A program made the translations under genes and the position numbers. Below are positions 1 through 64,000 of a stretch of DNA of 64,000 nt, in pieces. Under the pieces are notes generated by a model that searched no databases, had not been told where the DNA came from, and saw nothing but the letters and a program-made list of their open reading frames with translations. Location: assembly GCF_030644225.1 (NCBI RefSeq), contig NZ_CP128650.1, positions 2,098,001 to 2,162,000 on the forward strand. Reading direction: 5' to 3'. Source of the stretch: Selenomonas dianae (lineage in GTDB: Bacteria; Bacillota; Negativicutes; Selenomonadales; Selenomonadaceae). How positions within the stretch are numbered: position 1 is the stretch's first letter; the number at the start of each line of letters is the position of its first letter.

Positions 1-3000
1 CATCCTCGTTGAGCACCTTGATGTCGAGACCGATTGCCTGCAGTTCCTTGATGAGCACCTTGAACGACTCGGGAACGCCCGGCTCGGGGATGTTGTCGCC
101 CTTGACGATGGATTCGTATGCCTTGACACGACCCACGACATCGTCGGACTTCACGGTCAGAATTTCCTGCAAGGTGTATGCCGCGCCGTACGCCTCAAGC
201 GCCCAGACCTCCATCTCGCCGAACCGCTGTCCGCCGAACTGTGCCTTGCCGCCCAGAGGCTGCTGGGTGACGAGCGAGTACGGTCCCGTGGAACGCGCGT
301 GAATCTTATCATCGACGAGGTGGTGCAGCTTCAGCATATAGACGCAACCGACCGTGACGCGGTTCTCGAACGGCTCGCCCGTACGCCCGTCGTAGAGCAC
401 CGTCTTGCCGTCGTCGGGCAGTCCCGCCGCGCGGATCGTACCGAATACATCGTCGTCGCCCGCACCGTCAAAGACGGGGGTCGCGATGTGGATGCCCGCC
501 ACATCGGGGATGGGCATCCCGTTTTTATCAAAATCATAGCCCGCCGCACGGAGGTCGCTCTCCACCTGCGGATCGCCCGCCTTGATGCGCTGACCGAGCA
601 CGCGGCACGCCATGCCGAGATGTGTTTCAAGCACCTGCCCGATGTTCATACGCGACGGAACGCCGAGCGGGTTCAGCACGATGTCCACAGGCGTACCGTC
701 GGGCAGGAACGGCATATCCTCCTGGCGCATGATGCGCGAGACGACGCCCTTGTTGCCGTGACGGCCGGACATCTTGTCGCCGACCGAGATCTTGCGCTTC
801 TGCGCGATGTAGACGCGTACGAGGCGGTTCACGCCCGGCGGGAGTTCGTCGTTGTTCTCGCGCGTAAAGATTTTCACGTCGATGATCTTGCCCGCCTCGC
901 CGTGCGGCACGCGCAGCGAGGTGTCGCGCACCTCACGCGCCTTCTCGCCGAAGATCGCACGCAGGAGACGTTCCTCCGCCGTCAGCTCCGTCTCGCCCTT
1001 GGGCGTGACCTTGCCGACGAGGATGTCGCCGGGGCGCACATCCGCACCGATGGAGATGATGCCGTCCTCGTCGAGATCCTTGAGCGCGTCCTCCGCAACG
1101 TTCGGGATGTCGCGCGTGATCTCCTCGGGTCCGAGCTTTGTATCGCGTGCATCGCACTCGTACTCCTCGATGTGGATCGAGGTGTAGAGATCACGCTTGA
1201 CGAGATTTTCGCTGAGGAGAATCGCGTCCTCGTAGTTGTAGCCCTCCCACGGCATATAGGCGACGATGATGTTGTAGCCGAGCGCCAGCTCGCCGCTGTC
1301 GGTCGAGGGGCCGTCCGCGATGGGCTGCCCCTCCGTCACGCGGTCGCCGACGTAGACCAGAGGTTTCTGGTTGATGCACGTCGCCTGGTTCGATCGGACA
1401 AATTTTTGCAGTTTATAGCGGTCAAATGCGCCCTCGTCCGAGCGGACGGTAATCGCATCCGCCGTGACCTCCGTGACCTCGCCGCTGTGCTTTGCGAGCA
1501 CCATCACGCCCGAGTCGCACGCCGCCTTGTACTCCATGCCCGTCCCGACCAGAGGTGCCTGCGTCCGCAGGAGCGGCACTGCCTGACGCTGCATGTTCGC
1601 GCCCATGAGCGCACGGTTCGCATCGTCGTTTTCGAGGAACGGGATCATCGCCGTTGCGATGGAGAACACCTGACGCGGCGACACGTCCATATAGTCCACG
1701 CGGTCGCGCGGGTGCAGCCCCGTCTCCTCGTGGCAGCGCGCCGTAACGCGCTCGTTGACGAAGAACTCATGTTCATCCAGCGGCTCGTTCGCCTGTGCGA
1801 TGATGAGCTCGTCCTCCTCGTCCGCCGTCAGGTAGCGCACCTCGTCCGTCACGCGGCGGTGCTCCTTGTCCACACGGCGGTACGGGGTCTCCATAAAGCC
1901 GAACCGGTTCACGCGTGCATAGTTTGCGAGTGAGCCGATGAGGCCGATGTTCGGACCTTCGGGGGACTCGACCGGGCACATACGCCCATAGTGCGAGTTG
2001 TGCACGTCGCGCACCTCAAAGCCCGCACGCTCACGCGAGAGACCGCCGGGGCCGAGCGCTGAGAGACGGCGCTTGTGAGTAAGCTCCGAAAGCGGGTTGT
2101 GCTGATCCATAAACTGCGAGAGCTGTGAAGATCCGAAGAACTCCTTCACCGCCGCCACGACGGGGCGGATGTTGATGAGCCCCTGCGGCGTGATGCTCTC
2201 CGTTTCCTGGATCGACATACGCTCGCGCACGACGCGCTCCATACGCGAAAGGCCGATGCGGAACTGGTTCTGCAGCAGCTCGCCGACCGCACGCACGCGG
2301 CGGTTGCCGAGGTGGTCGATGTCGTCCGTATTGCCGAATCCGTCCATAAGCCCGAGGAGATAGCTGATCGCCGCCATCACATCCTCGCGCGTCACCGTGC
2401 GGAACTGGTAGTCCCGCGTCGGCGCACAGAGCATCCGATGGATCTCGCCGTCCTTTTTCTGCACGTCAAAGGCGACGATCTCGCCCTCGCCGAAAAGCGC
2501 CGTCTCGCGCTCCGCGCTCACGGCATCCACCATGTCCTGTGTAATCGCCTCGCCCTTCGGGAATACGATCTCGCCCGTCTCCTTGTCAATGACGGGATTT
2601 GCCAGCACCTTGCCCAAGAGACGGCGGCGCCAGCCGAGTTTTTTCGTCAGCTTGTAGCGGCCGACCGTCGCCAGATCGTAGCGGCGCGGGTCAAAGAACA
2701 GCACCTCCAGGAGCTGCCGCGCATTGTCCTCGTTCGCGGGCTCGCCCGGACGCAGACGGCGATAGATCTCTATGACCGCCTTGCCGCGCGTCTTGACCTC
2801 GTCCGTGTCGCGCTCAAGCGTCGTGAGGATGCGCGGATCATCGCCAAAGAGCGCACGGATCTCATCGTCCGACTCGTAGCCGAGCGCACGAATGAGGTAG
2901 GTCACAGGCATCTTGCGCGTGCGGTCAATGCGCACGGACACGACATCGTTCGCATCCGTCTCGAGCTCGATCCACGCGCCGCGGTTCGGGATCATCGTCG

Positions 3001-3472
3001 CGTTGAACAGTTCCTTGCCCGTCGTGTCGATCTCGACCCCGTAGTACGTACCGGGCGAGCGGACAAGCTGACTGACAATGACGCGCTCCGCGCCGTTTAT
3101 AATGAAGGTTCCCGTATCCGTCATGAGCGGGAAATCGCCCATGAATACCTCCTGCTCCTTGATCTCGCCCGTCTCACGGTTCACAAGACGCACATTGACA
3201 CGCAGAGGAGCCGCATAAGTCACATCGCGTTCCTTGCACTCGTCGAGATCGTACTTCGGCTCACCGAGCGCGAACGATTCAAACGAAAGGATGAGATTCC
3301 CCGAGAAATCCTGAATGGGTGAGATGTCGCGGAAGATCTCCGCGAGCCCCACCTCCAAAAACCACCGGTAGCTCGTGCGCTGGATGTCGAGGAGATGCGG
3401 CATCTCCATAACTTCCTTGATACGCGCGTAGCTGTACCGGGTGCGACGGCCGACCGACACAGGATTGAACAT
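1..3472 (-). CDS. rpoB: RNA polymerase beta subunit RpoB (3' end outside window)
   Basis: Encodes the beta subunit of RNA polymerase, which forms much of the active-site cleft and the rifampicin pocket. About 1157 residues are visible, starting [20 protein letters not shown]; the C-terminus is cut off by the window edge. The rifampicin-cluster segment near residue 450 reads [20 protein letters not shown] followed by [10 protein letters not shown], so the positions usually mutated in resistant strains are wild type. The conserved [17 protein letters not shown] segment lies near residue 920. The ATG is preceded by an AAAGGGTG ribosome site. The rplJL genes that usually precede rpoB are absent; the upstream DNA holds a promoter, an attenuator-like leader and mobile debris. 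rpoC would be expected past the left edge. Confidence 0.98.
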
Positions 3473-3534
3473 GAACGCTGTCACCCTTTCGCTGGATTAT
3501 CGTATGGTGATTTGTGCGTCGGAATAAAAAGACA

Positions 3535-3571
3535 CAAAAAGAACAAGGCAACGATCTGAATACCTTGCTCT
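3535..3571 (-). terminator. Attenuator-like hairpin in the rpoB leader
   Basis: On the minus strand a 9-bp stem (AGAGCAAGG with CCUUGUUCU, one G-U pair) is followed directly by UUUUUGUGU, about 65 nt before the rpoB start and downstream of the predicted start site. This is the layout of an intrinsic terminator inside a 5' leader. Attenuation is inferred from position; no alternative antiterminator pairing was established. Confidence 0.5.
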
Positions 3572-3716
3572 GTTGTTCCTTTCTAACACGAGCCGTGAAG
3601 GCTGCGGGTCACCGATAAAAGCTGCACAAATTTGACAGACTTTATTGGTCGGCGATCTCCTTTTCCTCCCCGAAAAAAAGCGCACAAATCCCCATTCTTA
3701 TTCAATAGGTCATTGT

Positions 3717-3746
3717 ATGATACTACATTCAAAAGCCCCGTGTCAA
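3717..3746 (-). promoter_or_regulatory. Predicted sigma-70 promoter of rpoB
   Basis: TTGACA (3741-3746) and TATCAT (3717-3722) are separated by 18 bp on the minus strand, giving a leader of roughly 235 nt before rpoB. A second possible -35 (TTGACA at 3774-3779) lies further upstream with a TAAAAA-type -10. Confidence 0.6.
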
Positions 3747-3849
3747 GGGGTATTTTTAGTTTTACCTGACTTTCTGTCAAAAACACATATTGTATGCTAT
3801 ACTGTTCATGCTACTCTCCCCGACACTCAAGTAGCGGAGGGGTGATGTC

Positions 3850-3936
3850 ATGTCAGTTCGTACCTTTGCGCAGGCTGTCATAGCAAGTATAATAGCCTAT
3901 TATATTTGCCAGTGGCTAGACAGCTGCCTTCGTTGA
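3850..3936 (+). CDS. 28-residue single-helix hydrophobic peptide (type I toxin-like)
   Basis: A short ORF with the ribosome site GGAGGGGTG seven bases before the ATG. It encodes MSVRTFAQAVIASIIAYYIC followed by QWLDSCLR: one predicted membrane helix, then a short polar tail with W-L-D. A promoter (CTGTCA at 3774, TATACT at 3798, 18-bp spacing) fits. Small single-helix peptides ending in a WL-type motif resemble Fst-like or other type I toxins, but no antisense promoter was identified and the downstream region is replaced by a MITE. It could be a relic or an uncharacterised membrane peptide. Too short for similarity to be conclusive. Confidence 0.45.
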   Translation: MSVRTFAQAVIASIIAYYICQWLDSCLR

Positions 3937-3949
3937 GTAGCTAGCCCGG

Positions 3950-4110
3950 GGAATCGCTGATAAAACGAAGTCTGTCAGATTGGTGCAGATTTTTTGTCCT
4001 GTCAAGGAGACAAACCGGACGCATAGCAAAGGCTATGTGGAGGATTTGTCGACAAAGACAGGGCGAAAAAGATGCGCCAAGATGGCACGGCTGAGTTTAT
4101 CAGTGCTTCC
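3950..4110 (+). repeat. MITE copy A
   Basis: About 161 bp, starting GGAATCGCTGATAAAA and ending TTTATCAGTGCTTCC, so the ends are imperfect inverted repeats. It contains the internal CAAACCGGACGCATAGC motif shared with five other full copies here. No target duplication is visible (left flank CCGG, right flank CTAG), unlike copies B, D, E and F, so this copy has probably been rearranged. It lies 13 bp after the 28-codon ORF and has probably replaced that gene's terminator. Confidence 0.85.
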
Positions 4111-4140
4111 CTAGATTGAGCACGCCCTATAAATGTGCGA

Positions 4141-4181
4141 GAAGCCCCCGTGAAGAATCTCCAGTTCTTCGCGGGGGCTTC
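4141..4181. terminator. Strong GC-rich hairpin
   Basis: GAAGCCCCCG and its complement CGGGGGCTTC enclose a further GAAGAA/TTCTTC pairing, giving a long hairpin without a clear T-run on either strand. It is isolated between mobile fragments, and no transcript ending here can be assigned. Confidence 0.4.
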
Positions 4182-4283
4182 GTCGTTTGTGACGTCTATG
4201 TCAGTCCGTGTTTGCCTACGCATAGTATAGCACAGTGCACTTCGGATTTCAAGAAGAACGTCTCACGTGTGTTTATTCTTCTG

Positions 4284-4377
4284 TGTAGGTTTGTCAATCA
4301 TATGTTACACAAGAGAGAAGCGGAGAAAGCGTCTCACGAGGAGACTTCCATCCGAGGGGACGCATCGGAAAATTGTA
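4284..4377 (-). mobile_element. IS481-family end fragment
   Basis: About 94 bp matching the right (transposase 3') end of the full element at 25320-26378, in inverse orientation, with about two differences. It begins at the terminal TGTAGGTTTG and runs into the transposase C-terminal codons, then the match ends abruptly near 4377. It is a remnant of an earlier copy; its near identity implies recent activity of this IS in the genome. Confidence 0.85.
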
Positions 4378-4418
4378 ATCCCACCATATTTAAGCACGAT
4401 CACAGCAGCCCCCAAGTT

Positions 4419-4436
4419 GAATTTATCAGCGCTTCC
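4419..4436 (+). repeat. MITE right-end remnant
   Basis: GAATTTATCAGCGCTTCC matches the end of the MITE family and abuts the TAA stop codon of the DUF364 gene. The rest of the element is missing. Confidence 0.6.
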
Positions 4437-5204
4437 TTACCCCTCATACCGATGGGCAAAGCAAAGGCGTTTCAGCCCCAGCAGAGCACAGGCTCCCGCC
4501 GCCGTGATGCCGTAGAAGTGAACCTCCGGCTGAACATCCAGATAGTCCACGATGGTTCCATTGGAAAGCGTACTGCCCGTGCAAAGGATGATGTCGGCAT
4601 AGTTTTTGACGATGTCCTCTTTTACCGCAGGGTCGGCACCATTTTCGATCTGAATGCCGTATTTGATCTGCCCGATGTTCTGCGGATTCAAGTCCATGAC
4701 GCGAACCTCATAGTTGGAGTTCGCCAACATCTCCACCATCGCCGGCTGAAAGCCCACCTGTCCGATGCGCTTGACACGGGGATAGAACTCATCCAGATAT
4801 GCGCGAATATCCACCGCACATTGTTCCGGGCCGTCGTTGCGGCAGTGACGTGTTCCGATACAGAGACCGACCGCGCCCATGACGGCGTTGAGCGTCGCCA
4901 GGAAGAGACTCCGCGCATATCGGTCGCCGCACAGATCCATGGTCAGCACATCCTTCAGCCTGCCGTGGTACTCTGCGGGCGCATCCGTAAATGCCTGCCC
5001 CTTGCACCCCCGATACTCCGCCTGTAGCATCACATCCTTGCCCGTCAGAATCGGGAAATCCTTGCGCTTCGTATGACTGCCGATCGCCTCCTCCGGCGTC
5101 AGCGAGCGGCAGGTAATATCGACCGCATCATCCTCGATATGATACCGCCGCAAGACCTCGCCAAAGCGGCTGCGCAGCCGTCCAAACAACTCTTCTTTCG
5201 TCAT
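4437..5204 (-). CDS. DUF364 protein (Rossmann-like, putative heavy-metal chelation)
   Basis: 255 residues resembling the DUF364 family, whose members have an N-terminal enolase-like fold and a C-terminal Rossmann-like domain and are proposed, without biochemical proof, to bind metals or metal cofactors. Visible features are an N-terminal segment ending GSHTKRKDFPILTGKDVM, a central HCRNDGPEQC and a C-terminal ADIILCTGSTLSNGTIVD of the type that binds a ligand in Rossmann folds. It starts 13 bp after the ABC ATPase gene and is the last gene of the molybdate/tungstate-type operon, so a role in using the imported metal is plausible. The family is often encoded beside metal ABC transporters. Exact substrate unknown. 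Confidence 0.8.
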   Translation of the reverse strand: MTKEELFGRLRSRFGEVLRRYHIEDDAVDITCRSLTPEEAIGSHTKRKDFPILTGKDVMLQAEYRGCKGQAFTDAPAEYHGRLKDVLTMDLCGDRYARSLFLATLNAVMGAVGLCIGTRHCRNDGPEQCAVDIRAYLDEFYPRVKRIGQVGFQPAMVEMLANSNYEVRVMDLNPQNIGQIKYGIQIENGADPAVKEDIVKNYADIILCTGSTLSNGTIVDYLDVQPEVHFYGITAAGACALLGLKRLCFAHRYEG

Positions 5205-5217
5205 GTTGCTTCTTCAC

Positions 5218-5946
5218 TCATTTCGTAATCCCGAGGAACTTTTTTGTCGCCTCGTTCCAAGGGTGCGTAAACAGCTCCTTTGCAGGGACGATTGCCTGCA
5301 TCGCGCCATGCAGCAGAATCCCGACGCGGTCGGCGAGCTCCGCCGCCTCGTGAAAATCATGGGTGACAAACGCAATCGCGCAGTGATACTCCGCTCGAAT
5401 CCGACGGATCATCTCATACATGGACTCCTTTGTCACCGGGTCGAGTGCTGAAAACGGCTCATCCAGCAGCAACAGCGACGGATGTGTAATGAGCGCCCTC
5501 GCCAGAGCCGTACGCTGCTGCTCGCCGCCGCTCAGTGTCGATGGATACTGTGTGAGCAGGTGACGGATGCCGAACTGCTCCGCAATCTCCTGCACCCGTT
5601 CCCTGCAAGCTGCGCCGCTCACCTTCTTCATCCGCAGACCGTACGCGATATTCTCCGCCGCCGTCATGTGCGGAAACAGGCAGTACTCTTGATAGAGATA
5701 GCCGATCCTTCGCTCATGCAGGGCAAGCTCTCTCATATCCCGCCCGTTCAACAGCACCGCACCGGCATCCGGCGGGTGAAATCCCGCCATCAGCTCCAAC
5801 AGCATCGTCTTGCCGGATCCGGTCTGCCCGATGATCGCAAGCACCTCATCCGCCCCGATGGCAAAGCGCACCGGCTGCAGGTGAAATGCCCCCCGTGTCA
5901 GTGCGGCATCCCTGACCTCCAGTATGATGTCAGCCTCCGGCTGCAT
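5218..5946 (-). CDS. ABC transporter ATP-binding protein, molybdate/tungstate type
   Basis: 242-residue ATPase of the cytoplasmic face of the importer. It has Walker A GQTGSGKT (about residue 40), Q-loop LYQEYCLFPHM, signature LSGGEQQRTALARAL (about 140), Walker B LLLLDEPFSALD and the switch histidine in FVTHDFHEA. It ends shortly after the core domain, so the C-terminal molybdate-sensing (MOP) domain of classical ModC is missing, as in shorter Wtp/Tup-type ATPases. It overlaps the permease gene by 17 bp. The substrate is inferred from the binding protein and permease; sulfate is less likely. Confidence 0.85.
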   Translation of the reverse strand: MQPEADIILEVRDAALTRGAFHLQPVRFAIGADEVLAIIGQTGSGKTMLLELMAGFHPPDAGAVLLNGRDMRELALHERRIGYLYQEYCLFPHMTAAENIAYGLRMKKVSGAACRERVQEIAEQFGIRHLLTQYPSTLSGGEQQRTALARALITHPSLLLLDEPFSALDPVTKESMYEMIRRIRAEYHCAIAFVTHDFHEAAELADRVGILLHGAMQAIVPAKELFTHPWNEATKKFLGITK

Positions 5947-6742
5947 AGCGTCTCCGCATCCCCTCTCGTCCCGTCAATAGATTGGATGCAGCCAGGGAGA
6001 GCCCTGACAAGAGCAGCAGAACAAAAGCGCTTGCCATGGCACTGTCCAGATCATTGCTGCTCACATTCAGATAGATATTGCCCGGCAGCGTCTCCGTTTT
6101 CATCCGCGTCACCCCCACCAACATCAGTGTCGCACCGAACTCGCCCAACGCACGCGACCAGATCAGCACCAGAGAGCCGATCAAGGCGTTGCGGCACAGC
6201 GGCAGCAGGATCGTTCGGAATCGCTGCCACGGCGATGCGCCGAGCAGCCCCGCCACCAACTCCATCTTATGATCCACCCCCTGCAGTGCCATTACACAGA
6301 GCTTGATCGCAAACGGGAGATTCACAACAAGCTGCGCCATGATGATCCCGTTGGTATCAAATACCACCGGCAGCCCCGCCGCCTTCAGTTCCTTGCCGAG
6401 CGGCGACGAAAACAGAATCAGCAGACTAAGCCCCAACACAATGTACGGCAGGGACATCGTCAGCTCCAAGATCACCTCGACCACACGCCTGCACGGCAGC
6501 TGCTCCCGCGTGAGCATATACGCCGTCGGAACGGCAAGGAGAAAACAGAGCACCGTGGAAATACTGGCGCACCGCACACTGAGCATCAGCGCGAATTGGT
6601 TCTCCGCATCCGAAAGATGCTGCGGCAGCGTCCGCAGGCCATCCAACAGGATAATGGAAATATTGCCGCCAATGAGTGCAAACACCAACAGCGTTATGAA
6701 AAGACAGAGCAGCAGGAACGGATCAACCCCCGATTTTCTCAT
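5930..6742 (-). CDS. ABC transporter permease, ModB-like
   Basis: 270-residue membrane protein with about six hydrophobic segments, typical of ModB/WtpB/TupB permeases. The EAA-like cytoplasmic loop that contacts the ATPase reads EFGATLMLVGV preceded by LGASPWQRFRTILLPL. The start overlaps the stop of the binding-protein gene (ATGA), so the two are translationally coupled. It should form the channel for the oxyanion delivered by the lipoprotein encoded just upstream. Confidence 0.87.
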   Translation of the reverse strand: MRKSGVDPFLLLCLFITLLVFALIGGNISIILLDGLRTLPQHLSDAENQFALMLSVRCASISTVLCFLLAVPTAYMLTREQLPCRRVVEVILELTMSLPYIVLGLSLLILFSSPLGKELKAAGLPVVFDTNGIIMAQLVVNLPFAIKLCVMALQGVDHKMELVAGLLGASPWQRFRTILLPLCRNALIGSLVLIWSRALGEFGATLMLVGVTRMKTETLPGNIYLNVSSNDLDSAMASAFVLLLLSGLSLAASNLLTGREGMRRRYAAGG

Positions 6743-7548
6743 GAGGCAAGTTCATAGCCGAACGATTTCCAGATTTCATGGGCTTCGTCACTATCCAAGA
6801 ACGTCGAAAAAGCATCCGCCGCCCGATTGTCGGACCGGAACTTCAGACGCGCCGCCGGAATCGTCTTGATGTACGGTTTCAGATCATCCGTCGAAACAAT
6901 GTCCACGCCATCCCCGCAGTTCTCCTTCCAAAGAATTGCGGCATCCGCCTCCTGCATGGAGAGGAGCGTCGCCATCTGGGGTGCCGTCGTCGTGGTCGAC
7001 GTGATATTCAGCGCCTCCTTGATCCCCGCATCCTGAAACGCCTTTTCGGACAGCTTTCCGATTGCCGTCGATTGGGCATCGCCCATCACCACGCGGACAT
7101 CCCCTCTCGTCAGGGACTTCAGGCTGTCGATCCCCTTCGGATTCCCCTTGCTGACTGCCAGAACGGGAATGTGTCGGACGAGCGGCTTGCTCTCCTTCAC
7201 GGATTCCTGCACCGGCTTTACCTCCTGCTCAGAGCCCGCGATAAAGAAATCGCCTTCCTGCGATGTCTTGATCTGCGTCTGGATCTGCGCTGCATTCGCA
7301 TAGGTTACCTGCACATCGCAGCCGGTCTTTTCCCGAAACGCATCCGCAATCTTCTGGAACGGCTTCTGCATCCCCGCACCACAGTAGATGCGCAGCACCT
7401 GCCCCGTCAGGTTCTCCGTCTCTGCAGCCACCGGCGAGGATGCTGTCGTACTGCTCGAAGGCTGCTCCGCTGTCCCCCCACAGCCGACAACGTTCAAAGC
7501 CACAGCCGACATCAACCCAAAGACAAGCAATTCTTTTTTCCAACGCAT
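6739..7548 (-). CDS. Molybdate/tungstate-type substrate-binding lipoprotein
   Basis: 269 residues from the chosen ATG (MRWKKELLVFG), preceded by GGAGGA at a good distance; a longer reading frame extends upstream but would include the terminator hairpin of the leader. The N-terminus is a lipoprotein signal with lipobox LNVVGC, then a Ser/Thr/Ala-rich linker and a ModA-like domain (LRIYCGAGMQKPFQKIADAF, GDFFIAGSEQEV, LWKENCGDGVDIV). It captures the oxyanion outside the inner membrane and passes it to the permease. Molybdate versus tungstate cannot be decided from sequence alone. Confidence 0.83.
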   Translation of the reverse strand: MRWKKELLVFGLMSAVALNVVGCGGTAEQPSSSTTASSPVAAETENLTGQVLRIYCGAGMQKPFQKIADAFREKTGCDVQVTYANAAQIQTQIKTSQEGDFFIAGSEQEVKPVQESVKESKPLVRHIPVLAVSKGNPKGIDSLKSLTRGDVRVVMGDAQSTAIGKLSEKAFQDAGIKEALNITSTTTTAPQMATLLSMQEADAAILWKENCGDGVDIVSTDDLKPYIKTIPAARLKFRSDNRAADAFSTFLDSDEAHEIWKSFGYELAS

Positions 7549-7762
7549 CGCAAAACATCCTCCTATACATAAAAAAGACACGCCCTTGAAGGACGTGCCT
7601 ACGACACACAAAAACAGGCAGATGACATCCATCTGTCGCAGATATTCCTTCTCAAGCACGGAAAGCCAGTTCGTTTCCGAGCTGACTCGGGAGCCGAAGC
7701 TCCGGCAACCACCACATATACGAACAGTACACAGCGATGATTGCTTGGAACAATATGTATTT
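7549..7762 (-). promoter_or_regulatory. Structured 5' leader of the Mo/W-type operon, candidate riboswitch
   Basis: The leader of about 210 nt contains two adjacent small hairpins (CCGGAGCUUCGGCUCC and CCGAGUCAGCUCGG), a third hairpin CAGAUG/CAUCUG followed by UGUUUUU, and a last GC stem followed by UUUUUU just before the ribosome site. Two terminator-like hairpins in one leader strongly suggest transcription attenuation. The aptamer class was not recognised; a molybdenum/tungsten cofactor (Moco/Tuco) riboswitch is the obvious candidate from the genes controlled. Confidence 0.5.
7571..7599 (-). terminator. Leader terminator before the binding-protein gene
   Basis: On the minus strand GGCACGUCC, loop UUCAA, GGGCGUGUC and then six U. 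It ends about 23 nt before the ATG, so it can switch the operon off before translation starts. A second terminator-like hairpin lies just upstream at 7610-7636. Confidence 0.75.
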
Positions 7763-7768
7763 GACGAC

Positions 7769-7797
7769 AGTATAGTAAAAACATTAGAGAAATGCAA
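7769..7797 (-). promoter_or_regulatory. Promoter of the Mo/W-type operon
   Basis: TTGCAT (7792-7797) and TATACT (7769-7774) with a 17-bp spacer on the minus strand. The region from 7798 to 8001, up to the end of the next operon, holds no gene or clear element that I can support. Confidence 0.65.
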
Positions 7798-8001
7798 GGA
7801 TAAATTACTCCGATATGGAGCGCGGCAAATTGCAAGTTTAATTGGCGCAAGACCTCGTTAAATTTGGGCAAATTATATCATCGGGGCATACATATCGTTT
7901 GCTGTCTTATATGGGAAGAAATCTGCGCAGCATCCGATGCCCGTTTTCATTGCCTCCACACAAGCGTACGCCTACTCTTTTGCGTCAATTTATTTTACAA
8001 C

Positions 8002-8775
8002 TTACACACCAATATCCCCGCCGACACAGACCGTGCGCGTGCCGATCTGTCCGATGTGCACAGGCAGCCCGTAGAGTGCGGTCATACCCGCCTCGTCGAT
8101 AACCTCCGCCGCCGCGCCGTGCTTCCAGAGAGTCTTATCTTTTAAGATAAGTGTTTCCGCAGCAAGATAAAGCGCATGATCTGGAAAGTGCGTCGTCATC
8201 AGGATGCCAATGCCCTGCGCGTGGAGACGCAGGACGAGATCGAGGAAGCGGTGCGCGTTGCCGAAGTCGAGGTGCGCCGTCGGCTCGTCGAGGATAAGAA
8301 ACGCAGGGCTTTGCGTAAGTGCCGCCGCGAGCAGGACGAGCTGGCGCTCGCCGCCCGAGATGTTCGTATAGGGCTGCTCCGCGAGATGAGCGATGCCGAG
8401 AAAACGCAGATGATGCAGGGCGATCTCCGCCTCGCGCGTCCCGGGCGAACCGAAGTAGCGCATGTGCGCCGTGCGCCCCATCATGACGACATCGAGCACG
8501 CGGAAGGGAAAGGTCGGCGTGTGATTCTGCGGGATGTAGGCGATCTTTCGCGCGAGTTCCCGCTGTCCGTACGCGCTGCGCTCCTTCCCATCGAGGAGCA
8601 CGCGCCCCGTGCCACCGTGCTCGCCCACGATACATTTCAGCAGGGTGCTCTTGCCAGTGCCGTTCTTTCCAAGAATGCAGTAGATCCCCGTGCCCGCGAG
8701 GGAGAATGTCACATTCTCCAAGATCGTGCGCTGTGCATCATAGGAAAAGCCCAACTGCTCTACGTCCAGTCTCAC
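8002..8775 (-). CDS. FecE-type ABC ATPase (iron-siderophore/heme/corrinoid family)
   Basis: 257 residues with Walker A GKNGTGKS, signature ISGGERQLVLLAAAL, Walker B FLILDEPTAHLD and the switch His in MTTHFPDHA. It reads from a GTG that overlaps the stop codon of the permease gene (GTGA), so the start is set by translational coupling. It energises the FecCD-type permease encoded immediately upstream. It is the last gene of the 8-12 kb cluster. This ATPase group serves ferric siderophores, heme or cobalamin; the substrate here is not determined. Confidence 0.88.
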   Translation of the reverse strand: MRLDVEQLGFSYDAQRTILENVTFSLAGTGIYCILGKNGTGKSTLLKCIVGEHGGTGRVLLDGKERSAYGQRELARKIAYIPQNHTPTFPFRVLDVVMMGRTAHMRYFGSPGTREAEIALHHLRFLGIAHLAEQPYTNISGGERQLVLLAAALTQSPAFLILDEPTAHLDFGNAHRFLDLVLRLHAQGIGILMTTHFPDHALYLAAETLILKDKTLWKHGAAAEVIDEAGMTALYGLPVHIGQIGTRTVCVGGDIGV

Positions 8776-9791
8776 CAGCGCACCTTCTTTCTCAGGATGA
8801 AGTAAATGAAGATCGGAATACTCACGATGCCCGTAATGACACCAATCGGAATCTCAAGTGCCGTCAGTGTGCGGCAGAGGTCGTCGATCACAAGCAGATA
8901 GACAATGCCGAGCGATGCGGACACGGGCATCAGCCGCCGAAAGTCGGGGCCGACGATCATGCGCGCGAGATGCGGGATGACGATGCCGACCCAGCCGATA
9001 ATGCCCGAAATACTCACAACAAGTGCCGTGACAAGCGTCGCGGCAAGAATGATGATGGCGCGGTCACGTCGGACGGCAACGCCCATCGACTGTGCCTCCT
9101 GCTCGCCCATGCTGAGGATGTTGATGCGCCAACGATAGAGGAACAGCAGCGTCAGTGCCGCAAGATACGCGGGCAGGATGAGCAGCAGCCCATCGAACTT
9201 GACACTTGCGAGCGAGCCCATGAGCCAGTAGACGATCTGCGGCAGCTTCTCCTGCGGGTCGGCGGTGAATTTTAAGAGTGCCACGAGCGAGGAGAAAAAC
9301 GCGCTCACGAGCATTCCCGAGAGAATCATCGTGACGGACGCGCCGCGCTTATGCCCCGCGAGGAGGAACGTCAGCCCCACGGACACGATGCCGAACGCGA
9401 GTGCCGCCATCTGCACGCCCGCCGCCGGCAGCGACAGCACAATCGCAAGTGCAGCGCCAAAGCCCGCTCCGTTCGATACGCCGAGCGTATAGGGGCTCGC
9501 GAGCGGGTTGCCGAAAAGTGCCTGAAAGACGCCGCCCGCAACGGCAAGCCCGCAGCCCGCGACGACTGCGCCGAGGATGCGCGGCAGGCGCACGTCATAG
9601 ATCATCGACACCTCCATCGCCGTCACGTCGGGCGGCAGAACGCCCGTGACGTCCGCAAGGAGAATCTGGTAGACGTGCGTCGGCGAGATATGATACGCAC
9701 CGAGCGTCAGCGAGTAGAGGATGCACGCCAAAGGGAGCAGGACGAAAAGAATGCCCTGCCCCCCCATGACGTATTTACTTACGCGCGTCAT
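8772..9791 (-). CDS. FecCD-family ABC permease
   Basis: 339 residues, multi-pass (about ten hydrophobic segments expected for this family). Family signatures are visible: RLPRILGAVVAGCGLAVAGG near residue 70, FGNPLASPYTLGVSNGAGFG near 90, and SGIIGWVGIVIPHLARMIVG near 260. It starts at an ATG overlapping the stop of the binding-protein gene and overlaps the ATPase gene by four bases. It forms the inner-membrane channel for an iron-chelate or corrinoid-type substrate. Confidence 0.9.
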   Translation of the reverse strand: MTRVSKYVMGGQGILFVLLPLACILYSLTLGAYHISPTHVYQILLADVTGVLPPDVTAMEVSMIYDVRLPRILGAVVAGCGLAVAGGVFQALFGNPLASPYTLGVSNGAGFGAALAIVLSLPAAGVQMAALAFGIVSVGLTFLLAGHKRGASVTMILSGMLVSAFFSSLVALLKFTADPQEKLPQIVYWLMGSLASVKFDGLLLILPAYLAALTLLFLYRWRINILSMGEQEAQSMGVAVRRDRAIIILAATLVTALVVSISGIIGWVGIVIPHLARMIVGPDFRRLMPVSASLGIVYLLVIDDLCRTLTALEIPIGVITGIVSIPIFIYFILRKKVRW

Positions 9792-10918
9792 TTCCGCACG
9801 ATGCCGTCTGCGACCTTGCCCGTGAACGGCACGCCGTAGAACGTCTCATAGAACTTCTTCGCTCGCTCCATGACCACGTCCGCGCTCACCTTGTCCGGAT
9901 AGAACATATGTGCAAGCCACAGCTCGCCGAGCGCGACCGAGTCCGCATCGGGGTTGCCCCACGGCTTTGCCCAGTACGGGGCTTCGATCACATTGCCGTT
10001 CTGCACCGCACGCAGCTGTGCGTAGGCGGGATCCGTCGTGAGTTCCTTGTAGATCTCGGGGTAGCGGTCCTGCGAGATGATGACCTCTGGATTCCACTTC
10101 GCGAGCGACTCGACGTTATACTCGCCGTTCCCCTGGATGTCCTTCGCTGCGGGGTTCATGCCGCCCGCACGCAGGAGCATGCAGCCGACGTACTTGTCGT
10201 TGCCGTAGACCATGTGCTTGCTGCTGACGGGGATCGCCGTCACGCGCTGATCGTCGGGAATGCTGCCAACCGCCTTCTCGACGATGGCACGGCTCTCCTC
10301 GGCAAACGCCCAGAGTTCCTTTGCCTTCGCGTCGCGCCCCGTGAGGTGTCCGAGAATCTCAATCGCACCGCGCAGCCCATCCGTATACGCCTTGTCCGCA
10401 TTCGACAGGCGCGGGTTCTGCGCCTCCGCCTGCTTGCCCTCGCCGCGCAGCGAAATGACCGCAACGGGAATGCCCATCTCGCGCAGCTTTGCCGCCGAGC
10501 CTTGGTCGGACTGCGATGCGACGATCACGATGTCGGGCTTCAGCTTGGCAATCTCCTCGATGTTCGGCTGCGTGAGCGTACCCTGTGTCGGCATATCCTT
10601 GATCGCGGGCCAGATGTCCGCGATGTAGTCACCGAGGTCACGCTGCCACGTCGACTCGACACCGACGATCTTATCCTGCCCGCCGAGCTGGCAGATGATG
10701 TCGAGCGAGTGATGCTGCAGAACGACCATGCGCTCCACAGGTGCCTTCACCGTGACCTCGTTGCCCGCCTGATCGGTGAACGTGTAGCTCTCCGCTGCTG
10801 CGGGCTTCTGCTCCGCCGCCTGTTTTGCGTCCTGCCCGCAGCCCACAAGCAGTGCTGCCATAAAGACGGCGGCGAAAAGGGCGGTCAAGACACGCCGCAG
10901 GATGAATGTGTCTCTCAT
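9788..10918 (-). CDS. FecB/FepB-type periplasmic binding lipoprotein
   Basis: 376 residues with a lipoprotein signal (lipobox ALLVGC, Cys at about residue 27), a linker and a two-lobe class III binding-protein domain (RMVVLQHHSLDIICQLGG, PNIEEIAKLKPDIVIVASQS, YWAKPWGNPDAD). It captures the substrate for the permease and ATPase encoded downstream; all three genes overlap by four bases. It lies directly downstream of the SLH porin gene and is separated from it by a terminator hairpin, so it is expressed by readthrough or from its own promoter. Substrate not determined. Confidence 0.88.
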   Translation of the reverse strand: MRDTFILRRVLTALFAAVFMAALLVGCGQDAKQAAEQKPAAAESYTFTDQAGNEVTVKAPVERMVVLQHHSLDIICQLGGQDKIVGVESTWQRDLGDYIADIWPAIKDMPTQGTLTQPNIEEIAKLKPDIVIVASQSDQGSAAKLREMGIPVAVISLRGEGKQAEAQNPRLSNADKAYTDGLRGAIEILGHLTGRDAKAKELWAFAEESRAIVEKAVGSIPDDQRVTAIPVSSKHMVYGNDKYVGCMLLRAGGMNPAAKDIQGNGEYNVESLAKWNPEVIISQDRYPEIYKELTTDPAYAQLRAVQNGNVIEAPYWAKPWGNPDADSVALGELWLAHMFYPDKVSADVVMERAKKFYETFYGVPFTGKVADGIVRK

Positions 10919-10935
10919 AAAATCTCCTTTCGTTT

Positions 10936-10972
10936 AGAAAAACCGCCCGACGATGGGTGTCATCGGGTGGTT
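10936..10972 (-). terminator. Terminator after the SLH porin gene
   Basis: AACCACCCGAUGA and UCGUCGGGCGGUU form a long stem followed by UUUUU on the minus strand, between the porin stop and the next binding-protein gene. Confidence 0.75.
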
Positions 10973-10991
10973 CAGTGTGAAAATAATTCGT

Positions 10992-12239
10992 TTAGAAATT
11001 GAAATCTACACGCGCGAAGATTTTGCTCGCATCCTTATCGCCTTTGAGATCCTTGCCGCGGAAATACTCGACCTTGCCGACAACGTTCTTGAACGGAACG
11101 TAATGGAGACCGGCTTCCCAGCCCTTCTGTCCTGCGCTGATCGCGTTGTACGTCGGCTTGAACACAGCATTGCCACCAAGATTGCGGTAGGTGACAAACA
11201 TCCCCCACGAGCCGACATCCGACTTCTTCGCGCCCTTGTACGAGAGCTGCACGCTGTCCGCCTTCTTATAGTGATCCGCCTCCGTGTTCTGCGCATATGC
11301 GCCCGAGAGGCTGACATTCTTATCAAAAGTATAGGTGCCGCCCACGGAGAAGATCCGTGCCTCGTCCGTCGAGCCGGAGTTCTTGTAGCCCGCCACGCGA
11401 TACTTCTCGCTGTTCGCATGGTAGTAGCCAACGCCCGCATTGATCTTGCCGCTCTTGCCCGTCAGCTCGATCACCTGCACGTTCGCCGCAGGATCACTCG
11501 AAGTCCCCAGCTTGCTGACGCGCCCCGCTGCAACCTTTGCCCTCACGACGTTGCCGAAGCGCACCGTCGCGCCGGACATCGTCGGAGGATCGGAAACCAT
11601 GCCGTTATCCACGTCGGAGAAGAGCGGCATCTGACCGAGGCGCACCTCGAACTTGCCGAACGTACCGATGGCATGCGCACGATCTACCTTGAAGTTTTCG
11701 CTGCCCTTCCCGTCGCCTGCATCCTTATCCATCAGATAAGAGCCCGTCAGACGCGCCGTCACCTTCCAGTTCTTGTTGACCTCAGCCGTCGGAAGCACGC
11801 GGAACATCGCCATATTCTGATTCGTACGCGCATTGCCATCATGACGATCACTTGTGTACTGATAGCGGAAGAAGCCCGTCCACTTCACCATATCGGCGTT
11901 CTTTTCGAGCTTCGCCACGCGCACGCCGAGATTGTTCAGTTCATCGGCGAACTCAGCGGCAAGGCGGTCGATGAGCGCCTTGTCCGAGACGGGAACGTTC
12001 TCCTTTGCCATCGCCTTTGCAACCATCTGCGCCATCTCATAGCGCGTGATGCTGCGGTCGCCGCGGTACGTGCCGTCGCCGTAGCCCTCGACCACGCCGT
12101 CCGCTGCGAGCTGCGTCACAGCGTCGTACGCCCAGTGGTCACGCGGAACATCACTGAACGGATTCGCCGCCGCAAACGTCGTCGATGCTGCGCCAATCGT
12201 GAGTGCTGTGGCAAACGCCGCAACAAGATTCTTCTTCAT
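10992..12239 (-). CDS. OmpM-like outer-membrane porin with SLH domain (copy 1)
   Basis: 415 residues. The start chosen is MKKNLVAAFATAL, preceded by AAAGGA, giving a normal signal peptide cleaved after AAA. Residues about 25-85 are an SLH domain (NPFSDVPRDHWAYDAVTQLA, GYGDGTYRGDRSITRYEMAQ), then a coiled-coil stretch (DELNNLGVRVAKLEKNADMV) and a long beta-barrel ending in FARVDFNF with a terminal aromatic residue. In Negativicutes such proteins anchor the outer membrane to the cell wall through SLH and act as general porins. The N-terminus is almost identical to the second copy at 36524-37783, while the barrels differ. Its place inside an iron-chelate-type uptake cluster suggests it supplies substrate to the periplasm. 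Confidence 0.9.
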   Translation of the reverse strand: MKKNLVAAFATALTIGAASTTFAAANPFSDVPRDHWAYDAVTQLAADGVVEGYGDGTYRGDRSITRYEMAQMVAKAMAKENVPVSDKALIDRLAAEFADELNNLGVRVAKLEKNADMVKWTGFFRYQYTSDRHDGNARTNQNMAMFRVLPTAEVNKNWKVTARLTGSYLMDKDAGDGKGSENFKVDRAHAIGTFGKFEVRLGQMPLFSDVDNGMVSDPPTMSGATVRFGNVVRAKVAAGRVSKLGTSSDPAANVQVIELTGKSGKINAGVGYYHANSEKYRVAGYKNSGSTDEARIFSVGGTYTFDKNVSLSGAYAQNTEADHYKKADSVQLSYKGAKKSDVGSWGMFVTYRNLGGNAVFKPTYNAISAGQKGWEAGLHYVPFKNVVGKVEYFRGKDLKGDKDASKIFARVDFNF

Positions 12240-12343
12240 AAGATAAAACAGTCCTTTCTTCGCGAGGAGTCCCCGCTGTCCTAAAATATATTGCTGCACT
12301 GCCGCAGAGAGTTCTGGAACAGTGCCGACAAGCAATGAAACAA

Positions 12344-13399
12344 TTACTTCGCAGGTGCTTCGCCCTTGATGATGCGCTGTGCATCCGCCTCGCTCAGATC
12401 ATAGTGGAGGAAACGCTTGTAGAAGTCCACCGTCTCCTTCACGAGATCGACATCGGCAAAGAGCTGCGGCTGGATGGTCTGTGCCGCCCAGAGGAGCTGC
12501 AGAGCAGACTCGGCGCTGTAGCGATCCCAGTTGAACGTGCCAACGGGGTTCGCATAGATGCGCCCGTTCCTCACCGCCTTGAGGCTCGACCACTGCGGAT
12601 CGTTCTTGATCGCCTCAATGCCCTTCGCGGACTGCGTGCCGCCGATGATGATGATGTCGGGATCCGCCTTGAGGACTTCCTCGATGGTCGTCTTGATCTG
12701 CGGCCCCTTCGCCGTGATGGCATTCCTGCCGCCGCCATAGCGAATCCACTCGTCAATGATCGTATCCACGCCATCCACCTTGAAGAGGTCGTCGCCGCCG
12801 ACAATGTGGAGCACGACGGGGCGTTCGGCATCGCTGAGCTTCTTCGTGCGCTCATCCGTAAACTTCGTTTTCTCGTCGAGGTAGGAGAGGTATGTCTCCG
12901 CATTCTTCACGGCATCGCCGCCGAGCACATCGCCCGTGATCTTCACAACCTTGCGCAGCCCGTCATAGGTCGCGAAGTTGACACGCACCGCCGTATAGCC
13001 GTTCTTGCGTGCCGTCTCGATCTGCTCCTTGTTGCTCGCAAGCACGACCTGCGGCTTCTCCTTCTCAACCTCTTCCCAGTTCACATCCGTGCCCTTGACG
13101 GGTGCGGAGATCTCCGCAATGCGCGGATAGACCTGCGCGAACCACGGGAGCCCCTGCACGTTCTTCGTCGTCGTGACGAGCTTGTCCGCGCCGCCGAGGA
13201 GCAGCACGACCTGATTGTTCGCGTGCCAGAGGTCGGCGATGCGCTCGACGTTCGCGGGGATCTTGACCTCCGTGCCGTCGATGTCCGTGACTGTGCGCGC
13301 CCTTTCCTGTTTGCCCTGCGCAGCGTTCTCCGTCCCGCAGCCCACGAGTGCTGCAAGCACCATGATGAGTGCCAGCAGCGCAATGAGATTTTTCTTCAT
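12344..13399 (-). CDS. FecB-type periplasmic binding lipoprotein (second system)
   Basis: 351 residues from the ATG chosen because AAAGGA lies eight bases upstream; an ATG three codons earlier is too close to it. Lipobox LAALVGC, then a class III binding domain (TVTDIDGTEVKIPANVERIA, WEEVEKEKPQVVLASNKEQI, DPDIIIIGGTQSAKGIE). It probably works with the ATPase/permease pair at 13615-15404, although repeat R1 separates them, and shares the cluster with the SLH porin. It is only distantly like the neighbouring binding protein at 9788. Likely ligands are ferric chelates, heme or corrinoids. Confidence 0.87.
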   Translation of the reverse strand: MKKNLIALLALIMVLAALVGCGTENAAQGKQERARTVTDIDGTEVKIPANVERIADLWHANNQVVLLLGGADKLVTTTKNVQGLPWFAQVYPRIAEISAPVKGTDVNWEEVEKEKPQVVLASNKEQIETARKNGYTAVRVNFATYDGLRKVVKITGDVLGGDAVKNAETYLSYLDEKTKFTDERTKKLSDAERPVVLHIVGGDDLFKVDGVDTIIDEWIRYGGGRNAITAKGPQIKTTIEEVLKADPDIIIIGGTQSAKGIEAIKNDPQWSSLKAVRNGRIYANPVGTFNWDRYSAESALQLLWAAQTIQPQLFADVDLVKETVDFYKRFLHYDLSEADAQRIIKGEAPAK

Positions 13400-13458
13400 T
13401 GCATACATCCTTTCATCTGAAAACCTGAAAATTTATTGTGAGCGTGTAATCCCCCGTA

Positions 13459-13595
13459 GCGAACCCTAGTGGAACAAGCGGGAAAAGCACACGTTCTGCC
13501 CCCTGCGGATTTTATTCGTTCAAGCGAAGCGCGTTTGGAATCCGCAGGTATTTAGGCAGATAAGTGTGCGACCGCTTGTGCAACGAGGCGTTCGC
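13459..13595 (+). repeat. Long-hairpin repeat R1
   Basis: First of five ~138-bp copies. Nested stems include GCGAAC/GTTCGC, ACAAGCGG/CCGCTTGT, GCACAC/GTGTGC, TCTGCC/GGCAGA and CCTGCGGATT/AATCCGCAGG around a conserved CGTTCAAGCGAAGCGCG tip. It lies between the ATPase stop and the start of the second binding-protein gene. Confidence 0.85.
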
Positions 13596-13614
13596 GAGGG
13601 GGATGCACGACATA

Positions 13615-14400
13615 CTACAGCCGCGGAATCACGCAGACCGTACGCCCCACATTGTCGCTGTGGAAAAGGCTCAGCTTCGTTCCGTACAGTTCCTCCAGAT
13701 GCGATGCCCGTACCTCGTCCACGGATTCGTAAAAATCCATATGTGTGCCGAAGCAGAGCGCGACGCGGCTGTTCAGCAGCAGCGCCTGCTCGGGCAGATG
13801 CGTTGTAAAGACCACACCGTAGCCCTTTGCACGCAAGTTGTCGATGGTCTGTAGGACGAGCACCTGATTGCGCACATCGAGCGCCGCCGTCGGCTCGTCC
13901 ATGAGGATCAGCCTCGTATTTTGAAGCAGTGCGCGCCCGATGGCGACCAGCTGCCGCTGCCCGCCGCTGAGTTCCCTGCACTGGCGGTTGCGGATGTGCG
14001 CGATGCCCAGTTCCTCAAGAATCACATCCGTCTGCCCGTAGTCCGCCTTGCTCGGTGCGGAGAACATCCCCGTGCGCACCGTCGCACCGAAGGACACATA
14101 GTCGCGCACCGTGAACGAACTCTCTGCGCTGATAATCTGCGGAACGAACGCGATCTCCCGCGCACGCTCGCGCGGCGACATTGCATAGATGTTGTGTCCG
14201 TTCGTATAGATGCGTCCCTGTGTCAGCTCCTGAAAGCCCATCAGGCACGCGAGGAGCGTGGACTTGCCGACACCGTTGCGCCCGAGGAGCGCAAGCACCT
14301 CGCCACCCTTGATCGAGAACGAGATATGCTCGAAGATGTACGGCGCATCCGCGCGATAGCGAAACGAGCCGTCGTCGAGCCAAAGCATTGCGCGCTCCAT
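13615..14400 (-). CDS. FecE-type ABC ATPase (second system)
   Basis: 261 residues from MERAMLWLDDG; this ATG overlaps the permease stop (TGATG), which fixes the start. Walker A LGRNGVGKS, Q-loop FVPQIISAE, signature LSGGQRQLVAIGRAL, Walker B LILMDEPTAALD and switch His FTTHLPEQ are all present. It drives the permease encoded immediately upstream. The reading frame extends further 5' but only within the permease gene, so the longer version is rejected. The substrate is probably a ferric chelate, heme or corrinoid. Confidence 0.89.
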   Translation of the reverse strand: MERAMLWLDDGSFRYRADAPYIFEHISFSIKGGEVLALLGRNGVGKSTLLACLMGFQELTQGRIYTNGHNIYAMSPRERAREIAFVPQIISAESSFTVRDYVSFGATVRTGMFSAPSKADYGQTDVILEELGIAHIRNRQCRELSGGQRQLVAIGRALLQNTRLILMDEPTAALDVRNQVLVLQTIDNLRAKGYGVVFTTHLPEQALLLNSRVALCFGTHMDFYESVDEVRASHLEELYGTKLSLFHSDNVGRTVCVIPRL

Positions 14401-15404
14401 CAGAAATACCTCCGCTGGCGGTAGAGAATCCACGCGAAGAACGGTGTGCCGACAAAGCCGCAGAGAATCCCGAGCGGCACCTCTGCCGAGGTCAGCGTGC
14501 GTGCAAGGAGATCGGCGAGCATCAGGAAGGATGCCGCGAGTACCGCCGTTGCGGGCAGGAGCTGCGCGTGGTTGCCGCCGACGAGCATCCGCGCCAGATG
14601 CGGCAGGATCAGGCCGATCCACCCAATCGTCCCGCTCAGGCATACCGCCGATGCCGTGAGGAGTGTCGCGAGCGCGATCACGGCAAGCCGCTCACGGTTC
14701 ACATTCACGCCGAGACTCGCCGCCTCCTGATCCGAGAGCGAAAGCACATTCATGCGCCAGCGCATTGCAAGCAGCCCCGCGAGCGTGAGGACGATGATCG
14801 GCGTGACGTAGAGCAGGTTGTCCCACGAGACCTTTGCGAGGCTGCCGAGCTGCCAGTAGACAATATCCGCGAGCTCCGTATCGGGGTCGGCGAGGTATTT
14901 CAGCAGACCGATCACCGCCGCCATAAAGCCCGACACGATGATGCCGCAGAGCACGAGCACGATGCGTGAGCGGCTCTGCACGAGCTTCGGCAACATAAGC
15001 GTCATCGTAACCGCCGCAATGCCGCCGAGGAATGCCGCGACCGCCGTGCCGCCGAGCGTCAGATGCGCGAGAATCGCAAGGCACGCGCCCACGCTCGCGC
15101 CCTGCGAGACACCGAGGAGGTCGGGCGATACGAGATCGTTGCGGAAGACCCCCTGATACGCCGCGCCCGACACCGCGAGCGCAACACCCACGAGAATGTC
15201 GCCGAGCACGCGCGGCAGACGGATCACCATGACCACGTTATACATCGACGCGTCCCACGTGATCGGTAGTTCGATAAAATTCGACGCGAGAATTGCCACC
15301 ACCTGATCAAACGGGACGTAAAACCGCCCCACCGAAAGTGAGAGGACGAAAAACAGCACAGCGAGCACACTGCCCGCCGCCATCATACGCGCATACTGCC
15401 CCAT
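14400..15404 (-). CDS. FecCD-family ABC permease (second system)
   Basis: 334 residues from MGQYARMMAAG, preceded by AAAGGGG; an in-frame upstream extension covers the structured leader and is not expected to be translated. Family motifs: RLPRVLGDILVGVALAVSGA, FRNDLVSPDLLGVSQGASVG, SGTIGWIGLILPHLARMLVG. About ten membrane helices are expected. First gene of a minus-strand cluster that continues through ATPase, binding protein, SLH porin and the second FecBCD set. The leader upstream carries its own terminator, so the cluster is probably controlled by attenuation. Confidence 0.9.
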   Translation of the reverse strand: MGQYARMMAAGSVLAVLFFVLSLSVGRFYVPFDQVVAILASNFIELPITWDASMYNVVMVIRLPRVLGDILVGVALAVSGAAYQGVFRNDLVSPDLLGVSQGASVGACLAILAHLTLGGTAVAAFLGGIAAVTMTLMLPKLVQSRSRIVLVLCGIIVSGFMAAVIGLLKYLADPDTELADIVYWQLGSLAKVSWDNLLYVTPIIVLTLAGLLAMRWRMNVLSLSDQEAASLGVNVNRERLAVIALATLLTASAVCLSGTIGWIGLILPHLARMLVGGNHAQLLPATAVLAASFLMLADLLARTLTSAEVPLGILCGFVGTPFFAWILYRQRRYF

Positions 15405-15668
15405 AAAGCCCCTTTCCCGTTCCGCAAATCTCCAAATTTTCCCAACAAAAAATGCCCGCCGGAAAATCCGGTGAGCAATTACAGCGCACAAAAAGAGCGC
15501 AGTCCTCCCCCTGCCGGTTTTCCTTTGCAATGCAGACAAATGTCTGCGGGCAGGGAAGGACGTTTCCATACCTTCCCCCGCGACCGCGATCCCCACCGCA
15601 GTCAGGCCGACGCACCATAGCATACGCCACAGGTACGGCAGCTCGAAAAACTGAAAAACAAATGTAGT
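15405..15668 (-). promoter_or_regulatory. Long structured leader of the uptake cluster, candidate riboswitch
   Basis: About 264 nt between the predicted start site and the permease ATG. It includes strong hairpins (GGGAAGGUAUGGAAACGUCC with UUCCC, and CAGACAUUUGUCUG), a GCGC stem around CUUUUUGU, and an intrinsic terminator near the end. Length and layout suggest a metabolite-sensing RNA. I could not match it to a class; the standard cobalamin B12-box sequence was not found. Confidence 0.45.
15446..15476 (-). terminator. Leader terminator before the FecCD gene
   Basis: On the minus strand GCUCACCGG, loop AUUUU, CCGGCGGGC (one mismatch, one G-U) followed by AUUUUUUG, 42 nt before the permease start. 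Confidence 0.65.
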
Positions 15669-15675
15669 TTGTATG

Positions 15676-15704
15676 AGTATAGCATGAGATTCAAAATAAT
15701 ACAA
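15676..15704 (-). promoter_or_regulatory. Promoter of the FecCD uptake cluster
   Basis: TTGTAT (15699-15704) and TATACT (15676-15681), 17-bp spacer, minus strand; divergent from the lipoprotein promoter. Confidence 0.6.
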
Positions 15705-15743
15705 TGAGAAAAATCACTGTATTGCCCCTGCCAAACGTCCATC

Positions 15744-15772
15744 TTGCAAAAGGCGGCGTGCTCATGTAAAAT
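15744..15772 (+). promoter_or_regulatory. Promoter of the LppM-like lipoprotein gene
   Basis: TTGCAA (15744-15749) and TAAAAT (15767-15772) with 17-bp spacing, about 40 bp before the ribosome site GGAGG. Confidence 0.55.
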
Positions 15773-15813
15773 GGAATAAGATTGGTATGATTTGAATTTA
15801 TAGGAGGTATCTT

Positions 15814-16569
15814 ATGTTTCTGATACGATGCACGCACGCGATGCGCACCGTCCTCGCTGCGGCGATGCTGGGCGTACTCGCACTCACGAGCGGCTGTTTC
15901 AGCGGCGATGTGGACGTCGTCATCAACGAGGACGGCAGTGCCGACCTCAAGACCACGCTCATCAGCGTGCCGATGCTCGCCGAGATCGTCGAGCAGAGCA
16001 AGACAGCGACGACGGCAAAGAATCCGGATGCGCAGGTCACGCCCGTAACGAAGGAGAATATGTCCGGCTACGAGATCACGGAGCACTACGCGACGGTCGA
16101 AAAGCTGTCGGAGAACGACTTCTTCAAGGCGAACGAGGGCAAAAACACGGGCATCACCGCGAACAAGAGCCTGTTCTACACGGACTACAACTTCGACCTG
16201 CTCTTTGAGGGCAGCCAGAACGGCGGCGGCGCGGGTGCGTTTGCGAGCAACATCACGTTCACGTATCAGATGACGCTGCCCGTCGCACCCACGAGCTCGA
16301 ACGCCGACCGTTCGGAGGACGACGGCAAGCAGCTCACATGGAACCTCGGCAAGACCCTCGTAACAGGCGAGTCGTCCAAGATCGAGGTCGCGTTCCGCAT
16401 CTGGAACAAGACGGCGATCATCGGCGCGGTCGTCCTTGTCGTCGTTCTCCTCGGCGCGTGCGCGTTCTTCTTCCTCCGCAGACGCAAGGAGACGGAGGAG
16501 GAGCCGCAGCAGGTCATTGAGGACGCTCCCATCGACGTAACACCGAACGAGACGAACGTCAAGAACTAA
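15814..16569 (+). CDS. LppM-like (DUF3153-type) membrane lipoprotein
   Basis: 251 residues, start supported by GGAGG seven to eight bases upstream. It has a lipoprotein signal with lipobox LALTSGC (Cys about residue 28) and an extracytoplasmic beta-rich domain opening DVDVVINEDGSADLKTT, characteristic of LppM-type domains. One membrane helix follows at about 195-220 (AIIGAVVLVVVLLGACAFFF), then a basic stop-transfer RRRKE and an acidic tail. A lipid anchor at one end plus a C-terminal helix is the normal layout of this family. Function unknown; LppM domains occur in envelope-associated proteins. Monocistronic, with its own promoter and terminator. Confidence 0.7.
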   Translation: MFLIRCTHAMRTVLAAAMLGVLALTSGCFSGDVDVVINEDGSADLKTTLISVPMLAEIVEQSKTATTAKNPDAQVTPVTKENMSGYEITEHYATVEKLSENDFFKANEGKNTGITANKSLFYTDYNFDLLFEGSQNGGGAGAFASNITFTYQMTLPVAPTSSNADRSEDDGKQLTWNLGKTLVTGESSKIEVAFRIWNKTAIIGAVVLVVVLLGACAFFFLRRRKETEEEPQQVIEDAPIDVTPNETNVKN

Positions 16570-16584
16570 AGATTGGCAAGCAAA

Positions 16585-16626
16585 AACGAGGAGCCCCTGC
16601 AAACGTGCAAGGGTTCCTCGTTTTTT
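16585..16626 (+). terminator. Terminator of the lipoprotein gene
   Basis: AACGAGGA, ...CCCCTGCAAACGTGCAAGGG..., TCCTCG followed by TTTTTT; near-perfect stem 15 bp after the stop codon. Confidence 0.9.
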
Positions 16627-16672
16627 GTAAATGGGTATTGGGCTCAGTTGTAATGCCCGCGACAGGCGAAAA

Positions 16673-16723
16673 TCGGACGAAAAAATCTACGCCAATCTGA
16701 GGGTCTATTTTATCAGCGATTCC
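16673..16723 (-). repeat. Partial MITE
   Basis: Matches about 51 bp of one end of the MITE family (TCGGACGAAAAAATCTACGC ... TTTTATCAGCGATTCC). The other two thirds are missing. The rest of 16627-16862 shows no gene. Confidence 0.75.
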
Positions 16724-16862
16724 TTTATTCTGTCCATATCAAAGCAAACGAAGGCATCGCCCCTCTCCGTTTGTTGTGGTCGCACTCTGAGCGGCGACAC
16801 ACGCGCGGTTCTATGGTCATTGTATCTGATTTGCGCAAAAAATCAATCCCATTAAACACACG

Positions 16863-18080
16863 TCAACCGCACTGCAAAATCAGGTGGACACGGTCGAAAT
16901 TCCGTGCGGCAAGGTCTTCCTTCCGAATCCAGAAGTAGATCAGACCACAGTCGCCGTACATCAGCTCCGTATCCTCGTCCGTCACCGTCCCCATTTGCAG
17001 CAGCAATACCCAACGATCCACGGATGTTTCCACCGGATCCGCATCCTCCTCTTCGGGGCGCCGTGCGTGCACATCCCCCTCGATGTCTCTGCTGTAAAGC
17101 TCACACTCCGGCTCCATTTCGCCCTGAATCTCATCCGCATAGCCGAGCATCTTCATGGGATTGTCCTCGTGTGCGGCAGCATCGTATCCGAACTCCGCCC
17201 GCAGTTCGTTGTAGGTGTCCCAATCCACCTCTTTCCCGCTCCTGCGGCTGTATGCAAAGGACGACAGGAGACTGACGGCATCCGCAAACGTCAGTGCCTG
17301 TTCGCCCACGCTCCACTCCTTCGTTTCCGCCGGGATCTCCGTCGAAACAAGCTGCTCCGTCTCCGGAAAATAATAGACGCGCGCATAGCCCTTGTGCCCC
17401 GGTTCGAAGCCCCACTCCATCGACATGGTCTCATAGAAGAAGCTGAGCACGCCCGTCTTCGGCAGGAGCCCCGTGCGGTCGTACTGCGCGGCTTCGCCAA
17501 GGTTGATCTGGGCGAGAAAGGCAAGCGGACGGTTCTTCGTCACTCCCTCGAAGTCCGTTCCCTTATAGTACGGCCAGGCAAAATCTGCGGGCAGGTCGGG
17601 CGTTCCGTAGAACTTGCTTGCCCCGACGGGAAGTTTTTTCTGCGAAGGATGATGTGTAATCACAATCTCCCGCCGCTGTGTGCGTTCAAAGAACGCCGTC
17701 ACCGCACGGCGCAGACATTCCCGCTCCGCTTCAACTTCGCGCACGAGCTGTTCCACGCTCATAGAAGCGGGTTCCTCCGCATACCAGCCGTGCCTGTTTT
17801 CAACCGCCTCTTTGCACCGTTCCGTCATCCCGCCGGGCTTGCCAAAGAAGACGCGCTCGATCTCCGCCTTGCCCGCCGCATCATGCTCCGCCGCTTCCAA
17901 ATATTGCAGAGCCAGACGCAAAGCACAAAGTTTCGGATAACGATTGACCGCAAAAAAGTACAGGGCATAGCCCATGCGGTAGTTCCAGAGCGCATCACGT
18001 GCGGATTCCGAAACCTCGTTCAGTGTCTTGATGGCATCGAAAAAGCTGCGCTCCTCGATGGATTCCTGCGCGGTCTTCAT
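16863..18080 (-). CDS. DUF1963 (YwqG-like) protein
   Basis: 405 residues. The ATG chosen overlaps the stop of the TRAP permease gene (ATGA). The N-terminal ~150 residues are helical and charged. From about 155 onward it resembles DUF1963/YwqG: KLPVGASKFYGTPDLPADFA, RPLAFLAQINLGEAAQYDRT, GVLSFFYETMSMEWGF, and a C-terminal RWVLLLQMGTVTD...YGDCGLIYFWIRKEDL. YwqG-type proteins are cytoplasmic and of unknown biochemical role. Coupling to the transporter gene implies co-expression but not necessarily a common function. The acidic insert at 330-370 (IEGDVHARRPEEEDADPVET) is unusual. Confidence 0.75.
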   Translation of the reverse strand: MKTAQESIEERSFFDAIKTLNEVSESARDALWNYRMGYALYFFAVNRYPKLCALRLALQYLEAAEHDAAGKAEIERVFFGKPGGMTERCKEAVENRHGWYAEEPASMSVEQLVREVEAERECLRRAVTAFFERTQRREIVITHHPSQKKLPVGASKFYGTPDLPADFAWPYYKGTDFEGVTKNRPLAFLAQINLGEAAQYDRTGLLPKTGVLSFFYETMSMEWGFEPGHKGYARVYYFPETEQLVSTEIPAETKEWSVGEQALTFADAVSLLSSFAYSRRSGKEVDWDTYNELRAEFGYDAAAHEDNPMKMLGYADEIQGEMEPECELYSRDIEGDVHARRPEEEDADPVETSVDRWVLLLQMGTVTDEDTELMYGDCGLIYFWIRKEDLAARNFDRVHLILQCG

Positions 18081-19996
18081 GCCGCTGCCTTCTTCACGCG
18101 GATATACTGCATCGCAAGAATCACGGCGAAGATGGCACACCCGATGATGTCGGTGGTGCCGCCGGGCTTTATCATGAACAGCCCCGCACCGATGAGGAGG
18201 ATGCGCTCATACATGCGGCAGTGATCGGCAAGGAAGCCGCAGAGCGCGGAGCTGAGGGCGATCATGCCCGCGAGTGCGGAGAGTGTCGCCATAACGAGGG
18301 CGAACGGCGTCGCGTCCACCATCAGAATCACGGGGGACAACACGAAGATGTACGGGATGATGAACGCCGCAATCGCGAGTTTCGACGCGTGTACGCCGGT
18401 TCTCAGCGCATTTCCCCCGCTGATGCCCGCCCCTGCGTAGGCGGCGAGCGCGACGGGCGGGGTCACGTCCGCGATGATGCCGAAGTAGAACACAAACATA
18501 TGCGCCGCGAGGATGGGTACGCCCATCTGGACGAGTGCGGGCGCGGCAATGGTCGAGGTGATGACATAGTTCGCCGTGGTCGGTACGCCCATGCCGAGGA
18601 CGATCGCCGTAATCATGGTGAAGAACATCGCGGGCAGGAGCATCCCTCCCGCCATCTCGATCAGTCCCGAGGCGAGGCGCAGTCCGACGCCCGTCTTGGT
18701 GACGACACCGATGATGATGCCCGCCGCCGCACAGGCGATGAGCACGCCGAGCACCGCCTTTGCCCCGCGCTCCAGCCCGTAGACGATCTCAATCGGCTTC
18801 ATGCGCGTAGATTTCCGCAGCATGGCACAGGTGATGGAGAGGAAAATGGCGACAAGCGCCGCACGCATGGGCGTATACCCCGAGACGAGGAGATAGACGA
18901 TAACGACGAGCGGGATCGCGAGATGGCCGCGCTCCTTTAGGAGGGTCAGGGGATTCGGCAGTTCGCTGCGCGGGATTCCTTTGAGGTTCTTGCGCTTTGC
19001 CTCGAAATGCACGCCGAGCCACACGCCCGTAAAGTAGAGGAGCGCAGGGATCGCCGCCGCCTTGACGACCTCGATGTAGGACACGCCGACGAACTCCGCC
19101 ATGAGGAACGCCGCCGCCCCCATGACGGGAGGCATGAGCTGCCCGCCCGTGGATGCCGCCGCCTCGACCGCGCCCGCGAAGTTCGGATGGTAGCCGAGCT
19201 TTTTCATCATCGGGATGGTGAGCGAGCCCGTACCGACGACGTTTGCGACGGAGCTGCCCGAAACCGTTCCCATGAGGCCGCTTGAAAGCACGGCGACCTT
19301 CGCAGGGCCGCCGCTCGCCCAGCCCGCGACAGCGTTGGCAAGGTCGATGAAAAACTTGCCGAGCCCCGTGCTCTCAAGGTACGCGCCAAAGAGGATGAAC
19401 AGGAAGATGAACGTCGAGGACACGCCGAGCGGGATGCCGAAGATGCCCTCCGTCGTATAGTAGAGGTGACTGATGAGCTGTTCGGGCGAAAGTCCTCTGT
19501 GCGCGAGCACACCCGGCATATACGGACCGAGGAAGGCATACGCGAGGAAACAGAGCACGACCGTCACCATCGGCAGCCCCACGACGCGCCGTGCCGCCTC
19601 GATGACGAGCAGGATGCCGATCCCGCCCACGACAATATCCGCCGTCGTAGCAGAGCCCGCACGCGTCACGAGTTCGCGGTACTGGACGACGATGTAGGCG
19701 GGTGCCGCCGCGCCGAGGACAGCAAGGAGCACGTCGATCGGGTGGAAAAAGTGATCGCGCGTCCACGCACGGCGGCAGGGATAGAGCAGATATGCGAGCG
19801 AGAGTCCGAAACCGAGGTGAACGGCACGCTGCAGCTGTGCGTCGAGGATGCCAAAGGTCGCCGTATAGAGCTGAAAGATGGAAAATGTGATGGCAATGGC
19901 GGCGATGATTTTCTGCGGCAGCCCTGCATAGTGGGCGGTGTTTGATTCGCGGTCGTATTTTTTGAGGACTGCTTCGGCAGTCTTGTGATCGGTCAT
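18077..19996 (-). CDS. TRAP transporter fused permease (TAXI type, DctQ-DctM fusion)
   Basis: 639 residues from MTDHKTAEAVLKKY, preceded by AAAGGATG; the upstream extension is rejected. The first ~170 residues contain DctQ-like helices, the remainder the DctM-like domain with about twelve helices (SGSSVANVVGTGSLTIPMMK, TGGQLMPPVMGAAAFLMAEF, GMGVPTTANYVITSTIAAP). Such fused permeases work with TAXI-family soluble receptors, two of which are encoded just upstream, and a DUF1850 protein. Transport is driven by an ion gradient; substrates for TAXI systems are mostly organic acids such as 2-oxoglutarate or glutamate, but the one here is unknown. Confidence 0.93.
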   Translation of the reverse strand: MTDHKTAEAVLKKYDRESNTAHYAGLPQKIIAAIAITFSIFQLYTATFGILDAQLQRAVHLGFGLSLAYLLYPCRRAWTRDHFFHPIDVLLAVLGAAAPAYIVVQYRELVTRAGSATTADIVVGGIGILLVIEAARRVVGLPMVTVVLCFLAYAFLGPYMPGVLAHRGLSPEQLISHLYYTTEGIFGIPLGVSSTFIFLFILFGAYLESTGLGKFFIDLANAVAGWASGGPAKVAVLSSGLMGTVSGSSVANVVGTGSLTIPMMKKLGYHPNFAGAVEAAASTGGQLMPPVMGAAAFLMAEFVGVSYIEVVKAAAIPALLYFTGVWLGVHFEAKRKNLKGIPRSELPNPLTLLKERGHLAIPLVVIVYLLVSGYTPMRAALVAIFLSITCAMLRKSTRMKPIEIVYGLERGAKAVLGVLIACAAAGIIIGVVTKTGVGLRLASGLIEMAGGMLLPAMFFTMITAIVLGMGVPTTANYVITSTIAAPALVQMGVPILAAHMFVFYFGIIADVTPPVALAAYAGAGISGGNALRTGVHASKLAIAAFIIPYIFVLSPVILMVDATPFALVMATLSALAGMIALSSALCGFLADHCRMYERILLIGAGLFMIKPGGTTDIIGCAIFAVILAMQYIRVKKAAA

Positions 19997-20088
19997 AGAG
20001 AGTTCACATCCTTTGAGGAAAGTGTCTATATATTTCGCAAAAACAGCACAAAAGAAATACGAGGCCGCCGGCCGGCAGCCTCGGAATG

Positions 20089-20556
20089 TCATAGAAAATA
20101 GGTGTAGAGCGGCGCGACGACGAGGTCGATGCGCGTGCCGACGGGATACATCTCGTAGGCGGGAACACGCGTCCCGCCCGCCTCAATCGTCAGCTGTGTG
20201 CCGACACCCGTACGGAGACTGAGCGCAGGATAGTCGCGATCCATGTCGAGGACGAAGTAGTCGCCCTCCTGTCGGAACGTCCCCTCCTCGGGGAGAAACG
20301 GCAGTCCGACCCCGTGCGACTGATAGCGCGTACCCGTGAGGTGGAAATGTCCGTCCGCATACGCAGTCAGGAACTCCTCGACGGGGGTTTTCTGTACGGA
20401 GTGGATAAAATGAACCGTCAGAGGAACTTCGTCGCGCAGCTGCCGCACGAGGACAGTCTTTTGCCCGTCCACCTGCAAAAAGAGAGCGGGTGTGCTCAGA
20501 ATATCAAACGCAACGAGCACTGCCGCCGCCGCGAGCGCAATCAGATACGCTCTCAT
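20089..20556 (-). CDS. DUF1850 protein, TRAP-associated
   Basis: 155 residues with one N-terminal membrane anchor/signal (LIALAAAAVLVAFDIL) followed by a small extracytoplasmic domain with HFIHSVQKTPVEEFL, typical of DUF1850. The family is repeatedly encoded between TAXI receptors and fused TRAP permeases, which is exactly the arrangement here: the start overlaps the end of the receptor gene by four bases. A role as an accessory of the transporter is inferred from this linkage. Confidence 0.85.
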   Translation of the reverse strand: MRAYLIALAAAAVLVAFDILSTPALFLQVDGQKTVLVRQLRDEVPLTVHFIHSVQKTPVEEFLTAYADGHFHLTGTRYQSHGVGLPFLPEEGTFRQEGDYFVLDMDRDYPALSLRTGVGTQLTIEAGGTRVPAYEMYPVGTRIDLVVAPLYTYFL

Positions 20557-21527
20557 TTCTCGTTAAAGAACTTCTCCGCGCCCGCATTCATCGGCAGGGA
20601 CATCCCCGCCTTTGCCGTGTCCTTCGTGATCTGCTTGCCGACGGCGTGCGCTGCCTGCAGACGGTCGAGATTCGAGAAGATTGCCTTGGTGATGCTGTAG
20701 CCGAGATCGGCGTCTACCGAAGGACCCGCGACGAGCATCGCCATCACGGAGACGCTTGGGACAGCCTCGTCAAAGCCCGCATACGTCCCGGCGGGAATGA
20801 CGGTCTTGGTGTAGAACGGATACTTTGCGATCAGATCGTCCGCTATTTTATCCTCCACCGGCAGCAGACGCACGGGGTTCTGCGCAGCGATGTCCTGCAC
20901 GGATGCCGTCGGGTAGCCCGCCGTCAGAACGGCGACATCCACATTGCCGTCCTTGAGTGCGCTCGCGCCCTCGGCGAACGAGAGGAACTTTGCATCAATA
21001 TCATCATACGATACGCCGTATGCGGCGAGGATCTGACGCACGTTTGCCTCCACGCCCGAGCCTGCCGCGCCGACCGCGACGCGCTTGCCCTTCAGCTCTG
21101 CGAGATTCTTGATCCCCGAGGACTGGAGCGTGACGAACTGGCACGTCTCGGGATAGAGCGAGGCGATGCCCTGCAGACCGTCCACCTTCTTGTCCGCGAA
21201 CATTTCCGTACCGTTGACCGCATAGAAGGTAATATCGTTCTGCACCGTCGCGAGATCCACCGCCCCGTCGCGCAGCATATTGATATTGGCAACGGATGCA
21301 CCCGTGCTCTGGGCGCTGGCGTTCATGCCCTTAATATCCTTGTTCAGCACCTCGGCGATTGCACCGCCGATGGGGTAGTACGTACCTGCCGTGCCGCCCG
21401 TTCCGATGTTGAGGAACTTCTTATCTCCCGACGAAGCGGAGTCGCCGCCGCAGCCGGTGAGAAGCGCGGCAGAGAATACAAGGACCGCACCTGCCGCAAG
21501 AATTTTCTTTACGGTAGAGATATTCAT
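20553..21527 (-). CDS. TAXI-family TRAP receptor lipoprotein (copy 1)
   Basis: 324 residues from MNISTVKKILAAG (ribosome site GGAGGGAAAG). Lipobox ALLTGC; the mature part has FLNIGTGGTAGTYYPIGGAI, which is the family hallmark, and AVLTAGYPTASVQDIA. Solute receptor for the fused TRAP permease. It is a close paralogue of the next gene and shares long identical stretches including the C-terminal SLPMNAGAEKFFNEK. The pair probably binds related solutes or reflects a dosage duplication. Confidence 0.92.
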   Translation of the reverse strand: MNISTVKKILAAGAVLVFSAALLTGCGGDSASSGDKKFLNIGTGGTAGTYYPIGGAIAEVLNKDIKGMNASAQSTGASVANINMLRDGAVDLATVQNDITFYAVNGTEMFADKKVDGLQGIASLYPETCQFVTLQSSGIKNLAELKGKRVAVGAAGSGVEANVRQILAAYGVSYDDIDAKFLSFAEGASALKDGNVDVAVLTAGYPTASVQDIAAQNPVRLLPVEDKIADDLIAKYPFYTKTVIPAGTYAGFDEAVPSVSVMAMLVAGPSVDADLGYSITKAIFSNLDRLQAAHAVGKQITKDTAKAGMSLPMNAGAEKFFNEK

Positions 21528-21604
21528 GTTCTTTCCCTCCATGATGAAATAGAAAAGCTCTCGAACTATCGTCGCGTACGGCGATAATGAATGTATATTA
21601 TCAT

Positions 21605-21638
21605 AAAGCATCCCCCACGTGCAAGCGGGAGATGCTTT
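21605..21638. terminator. Hairpin between the two TAXI receptor genes
   Basis: AAAGCATC and GATGCTTT flank CCCC/GGGG-type pairing; no clear T-run follows. It may be an RNA processing or partial termination site separating expression of the two receptors. Confidence 0.5.
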
Positions 21639-21673
21639 GTATGATGGTATACACGCGCATACGGACGAAACTC

Positions 21674-22645
21674 TCATTTCTCGTTAAAGAACTTCTCCGC
21701 GCCCGCATTCATCGGCAGCGACATCCCCATCTGCACCGTCTCCCGCGTGATCTGCCGAGCGACGGGATGCGCTGTCCGCAGACGGTCAAGGTTCGAGAAA
21801 ATCGCCTTTGTCACGGTGTAGCCAAGTTCCTCGTTCACCGTGGGTCCCGCGACGAGCATCGCCATCACGGAAACACTCGGAACAGCCTCGTCAAAGCCCA
21901 CATACGTCCCGGCGGGGATGACGGTCTTGGTGTAGAACGGATACTGCGCGATCAACGCATCGGCAATCTCGTCCTCCACAGGCAGCAGACGCACGGGATG
22001 CTGTGCGGCGATGTCCTGCACGGATGCCGTCGGATAGCCCGCCGTCAGAACGGCGACATCGACGTTGCCGTCCTTGAGTGCGCTCGCCCCCTCGGCGAAC
22101 GAGAGGAACTTCGCATCAATATCATCATACGATACGCCGTATGCGGCGAGGATCTGGCGCACATTCGCCTCCACCCCCGAGCCGACCGCACCGACTGCGA
22201 CGCGCCTCCCCTTCAGCTCGGAGAGGCTCTTGATGCCCGAAGAGCGGAGCGTGACGAACTGGCACGTCTCGGGATAGAGCGCGGCAACGCCCTTGAGACC
22301 GTTCACCTTCTTGTCCACGAACATCTCCGTACCGTTCGCGGCGTAGTATGCAATATCGTTCTGCACCGTCGCGAGGTCGATCGTCCCATCGCCAAGCATA
22401 TTGACATTGGCGACGGACGCGCCCGTGCTCTGTGCGTTCGCACTCATGCCGGGGATCTCCTTGTTCAGCACCTCGGCGATTGCGCCGCCGATGGGGTAGT
22501 ACGTCCCCGCCGTGCCGCCCGTTCCGATGTTGAGGAACTTCTTCCCCTCCACGTCGGAGTTGCCGTTGCATCCGGTGAAGAACACCGCTGCGGCTGCAAG
22601 AACAGCACCGACTGCAAGAGTTTTCTTGATGGTAGAAATCTTCAT
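21674..22645 (-). CDS. TAXI-family TRAP receptor lipoprotein (copy 2)
   Basis: 323 residues with lipobox VFFTGC and the hallmark FLNIGTGGTAGTYYPIGGAI. First gene of the TAXI-TRAP operon, followed by the paralogous receptor, DUF1850, permease and DUF1963 genes. It differs from copy 1 mostly in the N-terminal signal and scattered surface positions. The TAXI fold binds organic anions; substrate not assigned. Confidence 0.92.
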   Translation of the reverse strand: MKISTIKKTLAVGAVLAAAAVFFTGCNGNSDVEGKKFLNIGTGGTAGTYYPIGGAIAEVLNKEIPGMSANAQSTGASVANVNMLGDGTIDLATVQNDIAYYAANGTEMFVDKKVNGLKGVAALYPETCQFVTLRSSGIKSLSELKGRRVAVGAVGSGVEANVRQILAAYGVSYDDIDAKFLSFAEGASALKDGNVDVAVLTAGYPTASVQDIAAQHPVRLLPVEDEIADALIAQYPFYTKTVIPAGTYVGFDEAVPSVSVMAMLVAGPTVNEELGYTVTKAIFSNLDRLRTAHPVARQITRETVQMGMSLPMNAGAEKFFNEK

Positions 22646-22723
22646 GATCCACGCCTCCTGCCAATTCTCTCAGTTCTCAAAATCGTCCTGCAATTCAGGT
22701 GATTTTCTGTATTTTACCACAAT

Positions 22724-22752
22724 AAATGCCATACGCGCAAGGTATGGCATTT
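22724..22752 (-). terminator. Terminator after the small coiled-coil gene
   Basis: AAATGCCATAC/GTATGGCATTT stem followed by ATTG on the minus strand; lies before a TTGCGC-N18-TAAAAT promoter candidate for the TAXI operon. Confidence 0.6.
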
Positions 22753-22812
22753 ATGATTTTTATGTATATTTTGAGGAAAGCGCTCACTGATCCATACGGC
22801 GATTTCTGTTCG

Positions 22813-23229
22813 TCAATTCTTTACGATCTCCGCCGGCTCGCCGTTCGCCTTGGCACGCTGAATGCACGCCTTGAGGCGTGCAATATTCTTCACATGGAGG
22901 TCAATGGCAAAGCGGATGCGCTTCTTCTCCTCCTCCGTGAACTCCGGCTTCTCGTAGGCCGCACGGATGCGCTCAAGACGCGCCTCCACGTCGTGCAGCT
23001 CATCCTCCAACGGACGAACGTGCATGAGGGCGCAGCCATACACCGCACGCATGGCATCCTCGACATACTGTGCATAGCCCGGCTCGCCCGAGGACTTCTC
23101 AAGCCACTGTGCGACGTGATGGATGATGTCATACGGCGACTCGCCGCCGTGGATCATGGAAACGATCTCCATCTTCACCTGCTGTTCACGCCCGTGCGGC
23201 TGTGCGATGAGTTCCGCAGCGTCCGCCAT
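22813..23229 (-). CDS. Small charged helical protein, unknown
   Basis: 138 residues, mostly charged and helical (YEKPEFTEEEKKRIRFAIDL and RLERIRAAYEKP), no signal peptide or membrane segment. The ATG overlaps the stop of the carbonic-anhydrase-like gene (TGATG), which fixes the start and shows co-translation. I do not recognise a family. Because it is coupled to the gamma-class carbonic anhydrase homologue, it may be an accessory of that protein, but this is speculation. Confidence 0.7.
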   Translation of the reverse strand: MADAAELIAQPHGREQQVKMEIVSMIHGGESPYDIIHHVAQWLEKSSGEPGYAQYVEDAMRAVYGCALMHVRPLEDELHDVEARLERIRAAYEKPEFTEEEKKRIRFAIDLHVKNIARLKACIQRAKANGEPAEIVKN

Positions 23230-23798
23230 CAGATGACCTTTTCCCCGTGGTAGCGTTCGCCGCCGATCTCGGGATAGACACCGTACTCTACCGCCCATTC
23301 GCATTTGTACTTGAGCGCCTGTGCATGGATCGTCGCCATACGGTCGATATTCTCGCGTACGATCTTCGCGGGAACGCCCGCGACGAGCGAGTTCGGCGGG
23401 ATGACGGCGTTCTCCTTGACCACCGCGCCCGCTGCGACGATGGAGCCGCGCCCGATCTTCGCGCCCGTCAGAACGACTGCCCCCATGCCGATGAGCACGT
23501 GATCCTCGATCTCGCAGCCGTGGATGCACGCGCTGTGTCCGACCGTCACATAGTCCCCAATGATGCACGGGTTGTCGTCCGCAACGTGCAGGCAGGTGAG
23601 ATCCTGTATGTTCGAGCACACGCCGACGGAGATGTAGTTGACATCGCCGCGTGCGACCACGCCCGGCCAGAGGCTCGCGTACTGCCCGACGCGCACGTCA
23701 CCCGAGAGGAATACCTGCGGCGCGACGAACGCCTCCGCATGGATCTGCGGCGTGATGCCGTGAAATGCGGGAAAACCGTCCCCTTTGAATGTAAACAT
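23229..23798 (-). CDS. Gamma-class carbonic anhydrase family protein (YrdA/PaaY-like)
   Basis: 189 residues forming a left-handed beta-helix of hexapeptide repeats (GDVRVGQYASLWPGVVARGD, IIGDYVTVGHSACIHGCEIE, AKIGRGSIVAAGAVVKENAV). The metal-ligand histidines are visible in LHVADDN and VGHSACIHGC. Members bind Zn or Fe as trimers; many are of unknown activity, some are true carbonic anhydrases. Ribosome site AAAGGA before ATG. It is followed by an overlapping small unknown gene. Confidence 0.88.
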   Translation of the reverse strand: MFTFKGDGFPAFHGITPQIHAEAFVAPQVFLSGDVRVGQYASLWPGVVARGDVNYISVGVCSNIQDLTCLHVADDNPCIIGDYVTVGHSACIHGCEIEDHVLIGMGAVVLTGAKIGRGSIVAAGAVVKENAVIPPNSLVAGVPAKIVRENIDRMATIHAQALKYKCEWAVEYGVYPEIGGERYHGEKVI

Positions 23799-23819
23799 AA
23801 TGTATCCTTTCTAAAGGAA

Positions 23820-24890
23820 TCACCCTTTTGCCTCAAACGGCTTACTCCCATGCGCCGCATGGTAGTACGTGTGTGCGGCGGCAAAGACGGCGGCGCTCGG
23901 CGCAATGTCGCCTGTGCGCGTACCGTCCTCCTCCGCGTTCTTTTTTCGGCGTACGCCGTGCGCCTCCTCCGCCGCTGCGTCGGGCGCAGTATTCGGCAGA
24001 TGCTTGTACTCCTCGGAGTTTGCGTACTCCATCCATTCGCGCTGGAGCGCACGCAGGAGGTAGACCTTCTCGTTGTCGAGCGGCGAAAGACGGCTCTGCT
24101 CCTGCGCCGTGCGGAGCATATCATCCATCTCCTCAGGGGAGAACACGCGGCGGTTGTCGTATGAACTGTGCGTCGCAGATCGCTGCTCAAAGCCTGCCCG
24201 CGCCCTGTGCGGGCTCTCCGGCGCACTGTCGGCACGTGCGTCTCCCCCATCCTGTGCGGCACTCGGCTGCGCAGTCAAAGTCCCGCCGGGCTCTGCACCA
24301 AGCGCCTCACGCCCGAGCGCCCCCTGCATCTCCCCCGTCGTCGGGGCGGCATCCGCACCCTCTCCCGCAGAGGCATCGAGCGCATCGCCCGCGGCAGGTG
24401 TCCCGCCCGCCGTCATGACGGGCGATCCCGCTGCTCCCTCCGCACCGCTGCCCGCACCACGCGTGCTCGGCAGTTCCCCGCCGCCCTTCTGCATCTCTGA
24501 GAGTACGGAGAGATTCGCCTGCGCCACAGCGCGCTGCGCCTCGTCCTTCGTCTTGGCACGTTTCAGTGCGCGGGCAAGCATCTCGCGCCGCTCCTCGATC
24601 CGCACCACCTTCTCATAGAGATCCGGATTGTTCTCCTTGAGATACTTCATATCGGTCGCAGAGAGTTTCTGTCCCTGCCGCAGCTTCTGCCGAATCTGCT
24701 GTTCGCGGTTGGCATCGGTCTTTTCCCGCGCCCGCTGCAGATCGCTCACGCACATCCTGCCCTCCGGCACGGGCGATCCCATCGCCTGTACAAGACTCTG
24801 CCCCGTTTTGATCCGATACTTCATCACACGCTGCAAATTCCGCAGCTGCGTATAGTCGCTGATCTTTCCGATTCCATCGAAACGCGCCAT
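23820..24890 (-). CDS. Charged, low-complexity hypothetical protein
   Basis: 356 residues from MARFDGIGKISDYTQLRNLQ; GGAGG precedes this ATG, whereas the upstream in-frame extension has no ribosome site. Residues 1-140 are basic and helical (KLRQGQKLSATDMKYLKENN, a likely coiled coil). Residues 150-260 are a disordered Ala/Gly/Pro/Ser-rich linker, followed by another helical block (RVFSPEEMDDMLRTAQEQSR). No signal peptide or membrane helix. Not recognised; no catalytic motif seen. It stands alone, downstream of the candidate ncRNA and upstream of the carbonic-anhydrase-like gene. Confidence 0.65.
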   Translation of the reverse strand: MARFDGIGKISDYTQLRNLQRVMKYRIKTGQSLVQAMGSPVPEGRMCVSDLQRAREKTDANREQQIRQKLRQGQKLSATDMKYLKENNPDLYEKVVRIEERREMLARALKRAKTKDEAQRAVAQANLSVLSEMQKGGGELPSTRGAGSGAEGAAGSPVMTAGGTPAAGDALDASAGEGADAAPTTGEMQGALGREALGAEPGGTLTAQPSAAQDGGDARADSAPESPHRARAGFEQRSATHSSYDNRRVFSPEEMDDMLRTAQEQSRLSPLDNEKVYLLRALQREWMEYANSEEYKHLPNTAPDAAAEEAHGVRRKKNAEEDGTRTGDIAPSAAVFAAAHTYYHAAHGSKPFEAKG

Positions 24891-24911
24891 ACCATTACCT
24901 CCATGTAATGT

Positions 24912-24953
24912 GAAAAACGCTGATAAAACAAGAATGCATACATCAGCGCTTCC
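24912..24953. repeat. Possible short MITE-end hairpin
   Basis: ACGCTGATAAAA and ATCAGCGCTTCC, both like MITE termini, face each other across only 15 bp. It may be an internally deleted MITE or a chance hairpin in the leader of the hypothetical gene. Confidence 0.35.
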
Positions 24954-25031
24954 GAAAATCCTTTCTATAACAACATCGGCATCCGATGCCGACGGCATAA
25001 GCCGCTGCCCATATTCTATCGTATTTGGAGC

Positions 25032-25254
25032 AAAAAGAAAAGCCGACGCATTCGCCGGCTTTGATTTCCTGTCGTCATTTGGTCGTCCATGCACCATTTA
25101 TATATAGAACAATTCCATCGTGCAGACACTAATCACCCCGCCAAGTCCCGAGGTGCTCCCCCACCAAGGCCGACTAATCGTTCCAAACGTGCGCGCACCG
25201 CTCCCGTCGTCCGCAACAGGACGTACGGCACACCGCAAAACAGGAAATTTATAG
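25032..25254 (-). ncRNA. Candidate ~220-nt non-coding RNA
   Basis: A promoter (TTGCAA 25284-25289, TAAAAT 25261-25266, 17-bp spacer) is followed by ~220 nt without a credible ORF. It ends in a strong terminator (AAAGCCG, loop, GCCGGCUUU, then UUCUUUUUG). The transcript is GC-rich and structured, with hairpins CGUCC/GGACG and GGUG/CACC and a repeated GAUUAGU motif about 45 nt apart. The first CCUGU could pair with ACAGG near the 3' end, closing the fold. It does not match SRP, RNase P or tmRNA signatures; 6S RNA is possible but not demonstrated. Confidence 0.55.
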
Positions 25255-25260
25255 ATATGT

Positions 25261-25289
25261 ATTTTATCATATTTCTCACCATATTGCAA
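25261..25289 (-). promoter_or_regulatory. Promoter of the candidate ncRNA
   Basis: TTGCAA-N17-TAAAAT on the minus strand. The IS481-family element is inserted only 31 bp upstream of the -35, so the promoter core is intact. Confidence 0.6.
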
Positions 25290-25319
25290 GAGAATCACTT
25301 CGCTTTCTAAAAATTTCTT

Positions 25320-26378
25320 TGTAGGATTACAATAGATATGTTACACAAGTAAATAAAAAGAGAAAGCCCATTTGTGTTATGCTCTATCTAGCAAAACAAA
25401 CCACACACAAAGGAGGCTTTCTCATGAAAAGCATAACACAGGACATCAAGTATTATCAAGCGATTCTTTCCTATGCAGATAAGCATGGCGTCACAAAGGC
25501 TGCCATTAAGTACCGCACTTATCGCCAGTTCATCTATCGACTGCGTAATCGCTACGATGGTACACCCAAATCCCTCGCACCAAAGTCGCGACGCCCCCAT
25601 CATCACCCCAACGAACACACAGGCGAAGAGATCGCTCTCATTCGGCGGATGCGTAAACGTCGTCCCAATACGGGTCTTGTCCGCTTCTGGGTGCGCCTGC
25701 GTAAAAAGGGGTATACACGCTCCATTGCCGGTCTTTACCGCTGCATGAAACGTCTGGGGCTTAAAACAAGCAAGCCCAAGAAACCTGTATATCAGCCAAA
25801 ACCATATCAGCAGGCAACCTTCCCCGGAGAAAAAGTTCAGATTGATGTCAAAGTCGTTCCCTCCGCCTGCATTGTCGGACAGGCAAAAGAGCAGGGCGAG
25901 AAGATGTACCAATACACAGCGATTGACGAATGTACACGCTTTCGCTTTATTGCGGCATTTAAGGAGCAATCAACATATTCATCCATGCTTTTCCTGCAGC
26001 AGCTCATCCGTCGTTTCCCGTTCAAGATACATAAAGTACAGACAGATAACGGGGCGGAGTTTACCAAGCGTTTCCAAGCGGCGGATGAAGAAAATCTGAC
26101 GCTGTTTGAAAAGGAGTTAAAGCGTCTTGGCATTGCACACCAGAAGATTCGCCCCTATACGCCGAGGCATAACGGTAAGGTAGAGCGTTCCCACCGAAAG
26201 GACAACGAGGAGTTTTACGCCACGCATACGTTTTACTCGTTTGAGGATTTCAAGGTGCAGCTTGCACGGAGAAACAGGGAGTATAACAATTTTCCGATGC
26301 GTCCCCTCGGATGGAAGTCTCCTCGTGAGACTCTTTCTCTGCTTCTCTCTTGTGTAACATATGATTGACAAACCTACA
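25320..26378 (+). mobile_element. IS481-family insertion sequence, complete
   Basis: 1059 bp bounded by imperfect inverted repeats (TGTAGGATTACAATAGATAT at the left, TGTAGGTTTGTCAATCATAT at the right when inverted), both continuing into ATGTTACACAAG. It encodes one transposase. The flanks 25294-25318 and 26379-26403 are identical over 25 bp (starting ATCACTTCGC), an unusually long target duplication. An end fragment of another copy lies at 4284-4377. Confidence 0.95.
25424..26368 (+). CDS. IS481-family DDE transposase
   Basis: 314 residues from MKSITQDIKYYQAIL (AAAGGAGG seven bases upstream); the frame is open from 25379 but the upstream start has no ribosome site. N-terminal helix-turn-helix (KAAIKYRTYRQFIYRLRNRY), then an rve integrase core. 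The catalytic D/D/E candidates are in VQIDVKVVP, KVQTDNGAEFT and GKVERSHRKDNEEF. No frameshift, so it is likely active. The C-terminal codons overlap the right inverted repeat. Confidence 0.93.
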   Translation: MKSITQDIKYYQAILSYADKHGVTKAAIKYRTYRQFIYRLRNRYDGTPKSLAPKSRRPHHHPNEHTGEEIALIRRMRKRRPNTGLVRFWVRLRKKGYTRSIAGLYRCMKRLGLKTSKPKKPVYQPKPYQQATFPGEKVQIDVKVVPSACIVGQAKEQGEKMYQYTAIDECTRFRFIAAFKEQSTYSSMLFLQQLIRRFPFKIHKVQTDNGAEFTKRFQAADEENLTLFEKELKRLGIAHQKIRPYTPRHNGKVERSHRKDNEEFYATHTFYSFEDFKVQLARRNREYNNFPMRPLGWKSPRETLSLLLSCVTYD

Positions 26379-26460
26379 ATCACTTCGCTTTCTAAAAATT
26401 TCTCAAAAATATTGATAAATGCTCTCATTCAGTGTAAAATACTCAGGCATAAAGTATTAG

Positions 26461-26487
26461 GGAATCGCTGATAAACTGAAGTCAGCC
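26461..26487 (+). repeat. MITE left-end remnant
   Basis: GGAATCGCTGATAAACTGAA is the left terminus of the MITE family; the match ends within 27 bp. Confidence 0.6.
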
Positions 26488-26520
26488 AATAACGGATGAT
26501 CATGGCACATACACACGAAG

Positions 26521-26549
26521 AACCACGAAGTTACCGCTTCGGGGTTTTT
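26521..26549 (+). terminator. Orphan terminator upstream of the metal-efflux genes
   Basis: AACCACGAAG, TTACCG, CTTCGGGGTT then TTTG. It could end readthrough from the IS. No gene precedes it closely. Confidence 0.6.
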
Positions 26550-26574
26550 GCTTGAAAAATAATTTCCTTTCCTA

Positions 26575-26631
26575 TTGACAACCGCTTCATCACCATTTAT
26601 ACTCAACATATGAATAGTTGCTCATATGTTG
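26575..26631 (+). promoter_or_regulatory. Promoter with ArsR/SmtB-type operator
   Basis: TTGACA (26575-26580) and TATACT (26598-26603), 17-bp spacer. Immediately after the -10 is a perfect 10-bp inverted repeat, CAACATATGA (26604-26613) and TCATATGTTG (26622-26631). It matches the ATATGAA...TCATAT style of operators bound by CadC/CzrA/SmtB metal sensors. Metal-induced expression of the P-type ATPase is inferred; no ArsR-family gene lies in the window. Confidence 0.75.
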
Positions 26632-26654
26632 TTTGAACAAAGGAGACGATCATC

Positions 26655-26873
26655 ATGAAAAAGGCATTCAAGTTTCGCGACATCGACTGCGCCCACTGCG
26701 CCCATGAGATCGAGGACGCTGCGGCAAAGATCGCGGGCGTGAACAAGGTGCGCGTCAATTTCCTCAGCGAGCGCATGACACTCGATGCGGACGACGCGCG
26801 CTTTGACGAAATCGTCGCAGAGATCAAACGGATCGCCAAGACCATCGAGCCAGACGCCGTTCTCGAAGCGTAA
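26655..26873 (+). CDS. Free-standing heavy-metal-associated (HMA) domain protein
   Basis: 72 residues comprising a single ferredoxin-like HMA domain with the metal motif DCAHCAHE (Cys12 and Cys15). In most Zn/Cd/Pb ATPases this domain is the N-terminus of the pump; here it is a separate protein 25 bp upstream of the ATPase gene. It probably acts as a metallochaperone or regulatory domain delivering Zn/Cd/Pb to the pump. GGAG ribosome site 13 bp upstream; first gene after the metal-responsive promoter. Confidence 0.9.
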   Translation: MKKAFKFRDIDCAHCAHEIEDAAAKIAGVNKVRVNFLSERMTLDADDARFDEIVAEIKRIAKTIEPDAVLEA

Positions 26874-26898
26874 CCAAGAAAAAAAGGGGGAAGCAGAC

Positions 26899-28755
26899 AT
26901 GACGAAGAAACAAAAGAGGATGCTCATGCGCATCGGCGGAGCAGCAGCACTCTTCATCCCGGGAATGATCCTCGAAGACAATGTCGTCGGCATCGTGCTC
27001 CTCCTCGCCGCCTACGCCCTCATCGGCTGGGACATCCTCTGGCGGGCGGCGGAGAACATTCGCCACGGGCGCGTCTTTGACGAGAACTTCCTCATGGCAG
27101 TCGCCACGATCGGTGCGATTGCGCTCGGCGACTACTCCGAAGGCGTCGCCGTCATGCTGCTCTACCAGATCGGTGAGTGGTTTCAGGGATACGCCGTACA
27201 GCGTTCCCGCCGCTCCATCTCCTCGCTCATGGACATCCGTCCCGACACGGCGCGCGTTGTGCGGGACGGTGCAGAGGAGGAGGTATTTCCCGACGAGGTC
27301 GAGGTCGGCGAGACCATCCTCATCCGCCCGGGCGAGCGCGTCCCGCTCGACGGCATCATCACGAAGGGCGAGGGGCTGCTCGACACCGCCGCACTCACGG
27401 GGGAATCCGTACCGCGTACCGTAAAGACGAACGATGAGATCATCAGCGGCTGCATCAATCAGACCGGCGTACTGGAGGTCCGTGTCACAACCCCCTACGA
27501 GGAATCCACCGTCGAGCGCATCCTCTCGCTTGTGGAGGAGGCGACGGACAAGAAGGCGACCACCGAGGCATTCATCACGCGCTTTGCCCGCTGGTACACG
27601 CCCGCCGTCGTCATCGGTGCGGTACTGCTCGCCCTCGTCCCGCCGCTCGTCACGGGCGATCCGTTCTCTATGTGGATCTACCGTGCGCTCACCTTCCTCG
27701 TCATCTCCTGCCCCTGCGCCCTCGTCATCTCCGTGCCGCTCTCCTTCTTTGCAGGAATCGGCGGCGCGAGCCGCGCCGGCATCCTCATCAAGGGCGGCAA
27801 CTATCTCGAAGCACTCGCAAAGGCGGACACCGTCGTCTTTGACAAGACCGGCACGCTCACGAAGGGCAGCTTCCACGTCGCGAGCGTCATCCCCGCCGAG
27901 GGCTTCGCGGAGGAGGACGTACTCTTCTACGCGGCGAATGCGGAACGCTACTCCACCCATCCCATCGGCCGCTCCATCCTCCGCGCCTTCACAGGCGGCG
28001 GGAACACGACCGAGGATACGGACGTACACGCGATGGAGGAAAATGCAGGATGCGGCATCTCCGCACACATCAACGGACATTTCATCCTGCTCGGCACGCA
28101 TGACCTCCTCACAGCAAAGAAAACGGTAAACATTCCGCCGATCCCGCACACGGGCGCGGTCTACCTCTCCGTTGACGGACGCTTTGCGGGTGTTGTCCAC
28201 GTCGCGGACGAGATCAAGGAGGACGCGGCGGAGGCAGTACACGCCCTAAAGGAGCGCGGCATCCGCGAGACGGTCATGCTCACGGGCGACACGCGCTGGA
28301 TCGGTGCGAGCGTCGGCAAGGAACTCGGCATCGACACCGTCCATGCCGAACTCCTCCCACAGGACAAGGTCGCACAGGTCGAGGCTCGCCTTGCCGCGCA
28401 GCAGGAGGGCAGGACGCTCGCCTACGTCGGCGACGGCATCAACGACGCGCCCGTCCTCGCACGCGCCGATGTCGGCATCGCCATGGGAGCACTCGGCTCG
28501 GATGCGGCAATCGAGGCGGCGGATGTCGTTCTCATGACCGACGAGCCGCGAAAGATCGCAACCGCCATCGACATCGCACGCAAGACCATGCGCATCGCGT
28601 GGCAGAACATCATCTTTGCCATCGGCATCAAGGGCATCGTCCTCGTCCTCGGTGCACTTGGCTACGCAGGGCTCTGGGCGGCGATCTTCGCCGATGTCGG
28701 CGTCACTGTCCTCGCCATCCTCAACGCCATGCGTGCCCTCAGCGTAAAGGAATGA
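26899..28755 (+). CDS. P1B-type heavy-metal ATPase (Zn/Cd/Pb exporter, ZntA/CadA type)
   Basis: 618 residues from MTKKQKRMLMRIGGAAALF. It lacks an N-terminal HMA domain, which is encoded by the preceding gene. Core motifs: TAALTGESVPR (actuator), the membrane motif ISCPCALVIS (CPC), DKTGTLTKG (phosphorylation), YSTHPIG (HP nucleotide site), MLTGDTRW and VGDGINDAPVLA. These and the C-terminal helices with DVGVTVLAILNAMRAL point to divalent Zn/Cd/Pb rather than Cu export. It pumps metal out of the cytoplasm. The antitoxin-RNA promoter of the next locus starts right after its stop codon. Confidence 0.94.
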   Translation: MTKKQKRMLMRIGGAAALFIPGMILEDNVVGIVLLLAAYALIGWDILWRAAENIRHGRVFDENFLMAVATIGAIALGDYSEGVAVMLLYQIGEWFQGYAVQRSRRSISSLMDIRPDTARVVRDGAEEEVFPDEVEVGETILIRPGERVPLDGIITKGEGLLDTAALTGESVPRTVKTNDEIISGCINQTGVLEVRVTTPYEESTVERILSLVEEATDKKATTEAFITRFARWYTPAVVIGAVLLALVPPLVTGDPFSMWIYRALTFLVISCPCALVISVPLSFFAGIGGASRAGILIKGGNYLEALAKADTVVFDKTGTLTKGSFHVASVIPAEGFAEEDVLFYAANAERYSTHPIGRSILRAFTGGGNTTEDTDVHAMEENAGCGISAHINGHFILLGTHDLLTAKKTVNIPPIPHTGAVYLSVDGRFAGVVHVADEIKEDAAEAVHALKERGIRETVMLTGDTRWIGASVGKELGIDTVHAELLPQDKVAQVEARLAAQQEGRTLAYVGDGINDAPVLARADVGIAMGALGSDAAIEAADVVLMTDEPRKIATAIDIARKTMRIAWQNIIFAIGIKGIVLVLGALGYAGLWAAIFADVGVTVLAILNAMRALSVKE

Positions 28756-28756
28756 C

Positions 28757-28785
28757 TTGCATCGCAGGTTCGTATCTGATATAAT
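28757..28785 (+). promoter_or_regulatory. Promoter of antisense RNA (type I antitoxin, locus 1)
   Basis: TTGCAT (28757-28762), 17-bp spacer, perfect TATAAT (28780-28785). It starts two bases after the ATPase stop codon and drives transcription toward the small toxin-like gene on the other strand. Confidence 0.75.
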
Positions 28786-28791
28786 AAAGAC

Positions 28792-28883
28792 ACAAAAAAG
28801 AGAACCGTGACAAGACGGCTACCTCTTCACATTACACGGTTATAACCGCTCGTGCTTGGTAGGTAGGGCGGTTATTTCTTTTT
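28792..28883 (+). ncRNA. Antisense RNA overlapping the 23-codon toxin-like gene
   Basis: About 92 nt, from the start predicted by TTGCAT/TATAAT to the terminator ATAACCGC ... GCGGTTAT + TTCTTTTT (28842-28883). The 3' part runs through the end of the convergent small ORF, as in Fst/TxpA-type type I systems where the RNAs overlap at a shared terminator region. Confidence 0.65.
28842..28883 (+). terminator. Terminator of the antisense RNA
   Basis: ATAACCGC (28842-28849) pairs with GCGGTTAT (28868-28875) around a GTGCTTGGTAGGTAG loop; T-rich stretch follows. The hairpin overlaps the last codons of the toxin-like ORF on the opposite strand. Confidence 0.8.
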
Positions 28884-28943
28884 AACGCAGATAATGTAGC
28901 CCGTGACGAGAATCAGCGCAAGGATGAACTCGTAGTAACTCAT
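28872..28943 (-). CDS. 23-residue type I toxin-like membrane peptide (locus 1)
   Basis: Encodes MSYYEFILALILVTGYIICV followed by KKK: one hydrophobic helix and a basic tail, resembling the small holin-like (Hol-Tox) or TxpA/BsrG-like toxins that depolarise the membrane when overproduced. It has a perfect GGAGGTG ribosome site and its own promoter ~100 bp upstream (28943-29049). An antisense RNA gene faces it. Too short for automatic gene finding; identity is inferred from architecture. Confidence 0.7.
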   Translation of the reverse strand: MSYYEFILALILVTGYIICVKKK

Positions 28944-29021
28944 ATCGCAACACCTCCCACTTACAGGATCGGGAAGGTGAAAAGGTAGCCGCCATAGCTT
29001 ATCAGAGGGTTCTCTACATCT

Positions 29022-29049
29022 ATTATACATTCATTTGTTCGAAGTGCAA
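29022..29049 (-). promoter_or_regulatory. Promoter of toxin-like mRNA (locus 1)
   Basis: TTGCAC (29044-29049) and TATAAT (29022-29027) with a 16-bp spacer, minus strand. Confidence 0.7.
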
Positions 29050-29065
29050 GTAAATCTTTCTACAC

Positions 29066-29095
29066 GAAAGCCCCCGACCATCATCGGGGGCTTTC
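29066..29095 (-). terminator. Terminator after the heme radical-SAM genes
   Basis: Perfect GAAAGCCCCCGA/TCGGGGGCTTTC hairpin just after the last gene of the ahb-like operon; flanking T's on the minus strand (GTGTAGAAAG side) are weak. Confidence 0.7.
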
Positions 29096-29105
29096 GTCTA
29101 TTCTC

Positions 29106-30311
29106 TTACGCTTCGCCGCGTCGCCCGTGGTACAGACACCACGGTTCTTCCGCCATGAAGTCGCCGTCATGGTAGTACGCCGCACGCGCACGGCAGCCGC
29201 CGCACGCCTTTTTGTAGCTGCACGAGCCGCAGCCGCCGCCGTAGTCGAGCGTACGCAGCTCCTTGAACACCTCGTTTTTCGCCCAGATCTCATCGAACGG
29301 CGTCTCGCGCACATCCCCCAGCTCACGGTTGAGGTACGCGCACGGCTGCACCTTGCCGCGCGGACTGATGATGCAGTACGTCAGCCCCGCCAGACAGCCG
29401 CGCGAGAAGCGCGTATCCACGCCGAGCTGATCGGCGATGCGCAGGAACTGCGGCGCACAGGTCGGCTTCAGCTCGATGTCCACCGTCTCCTGCTTGCGCA
29501 TGATGCGCGAAAGCACATCCTCGTACGCCTCCGCACGCAGTGACTCCTCCTCGATCGTCTCCGCACGTCCCGTCGGCACGAGGAAGAAGAAATGATGTGC
29601 CTTCGCCCCGATCTCCACGGCGAAGTCCGTCATCGCCTCAAGCTCGTGCGCGTTCCAGTCCATCACCGTTGTATGGATCTGGAACGGCAGCCCTGCCTCG
29701 CGGCAGTTCATCATCCCGCGCACTGCGCCGTCCCAACCGCCGGGGAACGAGCGGAACGTATCGTGCTTATTCTTGTCGAGCGAGTCGAGCGAGATACCCA
29801 TCCCGCACGCGCCCGCTTCCTTGAGAGCCTTTGCCATCGGCAGGTCGATCAGCGTCCCATTCGTACCGAACACGGGGATGAGCCCAAGCCCGCGCGCATA
29901 GGAAACGAGTTCGAGAATATCGGGGCGCGTCAGCGGCTCCCCGCCCGAGAAAATCATGATGCGGAAGCCCGCCTTTGCAATCTCGCGCAGGAGCTTCTTG
30001 CCCTCCTCCGTCGAGAGCTCCTCGTCCGCGCGGCAGCCCGCGTCGCGGTAGCAGTGAGCACAGTACATATTGCAGGCGTTCGTCGTGTTCCACGAAATGA
30101 TCTTTACCCCGCCGCCCGCAACGCCCTTCGGATGCCCCTTCGGCATCCCCGCAGGATGCCCGCTCGGATGTCCCATGCCGTGCGGATGTCCGCCGGGGTG
30201 TCCTCCCATATGCGCGTGGGGATGCCCCGCACCCGCAGGATGTCCCGCCGCGTGCGGATGCGTCCCCATCGTGCCCTGTGCGGCGTGCGCCGCCTCCATC
30301 GGGGCACTCAT
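29106..30311 (-). CDS. Radical SAM/SPASM heme-biosynthesis protein, NirJ2/AhbD-like, with His-rich N-terminus
   Basis: 401 residues. Residues 1-63 are a low-complexity tail made of GHP-type repeats containing 13 histidines. From 70 on it is a radical SAM enzyme: TTNACNMYCAHC carries the 4Fe-4S motif (C80, C84, C87), MIFSGGEPLTRPDI binds SAM, and a C-terminal SPASM region (CGSCSYKKACGGC) binds auxiliary clusters. Together with the preceding gene it matches the NirJ1/NirJ2 pair that converts siroheme-derived intermediates to heme in the alternative pathway; decarboxylation of Fe-coproporphyrin is the likely step. The metal-binding-looking tail is not usual for the family. Its start overlaps the upstream gene by four bases. 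Confidence 0.83.
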   Translation of the reverse strand: MSAPMEAAHAAQGTMGTHPHAAGHPAGAGHPHAHMGGHPGGHPHGMGHPSGHPAGMPKGHPKGVAGGGVKIISWNTTNACNMYCAHCYRDAGCRADEELSTEEGKKLLREIAKAGFRIMIFSGGEPLTRPDILELVSYARGLGLIPVFGTNGTLIDLPMAKALKEAGACGMGISLDSLDKNKHDTFRSFPGGWDGAVRGMMNCREAGLPFQIHTTVMDWNAHELEAMTDFAVEIGAKAHHFFFLVPTGRAETIEEESLRAEAYEDVLSRIMRKQETVDIELKPTCAPQFLRIADQLGVDTRFSRGCLAGLTYCIISPRGKVQPCAYLNRELGDVRETPFDEIWAKNEVFKELRTLDYGGGCGSCSYKKACGGCRARAAYYHDGDFMAEEPWCLYHGRRGEA

Positions 30312-31498
30312 ACAGCAGCCTCCCGAATGCCGATCTCCTCATCCGTCAGATAGCAGGACGGGTCCGACTCCCAAAAGTCCCCCGTCCGCGCCTCCGCACG
30401 CGTGCGGAAATTCCCGTTGCACCAGTTGAGGTACTGACATTTCGAGCAGCGCCCCTTGAGCAGCGGCTTCCTGTCCTTCAGCCCCGCGAGAATCGGGTGC
30501 GTCATATCCTGCCAGATGTCGCCGAACTTGCGCTCACGCACATTGCCGAACGTATGATGCTGCGTGAACTGATCAGGATGCACATAGCCGAGGTGATCCA
30601 CCTCGCCGAACGCAATGCCCGAACGGTTGCCACCGTTCGCACCGATCAGCTTCTTGATCTGCTCCGCCCCCGCATCGTTCCCCTCCGCGAGCGCTTTCAG
30701 ATACATATAGACCCCGTCGCAGTGGTTGTCCACCGTCAGGATCTCCTTCTTCAAACCGCGTGCCTCAAAGTCCTTTGTCCGCGCGATGATCGTATCCATC
30801 GCACGGCGCGACTCCTCCGCTGTCACATCCTCATCCATCATCTGACCGCCGCGCCCCGAGTACACGAGATGGTAGAAACAGACGCGGTTGATCCCCTTCT
30901 CCTCGATAAAGTCAAAGATCTTGTCCAGCTCCATGATATTGTGATGGTTGATCGTAAACCGCAGCCCCACGCGCTGCCCCACGGCGACACAGTTCTCGAT
31001 CCCCTCCATCGCACGCTGATACGCGCCCTCGACCCCGCGGAACATATCGTTCACATCCGCGAGCCCGTCGAGCGAGATGCCGACATAGCCGACCCCCAGA
31101 TCCTTGATCCGCTGCGCCACCTCGCGCGTGATAAGCGTCCCGTTCGTCGAAAGCGTCGGGCGCACACCTTTGTCCCGCGCATACTCCGCCAACTCGAAAA
31201 AGTCGGGGCGGATCAGCGGCTCGCCGCCCGAGAAGAGCAGCACCGGCACACGGAACTCCGCAAGGCCGTCGATGAAACGCTTTGCCTCCTCCGTCGTCAG
31301 CTCGCCATCGTACTTCTGCCCGTCGGAGGACATATAGCAGTGGCGGCAGCGCAGATTGCACGTGCGCGTCGAGTTCCAGACCACGACAGGCCCCATCCCC
31401 TCCGCCGCGCCGCTCTTCATGCGGTGCGCGTTCTGCCCGTAGCGCAGCGCGTCGCCGTAGTATTCATCCATAAAAAGAAGCTTCGTTACACTGATCAT
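30308..31498 (-). CDS. Radical SAM/SPASM heme-biosynthesis protein, NirJ1/AhbC-like
   Basis: 396 residues from the ATG preceded by AGGAG; a TTG codon just before it also reads in frame. Radical SAM motif CNLRCRHC (C47, C51, C54), SAM site LLFSGGEPLIRPDF, TNGTLITREVAQ, and a SPASM-type end CSKCQYLNWCNG. By analogy with AhbC/NirJ1 it would remove acetate side chains from didecarboxysiroheme on the way to Fe-coproporphyrin III. Co-transcribed with the TetR gene upstream and the NirJ2-like gene downstream. The earlier siroheme genes are not in the window. NirJ1 versus AhbC assignment rests on pairing and motifs only. Confidence 0.83.
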   Translation of the reverse strand: MISVTKLLFMDEYYGDALRYGQNAHRMKSGAAEGMGPVVVWNSTRTCNLRCRHCYMSSDGQKYDGELTTEEAKRFIDGLAEFRVPVLLFSGGEPLIRPDFFELAEYARDKGVRPTLSTNGTLITREVAQRIKDLGVGYVGISLDGLADVNDMFRGVEGAYQRAMEGIENCVAVGQRVGLRFTINHHNIMELDKIFDFIEEKGINRVCFYHLVYSGRGGQMMDEDVTAEESRRAMDTIIARTKDFEARGLKKEILTVDNHCDGVYMYLKALAEGNDAGAEQIKKLIGANGGNRSGIAFGEVDHLGYVHPDQFTQHHTFGNVRERKFGDIWQDMTHPILAGLKDRKPLLKGRCSKCQYLNWCNGNFRTRAEARTGDFWESDPSCYLTDEEIGIREAAV

Positions 31499-31526
31499 CA
31501 AGGTCTCCTAAATACACAATACACAA

Positions 31527-32165
31527 TTAGACGGAACGTATCTCCTCATTCCGCTTGTGAATCCCATCGAGCAGGAGCCGCGTCTTGAGCGCGATATTCT
31601 CCTGATACGAGAGTTCCAGATGACTGAATGCCGCCGCCTGATAGAGCGAGTGAAACATCTCCGCGATCAGATCGACAGGCACATCGCTGCGAATCTCCCC
31701 CGCCGCCTGCCCCGCGCGGATGATCTCTGTGAACACCTGCTTGATCTGCGGTGTCATGCGGCTGCCCGCAGGTTTCCCCTCGGGGGCGTGCGGCGCATCC
31801 GACTCCTCACGTCCCTGCGCCATATGGGACGCACCCGAGAGAAAGAGCGGCATCACAAAGCGGTTCTCATCGAGGAACTTCGCCGTCACACGCGCCCCCA
31901 CCTCCAGCAGTTCCAGCGACGTGCGCTCCGCCGCGCGCGCCTCCGCGAGTGCCATACGGATCGTCTCGCCGAGCCGCCCGAGCAGGGAGAACAAGAGATC
32001 CTCCTTCGAGCCAAAATAATTGTAGAACGTCCCGATGCCAAGATCTGCCGCGCTCATGATGTCCGCAACAGACGTCTCCTTGTAGCCCTTCTTCGAGAAC
32101 TCACTGATCGCCGCCTCAAGAATCATGCGGCGCGACTGCAGCTTCTTGCGCTCCCGGCGGCCCAT
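31527..32165 (-). CDS. TetR-family transcriptional regulator
   Basis: 212 residues from MGRRERKKLQSRRMILEAAI, chosen because AGAGGAG precedes it and the predicted promoter start lies at the earlier ATG. The N-terminal helix-turn-helix (KETSVADIMSAADLGIGTFYNYFGSKEDLL) is typical TetR; the ligand domain is helical. It is the first gene of the operon with the two heme radical-SAM genes, so it probably senses a tetrapyrrole, iron status or a related toxic compound and autoregulates the operon. The ligand is unknown. Confidence 0.88.
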   Translation of the reverse strand: MGRRERKKLQSRRMILEAAISEFSKKGYKETSVADIMSAADLGIGTFYNYFGSKEDLLFSLLGRLGETIRMALAEARAAERTSLELLEVGARVTAKFLDENRFVMPLFLSGASHMAQGREESDAPHAPEGKPAGSRMTPQIKQVFTEIIRAGQAAGEIRSDVPVDLIAEMFHSLYQAAAFSHLELSYQENIALKTRLLLDGIHKRNEEIRSV

Positions 32166-32250
32166 TTTCTCCTCTAACAAGAGATTCACCCTTTCTGTCA
32201 TCATGCTATATTATTATAGCGAAAAACATCGCATTTGAAAAGCAAAAAAT

Positions 32251-32279
32251 GAATCACATTCATATTTTCATTCTCATTC
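32251..32279 (-). promoter_or_regulatory. Fur-box-like hexamer array upstream of the TetR/heme operon
   Basis: On the minus strand GAGAAT-GAAAAT-ATGAAT-GTGATT repeats the GATAAT-style hexamer of Fur sites, about 50 bp before the TATAAT-like -10 (TATAAT near 32214-32219). Fur control would fit a heme operon, but the match is imperfect and an A/T-rich chance match is possible. Confidence 0.4.
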
Positions 32280-32307
32280 GTATAATTGAGAATAGACACA
32301 TTCGCGC

Positions 32308-32336
32308 ACAAAAAAACGCCGACCACCGTCGACGTT
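32308..32336 (-). terminator. Terminator of tRNA-Arg
   Basis: AACGTCGAC, GGTG, GTCGGCGTT followed by TTTTTT on the minus strand, 13 bp after the tRNA 3' end. Confidence 0.85.
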
Positions 32337-32348
32337 CTCTATCCAAAA

Positions 32349-32427
32349 TGGTGACCCAGGAGGGATTCGAACCCCCGACCCTTTGATTCGTAGTCAAATA
32401 CTCTAATCCAGCTGAGCTACTGAGTCA
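32349..32427 (-). tRNA. tRNA-Arg (anticodon ACG)
   Basis: Cloverleaf with acceptor TGACTCA/TGGGTCA, D-arm GCTCAGCTGG, anticodon loop CTACGAA (ACG), T-arm GGGGGTTCGAATCCC and encoded CCA (32349-32351). ACG is the inosine-modified tRNA reading CGN codons. Own promoter and terminator. Confidence 0.97.
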
Positions 32428-32446
32428 CGTGTCTTGCGACTTGATT

Positions 32447-32475
32447 ATAATAACAGATATGGAGGTGCGTGTCAA
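32447..32475 (-). promoter_or_regulatory. Promoter of tRNA-Arg
   Basis: TTGACA (32470-32475), 17-bp spacer, TATTAT (32447-32452), about 20 bp before the mature 5' end. Confidence 0.75.
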
Positions 32476-32528
32476 GGGGAGATTTTCTTTTTTTGTTCAA
32501 ACGCTCCCCACTCCGGCGGGAGTGGCTG

Positions 32529-33821
32529 TCACACCATCTCCCCCCACACGCCGTCCCGATACAGATGCGTCAGCCGCACGGGTACGATCGCCCCGTGCAC
32601 GACGGGCGCATCCGTATAGACGCGCACATACGTCTCCGTCAGCCCGTCCGTCACCCCGTCCGCGCACGTCTCAAAGAGAACCTCCACCACCGCCCCGAGC
32701 ATCGAGCGGTGATACGCCTCCGCCATCTCCTCCGCAAGAGCCTGCATCCGCGCCGCACGCTCCCTGCGCACCGGCGGCGGCACCTGATCCGTGCGCCGCG
32801 CCGCAGGCGTTCCGCGCCGCGCCGAGTACGGGAACACGTGCATCCGCGCAAAGCCCATCCGCCGCACGAAGTCCATCCCCGCTGCGAAGTCCTCCTCCGT
32901 CTCTCCCGGGAACCCCACAATGATGTCCGTCGAGATCGCCACCCCCGGCACCGCCGCACGCACATCCGCAACGAGCTGCGCGAACTGCTCCGTCGTATAG
33001 GGACGGTTCATCGCCCGCAGCACAGCATCACTCCCCGCTTGCAGCGGCAGATGCAGATGCGCCGCAAAGCGCGGCTCCGTCCGCATCAGTTCGAGAAGGT
33101 CCGCCGACAGCTCCACCGACTCCAGCGAGCCGAGCCGCAGCCGACGCAGCCCGCTCTCCGCGAGTGCCGTGCGGCACGCGTCCGCGAGCGTCGGATGTGC
33201 GGGGAGATCAATGCCGTACGCGCCGAGATGAATCCCCGTCAGCACCACCTCAGGAAACCCCGCCCCGACGAGGAGACGCATCTCACGCGCCACTGCAGAG
33301 AGCGCACGCGACTTCACAGGGCCACGCGCATACGGAATGATACAGAACGTACAGAAATTCTGGCAGCCGTCCTCGATCTTCAGGAACGCACGCGTGCGGT
33401 GCGGCAGCGCGTGCAGCGGGATGTCCTCGAACACACACGCCTGCATGATGTCCGTGATCGTACCGACCGCCCCCGTATCCGCGCGCAGCGCATCCTCCAC
33501 ATAGTCCACGATACGCGCACGCTCCTTCGTCCCGAGCACCACACGCACCCCTTCGAGCGCACGGATCTCCTCGGGCGCGACCTGCGCGTAGCAGCCCGTC
33601 ACCGCAATGCACGCCGCAGGATTCGTCCGCGCCGCGCGGCGGATCAGCTGACGCGACTTGCGGTCGCTCAGATGCGTCACCGAGCACGTATTGACGACAT
33701 AGACATCCGCCCGCTCCTCGAACGGCACCACCTCGTAGCCCCGTGCGCGAAACAGCCCCTCCATCGTCTCCGTCTCGAACTGGTTCACCTTGCACCCGAG
33801 CGTCATAAATGCAGCCTTCAA
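32529..33821 (-). CDS. mtaB: tRNA t6A37 methylthiotransferase MtaB
   Basis: 430 residues. Start is a TTG with GGAGGAGGG upstream; the first ATG lies five codons further in. N-terminal methylthiotransferase domain with cluster cysteines in TLGCKVNQ, VNTCSVTH and VTGCYAQ; radical SAM motif CQNFCTFC near residue 150; C-terminal TRAM-like RNA-binding region (VVEVLFETCADGVTDG). It adds the methylthio group to t6A37 of ANN-decoding tRNAs, making ms2t6A. It stands alone next to a tRNA gene, with repeat R2 upstream. RimO and MiaB differ in the N-terminal and TRAM segments; MtaB is the best fit. Confidence 0.9.
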   Translation of the reverse strand: MKAAFMTLGCKVNQFETETMEGLFRARGYEVVPFEERADVYVVNTCSVTHLSDRKSRQLIRRAARTNPAACIAVTGCYAQVAPEEIRALEGVRVVLGTKERARIVDYVEDALRADTGAVGTITDIMQACVFEDIPLHALPHRTRAFLKIEDGCQNFCTFCIIPYARGPVKSRALSAVAREMRLLVGAGFPEVVLTGIHLGAYGIDLPAHPTLADACRTALAESGLRRLRLGSLESVELSADLLELMRTEPRFAAHLHLPLQAGSDAVLRAMNRPYTTEQFAQLVADVRAAVPGVAISTDIIVGFPGETEEDFAAGMDFVRRMGFARMHVFPYSARRGTPAARRTDQVPPPVRRERAARMQALAEEMAEAYHRSMLGAVVEVLFETCADGVTDGLTETYVRVYTDAPVVHGAIVPVRLTHLYRDGVWGEMV

Positions 33822-33884
33822 CTTATGCCCTCCTCCCCACCTAAATTCATACGGAGCGTTTGATAGAGCGGCGTGCCCCTATAA

Positions 33885-34023
33885 GTGAACCCTAGTGAAG
33901 CAAGTGAGTAAAGGGGGCGTTCTGCCCCCTGCGGACTTCTTTCGTTCAAGCGCAGCGCGTTTAAGAAGTCCGCAGGTATTTCGGCAGATAAGCACACGAT
34001 CACTTGCGTAACGAGGCGTTCAC
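33885..34023 (+). repeat. Long-hairpin repeat R2
   Basis: Stems GTGAAC/GTTCAC, GCAAGTGA/TCACTTGC, TCTGCC/GGCAGA and CTGCGGACTTCTT/AAGAAGTCCGCAG around CGTTCAAGCGCAGCGCG. One stem (GGGGGC opposite GCACAC) is broken in this copy. It lies 64 bp upstream of the mtaB start. Confidence 0.85.
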
Positions 34024-34103
34024 GTTAGGGGCTGCCGCTCAGACAACAGTTTTTATATTGTATCACAAATCAAACGCTCCGCAATAAATTTTTCTCCCAA
34101 AAC

Positions 34104-34130
34104 TAATGACATTTCCACAAAAAACGATAT
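34104..34130 (+). promoter_or_regulatory. Possible motility-sigma (SigD/FliA-type) promoter
   Basis: TAAT (34104-34107), 15 bp, AACGATAT (34123-34130) approximates TAAA-N15-GCCGATAT. Downstream genes are flagellar-type, which fits. A normal sigma-70 reading (TATAAT at 34127-34132) is also possible. Confidence 0.4.
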
Positions 34131-34191
34131 AATATACATAGGAAATTATTCCCACAACATGAACGCCATCACCATGGAAGGGGGAACATAC

Positions 34192-35022
34192 ATGGCAACC
34201 ATATCGCAGATGACCGGCGCGGCACGCACCATCTACAGCTCGCTCTACGCCAACAACTCGCGCACGGACGCAACCGCCGCACTCTTCGGCGCTGCGCACA
34301 GCCGCAGCCGGCGCAGCGGCAGCCTCTACTCCGCACAGTATCGCGGACAGGAGTCGAGCGCACAGGAACTGCGCTCCATCATGGACATCGCCAATCAGGC
34401 GCGCAACCTGCGCAAATCCTACACCGAAACCAGCACGCGATTTCACGCCGAGTACGACACGAACATGAAGGATCTCCGCAAGGCGGCGGGCGCACTCGCC
34501 CGTACCGACTTTCAGCTGAGCAGCGCCGACATCCAGACGAATGCCGACGGCTCCAAGACCTACAGCGACAAACTCAAAGCCGCCATCAGCAATGTCAAGG
34601 ATCTCGTGAAGGAGTACAACGAAACGAGCGACTTCCTACAGAGCAACAAGAGCCTCGGCAAGGGCGTGCAGCAGCTCGCTGCCAACTTTTCCGACACCAC
34701 CTACAAGGCGGACTCCTATGCCAAGATGGGCATCAGCGTCGATGCCAAGACCGGCAAGATGAGCGTCAACGAGAGCCGCCTCGCCCGCGCCCTCACCGCC
34801 TCGCCCGCGCAGTCCGAGGCGATCCTCGGGCAGGGAGGACTTGCAGGACGTGCCGACCGTCACGCACAGTACGCACAGTCGGCGAGCAGCCGCGTCATCC
34901 CCTCGATGGAGCAGGCGATCGGCAGCCAGCTCAGCTACGCCGCTAGTATGCTGAACGGCAGATCCCTGCCCACCATGCAGCGTTACTCCAATATGCTGAA
35001 CCTGTTCAGCATCTACGTCTAA
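34192..35022 (+). CDS. FliD C-terminal-like protein (putative motility protein)
   Basis: 276 residues from MATISQMTGAARTIYSSLYA (GAAGGGGG upstream). Residues 60-110 form a coiled coil; residues 140-270 resemble the C-terminal part of flagellar cap proteins: VKDLVKEYNETSDFLQSNKS, then MGISVDAKTGKMSVNESRLA, then a terminal helix. The N-terminal cap domains of FliD are absent, so this is a FliD-like fragment protein, not the cap itself. It is followed by a YjfB homologue 16 bp downstream, which supports a motility or surface role, possibly late-flagellar expression. Precise function unknown. Confidence 0.7.
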   Translation: MATISQMTGAARTIYSSLYANNSRTDATAALFGAAHSRSRRSGSLYSAQYRGQESSAQELRSIMDIANQARNLRKSYTETSTRFHAEYDTNMKDLRKAAGALARTDFQLSSADIQTNADGSKTYSDKLKAAISNVKDLVKEYNETSDFLQSNKSLGKGVQQLAANFSDTTYKADSYAKMGISVDAKTGKMSVNESRLARALTASPAQSEAILGQGGLAGRADRHAQYAQSASSRVIPSMEQAIGSQLSYAASMLNGRSLPTMQRYSNMLNLFSIYV

Positions 35023-35038
35023 GAGAGAAGGGAACACA

Positions 35039-35221
35039 ATGGACTATATGGATGTCGCACAGATGTCCGTCGGACTGCACCAGATGCAGACGCAGCAGAG
35101 CCTCGGCATCGCCGTCGCAAAGCTCGCCATGAACTCCGGCAGCGAGGCACTCGAACTCATCGAGGAAAGCACCGCGAGCGTCGATCCGAGCCTTGGAAAC
35201 AGCATCGACGTATCTGCGTAA
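35039..35221 (+). CDS. YjfB-family putative motility protein
   Basis: 60 residues with the small-protein pattern of YjfB: VAQMSVGLHQMQTQQSLGIA followed by VAKLAMNSGSEAL. Members are short, helical and found with flagellar genes in Firmicutes; no activity is known. It shares an operon with the FliD-like gene and ends at a clear terminator. AGAGAAGGG ribosome site. Confidence 0.8.
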   Translation: MDYMDVAQMSVGLHQMQTQQSLGIAVAKLAMNSGSEALELIEESTASVDPSLGNSIDVSA

Positions 35222-35233
35222 ATAGAAAACACA

Positions 35234-35272
35234 AAAGTCCCCCTTTCTGCTTGTTCAGAAGGGGGATTTCTT
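35234..35272 (+). terminator. Terminator of the FliD-like/YjfB operon
   Basis: TCCCCCTTTCTG and CAGAAGGGGGA pair across TTGTT; TTTCTT follows. Confidence 0.9.
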
Positions 35273-35295
35273 ACAGAAATTTACGAGGCCCTAAT

Positions 35296-35580
35296 ATGGA
35301 CTGGTACACCTACATCATCAACGCAGCAATCCGCTCAAAATACAACGGCTCACACTGGTTTCGCTATCTCCGAAAGGTCATACGCGAGGACGAAATCATG
35401 TTGACCGCACACGATCTTGAGCGACTTTTACAGGCGCCCGAGCTGAGCAATTTTCAAAAAGTGTCACTGAAATATGCCATGCATAAAGGCTCTCCCACGC
35501 ACGAGCATATTCTCTCGCTCAATCGTCCGGCAACGATGAAGAATATCAAGGCATTGATGGAGAAATATCGCAAGAATTAA
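35296..35580 (+). CDS. Small hypothetical protein
   Basis: 94 residues from MDWYTYIINAAIRSKYNGSH (weak ACGAGG upstream). Helical, basic, no signal or membrane segment; the end RPATMKNIKALMEKYRKN is strongly basic. It might be a nucleic-acid-associated or toxin-antitoxin-accessory protein, given the hicAB genes convergent to it, but I do not recognise a family. Confidence 0.5.
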   Translation: MDWYTYIINAAIRSKYNGSHWFRYLRKVIREDEIMLTAHDLERLLQAPELSNFQKVSLKYAMHKGSPTHEHILSLNRPATMKNIKALMEKYRKN

Positions 35581-35590
35581 GAAATGATAT

Positions 35591-36013
35591 TCACGCCCTC
35601 ATACTCTGTGCGGGGTTCTCGGTAACACCGAGATAGGATTTCAGCGCAGACTGTAGCAAATGCGAGTAGTTTACCTTTTCGCGACGCGCCAGAATATCAA
35701 GCCACCGTGGAATTGTAACCGTCTTATTCGTCGCCTTGTTGCTCATCTTCTCACGGAACGGCGGCATCCACGCCTCGATCAGCCCAATGGTCTCCCCCCG
35801 CGATGTCTTAATCTCCATCAGAGGCGTGGGAGAGGGAATCTCCTCTGCATCCTCCTCCATCCCATAGAGATGGAGCTGAACAGCCTCCTTTGCGCGGGCA
35901 AAAGCCTGCTCCATCGTATCTGCACAAGTCAAACATCCCGGCAAATCCGGAAAGCAGACCGAAACACCTTCCTCATCCACATGAAAAACAGCAGGAAAGA
36001 TATAGTTATCCTT
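35591..36013 (-). CDS. hicB: HicB-family antitoxin
   Basis: 140 residues from GTG (the AGGAGG site is spaced correctly for this codon; an ATG four codons earlier sits right on the site). The N-terminal HicB domain is partially RNase H-like (YIFPAVFHVDEEGVSVCFPD, LPGCLTCADTMEQAFARAKE); the C-terminus has a DNA-binding-type segment (TVTIPRWLDILARREKVNYS). HicB neutralises the HicA mRNA interferase and represses the operon. hicA upstream is interrupted by a MITE, so hicB may now act as an orphan regulator. The gene itself looks intact. Confidence 0.9.
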   Translation of the reverse strand, partial: KDNYIFPAVFHVDEEGVSVCFPDLPGCLTCADTMEQAFARAKEAVQLHLYGMEEDAEEIPSPTPLMEIKTSRGETIGLIEAWMPPFREKMSNKATNKTVTIPRWLDILARREKVNYSHLLQSALKSYLGVTENPAQSMRA

Positions 36014-36029
36014 CACAAGAATCATCCTC

Positions 36030-36393
36030 CTAGGAAAACACAATGCCGGATTGCTCCGAAATGCGTTTCAAAACAAATTGCGTGACATCCTTCACGGGAT
36101 GCGGCACAGTAACGCGCCCCTTCTTCGTCGGATGTTTGAATTGATGATGATCGCCGACACAGTGCACCTCATACCATCCATCAGCCTTGAGCATCTTAAG
36201 GAAACGCTGATAAAATGAAGTCCGTCAGGTTGGCGTAGATTTTTTCGTCCGAACAAGGAGGCAAACCGGACGCATAGCAAGGGCTATGTGGAGGATTTGC
36301 CGACACAGTGCGGGCAAAAAAGATGCGTCAAGATGGCGGTGCTGAATTTATCAGTGCTTCCTTAATAACTTCCCGTGACGAATAGCTGCGCAT
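36030..36393 (-). pseudogene. hicA: hicA toxin gene interrupted by a MITE
   Basis: Upstream part (36362-36393) encodes MRSYSSREVIK; downstream part (36030-36196) encodes the rest of HicA (MLKADGWYEVHCVGDHHQFK followed by HPTKKGRVTVPHP). Removing the 162-bp MITE and one copy of the TTAA duplication restores one continuous frame of about 61 residues with a stop at 36030-36032. HicA is a small double-stranded-RNA-binding-fold mRNA interferase; its catalytic histidine region (GDHHQFKHP) lies after the break. A truncated product starting at the internal methionine is possible but would lack the first strand/helix. Confidence 0.9.
36200..36361 (+). repeat. MITE copy B, inserted in hicA
   Basis: 162 bp from GGAAACGCTGATAAAATG to TTTATCAGTGCTTCC, flanked by TTAA at 36196-36199 and 36362-36365, a clean 4-bp target duplication. 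It separates hicA codon 11 from the rest. Confidence 0.95.
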
Positions 36394-36414
36394 GGCATCA
36401 TCTCCCTTTTCTTT

Positions 36415-36443
36415 ATTATAGCACATATTTTTATATGTGCTAT
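36415..36443 (-). promoter_or_regulatory. hicAB promoter with palindromic operator
   Basis: Perfect 11-bp inverted repeat ATAGCACATAT (36418-36428) / ATATGTGCTAT (36433-36443) overlaps a TATAAT -10 (36415-36420) on the minus strand. HicB-type antitoxins repress from such palindromes. The -35 is weak. Confidence 0.7.
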
Positions 36444-36458
36444 AAATTTTTCACACCA

Positions 36459-36487
36459 AAAATCCCCCTCCATATGGAGGGGGATTT
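36459..36487 (-). terminator. Terminator after SLH porin copy 2 (overlaps hicAB upstream DNA)
   Basis: Perfect AAATCCCCCTCC/GGAGGGGGATTT palindrome followed by T's on the minus strand. Since hicA starts at 36393 on the same strand, it separates the two transcripts. Confidence 0.85.
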
Positions 36488-36523
36488 CGTTATGCGGCGA
36501 TTGCCGCAACCGTGACGTGTGGA

Positions 36524-37783
36524 TTAGAACAGGAACTCAACGCGGCCGAAGAGCTGCTGACGCTTATCCCCGAGAGGATCTGCGTAGATCGTCTTGCCCG
36601 TGAAGTACTTCGCGGACACGATAACGTTCTTCCAGACCGTGTAGGCTGTGCCAAGCTCGATGCCCTTCGTCCATGCCGTTGCGCCATCCGTCGTCGGAGC
36701 AATGGATGCACCGCCGAGGTAACGGTAGGAAACGTATGCGCCCCACGACCCCTTGTCCATCGCCTCTGCACCCTTGTAGTCGAGACCGATCTGATAGGAC
36801 TTCTTGTACTTCTTCTCAGCATCAATCTTGTTGTTCTTCGCATAGGAAGCAGCCAGCTGGACATTGTCGTTGAACTTGTAGCCCGCGTTCACTGCCCAGA
36901 CATCCTGTGCCGTACCGTTCGCATCCCTAAGAGTGCCCTTCCAGAGATCCGTCTTTGCATGGTAGTAACCGGCACCCGCCATCCAGTTGTCCTTGTCGTA
37001 CTGGAGCTCAATGCCCTGATAGTTTGCGCTTTCGTTAGTAGCGATCTTCGCCTGACCTGCCTGCAGCTTTGCCTTCAGATCCTTGCCGAACTCCACCTCT
37101 GCGCCCGAGAACTCGCGGTCGAGAACGAGGTTGCCCGCGCCCGTATAGCCCTCAGCGGAGGCAAGCTCCATCTTACCGAACTTCACCGTGAAGTTGTCAT
37201 AGTTGCCCTGTGCCCATGCGCGCTTGAGCGTGACTTTGTCATCCGTATCATCCTTGCCAGCCGCATCATGCTTCATGCTCGTGGAGGCATCGAGACGTGC
37301 ATGGACGTTCCAGTGCGCATTGACCTCAGCCGTCGGCTCAAGGCGGAAGACGAGATTATCAGCATTCTCCTTCTGACGGTTCTCCGTGCGCTGGCTCGTG
37401 TAGGTGTACTCGAGCTTGCCTTCCCACTTCACCATGTCAGCGTGCTTCTCAAGGTTCGAGACGCGGACACCGAGGTTGTTGAGCTCGTCAGCGAACTCAG
37501 CAGCGAGGCGGTCGACGAGTGCGCGATCCGAAACGGGCATGTTGTCCTTTGCCATCGCCTTTGCGACCATCTGCGCCATCTCATAACGCGTGATGTTGCG
37601 GTCGCCGCGATAGGTGCCGTCGCCGTAGCCCTCGACAACGCCGTCCGCAGCGAGCTGCGTCACAGCATCGTATGCCCAGTGGTCACGGGGCACATCGGAG
37701 AACGGGTTCGCAGCTGCGAACGTCGTGCTTGCTGCACCGACAACGAGAGCCGTTGCGAGTGCGGATACGAGAGTCTTCTTCAT
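36524..37783 (-). CDS. OmpM-like outer-membrane porin with SLH domain (copy 2)
   Basis: 419 residues from MKKTLVSALATALVVGAAST (AGGAGG upstream). Signal peptide to about residue 23, SLH domain (FSDVPRDHWAYDAVTQLAAD; GDRNITRYEMAQMVAKAMAK), coiled-coil spacer (ELNNLGVRVSNLEKHADMVK) and a large beta-barrel ending FGRVEFLF. SLH would bind the pyruvylated or polyaminated cell wall typical of Negativicutes and tether the outer membrane. The first ~110 residues match the 10992-12239 copy almost exactly while the barrels have diverged, so pore specificity may differ. Strong single promoter and terminator: probably an abundant protein. Confidence 0.92.
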   Translation of the reverse strand: MKKTLVSALATALVVGAASTTFAAANPFSDVPRDHWAYDAVTQLAADGVVEGYGDGTYRGDRNITRYEMAQMVAKAMAKDNMPVSDRALVDRLAAEFADELNNLGVRVSNLEKHADMVKWEGKLEYTYTSQRTENRQKENADNLVFRLEPTAEVNAHWNVHARLDASTSMKHDAAGKDDTDDKVTLKRAWAQGNYDNFTVKFGKMELASAEGYTGAGNLVLDREFSGAEVEFGKDLKAKLQAGQAKIATNESANYQGIELQYDKDNWMAGAGYYHAKTDLWKGTLRDANGTAQDVWAVNAGYKFNDNVQLAASYAKNNKIDAEKKYKKSYQIGLDYKGAEAMDKGSWGAYVSYRYLGGASIAPTTDGATAWTKGIELGTAYTVWKNVIVSAKYFTGKTIYADPLGDKRQQLFGRVEFLF

Positions 37784-37895
37784 GAGAAACTCCTCCTTCT
37801 GTAAAACAGATAGTATTTGATTTCCAATGGAGAGCCCCCGCAAAAGTATCCTTGTTTCCTTTTCGCGATGGATTCTCATCCCTTGGAACGGCTTT

Positions 37896-37924
37896 ATCAT
37901 AGCACGCCGCCGTGGAAATTGCAA
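37896..37924 (-). promoter_or_regulatory. Promoter of SLH porin copy 2
   Basis: TTGCAA (37919-37924), 17 bp, TATGAT (37896-37901) on the minus strand; leader of about 105 nt. Confidence 0.6.
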
Positions 37925-38002
37925 TACCCCATCGTCAAAAAACTTTATAGCAGGTTATAATTCTCGGCTTATGTTTGTTCATGCAGGGATAAGTAAGGGC
38001 TG

Positions 38003-38263
38003 TCAGCTCTCGTAATGTCCACGGCAGGAAGCAATATGGATCGTTCCATCCTCCTCGTAATAGACAATACGATTCGTCTCATCAATGCGTCTGCTCCACC
38101 ATCCGCTGAGATTGCCCTTCAGTCGTTCCGACTTTCCGGTACCTTCCAGAGGATTTCTCTGTATATCGCGGATGATGGCATTGAGCCGTTTCAGTGTCTT
38201 TCGATCCTGCGTCTGCCAATACAGATACTCTTCCCATGCACGATCTTCCCAAAGCAGTCCCAT
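38003..38263 (-). CDS. yoeB: YoeB-family toxin (ribosome-dependent mRNA interferase)
   Basis: 86 residues from the ATG overlapping the antitoxin stop (TGATG). RelE/YoeB-fold motifs: LLWEDRAWEEYLYWQTQDRK, RNPLEGTGKSERLKGNLSGW, WSRRIDETNRIVYYEEDGTI, with C-terminal ASCRGHYES where the His and Tyr of YoeB catalysis fall. It cleaves mRNA in the ribosomal A site until bound by its antitoxin. Antitoxin gene immediately upstream, coupled. Confidence 0.92.
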   Translation of the reverse strand: MGLLWEDRAWEEYLYWQTQDRKTLKRLNAIIRDIQRNPLEGTGKSERLKGNLSGWWSRRIDETNRIVYYEEDGTIHIASCRGHYES

Positions 38264-38538
38264 CAATCCACCTCAATCAAATCATGTTCGGCAAAATGCG
38301 CCTTCCCCATCTCAATATCACGCTTCAATTCTTCCAAGTAACGGATATTGCTTGGCGAATAAAAAGGATCATCGCTGCGCTCCGCCGCGATCTCGAACGG
38401 GATTCTCTGCTCGCGCACCGCTGTCTTTGCAAAGACGCAGAACGCTGTCGTCATCGTCATCCCGATCTCGGAGCAGAACTCGTCAAACTGCCGCTTGAGG
38501 TCGGCATCCATACGGATGCTCACACTTGCCTGTGCCAT
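38263..38538 (-). CDS. RelB/DinJ-family antitoxin
   Basis: 91 residues from MAQASVSIRMDADLKRQFDE, a ribbon-helix-helix DNA-binding N-terminus as in RelB/DinJ, followed by a toxin-wrapping C-terminal tail (DIEMGKAHFAEHDLIEVD). YoeB toxins usually pair with Phd/YefM antitoxins, so this YoeB plus RelB/DinJ combination is a mixed pair. Promoter and GGCGGTGAG ribosome site upstream. Autorepression is expected for the family. Confidence 0.85.
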   Translation of the reverse strand: MAQASVSIRMDADLKRQFDEFCSEIGMTMTTAFCVFAKTAVREQRIPFEIAAERSDDPFYSPSNIRYLEELKRDIEMGKAHFAEHDLIEVD

Positions 38539-38565
38539 GTTCTCACCGCCCTTCTGTTTTATTAC

Positions 38566-38594
38566 ATTGTATGAAAATATTTGTGCGTTGTCAA
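38566..38594 (-). promoter_or_regulatory. Promoter of the RelB/YoeB-type operon
   Basis: TTGACA (38589-38594), 17 bp, TACAAT (38566-38571). Confidence 0.7.
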
Positions 38595-38647
38595 TTTGTT
38601 TTGGTGCACTATAAAACGGATGCAGATGAACCTGCATCCGTTCACAT

Positions 38648-39517
38648 TCACAGCATCGCCTTGTAGCGTGCCCACTCGGATTCGGGAATGGCAAGCGTAT
38701 CCATCGCACTCTCTGCCGATACACGAAACTTTTCCATGATTTTTTTGATGGAAAAGACACGCTCCTTTTCGCTCACTTCTTTGCGGACTTCCGCGCTCAC
38801 TTCTTGGCGGACTTTCTCGCTTACTTTGTCGCGCATCTCTTCGTCATATGCCCGAACAAATTCATCCCACAGTGGATTGCTGCTCATTTTCACCACTCCT
38901 TTCGCTTCGTCTTTGAACCGTTCTGCACGTTCTTTCAACACGTCATAGTGCATTTCCTCGACACGTTTGCATCGAAAGTCATGCATGAGCCGCCCGAGCG
39001 GGGTGTCGTCCATGACCGAGCTGTTGACATAGATGATATGCGAGCCGTCGTCAAAGGTCTCCTGTGTCTCACGGATGGTGCGCTGCACATGATAGATGGG
39101 CAGATCTCTGCCGAGCACGTCGGTCTCGGTGATAAAGATGACGTAGGTCTCGGGCAGCCGCTCATAGTCCTCGCCCGCAGAGAGTGCCGCAGCATCTATG
39201 ATGCTGCTGTTGTACCGCGCACGCCGCCGTGCCGCGCCAACCGCCGCACGCTGAATCTCGATGTTGAACTCCTGCCCATCGGCAATGGCGTGAATGTCGA
39301 GACGGACGCTGTGACCGTGGAGATTCTTGAGTGTATCCTGTGTGATAACTTTCGTTGCGTGGAGATTTGGATTCCCCAAGATAATCTGAATGACGAGATC
39401 AACGCACGCGAGACTGTCCTGAAAAACGACCGTCATAAAGGGATCGTCGAGCAGACAAAAACTCGCTAGCGCGTCTTCGAATTTCTTCCGTACGGCTTCA
39501 CTCGTATGTATCGCCAT
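38648..39517 (-). CDS. Rpn-family PD-(D/E)XK nuclease (transposase-like)
   Basis: 289 residues. N-terminal VRKKFEDALASFCLLDDPFM and the nuclease motif VRLDIHAIADGQEFNIEIQR (the D...EIQ pattern of PD-(D/E)XK enzymes), then PETYVIFITETDVLGRDLPI, all typical of the Rpn / PDDEXK_2 transposase group. The C-terminal third is a charged heptad-like stretch (KVSEKVRQEVSAEVRKEVSE). Rpn proteins are DNA endonucleases that promote RecA-independent recombination and move horizontally. A MITE lies 22 bp upstream of the ATG, between the gene and any promoter. Confidence 0.88.
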   Translation of the reverse strand: MAIHTSEAVRKKFEDALASFCLLDDPFMTVVFQDSLACVDLVIQIILGNPNLHATKVITQDTLKNLHGHSVRLDIHAIADGQEFNIEIQRAAVGAARRRARYNSSIIDAAALSAGEDYERLPETYVIFITETDVLGRDLPIYHVQRTIRETQETFDDGSHIIYVNSSVMDDTPLGRLMHDFRCKRVEEMHYDVLKERAERFKDEAKGVVKMSSNPLWDEFVRAYDEEMRDKVSEKVRQEVSAEVRKEVSEKERVFSIKKIMEKFRVSAESAMDTLAIPESEWARYKAML

Positions 39518-39538
39518 GCGATCACTTCCTTGTTTTTA

Positions 39539-39700
39539 GGAATCGCTGATAAAATGAAGTCCGTCAGATTGGCATAGATTTTTTCGTCCGAACAAGGAGG
39601 CAAACCGGACGCATAGCCAAAGCTATGTGGAGGATTTGCCGACGAAGTGCGGGCAAAAAAGATGCGTCAAGATGGCGCGGCTGAATTTATCAGTGCTTCC
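39539..39700 (+). repeat. MITE copy C
   Basis: 162 bp from GGAATCGCTGATAAAATG to TTTATCAGTGCTTCC. Flanks TTTA (left) and TTAT (right) are similar but not an exact duplication. It abuts the rpn-like gene. Confidence 0.92.
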
Positions 39701-39748
39701 TTATATTTTACCCTAGAACAAAGATTCACGCAATAAAATTTTTGCGCT

Positions 39749-40540
39749 TCACTCCCCCACGAGGGCGACGGGTGAGGGGACGCGGATGCCGCGGCTGTTC
39801 TCAAAGATCTCGACGCGCACGCCGAACACATCCGCAATCCGCTCCTCGGTGAGCACCTCGGCGGGTGTGCCCGTCGCGCGGACGCGCCCGCCCGCTACGA
39901 GGACGATGTCGTCGGCGTACTGCATGGCGTGCGCCATGTCATGCAGTACCATGAGGATGGTCATGCCATGCACGCGGTTGAGCTGTGAGATGATCTCCAT
40001 GACGCGCAGCTGATGCGCGACGTCGAGGTAGGTGGTCGGCTCGTCGAGCAGCAGCAGGCGCGGACGCTGACTGAGTGCCATGGCGAGAAAGACGCGCTGC
40101 CGCTCGCCGCCGGAGAGGGTATGCACCTCGCGCTCGGCGAAGGCAGAGACGTGCGCGGTCTCCATCGCCCACGCGATTGCCTCTCTGTCCTCCGCGTCCG
40201 CACGCGTCTGAAAGAGACCTGCATGGGCAAACCGCCCATAGGTGACAAGCTGCTCCACGGTCAGCCCCTGCGCCGCCGCACGCTCCTGCGGCAGGATGGC
40301 ACGCACACGCGCCAACTCTTTCTCGGTGTAGCTGCCGAGTTCGCGTCCATCAAGCTGAATCTCGCCCGTATAGCGGCGATTCAGCCCCGCCAGCGCACGC
40401 AGGAGGGTGGTCTTGCCCGCGCCGTTGGGTCCTACGATGGCGGTGCGCCGCCCTGCGGCAATATCAACGTTCAGCCCGTGCAGGATCTCCTTGCCCGCGA
40501 TCTTGACGCAGAGGTGCCGCGCCGTCATACCCGCACTCAT
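39749..40540 (-). CDS. Corrinoid/iron-type ABC ATPase (BtuD/FecE-like)
   Basis: 263 residues: Walker A GPNGAGKT, signature LSGGERQRVFLAMAL, Walker B LLLLDEPTTYLD, switch His VLHDMAHA. Last gene of an operon ordered cbiL - binding protein - permease - ATPase. Linkage to cbiL (corrin-ring synthesis) suggests corrinoid or cobinamide uptake rather than iron, but this is inference. Overlaps the permease gene by four bases; start ATG has GAGG upstream. Confidence 0.86.
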   Translation of the reverse strand: MSAGMTARHLCVKIAGKEILHGLNVDIAAGRRTAIVGPNGAGKTTLLRALAGLNRRYTGEIQLDGRELGSYTEKELARVRAILPQERAAAQGLTVEQLVTYGRFAHAGLFQTRADAEDREAIAWAMETAHVSAFAEREVHTLSGGERQRVFLAMALSQRPRLLLLDEPTTYLDVAHQLRVMEIISQLNRVHGMTILMVLHDMAHAMQYADDIVLVAGGRVRATGTPAEVLTEERIADVFGVRVEIFENSRGIRVPSPVALVGE

Positions 40541-41508
40541 AGCTGCCTCCTCAGAAGATAGAGAAAGAACGGTGCGCCAACGACCGCCATGATGATACCC
40601 ACAGGCAGCTCAAGTGGTGCAAAGAGGAGCCGCGCCGCCGTGTCGCTCAGCGTGACGACGGCGATGCCAAGGAGTGCCGCCGCAGGAAGCAGGAAGCGAT
40701 AGTCCGCGCCGATCATGAGCCGTGCGGCGTGCGGGACGATGAGCCCGACGAAGCCGAGGAGCCCCACCACGGACACGGCGCTCGCGGCGAGGAGCGCGGC
40801 AACCGCCGTGAGGAGGATGCGCGTGCGCTCGACGGCAAGCCCGATGCCGCGTGCCATGTCGTCGCCGAGTTGGAGGATGTTGAGCCGCTGCGCGGCGGCG
40901 AGTGCGAGCAGCCCCGCCACGATGGTATACGGCAGGAGCATCTCGACGTGCGGCCAGCTCCGCGCGGAGAGCCCGCCGACCATCCACATGAGCGCACTGT
41001 GAACGCGGTCGCTGTAGAGGATCATCATGGCGGAGATGCCCGCGCCGAGAAACGCGGACACGGCAACGCCCGCGAGGATGATGCGCGTCGGACGGATGCC
41101 GTCGCGCCACGCGAGGATGTAGATGAGGAGCGCGGCGAGCATCGCCCCGCCGAACGCGGCGGGGGTGATGAGCCACGCCGCGCCCGGCAGCATGAGCATG
41201 ATAAAAATACCCGCAAGACCCGCACCGGACGAGATACCGATGATGTGCGGGTCTGCGAGCGGATTTCTGAGGATCGCCTGCAGGATTGCGCCCGAAAGAG
41301 AGAGGTTGATGCCGACGAGTGCGGCGACGATGGTACGCGGCAGGCGGATGTTCCAGAGGATCTGGGCGTTTGCCCCGCCCGAGGTGCCGCTCAGGATGCC
41401 GATGATCTCCCCGATGGGAATGTCAACCGAGCCCTTTGCGGCGGAGAGGAGCATGGCAAATGCCGCGAGTACGGTAAAGAGGATGAGGAGCAGGATGCGC
41501 TTTTTCAT
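40537..41508 (-). CDS. FecCD/BtuC-type ABC permease
   Basis: 323 residues with the family motifs NIRLPRTIVAALVGINLSLS, LRNPLADPHIIGISSGAGLA and VGLLGFVGLIVPHAARLMIG; about ten helices. Third gene of the cbiL-linked transporter operon, overlapping its neighbours by four bases on both sides. It would move a corrinoid or ferric chelate across the inner membrane. Confidence 0.9.
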   Translation of the reverse strand: MKKRILLLILFTVLAAFAMLLSAAKGSVDIPIGEIIGILSGTSGGANAQILWNIRLPRTIVAALVGINLSLSGAILQAILRNPLADPHIIGISSGAGLAGIFIMLMLPGAAWLITPAAFGGAMLAALLIYILAWRDGIRPTRIILAGVAVSAFLGAGISAMMILYSDRVHSALMWMVGGLSARSWPHVEMLLPYTIVAGLLALAAAQRLNILQLGDDMARGIGLAVERTRILLTAVAALLAASAVSVVGLLGFVGLIVPHAARLMIGADYRFLLPAAALLGIAVVTLSDTAARLLFAPLELPVGIIMAVVGAPFFLYLLRRQL

Positions 41509-42428
41509 GGATAGACGAGCCTCGCCATGTACTTGACGGCAGCAGGATACTCGATGCCGGGGCTGAACAGGAACATCTCCTGCGGCAGGTAGTAGACGCG
41601 TCCGTCACGGATTGCGCCGACGCTCTGCCATGCGGGGCTCTCGGCGAACATTGCCTCCATCGAGGCGCGGATCTCCGCCTCCTCGCCCATGCTCGTGACG
41701 AAAATGATGTCGGGGTTCTGTGCGACAAGGGTCTCCATGCTGTAGGGTGCGGCATCGGGGTTCTTGTCGAGCGCGGGCATCCCCGCCGCCGTGTTCTCCC
41801 AGCCGAGCATCACGGCAATGCTGCCCGCGATGCTGCCGTCGAGCTGGACGGAGAGTCCCTGTCCCGTGCTGTGGATGATGGCGACGCGCTTTTTCTCCTG
41901 CGGGATGGAGGTGCGGACGGCATCAATGTCCGCGTCCATTTTTTGGACGAGTGCTTCGCCCTTTTCCTTTTCCCCCGTGAGCGCGGCAAAGATGCCGATC
42001 TCGCGCTTGACGTCCTCGTAGCTCTTCATGTCGAGGACGAGGGTCTTGACGTAGTTCGCGTTGAGGGTGTCGACGAGTTTTTCGTTCATGCCCTTGTTGA
42101 GGATGACGAGGTCGGGCTTGAGCGCGATGATTTTCTCTGCGTCGATCTGGTACACTCTGCCGATGCGCGGGACATCCTTTGCCTCGGGCGGCACTTTCGT
42201 CTTGGACTCGGGTCTGCCGACGACGCTGCCGCCGACGGCGTACAGCGGTTCGAGGAAAGAGGCGGAGGTGACGACGATGCGCTCGGGTTTTTTGTCAAAG
42301 AGGACGGTGCGTCCGTTGTCGTCGGTGATGCTCGCATAGCTGCCCCGCTCCTCGTCGGCAACGGGCAGACCGCACGCGGTGAGGGCGAGGGTGGCGGCAA
42401 TCAGTAGGACGGTAAGAATTGTTCGCAT
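41505..42428 (-). CDS. BtuF/FecB-type binding lipoprotein
   Basis: 307 residues; lipobox ALTAC (Cys 19), followed by a class III binding domain (KPERIVVTSASFLEPLYAVG, DAEKIIALKPDLVILNKGMN, AQNPDIIFVTSMGEEAEIRA). Overlaps the permease gene by four bases and is one base after the cbiL stop. With cbiL in the same operon, a corrinoid ligand is favoured, but many FecB relatives bind iron chelates. Confidence 0.86.
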   Translation of the reverse strand: MRTILTVLLIAATLALTACGLPVADEERGSYASITDDNGRTVLFDKKPERIVVTSASFLEPLYAVGGSVVGRPESKTKVPPEAKDVPRIGRVYQIDAEKIIALKPDLVILNKGMNEKLVDTLNANYVKTLVLDMKSYEDVKREIGIFAALTGEKEKGEALVQKMDADIDAVRTSIPQEKKRVAIIHSTGQGLSVQLDGSIAGSIAVMLGWENTAAGMPALDKNPDAAPYSMETLVAQNPDIIFVTSMGEEAEIRASMEAMFAESPAWQSVGAIRDGRVYYLPQEMFLFSPGIEYPAAVKYMARLVYP

Positions 42429-42429
42429 A

Positions 42430-43128
42430 TCAACTCCTCCGTGTGAGAATGGTGGAGAGGTAATTCAGTTTCTCATCCGCGTGCGCCTCAAGGTCGTAGA
42501 TGATCTTCTCATCATCCAGTCCCGCGCGGCTGACGAGCACTGCCTCCTTCGTCATGTTGTTGCGGCGCAGCAGGTCGATGATCTCGGCGGAGTTGTGGTA
42601 GACCTTCATAACGGCGGCGCTGCCCGCAACCGCCATGACCTCCTCAAGCCGCTCCCTGTCCGCTGTGCCGGGGATGACGGTGAACACGTCGTTGCCCTCG
42701 ACGATGGGGCGGCCGACGCGGCTGCCGATGGCGATGAAGGCAGGGATGCCGGGGATGGTGCGGATGTCCACATCCTCATGCTCCAGGAGACGAAATACGT
42801 AGATGTAGGTGCTGTAGAACATGGGGTCGCCGAGCGTCAAAAATGCGACGTTTTTGCCCGCGTTGAGGAGTGCAAGGATCTCCGCCTTGTTCTTTTCCCA
42901 TGCGCCCGCATCATCGGCAAAGTTTTTCACCATGGGGAATACTTGGTAGACGATCTCGATGTCCTTTTTGAGGTACGGACGTGCGATCTCAAGGGCAACG
43001 CTGCCGTCCTTCTTTTCTGTCTTCGGGGCGATGAGTACGTCCGCCGCCTCGATTGCCTTGATCGCCTTGACGGTGAGGAGTTCAGGGTCGCCGGGACCGA
43101 CGCCGATGCCGTAGAATGTTCCGCGCAT
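42430..43128 (-). CDS. cbiL: Cobalt-precorrin-2 C20-methyltransferase CbiL
   Basis: 232 residues of the tetrapyrrole methylase fold: MRGTFYGIGVGPGDPELLTV at the N-terminus, LTLGDPMFYSTYIYVFRLLE, IPGIPAFIAIGSRVGRPIVE. C20 methylation uses SAM and is the first dedicated ring-contraction-pathway methylation after precorrin-2. The anaerobic (cobalt-early) name CbiL is used because the organism type is anaerobic; CobI is the aerobic equivalent. GGAAGGAAG ribosome site. First gene of the transporter operon. Confidence 0.92.
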   Translation of the reverse strand: MRGTFYGIGVGPGDPELLTVKAIKAIEAADVLIAPKTEKKDGSVALEIARPYLKKDIEIVYQVFPMVKNFADDAGAWEKNKAEILALLNAGKNVAFLTLGDPMFYSTYIYVFRLLEHEDVDIRTIPGIPAFIAIGSRVGRPIVEGNDVFTVIPGTADRERLEEVMAVAGSAAVMKVYHNSAEIIDLLRRNNMTKEAVLVSRAGLDDEKIIYDLEAHADEKLNYLSTILTRRS

Positions 43129-43252
43129 AAAATCTTCCTTCCATTTATGTTATATGTGTGCTGTTCTGTGGCGACATAAATCCCACGCAAATGCGTTGGG
43201 ACATCATGCCGCCCGCTGCTCATATCGGTGGAAGAACGGTATGAGCAATAAA

Positions 43253-43293
43253 AATCCTTCTCCCATAGTACATAGGAAGAAGGATTTTGTCAA
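43253..43293 (-). promoter_or_regulatory. oadB terminator overlapping a cbiL promoter
   Basis: AAATCCTTCT/AGAAGGATTT forms a terminator stem (T-run on the minus strand) after oadB. The same DNA contains TTGACA (43288-43293), 17 bp and TACTAT (43265-43270) reading into cbiL. A later leader hairpin (43171-43214) pairs GGCGACAT..TCCCACGCA with its complement. No cobalamin riboswitch seen. Confidence 0.6.
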
Positions 43294-43305
43294 ATGCTGT
43301 GTGGA

Positions 43306-44433
43306 TTACATCAGCATCGCGAGCATCGTACCTGCCGCGACCGCCGTACCGATAACACCGGCGACGTTCGGTCCCATGGCGTGCATGAGGAGGTAGTTGC
43401 CGGGCTTTGCCTTGATGCCGACGAGCTGGCTGACGCGTGCCGCCATCGGAACGGCGGAAACGCCCGCAGAGCCGATGAGAGGGTTGACCTTCCAACCCGT
43501 CGCGCGGCACATGATCTTGCCGAGGACGACGCCCGCCGCCGTACCGAAGATGAACGCAACGAGACCAAGGCAGATGATGAGAATGGTCTCCTTGACGAGG
43601 AAGCTCTCCGCGCTCATCGTGAGCCCCGTACCGAGCGCGAGGAAGATGGTGACGGTGTTGATGAGCGCGTTCTGCGCCGTATCGGAGAGACGATCCGTCA
43701 CGCCGCTCTCGCGGAAGAGGTTGCCGAGCATCAGCATACCGAGGAGCGCCGTGATGGACGGCAGCAGCAGGCTGATGAAGATGGTCGAGACGATCGGGAA
43801 TGCGATGCGCTCGAACTTCGTGACATCACGCGCCTGTTCCATGATGACTTCGCGCTCCTTCTTCGATGTGAGGAGCTTCATGACGGGCGGCTGGATGAGC
43901 GGAACGAGCGCCATATAGGTATACGCCGCGACGGCAATCGCACCGAGGAGGTGCGGCGCCATCTTCGTGGCGAGGTAGATCGAGGTCGGACCGTCCGCGC
44001 CGCCGATGATGCCGATGGAACCCGCCTCCTGCGCCGAAAAGCCGAGGAGCATCGCGCCGAGGAGGGCGATGAACACGCCGAACTGTGCCGCCGCGCCCAT
44101 GAGGAGCGACGAGGGGCGTGCAATGAGAGGGCCGAAGTCCGTCATCGCGCCGACACCGAGGAAGATGAGCGGCGGGAAGATCTCGTATTTGATTCCCATG
44201 CCGATGGCGGACATGACCCCCGGCTCCTCAAAGCCGTTGAACGGGATGTTCGCAAGGATGCAGCCGAATGCGATCGGGCTAAGGAGCAGCGGCTCAAAGT
44301 CCCGCGCGAACGCGAGGTAGAGCAGGATAAGCCCGACGAGAATCATAATGACGTTGCCGCCGGTCATGCCGATGAATCCGCTGCCCTCGACAACCGACTG
44401 CAGGGAGACGGTAAATGCGTTAATAAAATCCAT
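43306..44433 (-). CDS. oadB: Sodium-translocating decarboxylase beta subunit OadB
   Basis: 375 residues, about nine helices, typical of the carboxylic-acid decarboxylase sodium pump beta subunit (oxaloacetate, methylmalonyl-CoA or glutaconyl-CoA). Signature segments: [20 protein letters not shown] (the Asp-containing Na+ site), [36 protein letters not shown]. It decarboxylates the biotin-bound carboxyl group and expels Na+. Coupled to a gamma subunit gene upstream; no alpha or biotin-carrier gene in the window, so the substrate cannot be fixed. Confidence 0.93.
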
Positions 44434-44450
44434 AATCTGTCACTCCCTCC

Positions 44451-44810
44451 TCAGCGCGGCGTGCGCATACCGTTTGCGCGTCCGAAGTTGCGCCATGCGG
44501 GCTGCTCTGCCGGGCGGATCGCGCGGATCTGCTCGACACCGGAGCCGCAGGCGGCGACGGCCGCCGCAATGACGGCGACGGTCTCCGCACTCAGCCCTGC
44601 AGGAACGGCAGGCGCAGCGGGTGCGGGGGATGCCGCAGGTGCAGGAACGGGAGCGGCAGGTGCCGCTGCGGGCGGCGCTGCCTTCTTCTTCGTCGGGTCA
44701 AGTCTGTGGACGAGCTCGATGAGCCCCCAGATCGCAATCAACACGGAGAATACGATGACCATGTTGATGACCATGATGACAAATGGATTGTCGGTTACGG
44801 GTTGATGCAT
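44451..44810 (-). CDS. oadG: Sodium-translocating decarboxylase gamma subunit OadG
   Basis: 119 residues: one N-terminal membrane helix (FVIMVINMVIVFSVLIAIWG), then an Ala/Pro-rich flexible linker of about 35 residues and a basic tail. The gamma subunit anchors the complex and couples alpha to beta. The C-terminal part (VAVIAAAVAACGSGVEQIRA) is longer than in many OadG proteins. Starts the oadGB pair. Confidence 0.83.
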   Translation of the reverse strand: MHQPVTDNPFVIMVINMVIVFSVLIAIWGLIELVHRLDPTKKKAAPPAAAPAAPVPAPAASPAPAAPAVPAGLSAETVAVIAAAVAACGSGVEQIRAIRPAEQPAWRNFGRANGMRTPR

Positions 44811-45006
44811 AAACTCACCTCATCTTGTTTTTCGCCTCATGAATACCGCCGTTGTACCCGTCAGTGGAGGTATCCTGAGGATCTTTATGTATATTGCGAA
44901 AATATCGCTTTTGTTATTATGCTGGATTGCAGACGATTTTACAAGTTTTATTTTCACTTTTTCTCATGCAACTTTTGCATATTTTTCATAAATGACGCGT
45001 TCGGTT

Positions 45007-45288
45007 TCAGTCGGCACGCGCCGCATCAAAGGCTCGCCGCACCTCGGCATAGATCTTGTCGTAGCTCTGCCCCGGCTGCGCCTCGTAGAGTTTCTTCCCG
45101 TCCAGAAAGATGCTCGGGACGTAGTAATACTGCCCCGCGAACGGCTGCGTCTTTGCCGGCTCTTTGTTCTCGTCGATAAAGACGACCTCTACGCCCTCGT
45201 AGCCCTCGGTGCGCAGTGCGTCCATGGCGCGGTGCGCGTTCGCGCAGTAGGGGCAGCCCTCCATCTCGATCATGGTCAGTGTTTTCAT
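45007..45288 (-). CDS. Glutaredoxin/thioredoxin-like protein
   Basis: 93 residues with the CPYC active-site motif in MIEMEGCPYCANAHRAMDAL and a cis-proline segment YYYVPSIFLDGKKLY. Glutaredoxin-size thiol-disulfide oxidoreductase, cytoplasmic; the long downstream region (KEPAKTQPFAG) differs from classical glutaredoxins. Promoter at 45406-45434 gives a leader of about 110 nt. Partner unknown. Confidence 0.8.
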   Translation of the reverse strand: MKTLTMIEMEGCPYCANAHRAMDALRTEGYEGVEVVFIDENKEPAKTQPFAGQYYYVPSIFLDGKKLYEAQPGQSYDKIYAEVRRAFDAARAD

Positions 45289-45405
45289 GGCAGTTCTCCT
45301 TTCGGACGATGGGAATGTTACGTCAGCGACCCTTTCCCGCCGCGGTGCGGTAGGCTTTCAGCTGCGCACATCGCGCGGCGATCGGGGCGATTCCAAGCAG
45401 GGTTT

Positions 45406-45434
45406 ATCATAGCACAATCTTTCCGCTAATGCAA
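45406..45434 (-). promoter_or_regulatory. Promoter of the glutaredoxin-like gene
   Basis: TTGCAT (45429-45434), 17 bp, TATGAT (45406-45411). The -35 lies within the last codons of hemW. Confidence 0.55.
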
Positions 45435-46589
45435 AAAGGCGGCGAATACCTCATTGCCGAGCTTCATGCCCGCATTCGTCAGCGCAGTGAATCCGTTCGC
45501 ACGGCGAAGAAGTCCCTGTGTGATATATTTCTCAATCACCGCCCCATATACGGTATCAATTCTCACACCAAAGGTGCGATGAAAATCCGCCTCGTCAATC
45601 CCCTCTCGTGTACGCAGGGCGAGGAAGGCGTACTCCTCCATCGCGTTCTCTCGCGTGCGCTCCGCGTCCTCGGGGGTACGGACACTCCTGCCCGTCTGTA
45701 TGGCGCGGATGTAGTTCTCCGTGTCCGGTTCGTTGCCCCAGCGTACACCGTCCACATAGCCGTGCGCCGCCGCGCCGACACCGAGGTAGGGAACGTTCCG
45801 CCAGTAGCCGAGGTTGTGACGGCTCTCATAGCCCCGCCGTGCGAAGTTCGAGATCTCGTAGCGTGCATAGCCGCGTGCGGGAAGTTCCTCCATGAGGTAG
45901 TCGTACATCTCCTCCGCCGCGTCCTCGCTCGGGAGTGCGAGCCGCCCCTGCGCCTCTGCCGCCGCGAATGACGTGCCCTCCTCGACGATCAGCCCGTAGA
46001 CGGAGATGTGTTCGGGGGCGAGGGCAAGCGCTGCGTTGACGCTCGTCTTTAGGTCATCGAGCGTCTGTGTCGGCAGTCCATACATCAGGTCGAGGCTGAT
46101 ATTCGTGAAGCCCGCCACACGCGCCGCACGAAATGCTGTGCGTGCCTCCTCCGCTGTGTGGATGCGCCCGATGGCGCGGAGCAGTCGGTCGTCAAAGCTC
46201 TGCACGCCGAGGCTGAGGCGGGTTGCGCCCGCCGCGCGAAGCTGTGCGAGGGAGTTCACATCAACCGTGCCGGGGTTCGCCTCGACGGTGCACTCCTGCG
46301 GGAGCCCCGCTGCGGTGATGAGGGTGTGCAGGATCTCCGTGAGGAGGGCGATGGGCAATGCGGTCGGCGTGCCGCCGCCGATGTAGATGGTCGTCACATC
46401 GCCCCATCGTGCGCGAAGCGGCGGCACCTCGCGCAGGATCTCTGCCCGAAGCGCCGCCGCGTAGTCCTCCATTTCCACACGCGCGTTTTTGTCTGCGGCG
46501 GAGGAAACAAAGTCACAGTATGCACATTTTTTCACGCAGTAGGGGATGTGGGCATAGATGCCCCACGGTCTTACCTGTGCGTTATTCAT
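45426..46589 (-). CDS. hemW: Radical SAM heme chaperone HemW
   Basis: 387 residues from the ATG overlapping the end of lepA. N-terminal [16 protein letters not shown] holds the CxxxCxxC radical SAM motif; [11 protein letters not shown] and [20 protein letters not shown] follow. HemN-like C-terminal domain. Without an extra C-terminal coproporphyrinogen-binding signature it fits HemW, which delivers heme to respiratory enzymes, rather than HemN. Overlap with lepA is common in Firmicutes. Confidence 0.9.
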
Positions 46590-48381
46590 CAATTTTCAGC
46601 ACCGCCATAAACGCCTCCTGCGGGAGCTCCACGCTGCCGACCGCCTTCATGCGCTTTTTGCCCTCCTTCTGCTTTTCGAGCAGCTTGCGCTTGCGCGTGA
46701 TGTCGCCGCCGTAGCATTTCGCCAGAACGTCCTTGCGGCGGGCGCGGACGTTCTCACGCGCGATGATCTTGCTCCCGATGGCCGCCTGGATCGGGATCTC
46801 AAACATCTGCTGCGGGATGATCTCTTTGAGTTTCGTCGCAAGCTGGCGGCCGCGCTGCGCGGCGCGGTCACGGTGGACGATGGTCGAGAGTGCGTCCACG
46901 GCATCGCCGTTGAGGAGGATGTCGAGCTTGACGAGGTTGCTCGTCTGGTAGTCGATGAGCTCGTAGTCGAGGGACGCATAGCCGCGTGTGGCGGACTTCA
47001 GGCGGTCGAAGTAGTCGTAGAGGATCTCGTTCAGCGGGATGTGGTAAACGACGGTGACGCGCGTCGCGTCGAGGTAGTCCATGGTCTGAAACACGCCGCG
47101 CTTTTCCTGCGAGATCTCCATGACCGCGCCGACGTAGTCCTTCGGGACGATGACGGTCGCCTTGACACACGGCTCCTCGATGTGGTCGATCTCGGTCTGT
47201 GGCGGGAGGTCGGCGGGGTTGCTGACCTCGACCATCGTCCCGTCCGTGCGGTAGACGTGATAGACGACGGAGGGCGCGGTCATGATGAGCCCGAGGTTGT
47301 ACTCACGTTCGAGGCGTTCCTGAATCACGTCCATGTGGAGCAGCCCGAGGAAGCCGCAGCGGAAGCCGAAGCCGAGCGCGATGGAGGTCTCGGGCTCAAA
47401 GACGAGGGCGGCATCGTTGAGCTGGAGTTTTTCGAGGGCTTCGCGGAGGTTGTCGTAGTCCTTGCTGTCCTCGGGATACAGCCCGCAGAACACCATCGGG
47501 GTCACGCCGCGATAGCCGGGCAGCGCTTCTTGGGCGGGGTTCTCCGCGCTCGTCACGGTGTCGCCGACGCGCACGTCACGGACATCCTTGAGCGCGCCCG
47601 CGATAAAGCCGACCTCGCCCGTGCCGAGTGCGCCCGTGTCGACGGGCTGCGGACGGAAACATCCGACATCGGTCACGTCGAAGGTCTTGCCCGTCGCCAT
47701 GAGTTTCAGCTTCATTCCCTTTTTGATTGTGCCTTCTTTCACGCGCACGTTCGCAATCACGCCCTTGTACGGGTCAAAGTACGAGTCGAAGATGAGTGCT
47801 CTGAGCGGTGCTTCGGGGTCGCCCTCCGGCGGCGGTACGAATGCAACGACGGCATCGAGCACTTCCTTGATGCCGAGCCCGGTCTTTGCCGAGGTGAGGA
47901 CGGCGGCACTCGCGTCGAGCCCGATGGTGTCCTCGATCTCATTTTTCACACGCTCGGGTTCGGCGCTCGGCAGGTCGATCTTGTTGATGACGGGGACGAT
48001 CTCAAGGTCGTGCTCCAACGCGAGGTAGACGTTGGCGAGGGTCTGTGCCTCCACGCCCTGTGCCGCATCCACGACGAGGAGTGCGCCCTCGCACGCGGCA
48101 AGGCTGCGCGAGACCTCGTAGTTGAAGTCGACGTGGCCGGGTGTGTCAATGAGGTTCAGCTCGTACATCGCGCCGTCCTCGCCGCGGTAGTCGAGGCGGA
48201 CGGTCTGCGCCTTGATGGTGATGCCGCGCTCGCGCTCAAGATCCATGCTGTCGAGCACCTGCGCCTCCATTTCGCGCTCGCTGAGTGTGCCCGTGTACTC
48301 GATGAGGCGGTCGGCGATGGTGGATTTGCCGTGGTCGATGTGGGCGATGATGGAAAAATTGCGGATATGCTTCTGATCCAT
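46582..48381 (-). CDS. lepA: Translation elongation factor 4 (LepA/EF4)
   Basis: 599 residues, full length. G1 [10 protein letters not shown]3 DTPGHVDF, G4 NKID and the LepA-specific C-terminal domain ([20 protein letters not shown]) are present. It is a ribosomal GTPase that back-translocates or rescues stalled ribosomes, membrane-stored at low stress. Ribosome site ...GGAG before ATG. It overlaps hemW by eight bases. Confidence 0.97.
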
Positions 48382-48400
48382 TGTGTCTCCTTCGCTTCCT

Positions 48401-49210
48401 TTATAGAATCACATCGAACACGTCGCGCTGCGTGTTTGTGACAAAAATCTCAATCTCTCCGCGCTCGGATGCGAGTTCCGTGCGTAATTGTTCGGCGAGA
48501 GCGGGGAGGACGGGGCTCTCCGTGCCGAAGTGACCCGCGTCGATGATGTGCATTCCCTGCTCGACGGCACGCTGCGCGTCGTGGTACTTCACATCGCCCG
48601 TGACGTAGACATCCGCGCTGCGCCGCATAGCATCGTCGATAAAGTCCGCCCCCGCACCGCCGCAGACGGCGACGCGGCGCACGGGACGCGCGGCTGCGGC
48701 GGCGAGGCGGACGTGGGACACGCCAAGACGTTCCTTCACCGTGCGCGCAAAGTCCTCGATGCTCATCGGGGTGGGGAGCGTTCCGACGCGCCCAATGCTC
48801 TCGGTCACACCGGCCTCCTGATGCGTGATGACGAAGGCGGAGAGTTTTTCGAGCCCCAGACGCGCGGCAAGCACGTCGTTCACGCCGCCGCGTGCCACGT
48901 CGAGGTTCGTATGCGCCGCCGCAACGGCGATGTTGTGCGTGACGAGGACGGCGAGACGTTTCCCAAGCGGGAGGTCGGTGCGCAGCTGCTTGATGCCGCG
49001 AAAGATCGCGGGGTGGTGTGCGACGATCATGTCCGCCCTGCGTTCGACGGCTTCCGCGACGACGGCATCGTCCACGTCAAGCGCAACGAGCACGCGCCCG
49101 ATCTTCTGCGCGTAGCTGCCGACGAGGAGTCCGGGATTGTCCCAGTCCTCGGCGAGGCGGCGCGGCGCAATGCGCTCCAATGCGTTCATGATAAGCTGAC
49201 AGCTGAGCAT
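48401..49210 (-). CDS. Nif3-like dinuclear metal center protein (YqfO family)
   Basis: 269 residues from [20 protein letters not shown] (AAGGAGG upstream); an upstream extension falls in trmK and is rejected. Metal-binding segments: [14 protein letters not shown] and [28 protein letters not shown] and [12 protein letters not shown]. Family members are GTP cyclohydrolase I type 2-like or of unknown activity. The central PII-like insert of longer YqfO proteins is missing. Directly downstream of trmK, the usual Firmicutes pairing. Confidence 0.9.
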
Positions 49211-49226
49211 AATGACCTCCTTTTCC

Positions 49227-49916
49227 TCAATATAATGCAAGCATCGTCCGCAGCGCAGCAAGCAACGATACCGTTTCGCGATACTCCGCACTCTGCCGTG
49301 CTGCGGCGCTGGCATTCATGCCGTTGGCGGCACGGGTGAGCTTTGCAATCTTCCCTTCGATGTGCTCCCGCAGGAGCGGATCGCGCTTTTCGTAAAGTTT
49401 TGCGCCGATGTGGAGGAGTACGTCGTCGGGCATCGCTGCCGCACCATGCTCGGCGCGGATGATCTCATAGAGGTGTCCGCCCGCGCGTGCAAGCGCCTCG
49501 TCCGTGATGTTCCAACCGTTTCCGTAGAGCCAGCGGCGCAGCTTTGCCGCGCTGTTCATGGGCTGCAGGACGAGGGTCTGCACGTCCACAAGAACATCGG
49601 GCGCACCGGACAAAATATCCATGATAAGTGCGCCGCCCATGCCCGCAATGACGATGGATTCCGCTTCGCCCGGCGCGAGGATAGACAGCCCGTCGCCCTG
49701 CCGCACGTCGATCTCACGTGTGAGCCGCTGCGTGACGGTCGTACGCCGCGCCGCCGCGCACGCGCCCGCGCTGAGATCGCCGACGACGGCACGCGGCGCA
49801 ATGCCCCTCATGACGAGCGTCGCGGCGAGATAGGCGTGGTCGCCGCCGATGTCCGCGACGGCAGTGCCGTGCGGCACAAATGCGGCAAGTGCCGCAAGAC
49901 GTGCGTCGAGCTGCAT
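49227..49916 (-). CDS. trmK: tRNA (adenine-22-N1) methyltransferase TrmK
   Basis: 229 residues. SAM-binding motif AVADIGGDHAYLAATLVMRG, then QGDGLSILAPGEAESIVIAG and the family motif MGGALIMDIL. TrmK methylates N1 of A22 in the D-loop of tRNAs for Ser, Tyr and others in Gram-positive-type bacteria. It is 16 bp upstream of the Nif3-like gene and close to the rpoD-dnaG block. Repeat R3 sits 62 bp upstream. Confidence 0.92.
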   Translation of the reverse strand: MQLDARLAALAAFVPHGTAVADIGGDHAYLAATLVMRGIAPRAVVGDLSAGACAAARRTTVTQRLTREIDVRQGDGLSILAPGEAESIVIAGMGGALIMDILSGAPDVLVDVQTLVLQPMNSAAKLRRWLYGNGWNITDEALARAGGHLYEIIRAEHGAAAMPDDVLLHIGAKLYEKRDPLLREHIEGKIAKLTRAANGMNASAAARQSAEYRETVSLLAALRTMLALY

Positions 49917-49977
49917 CTCTTTCCCCCTCTCCTGTAACGCATAGACGGTATCTGACTGTGTGGTGCGAAGGCCCTAA

Positions 49978-50116
49978 ACGAACCCTAGTGGAGCAAACGG
50001 GGAAAGCGTGCGTTCTGTCCCCGGCGTGCTTCTTTCGTTCAAGCGCAGCGCGTTTAAGAAGTGCGCCGGTATTTAGACAGATAAGCACGCGACCGTTTGC
50101 GCAACGAGGCGTTCGT
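49978..50116 (+). repeat. Long-hairpin repeat R3
   Basis: The best-formed copy. Stems: ACGAAC 49978-49983 / GTTCGT 50111-50116; GCAAACGG 49993-50000 / CCGTTTGC 50093-50100; GCGTGC 50006-50011 / GCACGC 50085-50090; TCTGTC 50014-50019 / GACAGA 50076-50081; CCGGCGTGCTTCTT 50021-50034 / AAGAAGTGCGCCGG 50056-50069; AAGCGC 50041-50046 / GCGTTT 50050-50055. All are nested. Confidence 0.9.
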
Positions 50117-50157
50117 GTGGGTCTCGCACCATAAGTACTTCTCCACAGACATAAGAA

Positions 50158-50183
50158 AGGAGTGTAACCTCTGCGTTACACTC
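50158..50183 (-). terminator. Terminator of tRNA-Asn
   Basis: GGAGTGTAAC/GTTACACTCC stem followed by TTTCTT on the minus strand, 14 bp after the tRNA. Confidence 0.85.
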
Positions 50184-50196
50184 CGTAATGAACAAA

Positions 50197-50272
50197 TGGC
50201 TCCTCGAACTGGACTCGAACCAGTGACATTCTGATTAACAGTCAGACGCTCTACCGACTGAGCTATCGAGGA
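50197..50272 (-). tRNA. tRNA-Asn (anticodon GTT)
   Basis: Acceptor TCCTCGA/TCGAGGA, D-arm GCTCAGTCGGTAGAGC, anticodon loop CTGTTAA (GTT), T-arm CTGGTTCGAGTCCAG, CCA encoded (50197-50199). Own promoter and terminator. Confidence 0.97.
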
Positions 50273-50289
50273 ATGTGTCAGACACACGT

Positions 50290-50318
50290 ATTATAAGGGC
50301 TATGCGCCGTCCTGTCAA
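50290..50318 (-). promoter_or_regulatory. Promoter of tRNA-Asn
   Basis: TTGACA (50313-50318), 17 bp, TATAAT (50290-50295) — consensus strength, as usual for stable RNA. Confidence 0.9.
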
Positions 50319-50330
50319 GAAAAATGTTGC

Positions 50331-50359
50331 TTGCACGGGCAAAACATATGTGTTAGAAT
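50331..50359 (+). promoter_or_regulatory. Promoter of toxin-like mRNA (locus 2)
   Basis: TTGCAC (50331-50336), 17 bp, TAGAAT (50354-50359). Confidence 0.65.
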
Positions 50360-50420
50360 CAAAACAGGCGTTGCCATACGGTAGGCGGTCGATTCTTAGC
50401 CCCTGAGAGGGGGTTCGCTT

Positions 50421-50489
50421 ATGGGCCCATACGAATTTCTTTCGCTGGTGTTCCTCGTTACGATTTGCATCGTGATGTCAAAAGCATAA
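50421..50489 (+). CDS. 22-residue type I toxin-like membrane peptide (locus 2)
   Basis: Encodes MGPYEFLSLVFLVTICIVMS followed by KA: one hydrophobic helix preceded by the Y-E-F motif also found in locus 1 (MSYYEF). Ribosome site GAGAGGGGG. Such holin-like peptides are toxic when overproduced and are controlled by an antisense RNA. Here an antisense promoter exists at 50587-50615 and the two transcripts share a bidirectional terminator. It was missed by length cutoffs. Inference rests on layout and composition. Confidence 0.7.
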   Translation: MGPYEFLSLVFLVTICIVMSKA

Positions 50490-50580
50490 GAACCCCGCCG
50501 CACAGTCCCCAAACGTTCGGCGGGGTTCTTATTCCAAACAACTATTGGGGCTGACCGTTTACCGGCAGTGCCCTTTTTGT
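50484..50580 (-). ncRNA. Antisense RNA of toxin locus 2
   Basis: Predicted transcript of about 97 nt from the start set by the 50587-50615 promoter, ending after the shared hairpin at 50490-50531 (AACCCCGCCG/CGGCGGGGTT, then U-rich). It covers the toxin mRNA 3' end. It also carries a block (GGUAAACGGUCAGCCCC) resembling the toxin leader (GGUAGGCGGUC...AGCCCC). Confidence 0.65.
50490..50531. terminator. Bidirectional terminator of toxin locus 2
   Basis: AACCCCGCCG ... CGGCGGGGTT with TCTTATT on one side and TTCTTATGC on the other, functioning for both the toxin-like mRNA and its antisense RNA. Confidence 0.85.
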
Positions 50581-50586
50581 ATGCTT

Positions 50587-50615
50587 ATTATACGATATTT
50601 CTCCGCACGCGTCAA
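50587..50615 (-). promoter_or_regulatory. Promoter of antisense RNA (locus 2)
   Basis: TTGACG (50610-50615), 17 bp, TATAAT (50587-50592), minus strand. The -35 abuts the rpoD stop codon. Confidence 0.75.
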
Positions 50616-51734
<1,119 letters not shown>

Positions 51735-51771
51735 AACGCTGTCCTCCTATCGTATTCGTCAGGCTCTCGCC

Positions 51772-52914
<1,143 letters not shown>

Positions 52915-53012
52915 CGTATCCCCCCTCCTTTCGATTCGTTTTCCGATTCCATGAAACAATTCCTGTGTATCCTATCGGTGGAATACCACCCGCACAAAAG
53001 TACCGTTCCGCT

Positions 53013-54794
53013 TTATTCGCGTGAATTTTCACGGGCGATTTCATCCTGTATCTTCTTCACTTCGTTTAATTCGTCAATGTATGCCGCTTTTCCTGCTTGC
53101 ATCATCTCCTCGGCACAACGCGTATGACGGGCAAGCGCAGCGGTCAGATATGCGCGTCGGAGTGTGCCGAGCGCCTCCCGATAGGAGGCGGGTGTCCGCC
53201 CCTCCCCGGCGATGGCGCGGGTGAGCTCCGCCCCTGCCGCTGTAGGCTGTGCGGCGATAAAGGCGGCATCCAATGCGCCGCCTGCGGCGCTGTGCTGTTC
53301 CATGGCACGAAGGATTTCCGCCGTGCCCGCATCGGGAAAATCGGCAAGCGGAATCAAAGATAAAATTTCGGTGAGAATCGAAGGATCATGCCAAACCGCC
53401 GCAATCAGTTCGCGCCCTGCCCGCCGCAGCGGATCGTCCGGCAAATGCGCAGGGGCATCCTGCGCCGTGCTCTGCTGCGACGGCTCTGCGCCGCCGCGCC
53501 GCACATAGGCACGCAGCGCATCCGCCACCACGCCCTCGTCGAGAAAGAGCTCCGCCGCCGTCCGGCGCACATAGGCGGCACGGGTGACGGCATCCAGCTC
53601 TGCGAGCACGGGCAGCATCGCGCGGAGTGCACTGCGCTGCCCCTCCACACCGTCCGTCATGTGCGCGCGGATGTGGCGCAGACGAAAGGCGGGAACGGGG
53701 ACGGCATCGCCCACGAGCGCGCGAAACGCCTCCGCGCCGTGCGTGCGGACGTACTCGTCGGGATCTTTACCGTCGGGCAGGAGGAGAACACGCACCTCGG
53801 CGGCACGTCCGCGCACCGCCGAAAGTGCGCGCAGGGTCGCCTCCTGTCCCGCCGCGTCGCTGTCGTAGCAGAACACGATGCGCGGCGCACGGCGCAGGAG
53901 CAGCGTCGCGTGTTCCTCTGTAAATGAAGTGCCGAGGGTCGCGACGACATTCAAAACGCCTGCTTCCCATGCGGCAATCGCGTCCATATAGCCCTCTACG
54001 ACAATCGCCGCGCCCTCACTTGCAATCGCGCGATGTGCGCGGTCAAGCCCAAAGAGGAGCTTTCGCTTGTTAAAGACGGGGGTTTCCGCCGTGTTGAGGT
54101 ATTTCGGCTGTGCATCGCCGAGCGCACGCCCGCCGAAGGCGACGATGCGCCCGCGCTCGTCCGCAATGGGGATCATGACGCGTCCCCGAAAGCGATCGTA
54201 GACGCCGTCGCCGCGCTCACGTTTCACGGCAAGCCCCGCCGTCACGAGAAGGTGTTCGGCGATGCCGCGCTTTTGGAACGCGTCGGAGAGCTTTGACCAC
54301 GCGTCGGGCGCGAAGCCGATGCCATACCGCTCGATTGCCTCCGCCGTGATGCCGCGCCCCGCGAGATATGCGCGTCCCGCTTCCCCGTAACGCGTCACGG
54401 TGAGGCAGTTGTGAAAAAAGTCACGTGCAAGCGCATTAACTTTTCTGAGATCATCCAGTTCCCTAAGACGCGCCTCCGCGCGCGGATCGCGTTTCTGCGC
54501 AGGCTTTTCGATACCGAGCTGCTCCGCCTGCCGCAGGATCGCCTCAAACGGCGTGATGTGCTCGATGAGCGAGATGAATTTGAACGCGTCGCCGCCCGCG
54601 TGGCAGCCGAAGCAGTAGAAGAAGCCGTCGGCGGGCACGACGGAGAACGACGCTGTCTTTTCGTTGTGGAAGGGGCAGCAGCCCCAGTAGCGATTGCCCT
54701 TGCGCTTCAGCGGAACATACCCCTGCACGACGGCGAGGATGTCGGTCTGCGCGCGCACCTGCTGCACAAAGGCCTCCATCCTCGGGTCACGCAT
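53013..54794 (-). CDS. dnaG: DNA primase DnaG
   Basis: 593 residues. CHC2 zinc finger (C40, H43, C61, C64: WGCCPFHNEKTASFSV ... FYCFGCHAGGD), catalytic core with TOPRIM motifs IVVEGYMDAIAAWEAGVLNV and CYDSDAAG, and a helicase-binding C-terminal region. Synthesises RNA primers at the fork. Part of the dgt-dnaG-rpoD block typical of Firmicutes; GGAGACACCT upstream. Repeat R4 lies 72 bp before the start. Confidence 0.96.
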   Translation of the reverse strand: MRDPRMEAFVQQVRAQTDILAVVQGYVPLKRKGNRYWGCCPFHNEKTASFSVVPADGFFYCFGCHAGGDAFKFISLIEHITPFEAILRQAEQLGIEKPAQKRDPRAEARLRELDDLRKVNALARDFFHNCLTVTRYGEAGRAYLAGRGITAEAIERYGIGFAPDAWSKLSDAFQKRGIAEHLLVTAGLAVKRERGDGVYDRFRGRVMIPIADERGRIVAFGGRALGDAQPKYLNTAETPVFNKRKLLFGLDRAHRAIASEGAAIVVEGYMDAIAAWEAGVLNVVATLGTSFTEEHATLLLRRAPRIVFCYDSDAAGQEATLRALSAVRGRAAEVRVLLLPDGKDPDEYVRTHGAEAFRALVGDAVPVPAFRLRHIRAHMTDGVEGQRSALRAMLPVLAELDAVTRAAYVRRTAAELFLDEGVVADALRAYVRRGGAEPSQQSTAQDAPAHLPDDPLRRAGRELIAAVWHDPSILTEILSLIPLADFPDAGTAEILRAMEQHSAAGGALDAAFIAAQPTAAGAELTRAIAGEGRTPASYREALGTLRRAYLTAALARHTRCAEEMMQAGKAAYIDELNEVKKIQDEIARENSRE

Positions 54795-54866
54795 AGGTGT
54801 CTCCTTATTTTACTAAATGGCTCTATGGTAAATGTTACAGACGAGTGCGGACGGCGATGCTCCGTA

Positions 54867-55004
54867 GCAAACCCTAGTGGAGCAAGCGGAAGAGAAGGCA
54901 CGTTCTGCCCCCTGCGGATTTTGACCGTCCAAGCGAAGCGCGTTTGAAATCCGCAGGTATTTCGGCAGATAAGTGCCCGACCGCTTGCGTAACGAGGGTT
55001 CTGC
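54867..55004 (+). repeat. Long-hairpin repeat R4
   Basis: Stems GCAAGCGG/CCGCTTGC, GGCAC/GTGCC, TCTGCC/GGCAGA, CCTGCGGATTT/AAATCCGCAGG; the outer stem is shifted (GCA-AACCC with GGGTTCTGC, one bulge). 72 bp upstream of dnaG. Confidence 0.85.
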
Positions 55005-55043
55005 GAGGAGCTCGCGTGTCCGTAACATTTGACGTAGCCCCTG

Positions 55044-56051
55044 CTAAATCGGTTTGAATGTCATCTGATCCACGGGCGGGATGTAGATCTCGCGAAAGAG
55101 CGCGACGGCGAAGCTGTCCGTCAGCCCCGCCACATAGTCCACCACGCACTGCTCGCGCCCCCAACGCTCCGCGCGCGCGATGAACTCGGGCGGCAACGTG
55201 TGGAAATACACGGTGAAGTGATCCATCAGGGCGCGCAGGACGAAGCCCGCCTGTGCGCGCTCGTGTGCAAGCGCTTTGGAGTGGTAGATGCGCTCGAACA
55301 TAAAGGAGCGGAACGCATCCATCACGCGCTGCACCCCGTCCGAAAGAGCGGCATCGCCGCACGCCTCCGAGGTCACGATCATATCAGACACCATGCTCGT
55401 GATCATCGCGGAGGTGTCCGTGCCGAACGCGTCACGCACCTCGGCGGGCAGTTCCTCGGGCGTGAGCAGCCCCGCGCGGATGCTGTCGTCGTAGTCGTGG
55501 CAGAGGTAGGCAATGCGGTCGGCGATGCGCACGATCCGCCCCTCGAACGTCTGCGGCACGCCCTTGCCCGTATGGTTCAGGATGCCGTCGCGCACCGCTC
55601 CCGTGAGGTTCAGCCCGTGCCCGCCGCGTTCCAGGACTTCGACCATGCGCAGACTCTGCTCGTTGTGGGAAAAATGCCCCGTAATCTCCTCCACGACCGC
55701 CTCACCCGCGTGCCCGAACGGCGTGTGTCCGACATCGTGACCGAGGGCGACCGCCTCCGTCAGATCCTCGTTGAGGCGCAGCGCACGCGCAATCGTGCGC
55801 GAGATCTGCGCCACCTCAAGGCTGTGCGTCATGCGCGTGCGGTAGTGATCGCCCGCGACGATGTAGACCTGCGTCTTGTGCTTGAGCCGTCGGAATGATT
55901 TGGAGTGGAGAATGCGGTCACGGTCGCGCTGAAACTTCGTGCGAAAGGGACACTCCTCCATCGGGTGACTGCGCGTTGCCGCTCTGCTCCGCGCCGCCAG
56001 AGGTGAGAGGAGTGTGTCCTCCTGCGTCTCAAGCCGTTCTCGGACGGTCAA
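55044..56051 (-). CDS. dgt: Deoxyguanosinetriphosphate triphosphohydrolase-like protein (Dgt)
   Basis: 335 residues from TTG, chosen because GGGAGG lies eight bases upstream; a GTG nine bases earlier sits on the ribosome site. HD-domain phosphohydrolase: MTHSLEVAQISRTIARALRL, GHDVGHTPFGHAGEAVVEEI, GILNHTGKGVP. Hydrolyses dGTP (and other dNTPs) to the nucleoside and triphosphate, controlling dNTP pools. Type 2 dGTPase length fits. Beside dnaG, as in related genomes. Confidence 0.9.
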   Translation of the reverse strand: MTVRERLETQEDTLLSPLAARSRAATRSHPMEECPFRTKFQRDRDRILHSKSFRRLKHKTQVYIVAGDHYRTRMTHSLEVAQISRTIARALRLNEDLTEAVALGHDVGHTPFGHAGEAVVEEITGHFSHNEQSLRMVEVLERGGHGLNLTGAVRDGILNHTGKGVPQTFEGRIVRIADRIAYLCHDYDDSIRAGLLTPEELPAEVRDAFGTDTSAMITSMVSDMIVTSEACGDAALSDGVQRVMDAFRSFMFERIYHSKALAHERAQAGFVLRALMDHFTVYFHTLPPEFIARAERWGREQCVVDYVAGLTDSFAVALFREIYIPPVDQMTFKPI

Positions 56052-56067
56052 GGCTGCCACCTCCCGC

Positions 56068-56448
56068 CTATTTGACGACCATGACGGGGATCTTTGCCTC
56101 CTCGATCACCTTCTGGCTGACACTGCCGATGAGCACGCCCTTCAGCAGTCCGAGCCCGCGGCTGCCCATGATAATCATGTCGCTGCCCGCCTCGTCTGCG
56201 ACCTCCAGGATGCTCCGCGCGACATGGCCGCTCTTGACGTGCTTGCGCGCCTTGCGGCTCTCTGAGAGTTTTTCCCAGATGCGGTCAAAGACGATGTGGC
56301 TCGGAATGTCCTTGTTGATGTTGCTCGCGACATAGACAAAATCCAGTTCGGCATCGCATTTCTCCGCAAAGTACAGCGCCTCATCGACCGCCTTGCAGCC
56401 GCCCACCGATCCATCGACCGGAACGAGGATCTTTTTGATCGCACTCAT
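56068..56448 (-). CDS. Universal stress protein (UspA family)
   Basis: 126 residues from MSAIKKILVPVDGSVGGCKA (AGGAGG seven bases upstream; an ATG one codon earlier is equally possible). The ATP-binding C-terminal motif G-2x-G-9x-GS is present (GSRGLGLLKGVLIGSVSQKV). Small cytoplasmic stress protein. Not obviously in an operon with dgt (16-bp gap, same strand) so it may be co-transcribed. Repeat R5 lies upstream. Confidence 0.9.
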   Translation of the reverse strand: MSAIKKILVPVDGSVGGCKAVDEALYFAEKCDAELDFVYVASNINKDIPSHIVFDRIWEKLSESRKARKHVKSGHVARSILEVADEAGSDMIIMGSRGLGLLKGVLIGSVSQKVIEEAKIPVMVVK

Positions 56449-56587
56449 CATAACCCCTCCTAAATCATGTTTTAACAAGAAAGATTTCCTAAGGTATCAG
56501 TATATTTCGATGATTGGGATGTAAAATCCTCTCTCCGCGAAAAAAAAGTATTGCAGAACAAACGGCTCTGGAGAGTGCAGCCCCAGA

Positions 56588-56890
56588 GCGAACCCTAGTG
56601 AAGCAAGTGAGTAAAGCGTGCGGTACGCCCCGGCGTACTTCTTTCGTTCAAGCGAAGCGCGTTTAAGGAAGCACTGATAAATTCAGCCACGCCATCTTGA
56701 CGCATCTTTTTTGCCCGCACTGTGTCGGCAAATCCTCCACATAGCCCTTGCTATGCGTCCGGTTTGCCTCCTTGTTCGGACGAAAAATCTACGCCAATCT
56801 GACGAACTTCATTTTATCAGCGATTCCTTAAGAAGTGCGCCGGTATTTAAGCGTACAAGCACGCGATCACTTGCGTAACGAGGCGTTCGT
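56588..56890 (+). repeat. Long-hairpin repeat R5 split by MITE D
   Basis: R5 arms 56588-56666 and 56828-56890 (138 bp without the MITE). Stems GCGAAC/GTTCGT (G-U), GCAAGTGA/TCACTTGC, GCGTGC/GCACGC, GTACGC/GCGTAC and CCGGCGTACTTCTT/AAGAAGTGCGCCGG. The insertion point is inside GTTTAAGAAG of the hairpin tip. Confidence 0.9.
56667..56827 (-). repeat. MITE copy D, nested in repeat R5
   Basis: 161 bp, GGAAGCACTGATAAATTC ... TTTATCAGCGATTCC, flanked by TTAA at 56663-56666 and 56828-56831: a 4-bp target duplication within R5. Shows the MITE is younger than this R copy. Confidence 0.96.
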
Positions 56891-56929
56891 GAGGGGCGCA
56901 CATACAGAGAGACTTTTCTGTTTAACGTC

Positions 56930-57607
56930 CTACAACATCCCTTCCTCGGAAAAACTAAAGAACGCCGCGCTCCCGAGGATCACGTGATCGGTCACAGGGA
57001 TGCCGAGCAGTGCGCCCGCCTCCTTGAGTGTGCGCGTGAGCCGGTGATCCTCCGCGCTCGGCGCAGGGTCGCCGCTCGGATGGTTGTGCGCGAGGATGAT
57101 GTGCGCCGCACCGCAGCGGATCGCCGGCTCGTACACCTCGCGCGGATGAACAAGCGTATGCGTGAGCGTGCCGACGGAAATATCCGCGACCATCAGCACC
57201 TCGTTCTTCGAGGTGAGCGGCAGGACGAGGAAATGCTCGCGCTTCTGCCCATGGCAGCGCGAGCGCAGCAGTTCATAGACATCCGCCGCCGCGCGGATGC
57301 GCGGGCGGCGCTGCGCCGTCTGCTGTGCGCGTCTGCCCAGTTCGAGCGCAGCGAGTACGGTCGCCGCCTTTGCCATGCCGATGCCGGGGATGCGCGCGAA
57401 CTCGGCGGCGGGCATCGCAAGGATCGCGGAGAGTCCCATCTCGCGAAACCGCGCGACAATGCCGTGCGCCAGTTCGAGCACGTTCTCCCCCGCGCGTCCC
57501 GTCCGGAGGAGAATCGCAAGCAGTTCCGCATCGCTGAGTGCCAATGCGCCGCGCTCGATCAGGCGCTCGCGTGGGCGTTCCCCCTGCGGCAGCTCACGCA
57601 GATTCAT
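56930..57607 (-). CDS. radC: RadC-like JAB-domain protein (DNA repair protein RadC)
   Basis: 226 residues from MNLRELPQGERPRERLIERG (GGAGG upstream; the start lies within the 3' end of maf). Two N-terminal HhH-like helices (ARIPGIGMAKAATVLAALEL) and a C-terminal JAB1/MPN domain with the metal motif HNHPSGDPAPSAEDH. The RadC name is historical; a role in repair is doubtful. It overlaps maf by 14 bp, so translation is coupled. Confidence 0.93.
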   Translation of the reverse strand: MNLRELPQGERPRERLIERGALALSDAELLAILLRTGRAGENVLELAHGIVARFREMGLSAILAMPAAEFARIPGIGMAKAATVLAALELGRRAQQTAQRRPRIRAAADVYELLRSRCHGQKREHFLVLPLTSKNEVLMVADISVGTLTHTLVHPREVYEPAIRCGAAHIILAHNHPSGDPAPSAEDHRLTRTLKEAGALLGIPVTDHVILGSAAFFSFSEEGML

Positions 57608-58172
57608 CGCCGTCCTCCATCGCAATCCCCGCCGTCCGTGCCAGTGTCGCAACCGCATGGAGCGGCAGCCCGACGACGTTCGAGAACGAGCCGCAGAGCT
57701 CCTCGATGTAGATCGCCGCACGTCCTTGGATCGCGTACGCGCCCGCCTTGCCCATCGGCTCGCCCGTAGCGACGTAGGCGGCGATCTCCGCCGCCGTCAT
57801 CGGGGCGAAGCGCACAATGCTCTCCACCGCATCCGTATAGGCGTGCCCGTCCTTTACCCACGCAATCCCCGTGAGTACGGTATGCTGCCGCCCTTCGAGC
57901 AAGGAGAGCACATGACGTGCCTCGGCGGCATCGCGTGGCTTTCCGAACGACTGCCCATGCAGCACGACGGCAGTATCCGCGCCGAGGATGGCATGGTCGG
58001 GGTACTCCTCCGCCACCTTGCGCGCCTTCAGCAGCGCGTTTCGAATCACGGCATCGCGCGGGTGTTCCGAATCCCTCACCTCGTCCACAGCCGGCGTGAT
58101 CGAAACAAACGCCGCACCGATCTGCCGCAGGAGGGCACGCCGTCGGGGTGATGCAGATGCCAGTATGAACAT
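57594..58172 (-). CDS. maf: Maf-family nucleoside triphosphate pyrophosphatase
   Basis: 192 residues with the N-terminal LASASPRRRALLRQIG, DEVRDSEHPRDAV, ADTAVVLHGQSFGKPRDAAE and NVVGLPLHAVATLA motifs. Maf hydrolyses dTTP/UTP and modified pyrimidine nucleotides, and is linked to septum arrest in Bacillus. It overlaps radC, the classical maf-radC order. Ribosome site CGGGAGGATGAGCTATG style. Confidence 0.93.
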   Translation of the reverse strand: MFILASASPRRRALLRQIGAAFVSITPAVDEVRDSEHPRDAVIRNALLKARKVAEEYPDHAILGADTAVVLHGQSFGKPRDAAEARHVLSLLEGRQHTVLTGIAWVKDGHAYTDAVESIVRFAPMTAAEIAAYVATGEPMGKAGAYAIQGRAAIYIEELCGSFSNVVGLPLHAVATLARTAGIAMEDGDESA

Positions 58173-58202
58173 AGCTCATCCTCCCGCCGCCCGCAACGGG
58201 GC

Positions 58203-58234
58203 AAAAAGAGACACCGAAACTGTGCCGGTGTCTC
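58203..58234 (-). terminator. Terminator between the transporter and maf-radC
   Basis: GAGACACCG, GCACAGTTT, CGGTGTCTC followed by TTTTTG on the minus strand: ends the transporter transcript before maf. MITE E lies between the transporter stop and this terminator. Confidence 0.85.
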
Positions 58235-58294
58235 CACAAATTTCTCTATAAAATTGATTCGCCCTTGTATACGCTTTTTCCTGCCAATGATTTA

Positions 58295-58454
58295 GGAAGC
58301 ACTGATAAATTCAGCACCTCTATCTTGACGCATCTTTTTTGCCCGAACTTCGGCGGAAAATCCTCCACAGAGCACAACTCTGCGTCCGGTTTTCCACCTT
58401 GTTCGGACGAAAAATCTACGCCAATCTGAAGGACTTCATTTTATCAGCGATTCC
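58295..58454 (-). repeat. MITE copy E
   Basis: 160 bp from GGAAGCACTGATAAATTC to TTTATCAGCGATTCC, flanked by TTTA duplications (58291-58294, 58455-58458). The right-hand copy contains the TAA stop codon of the transporter gene, so the insertion preserved the reading frame end. Confidence 0.96.
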
Positions 58455-58455
58455 T

Positions 58456-59733
58456 TTACAACAAATACCGCAGATAGACATAGACCGTCGAAAGAACAAT
58501 GGTCAGAATCATGAGCGGGAAGCCGATTTTGAAATAGCGGATGAAGCTGATGTGTACGCCGCGCTCCGCCGCCATGCCCGCCACGATGAGGTTTGCGGAC
58601 GCGCCGACGAGCGTGCCGTTGCCGCCGAGACAGGCGCCGAGCGCGAGCGACCACCAGAGCGGCTCCAAGTTCGTAATGCCCATCGCGCCCATGTTCTGAA
58701 TCAGCGGAATCATCGTCGCGACAAACGGGATGTTGTCGAGCACCGACGAGATAATCGCGCTCATCCAGAGAATCAGCAGCGATGTCGCCGTCATGTCTCC
58801 CCCGGTTGCTTCTACGGCATTTTCAGCCAACTGCGCGATAATGCCGACCTCGATCAACCCGCCAACCGCAATAAAGAGACCGATGAAGAAGAAGATGGTC
58901 GGCCACTCGACCGCGTGCATCGCCTTTTCCACGAGGTGTTCGCTACCGCCCGCGAGCAGCAGCAGGAGGAAGCCACCCGTGAGCGCAATGAGGGACGATT
59001 CGATGTGGGTAAAGGAGTGTGTGAAAAATCCGAGGATCGTAAGCCCCAGCACAAAGAGCGAACGCTTTAAGAGGCTGTGATCCGTGATTGCCGCCTTCTC
59101 GTCCATCTGCATGAGCTGCGCTTTGAGTTCCGGCGTTGTAACGAGACTCTTGCGGTAGAGTGCGGACATGATGAACATGACGACCACCATGCATAGAATG
59201 GCGATCGGTGCGAGGTGCTCGATGAACATGACGAAGGTCAGTTCCTTCACCGCGCTGCCGATCATGATGTTCGGCGGGTCGCCGATGAGCGTCGCCGTGC
59301 CGCCGATGTTCGAGGCGATGATCTGCGTGAGAAGATACGGCATGGGGTCGAGCCGGAGGATCGTGGTGATGCTGAACGTGACCGGCACCATGAGGAGCAC
59401 GGTCGTCACATTGTCGAGAAAGGCGGAGAATACCGCCGTAATCACGCACAGATAGACGAGGATGCGGCGCGGCTCCGCCTTTGCCGCCTTCGCCGCCGCG
59501 ATCGCCACGTAGTCGAACAGTCCCGTTTCCTTCGTTACGCCGACGAGCACCATCATGCCGACGAGCAGCCCCAGTGTTTCAAAGTCGACGTGGTGCAGCG
59601 CCGTTTCCTGTGAGAGGATGCCGAGCAGCATCATGAGCACCGCGCCGATCATCGCGGCGACCGTGCGGTGAATTTTTTCCGAGACGATCACCATATACAT
59701 CACAACAAAAATAATCGCGGCCAACGTTTCCAT
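58456..59733 (-). CDS. ArsB/NhaD-family (SLC13-like) ion transporter
   Basis: 425 residues from METLAAIIFVVMYMVIVSEK (AAGGAGG upstream). About eleven to twelve helices; motifs SAFLDNVTTVLLMVPVTFSI and ASNIGGTATLIGDPPNIMIG in the first half, and SSVLDNIPFVATMIPLIQNM plus CLGGNGTLVGASANLIVAGM in the second, the inverted-repeat pattern of ArsB/NhaD/CitM transporters. Substrate could be Na+/H+, arsenite or a carboxylate. It is monocistronic with a MITE just after the stop. Confidence 0.86.
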   Translation of the reverse strand: METLAAIIFVVMYMVIVSEKIHRTVAAMIGAVLMMLLGILSQETALHHVDFETLGLLVGMMVLVGVTKETGLFDYVAIAAAKAAKAEPRRILVYLCVITAVFSAFLDNVTTVLLMVPVTFSITTILRLDPMPYLLTQIIASNIGGTATLIGDPPNIMIGSAVKELTFVMFIEHLAPIAILCMVVVMFIMSALYRKSLVTTPELKAQLMQMDEKAAITDHSLLKRSLFVLGLTILGFFTHSFTHIESSLIALTGGFLLLLLAGGSEHLVEKAMHAVEWPTIFFFIGLFIAVGGLIEVGIIAQLAENAVEATGGDMTATSLLILWMSAIISSVLDNIPFVATMIPLIQNMGAMGITNLEPLWWSLALGACLGGNGTLVGASANLIVAGMAAERGVHISFIRYFKIGFPLMILTIVLSTVYVYLRYLL

Positions 59734-59874
59734 GTAAGCGCCTCCTTGGTCTGAAGGTGTTGCATTTTGCGGGCGACATACACAGACCGCCGCCACGCAC
59801 GACTTTGTTCATTTTATCACATAGTCCAAAAATATGACAAGTTTTTTTCCACGTACAATTTTATACGCACACAA

Positions 59875-59920
59875 AAGGAGCAGCAATATGAGGTCAGATT
59901 GCCTCGTATCGTTGCTCCTT
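59875..59920. terminator. Long hairpin between adhesin and transporter genes
   Basis: AAGGAGCA.CAATATGAGG pairs with CCTCGTAT.GTTGCTCCTT (two bulges); TTTTG follows on the minus strand. Probably ends the adhesin transcript; the MITE F insertion lies between it and the stop codon. Upstream (59797-59870) sits a TTGTCA-N18-TAAAAT promoter for the transporter gene. Confidence 0.65.
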
Positions 59921-59936
59921 GTGTCATTGGATATAA

Positions 59937-60098
59937 GGAAGCACTGATAAATTCAGCACTACCATCTTAGCGCATCTTTTTTGCCCGCTTTTCGTTAGCA
60001 AATCCTCCACATAGCTCTGGCTATGCGTCCGGTTTGCTGCCTCAATCGGACAGAAAAATCTACGCCAATCTGGCAGACTTCATTTTATCAGCGATTCC
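59937..60098 (-). repeat. MITE copy F
   Basis: 162 bp, GGAAGCACTGATAAATTC ... TTTATCAGCGATTCC, flanked by ATAA duplications (59933-59936, 60099-60102). 30 bp after the stop codon of the adhesin gene. Confidence 0.95.
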
Positions 60099-60128
60099 AT
60101 AAAAGCTCTCCTCGTTCAAGGCGCCCCC

Positions 60129-63100
60129 TCAGTCGAGGCGCACTCCCTCGATGCTAATATCGCGTGCCGCCGCAAAGCGATAGATGCCAAGCGTTGCCGT
60201 CGGGACGGGACGCGGCAAGCCGAAGACATAGACCTCCTGCCCGAAGCCCATATCAAAACGCGGCGCGGCATCCTGCACGAGCGAGGCGAGAAGTCCGCCC
60301 GGCAGTGCTGCGGCATGGATGGTGAAGGCAGTCGCGTTGCCCGCCGCCTGCCCAATGCGGTAGTTGCCGACGACGCCGTCGCTCGTGCTGCCAATGCGCC
60401 CTGTGAGCCCATAGCTGCCCGGCGTATCGGTATTCGTCAGCGTCGTGCCAAATGTGATGCCGTCCGTACCGAATACGCGCTCGTCCTCGCCGTCCGCGAA
60501 GCCCTCCGCACGCCCCGTAAAGGAGGGCAGCGCCTCGCCCTGCACAATGCTCTGCGCGTCGGCAGTCAGCGTGAGGTCGCGGTGCGTGATTGTGCCCGTG
60601 CCTGTGAGCGTATCTGTGCTCAGACGATAGTTCCCCGCGCCCGCACCCGTGAGCGTCAGCCCCGTAAAGTTCACGGTTTTGCCCGTGCCCGCATTCTTGT
60701 CCGTGTATGTCCCCGCGCCCGTGATTGTGATTCCTGCGCCCTCACCGTCTGCAAAATTCGTGAGGGTGTAGTTCGTCCCCTTCGTGAGCGACTGCGTGAC
60801 GTTTGCATTCCCGTCATACGTCTTGTCAAAGCGCGCGCCGCTCGTGAGTGCGAGATTCAGCTGCTTCGGCGAAATCGTTCCCGTACCCGTGAGCGCGGTC
60901 TTGTTCAGCACATAGTTCCCCGCGCCCGTGCCCGTGAGCGTCAGCCCGCCAAAGGTCACGGCTTTGTTTGCGGCGGCATTCTTGTCGGCATATTTTCCTG
61001 TGACGGTATCAAGTTCGATGCCCGCGCCCTCGCCCGTGACAAAGCCGTTGAGATTGTAGTTCGTCCCCTTCGTGAGCGTCTGCGTGACGTTCGCCGTGCC
61101 GTCGTACGTCTTGTCAAAGCGTGCGCCATTCGCGAGCGCGAGGTTCAGCTCCCTCGGCGTAATCCTGCCCGCGTTCTCAAAGGTCTTGTTCGCTGCAAGC
61201 GTATAGTTCGCCGCGCCCGAACCCGTGAGCGCGAGGTTCCTAAACGTGACGTTCTGCTGCGCGCCCGCCGCCTGTGCGTTCGCGGTCGCGTATGCGCCCT
61301 GTGCGGCGGATTCGTTCAGCGTGACAATGTCCGTGCCCTCGCCCTCGACCACGCCCGCAAGCCGATAGTTCGTACCGCGCACGAGGTTCTGCGTCACGGT
61401 CGCGTTGCCGTCGTATATCTTGGTGAACTGCGTGCCCGCCGTCCCTTCGAGCGTCAGCGTCTTCCTTGCGATGTCACCCGTTGTCGTGAGGGTGGTCGCA
61501 GAGAGGGAATAGTTCCCCGCGCCCGCCCCCGTGAGCGTCAGCCCGCCAAAGGTCACGGCTTTGCCCGTGCCCGCGTTCTTGTCCGCATATGTGCCTGTGA
61601 CAGGTGCAAGTGCGATGTCTGCGCCCTCGCCGCTTACGAAATTCGTGAGCGTATAGTTCCTGTCCTTCGTGAGCGACTGCGTGACGTTTGCCGTGCCGTC
61701 ATACATCTTGTCAAAGCGTGCGCCGCTCGTAAGTGCGAGATTCAGCTGCTTCGGCGAAATCGTGCCTATGCCCGTGAGCGAGGTCTTGTTCAGCACATAG
61801 TTCCCCGCGCCCGTGCCCGTGAGCGTCAGCCCGTCAAAGGTGACGGCTTTATCTCTGGCGGCATTCTTGTCGGCGTATTTTCCTGTGACGGCAGAGAGTT
61901 CGATGCCCGCGCCCTCGCCCGTGATAAAGCCCGTGAGGCTGTAGTTCCCATCCTTCGTGAGCGACTGCGCGACGTTCGCATTCCCATCGTAGGTCTTATC
62001 AAAGCGTGCGCCATTCGCGAGCGCGAGATTCAGCTCCTTCGGCGTGATCCTGTATGTGCTGCCGATGAGGTCATAGCCGAACGCATCACTGTAGATGCCG
62101 CTCGCATCGCGTGTACCGACATTCTTCTCAAGGGCAGTATCCGAAAGAATGTGCGCGTCCCCGTCCCCGAATGTTTTGCCGTCATAGACTTTCGCAAGGC
62201 GCTTCGTGCCCTTCATCAGTGCCGTGAGCATGGGCGTGGTCTTGCCCTCGTAGATGCGCCACGGCGTTCCCTTGCCGCCCTCGGTGGCGACGAGGGCGGT
62301 GCCGTTCGCGTCCTTCCAGTCCGTGTATGTCGCCGCCAGCTTCATATCCGCCTCGGCAGCAAATTTGACATCCGTCGTCACGTCAGCCCCATTGCTCGAT
62401 GCGCCGACTGCCTGCCCTGCGCTGCCCGACTTCCATACGGCATGGCGAATGCTGCCGCCGAGCGCCTGCCCCACAATGCCGCCGACCTTCTGATTCCCTG
62501 TGACCGTCCCCGTATTCCATGCATGCTGAAGGGTACTGTCATCTATCGCCCCCACAATGCCGCCGACCAGCTTACTCCCTGTGATAGTGCCCGTATTGCA
62601 GACATTCTGAATCTTAGCAGCCTCACTTGCATATCCCACAACACCGCCGGCGATCTGATCTGTCCCGCTGACTGCGCCCGTATTGCAGACATTCTGAATC
62701 TTAGCAGCCTCACTTGCATATCCCACAATGCCGCCGACGACCTGATCTCCATTGACCCTGCCGGCGTATGAGACGTTCCGAATCTCAGTGTCGTCCGCCC
62801 GTCCCACAATGCCGCCGACCACATAGTTCCCCTTCACATTGCCGTCCACGAGGGAGAGATTCTCAATGCGTGCCCCGCTGGCATAGCCAAACAGCCCTTG
62901 AAAATTCTCATGCGGACGATTGATATACAGCCCCCGCAGCGCGTGCCCCGCGCCGTCGAATCGTCCCGTAAATTGCGTGCTAAAATTTTCTCCAATCGGA
63001 AGGAAGCCCTCTATGCCATACACAGTACTGTTCCATGTATTTGTGACACCTGCGTCGATGTCGCCCGCGAGGATGTATCTGCCATCCAGCTTCGCATTCA

Positions 63101-63959
63101 TATTCTGCAGGTCGTAGACGGTATGCACGCGCATATAGTCATAGTCCGTATGCGCCGTGCCGCCGAGGTTCGCTACATCCCATCCGCGCGATTTTGCAGA
63201 TGCCTTGTGATGGTCGGCATTCGTGCTCGCGTAGTCGAAAACCTGATACGGCGTCGCTGCGCCGTTCACGTCGATGTTCTCCGTCGTTTTATGCCCGACA
63301 TCGTAGCCGATGTGCGGGGTGTTTTCACTGCGGATGGTGACCGCGTTGCCCGTGAGCGCCGTGCCGTCTGTGTTCTGTATGTCATCCGTATTGAGGACTT
63401 TGACGTTCTTGCCCTCGATGTAGAGTTTGCTCGCCTGCACCGTGCCAAGGTTCAGCACATTGCCGTACTGTGTGCTCGCTGAGAGTGGACTATTACCCCC
63501 CCATGATGTACCCGCCGCGCTTGCAACAGCGTCGACATTCGCCGTCGAGAGGTAGAGCGCACCCGTATTGACCTCGGAGCCTTTGGCGAAGAGGATGCCG
63601 TGCGGATTCACGAGATAGACGTTCCTGCCGCCCTCGATTGTGCCGTAGATGTTCGATGCGCCCTCGCCCGTGACGAGGTTCAGATAGTCGCGCTCCTGAT
63701 TGCCGCCGTCAAAGCGTACCTTCTCGCCCGAGTCGATGGAGAAGTCCTCCCAGCGGAGCACATTGTGCTCGGTCTTGCCCGTGATGTCCATAGTTGTGCC
63801 GCTCGTGGAGATATTCGCCTCCCCCGCATTTGTCGCGGCGTGTGCGCCCTCGATGGGCAGCGCGTACGCGTGCGGCACGGCAAACGGCGCGGCGATACTC
63901 CCCGCAACGAGCGCACAGAGGAGTGTGCGGCGCAGATGTGCATTTGATGAGGCTTTCAT
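60129..63959 (-). CDS. Filamentous hemagglutinin-type two-partner-secretion adhesin
   Basis: 1276 residues. Signal peptide 1-34 (...PHAYALPIEG). TPS secretion domain about 35-210 with the hallmark NVYLVNPHGILFAKGSEVNT (NPHGI at 118-122). Then at about 350-520 several GLUG repeats (VGGIVGYASEAAKIQNVCNT twice), then at about 590-1110 six YDG repeats (KVYDGK, FDKTYDG, FDKMYDG, FTKIYDG, FDKTYDG twice; ~95 residues each). The C-terminus has an MBG-like module (ADAQSIVQGEALPSFTGRAE) and ends without a membrane anchor. Exported through an outer-membrane TpsB partner that is not in the window. It is a likely adhesin for host or interspecies contact. Repeats near-identical at DNA level may recombine. 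AAAGGAAG ribosome site. Confidence 0.93.
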   Translation of the reverse strand: MKASSNAHLRRTLLCALVAGSIAAPFAVPHAYALPIEGAHAATNAGEANISTSGTTMDITGKTEHNVLRWEDFSIDSGEKVRFDGGNQERDYLNLVTGEGASNIYGTIEGGRNVYLVNPHGILFAKGSEVNTGALYLSTANVDAVASAAGTSWGGNSPLSASTQYGNVLNLGTVQASKLYIEGKNVKVLNTDDIQNTDGTALTGNAVTIRSENTPHIGYDVGHKTTENIDVNGAATPYQVFDYASTNADHHKASAKSRGWDVANLGGTAHTDYDYMRVHTVYDLQNMNAKLDGRYILAGDIDAGVTNTWNSTVYGIEGFLPIGENFSTQFTGRFDGAGHALRGLYINRPHENFQGLFGYASGARIENLSLVDGNVKGNYVVGGIVGRADDTEIRNVSYAGRVNGDQVVGGIVGYASEAAKIQNVCNTGAVSGTDQIAGGVVGYASEAAKIQNVCNTGTITGSKLVGGIVGAIDDSTLQHAWNTGTVTGNQKVGGIVGQALGGSIRHAVWKSGSAGQAVGASSNGADVTTDVKFAAEADMKLAATYTDWKDANGTALVATEGGKGTPWRIYEGKTTPMLTALMKGTKRLAKVYDGKTFGDGDAHILSDTALEKNVGTRDASGIYSDAFGYDLIGSTYRITPKELNLALANGARFDKTYDGNANVAQSLTKDGNYSLTGFITGEGAGIELSAVTGKYADKNAARDKAVTFDGLTLTGTGAGNYVLNKTSLTGIGTISPKQLNLALTSGARFDKMYDGTANVTQSLTKDRNYTLTNFVSGEGADIALAPVTGTYADKNAGTGKAVTFGGLTLTGAGAGNYSLSATTLTTTGDIARKTLTLEGTAGTQFTKIYDGNATVTQNLVRGTNYRLAGVVEGEGTDIVTLNESAAQGAYATANAQAAGAQQNVTFRNLALTGSGAANYTLAANKTFENAGRITPRELNLALANGARFDKTYDGTANVTQTLTKGTNYNLNGFVTGEGAGIELDTVTGKYADKNAAANKAVTFGGLTLTGTGAGNYVLNKTALTGTGTISPKQLNLALTSGARFDKTYDGNANVTQSLTKGTNYTLTNFADGEGAGITITGAGTYTDKNAGTGKTVNFTGLTLTGAGAGNYRLSTDTLTGTGTITHRDLTLTADAQSIVQGEALPSFTGRAEGFADGEDERVFGTDGITFGTTLTNTDTPGSYGLTGRIGSTSDGVVGNYRIGQAAGNATAFTIHAAALPGGLLASLVQDAAPRFDMGFGQEVYVFGLPRPVPTATLGIYRFAAARDISIEGVRLD

Positions 63960-64000
63960 ATTGCGACTTCCTTTCTCTATCCGAACCGATCATATTCCGT

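What the first reader, a model, noticed from the sequence alone, without database searches (positions are those of the whole stretch)
13459..56890. Five-copy ~139-bp hairpin element with compensatory changes in every stem
Copies R1 (13459-13595), R2 (33885-34023), R3 (49978-50116), R4 (54867-55004) and R5 (56588-56890, split) fold as one long nested hairpin. Stems covary. Outer stem: GCGAAC/GTTCGC, GTGAAC/GTTCAC, ACGAAC/GTTCGT. Second stem: ACAAGCGG/CCGCTTGT, GCAAGTGA/TCACTTGC, GCAAACGG/CCGTTTGC. Third: GCACAC/GTGTGC, GCGTGC/GCACGC, GGCAC/GTGCC. Fourth: TCTGCC/GGCAGA, TCTGTC/GACAGA, GTACGC/GCGTAC. The tip sequence CGTTCAAGCG(A/C)AGCGCG is conserved. Selection for structure, not sequence, is the simplest reading. 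Wobble pairs (R5 outer stem, R3 fifth stem) are G-U in the plus reading but would be A-C on the minus strand, which favours a plus-strand RNA. All copies have the same orientation and lie 60-140 bp upstream of a minus-strand gene. Function unknown: new ncRNA, cis-regulator or mobile cruciform.
Basis: seen in the sequence. Interest (0 to 1): 0.82.

Follow-up and report, generated by a model that had tools for sequence, protein, structure and literature searches.

The report
Dispersed bacterial DNA hairpin element family
The five hairpins belong to a large, apparently undescribed family of scattered hairpin elements whose tip sequence hardly changes while its paired stems change freely, probably mobile DNA that folds as a single strand, present in two classes of bacteria.

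Summary
The five copies belong to a family with 56 tip-bearing copies in this 2.39-Mb Selenomonas-type chromosome. In 49 aligned copies, 33 of 61 pairs change on both sides (0 of 500 shuffles reach this). Each aligned copy also has a further outer stem. The same 20-base tip crowns hairpins with other stem sequences in S. ruminantium, Mitsuokella and contigs labelled Lachnospiraceae or Eubacterium, with equally strong covariation. No Rfam family matches. Orthologous sites in relatives are often empty.

The tip contains GC-GNA-GC with N free, a published rule for very stable DNA mini-hairpins. Best reading: a non-autonomous, REPIN-like mobile element acting as folded single-stranded DNA. It is not a REPIN as defined: Y1 transposase is missing from eight of twelve element-bearing congeners and reverse transcriptase from 13 of 14. 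The moving enzyme is unknown; template switching may help keep stems paired.

The parts
13443..13609 (+). Copy R1: core 13459-13595 plus outer variable stem (arms about 13443-13455 and 13598-13609)
   Evidence: outer stem is helix 1
33866..34040 (+). Copy R2: core 33885-34023 plus outer stem (ends approximate); third stem carries two G-A mismatches
49961..50131 (+). Copy R3: core 49978-50116 plus outer stem (ends approximate); no tip at the orthologous site in the 11 relatives compared, two of which keep what looks like a remnant of the 3' arm
54830..55030 (+). Copy R4: core 54867-55004, stem extended outwards to AAATGTTAC/GTAACATTT; element absent from the site in the 11 relatives compared
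56575..56901 (+). Copy R5: core 56588-56890 plus outer stem (ends approximate), split by another repeat at about 56664-56834; 1 of 11 relatives (G005) has a copy at the same site
13517..13536 (+). R1 tip CGTTCAAGCGAAGCGCGTTT; contains GCGAAGC, a GNA-loop mini-hairpin
33943..33962 (+). R2 tip (N = C)
50036..50055 (+). R3 tip (N = C)
54926..54945 (+). R4 tip (variant CGTCCAAG, N = A)
56645..56664 (+). R5 tip (N = A), directly beside the interrupting repeat

Best explanation
The copies are a family of small non-autonomous mobile elements that act as DNA. The plus-sense strand, when single (at a replication fork or during transfer), folds into a long bulged hairpin capped by a GC-GNA-GC mini-hairpin. 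A trans-acting enzyme or host protein, not identified here, recognises the tip and the fixed bulges, while the stems only need to be paired, so their sequence drifts as matched pairs. Copies insert between genes in either orientation, seem to be converted by sister copies and decay by internal deletion. Shown: family, fold, covariation, intergenic location, presence or absence at orthologous sites, fork-related orientation bias, DNA-type loop sequence. Inferred: single-stranded DNA as the active form, recognition of the tip, conversion between copies, transposition as the means of spread.
For: 56 tip-bearing copies, none inside a predicted gene (gene calls home-made). At orthologous sites the element is in 0 of 11 relatives for R4, 1 of 11 for R5, 2 of 9 for metK, 2 of 9 for rqcH, one of these nine having Ns there. 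No orientation preference to genes, 23 sense: 26 antisense, but a lean against the fork, 40:16 in G000 and 101:52 over five genomes, seen with leading-strand genes (24:14) and lagging-strand genes (10:2). In 56 G000 tips position 11 is the only one taking all four bases (39 A, 11 C, 5 T, 1 G) and 17 of 20 positions do not vary; GNA or GNNA loops on at least two G-C pairs make very stable DNA mini-hairpins (passages of PMC4686876). G-T exceeds A-C in three groups. Separate covariation in other lineages: 46 of 62 and 52 of 69 pairs. No conserved flank that could be a promoter or terminator.
Against: No enzyme is linked: among the 25 widest protein clusters beside 80 loci I saw, by eye, no candidate mover; Y1 transposase and reverse transcriptase do not follow the element. 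No consistent target duplication could be defined. The fork bias is modest, absent in G001 (10:9) and G012 (7:8), some copies are shared by descent, and the terminus of four genomes was assumed to lie opposite dnaA. Plus-sense G-T excess fits RNA as well as single-stranded DNA, and the structures used for that count were chosen with RNA rules. The tip is invariant only among copies found by the tip; at least one full-length G000 copy (142426) has another tip. No movement has been observed. No exact tip in viral contigs and no blastn match of copy R2 in phages or plasmids, where a mobile element might be expected.
Confidence: 0.55

Rival explanations
1. A structured RNA: a dispersed small RNA or cis-acting element whose plus-strand fold is selected.
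For: Strong covariation, plus-sense wobble excess, conserved bulges and tip. The rqcH copy sits, by eye, downstream of a promoter-like sequence and upstream of the start codon, in sense orientation.
Against: 26 of 49 copies between co-directional genes are antisense; no conserved sequence beyond the outer stem; no Rfam match; tip loop is GNA with N free, and in the separate repeat B the loops GTTA, GATA and GTCA in 8 of 10 copies break the RNA GNRA rule (read; GNRA rule recalled).
Confidence: 0.2
2. Passive palindromes: the arms stay complementary because replication template switching repeatedly rewrites one arm from the other, with no function of the fold.
For: Template switching makes multibase compensatory changes and perfects stems (abstract of PMC8794818; passages of PMC7202029); few one-sided intermediates; the outermost stem differs between most copies yet pairs in 86.8% of cells; fork-related orientation bias.
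Against: Tip and bulges are kept for very long: the same tip in contigs of two bacterial classes and recurring internal loops. Arm correction should erase bulges. It does not explain multiplication to 56 copies.
Confidence: 0.15
3. A host-serving DNA or mRNA feature such as a transcript-end stabiliser, RNase III site or nucleoid-protein site, kept by selection on the host.
For: Rather regular spacing of the core to neighbouring genes: 18-33 nt between its 3' side and the stop codon in 16 of 26 antisense copies, 35-63 nt before the start codon in 18 of 23 sense copies.
Against: Two of the 14 genomes of the genus have none at the thresholds used, sites differ between close species, and orientation to genes is balanced. 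The spacing may only reflect tolerated insertion room.
Confidence: 0.1

Closest known systems
REPINs with RAYT (Y1) transposases
   Same: Short, intergenic, dispersed, non-autonomous, predicted hairpin in single-stranded DNA or mRNA, compensatory changes in the spacer part of the hairpin (passages of PMC3116915)
   Different: Here the tip, not the two ends, is fixed; 140-250 nt; no Y1 transposase in 8 of 12 element-bearing genomes of the genus, including the window's own
ERIC elements
   Same: About 127-bp repeats predicted to fold as one long stem-loop (passages of PMC2267715); intergenic, mover unknown (recalled)
   Different: Not aligned with ERIC here; this family has a fixed tip with freely changing stems across genera and occurs in Negativicutes and Clostridia-labelled contigs
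MITEs
   Same: Small, palindromic, multi-copy, no gene; in S. ruminis two inverted hairpins form a unit of about 700 bp with matching ends
   Different: MITE ends are conserved for a transposase (recalled); here the ends are the least conserved part, and no parent transposon was found (none was searched for genome-wide)
Integron attC sites (recalled)
   Same: Folded single strand with conserved extrahelical bases and variable stems
   Different: Tip is nearly invariant, copies scattered rather than in cassette arrays; integrase not tested

Membership tests
REPIN/RAYT | Y1 (RAYT-type) transposase encoded in the same genome | tested here: not met
   PF01797 not found at E 1e-6 in G000, G003, G005, G007, G008, G009, G011, G012 (all with the element); found in G001, G004, G006, G010 and in G002 and G013 (without)
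REPIN/RAYT | Intergenic inverted repeat folding as a hairpin in many copies | tested here: met
REPIN/RAYT | Conserved REP 16-mers at the two ends | tested here: not met
   Ends are the most variable part of A1 and the tip the most conserved
ERIC | ERIC consensus sequence | not tested
   No alignment with ERIC was made; copy R2 had no blastn match in the plasmid or phage sets
MITE | Conserved terminal inverted repeats shared with an autonomous transposon | tested here: inconclusive
   Longer shared ends, by eye, in about 8 of 56 copies and in the S. ruminis unit; whole genomes were not searched for a transposon with such ends
MITE | Target-site duplication | tested here: inconclusive
   Flanks too diverged to define one; CTAAAT on both sides of R4 is one possible case
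Known structured RNA (Rfam 15) | Match to a covariance model at its gathering score | tested here: not met
   No match on the element in the whole window, 14 further loci or three stretches searched by E-value; best sub-threshold hit MIR856, 24.5 bits against a cut-off of 297
Retron, group II intron or other reverse-transcribed element | Reverse transcriptase in the genome | tested here: not met
   PF00078 in 1 of 14 genomes of the genus (G005 only)
Integron attC | Conserved core-site boxes and an integron integrase | not tested
   Resemblance recalled only

The most novel reading that the evidence does not exclude
A new class of single-stranded-DNA hairpin transposition, shared by Negativicutes and Clostridia, in which an enzyme of an unknown type recognises a GNA-loop DNA mini-hairpin at the end of a stem of arbitrary sequence.
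Probability: 0.3. Interest if true: 0.82.

Novelty: new variant of a known kind. Interest (0 to 1): 0.62.

Why it matters
Dispersed palindromes are common, but here the family can be followed across genera and apparently across classes because its tip stays nearly fixed while the stems are rewritten in matched pairs. That makes two questions testable: what moves such elements when the known hairpin transposase is absent, and how far template switching, rather than selection, writes compensatory changes. The second bears on how covariation is read as evidence for functional RNA: this element would pass a covariation test for RNA while several signs point to DNA.

Tried and rejected
REP/RAYT origin: rejected on enzyme distribution. 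Reverse-transcribed element: rejected. Known RNA family: no Rfam match; sub-threshold hits are mostly miRNA models, with Cyano-2 (E 0.016, between two hairpins), snoZ185 and BtsR1. Target-derived outer stem: I first thought the element inserted into existing palindromes; the empty sites lack the outer arms, so the arms go with the element. Long form as ancestral RNA: four G000 copies carry an extra domain of about 116 nt (folds 41-43); the same domain occurs inside other repeats, so it reads as a second element inserted into this one. Phage or plasmid origin: no exact tip in viral contigs; 24 hits of a 17-base pattern with 16 fixed letters are about what I would expect by chance in so large a collection (rough estimate; not inspected). 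Linked gene: none seen among the 25 widest clusters (stop-to-stop frames, judged by eye). Literature: no paper holds any of five 14-base tip strings; combinations with Selenomonas, Lachnospiraceae, repeat, hairpin and REP terms gave nothing on point in the listings; open-licence PMC only.

Rows dropped: A1 and A2 use 49 of 56 copies (4 long forms and 3 truncated or split ones, R5 included, left out). A3 uses 13 copies from 12 of the 23 loci folded that are not labelled Selenomonadaceae or Selenomonadales; the other 11 were left out by eye, for a different architecture or a contig edge; L104 and L126 look like chance matches. A4 uses 22 of 24 candidates; 20 rows are distinct. The tip composition of other loci is biased, since most were found by an exact pattern, and 21 places without a hairpin were dropped there. 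Left-end hits without an intact tip: eight were inspected: four mini forms, two shorter remnants, one split copy with a one-base tip deletion, and one full-length copy with another tip (142426); a few three-mismatch hits were not looked at.
Full report
What was checked. The five copies lie where stated. The four uninterrupted ones fold as one nested hairpin far better than shuffles. R5 is split by another repeat.

A genome-wide family. A search for the tip with up to three mismatches gives 57 hits, and none for the reversed control pattern. One is a match without a hairpin; 56 are copies. A search for the left end finds further copies without an intact tip; of eight inspected, four are mini forms, two remnants, one split, and one full-length with another tip. 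Of 60 genomes (the own one included) 16 have the tip at two mismatches or fewer: 12 of 14 in the genus and 4 in other genera, G016, G022, G026 and G034. With a covariance model built from 49 copies, 34 of 151 family genomes (own included) and 10 of 30 genera match at E 0.001. G002 and G013, of the same genus, have none in either search.

Covariation. On alignment A1 94.8% of cells pair; 33 of 61 pairs have changes on both sides, against 21.1 in shuffles (0 of 500 as high); sliding partners by one to three columns drops pairing to 32-47%. In place, at the metK site, the outer arms read TTGAGC/GCTCAA, TTGTGC/GCACAG and CCGTGC/GCACGG in G000, G005 and G011.

Other lineages. Besides Selenomonas, Centipeda and Mitsuokella the list includes contigs labelled Lachnospiraceae, Eubacterium and Clostridiales, many of them MAGs, so labels may err. 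Most of those examined form hairpins of roughly 180-240 nt with stems unlike those of the window copies; a few, such as L104 and L126, do not. Covariation there is separate and strong: 46 of 62 pairs in 13 Clostridia-labelled copies and 52 of 69 in 22 copies (20 distinct) from S. ruminantium, Mitsuokella and related labels, again 0 of 500 shuffles. In the latter group a GCGNAGC-like box also stands on both sides of the outer internal loop.

DNA or RNA. All 56 copies are intergenic by a home-made gene call. Of 55 with both neighbours called, 26 are antisense to both, 23 sense to both, 4 lie between divergent and 2 between convergent genes. Beyond the outer stem no position is conserved: the commonest base stays mostly under 0.5 from 24 to 120 nt upstream of CCCTAGTG, and under 0.5 beyond about 100 nt downstream of the tip start. 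G-T exceeds A-C in all three groups, which points to the plus-sense strand, as RNA or single-stranded DNA, with the caveat that the structures were chosen with RNA rules. In outer and middle stems of G000 only 28 G-T and 12 A-C stand among 1,372 cells. The tip holds GC-GNA-GC; in the 56 G000 tips N is 39 A, 11 C, 5 T, 1 G, and 17 of 20 positions do not vary. GNA or GNNA loops on at least two G-C pairs form exceptionally stable DNA mini-hairpins (passages of PMC4686876). Copies point against the replication fork in 40 of 56 cases in G000 (p 0.0018), 18 of 23 in G011, 26 of 40 in G005, 10 of 19 in G001 and 7 of 15 in G012; together 101 of 153 (dnaA; skew of G000). In G000 the bias holds for leading-strand genes (24:14) and lagging-strand genes (10:2). 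DNA folds of R1 and R3 are somewhat stronger on the plus strand (-39.6 v -36.6 and -42.1 v -37.2 kcal/mol), as the RNA folds are. These features favour DNA but do not exclude RNA.

Mobility. At six element sites compared with relatives: R3 has no tip in 11 of 11 (two keep what looks like the 3' arm); R4 is without the element in 11 of 11; R5 is shared with G005 only; metK with 2 of 9; rqcH with 2 of 9, one of the nine having Ns there. The site in L019 is shared with G007, reduced to a small hairpin in G009, absent in G012 and not comparable in six. At that site G007 carries the same outer stem but an interior like R3, which suggests conversion between copies. In S. ruminis two inverted hairpins and the DNA between them form a unit of about 700 bp with matching ends, 92.9% identical over 709 columns between two loci.

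Enzymes. Y1 transposase (PF01797) is not found in 8 of 12 element-bearing genomes of the genus and is found in both element-free ones. Reverse transcriptase is in 1 of 14. Among the 25 widest protein clusters beside 80 loci no candidate mover stood out. DDE transposases, tyrosine recombinases and relaxases were not tested.

Interpretation. The element works like a REPIN (short, intergenic, hairpin in single-stranded DNA or mRNA, compensatory spacer changes; passages of PMC3116915) but fails two REPIN tests, the enzyme and conserved ends. The best reading is a non-autonomous DNA hairpin element with an unidentified partner that reads the tip and bulges. Template switching (abstract of PMC8794818; passages of PMC7202029) probably helps keep the arms paired; it does not explain the tip, the bulges and the copy number. 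I did not find the element in print with the searches, which cover open-licence PMC papers only.

Noticed in passing
L022:40-335 (-), L004:2860-3170, L032 about 7445-7855, L007 about 2769-3180, L059:15300-15610; also L044 about 4000-4120, L048, L155, L181, L188: A second dispersed element of about 116-125 nt (starting CTGACCTGTCC, ending GTTGACCGCT, two hairpins with mostly GNA or GNNA tips). Of ten copies seen in fetched loci, seven sit in the same internal loop of the hairpin element and three in other palindromic repeats, as if it targets hairpins. No Rfam match.
   Followed up: partly
window 56664-56834, 58292-58461, 59934-60105; related ends at 3943, 26454, 36193, 39532: Another dispersed repeat with ends like AAGGAAGCACTGATAAA / TTTATCAGCGATTCCTT; it interrupts R5 and, in G001, the rqcH copy.
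   Followed up: no
L054, L055, L056, L057 upstream of rqcH: The rqcH promoter region carries different repeats in different species at about the same spot, perhaps an insertion hotspot.
   Followed up: no
L073, L074, L075, L109: S. ruminis-type composite unit: two inverted hairpins flanking a spacer that differs in length, with ends like TAAATTGCAGTTT...AAACTGCAATTTA.
   Followed up: partly
G005:C1 410230/410465, 907425/907664, 1203852/1204070, 1568786/1569052: Four same-orientation pairs of the element about 220-270 bp apart in G005, apparently tandem duplicates.
   Followed up: no
L242 (G000:C1 near 142426, - strand): A full-length copy whose tip differs from the family motif, missed by the tip search.
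   Followed up: no
window 7629-7762 (-) and 15504-15660 (-): Two Moco (molybdenum/tungsten) riboswitches, Rfam RF01055.
   Followed up: no
window 60129-63959 (-): A 1276-aa reading frame with long internal repeats.
   Followed up: no
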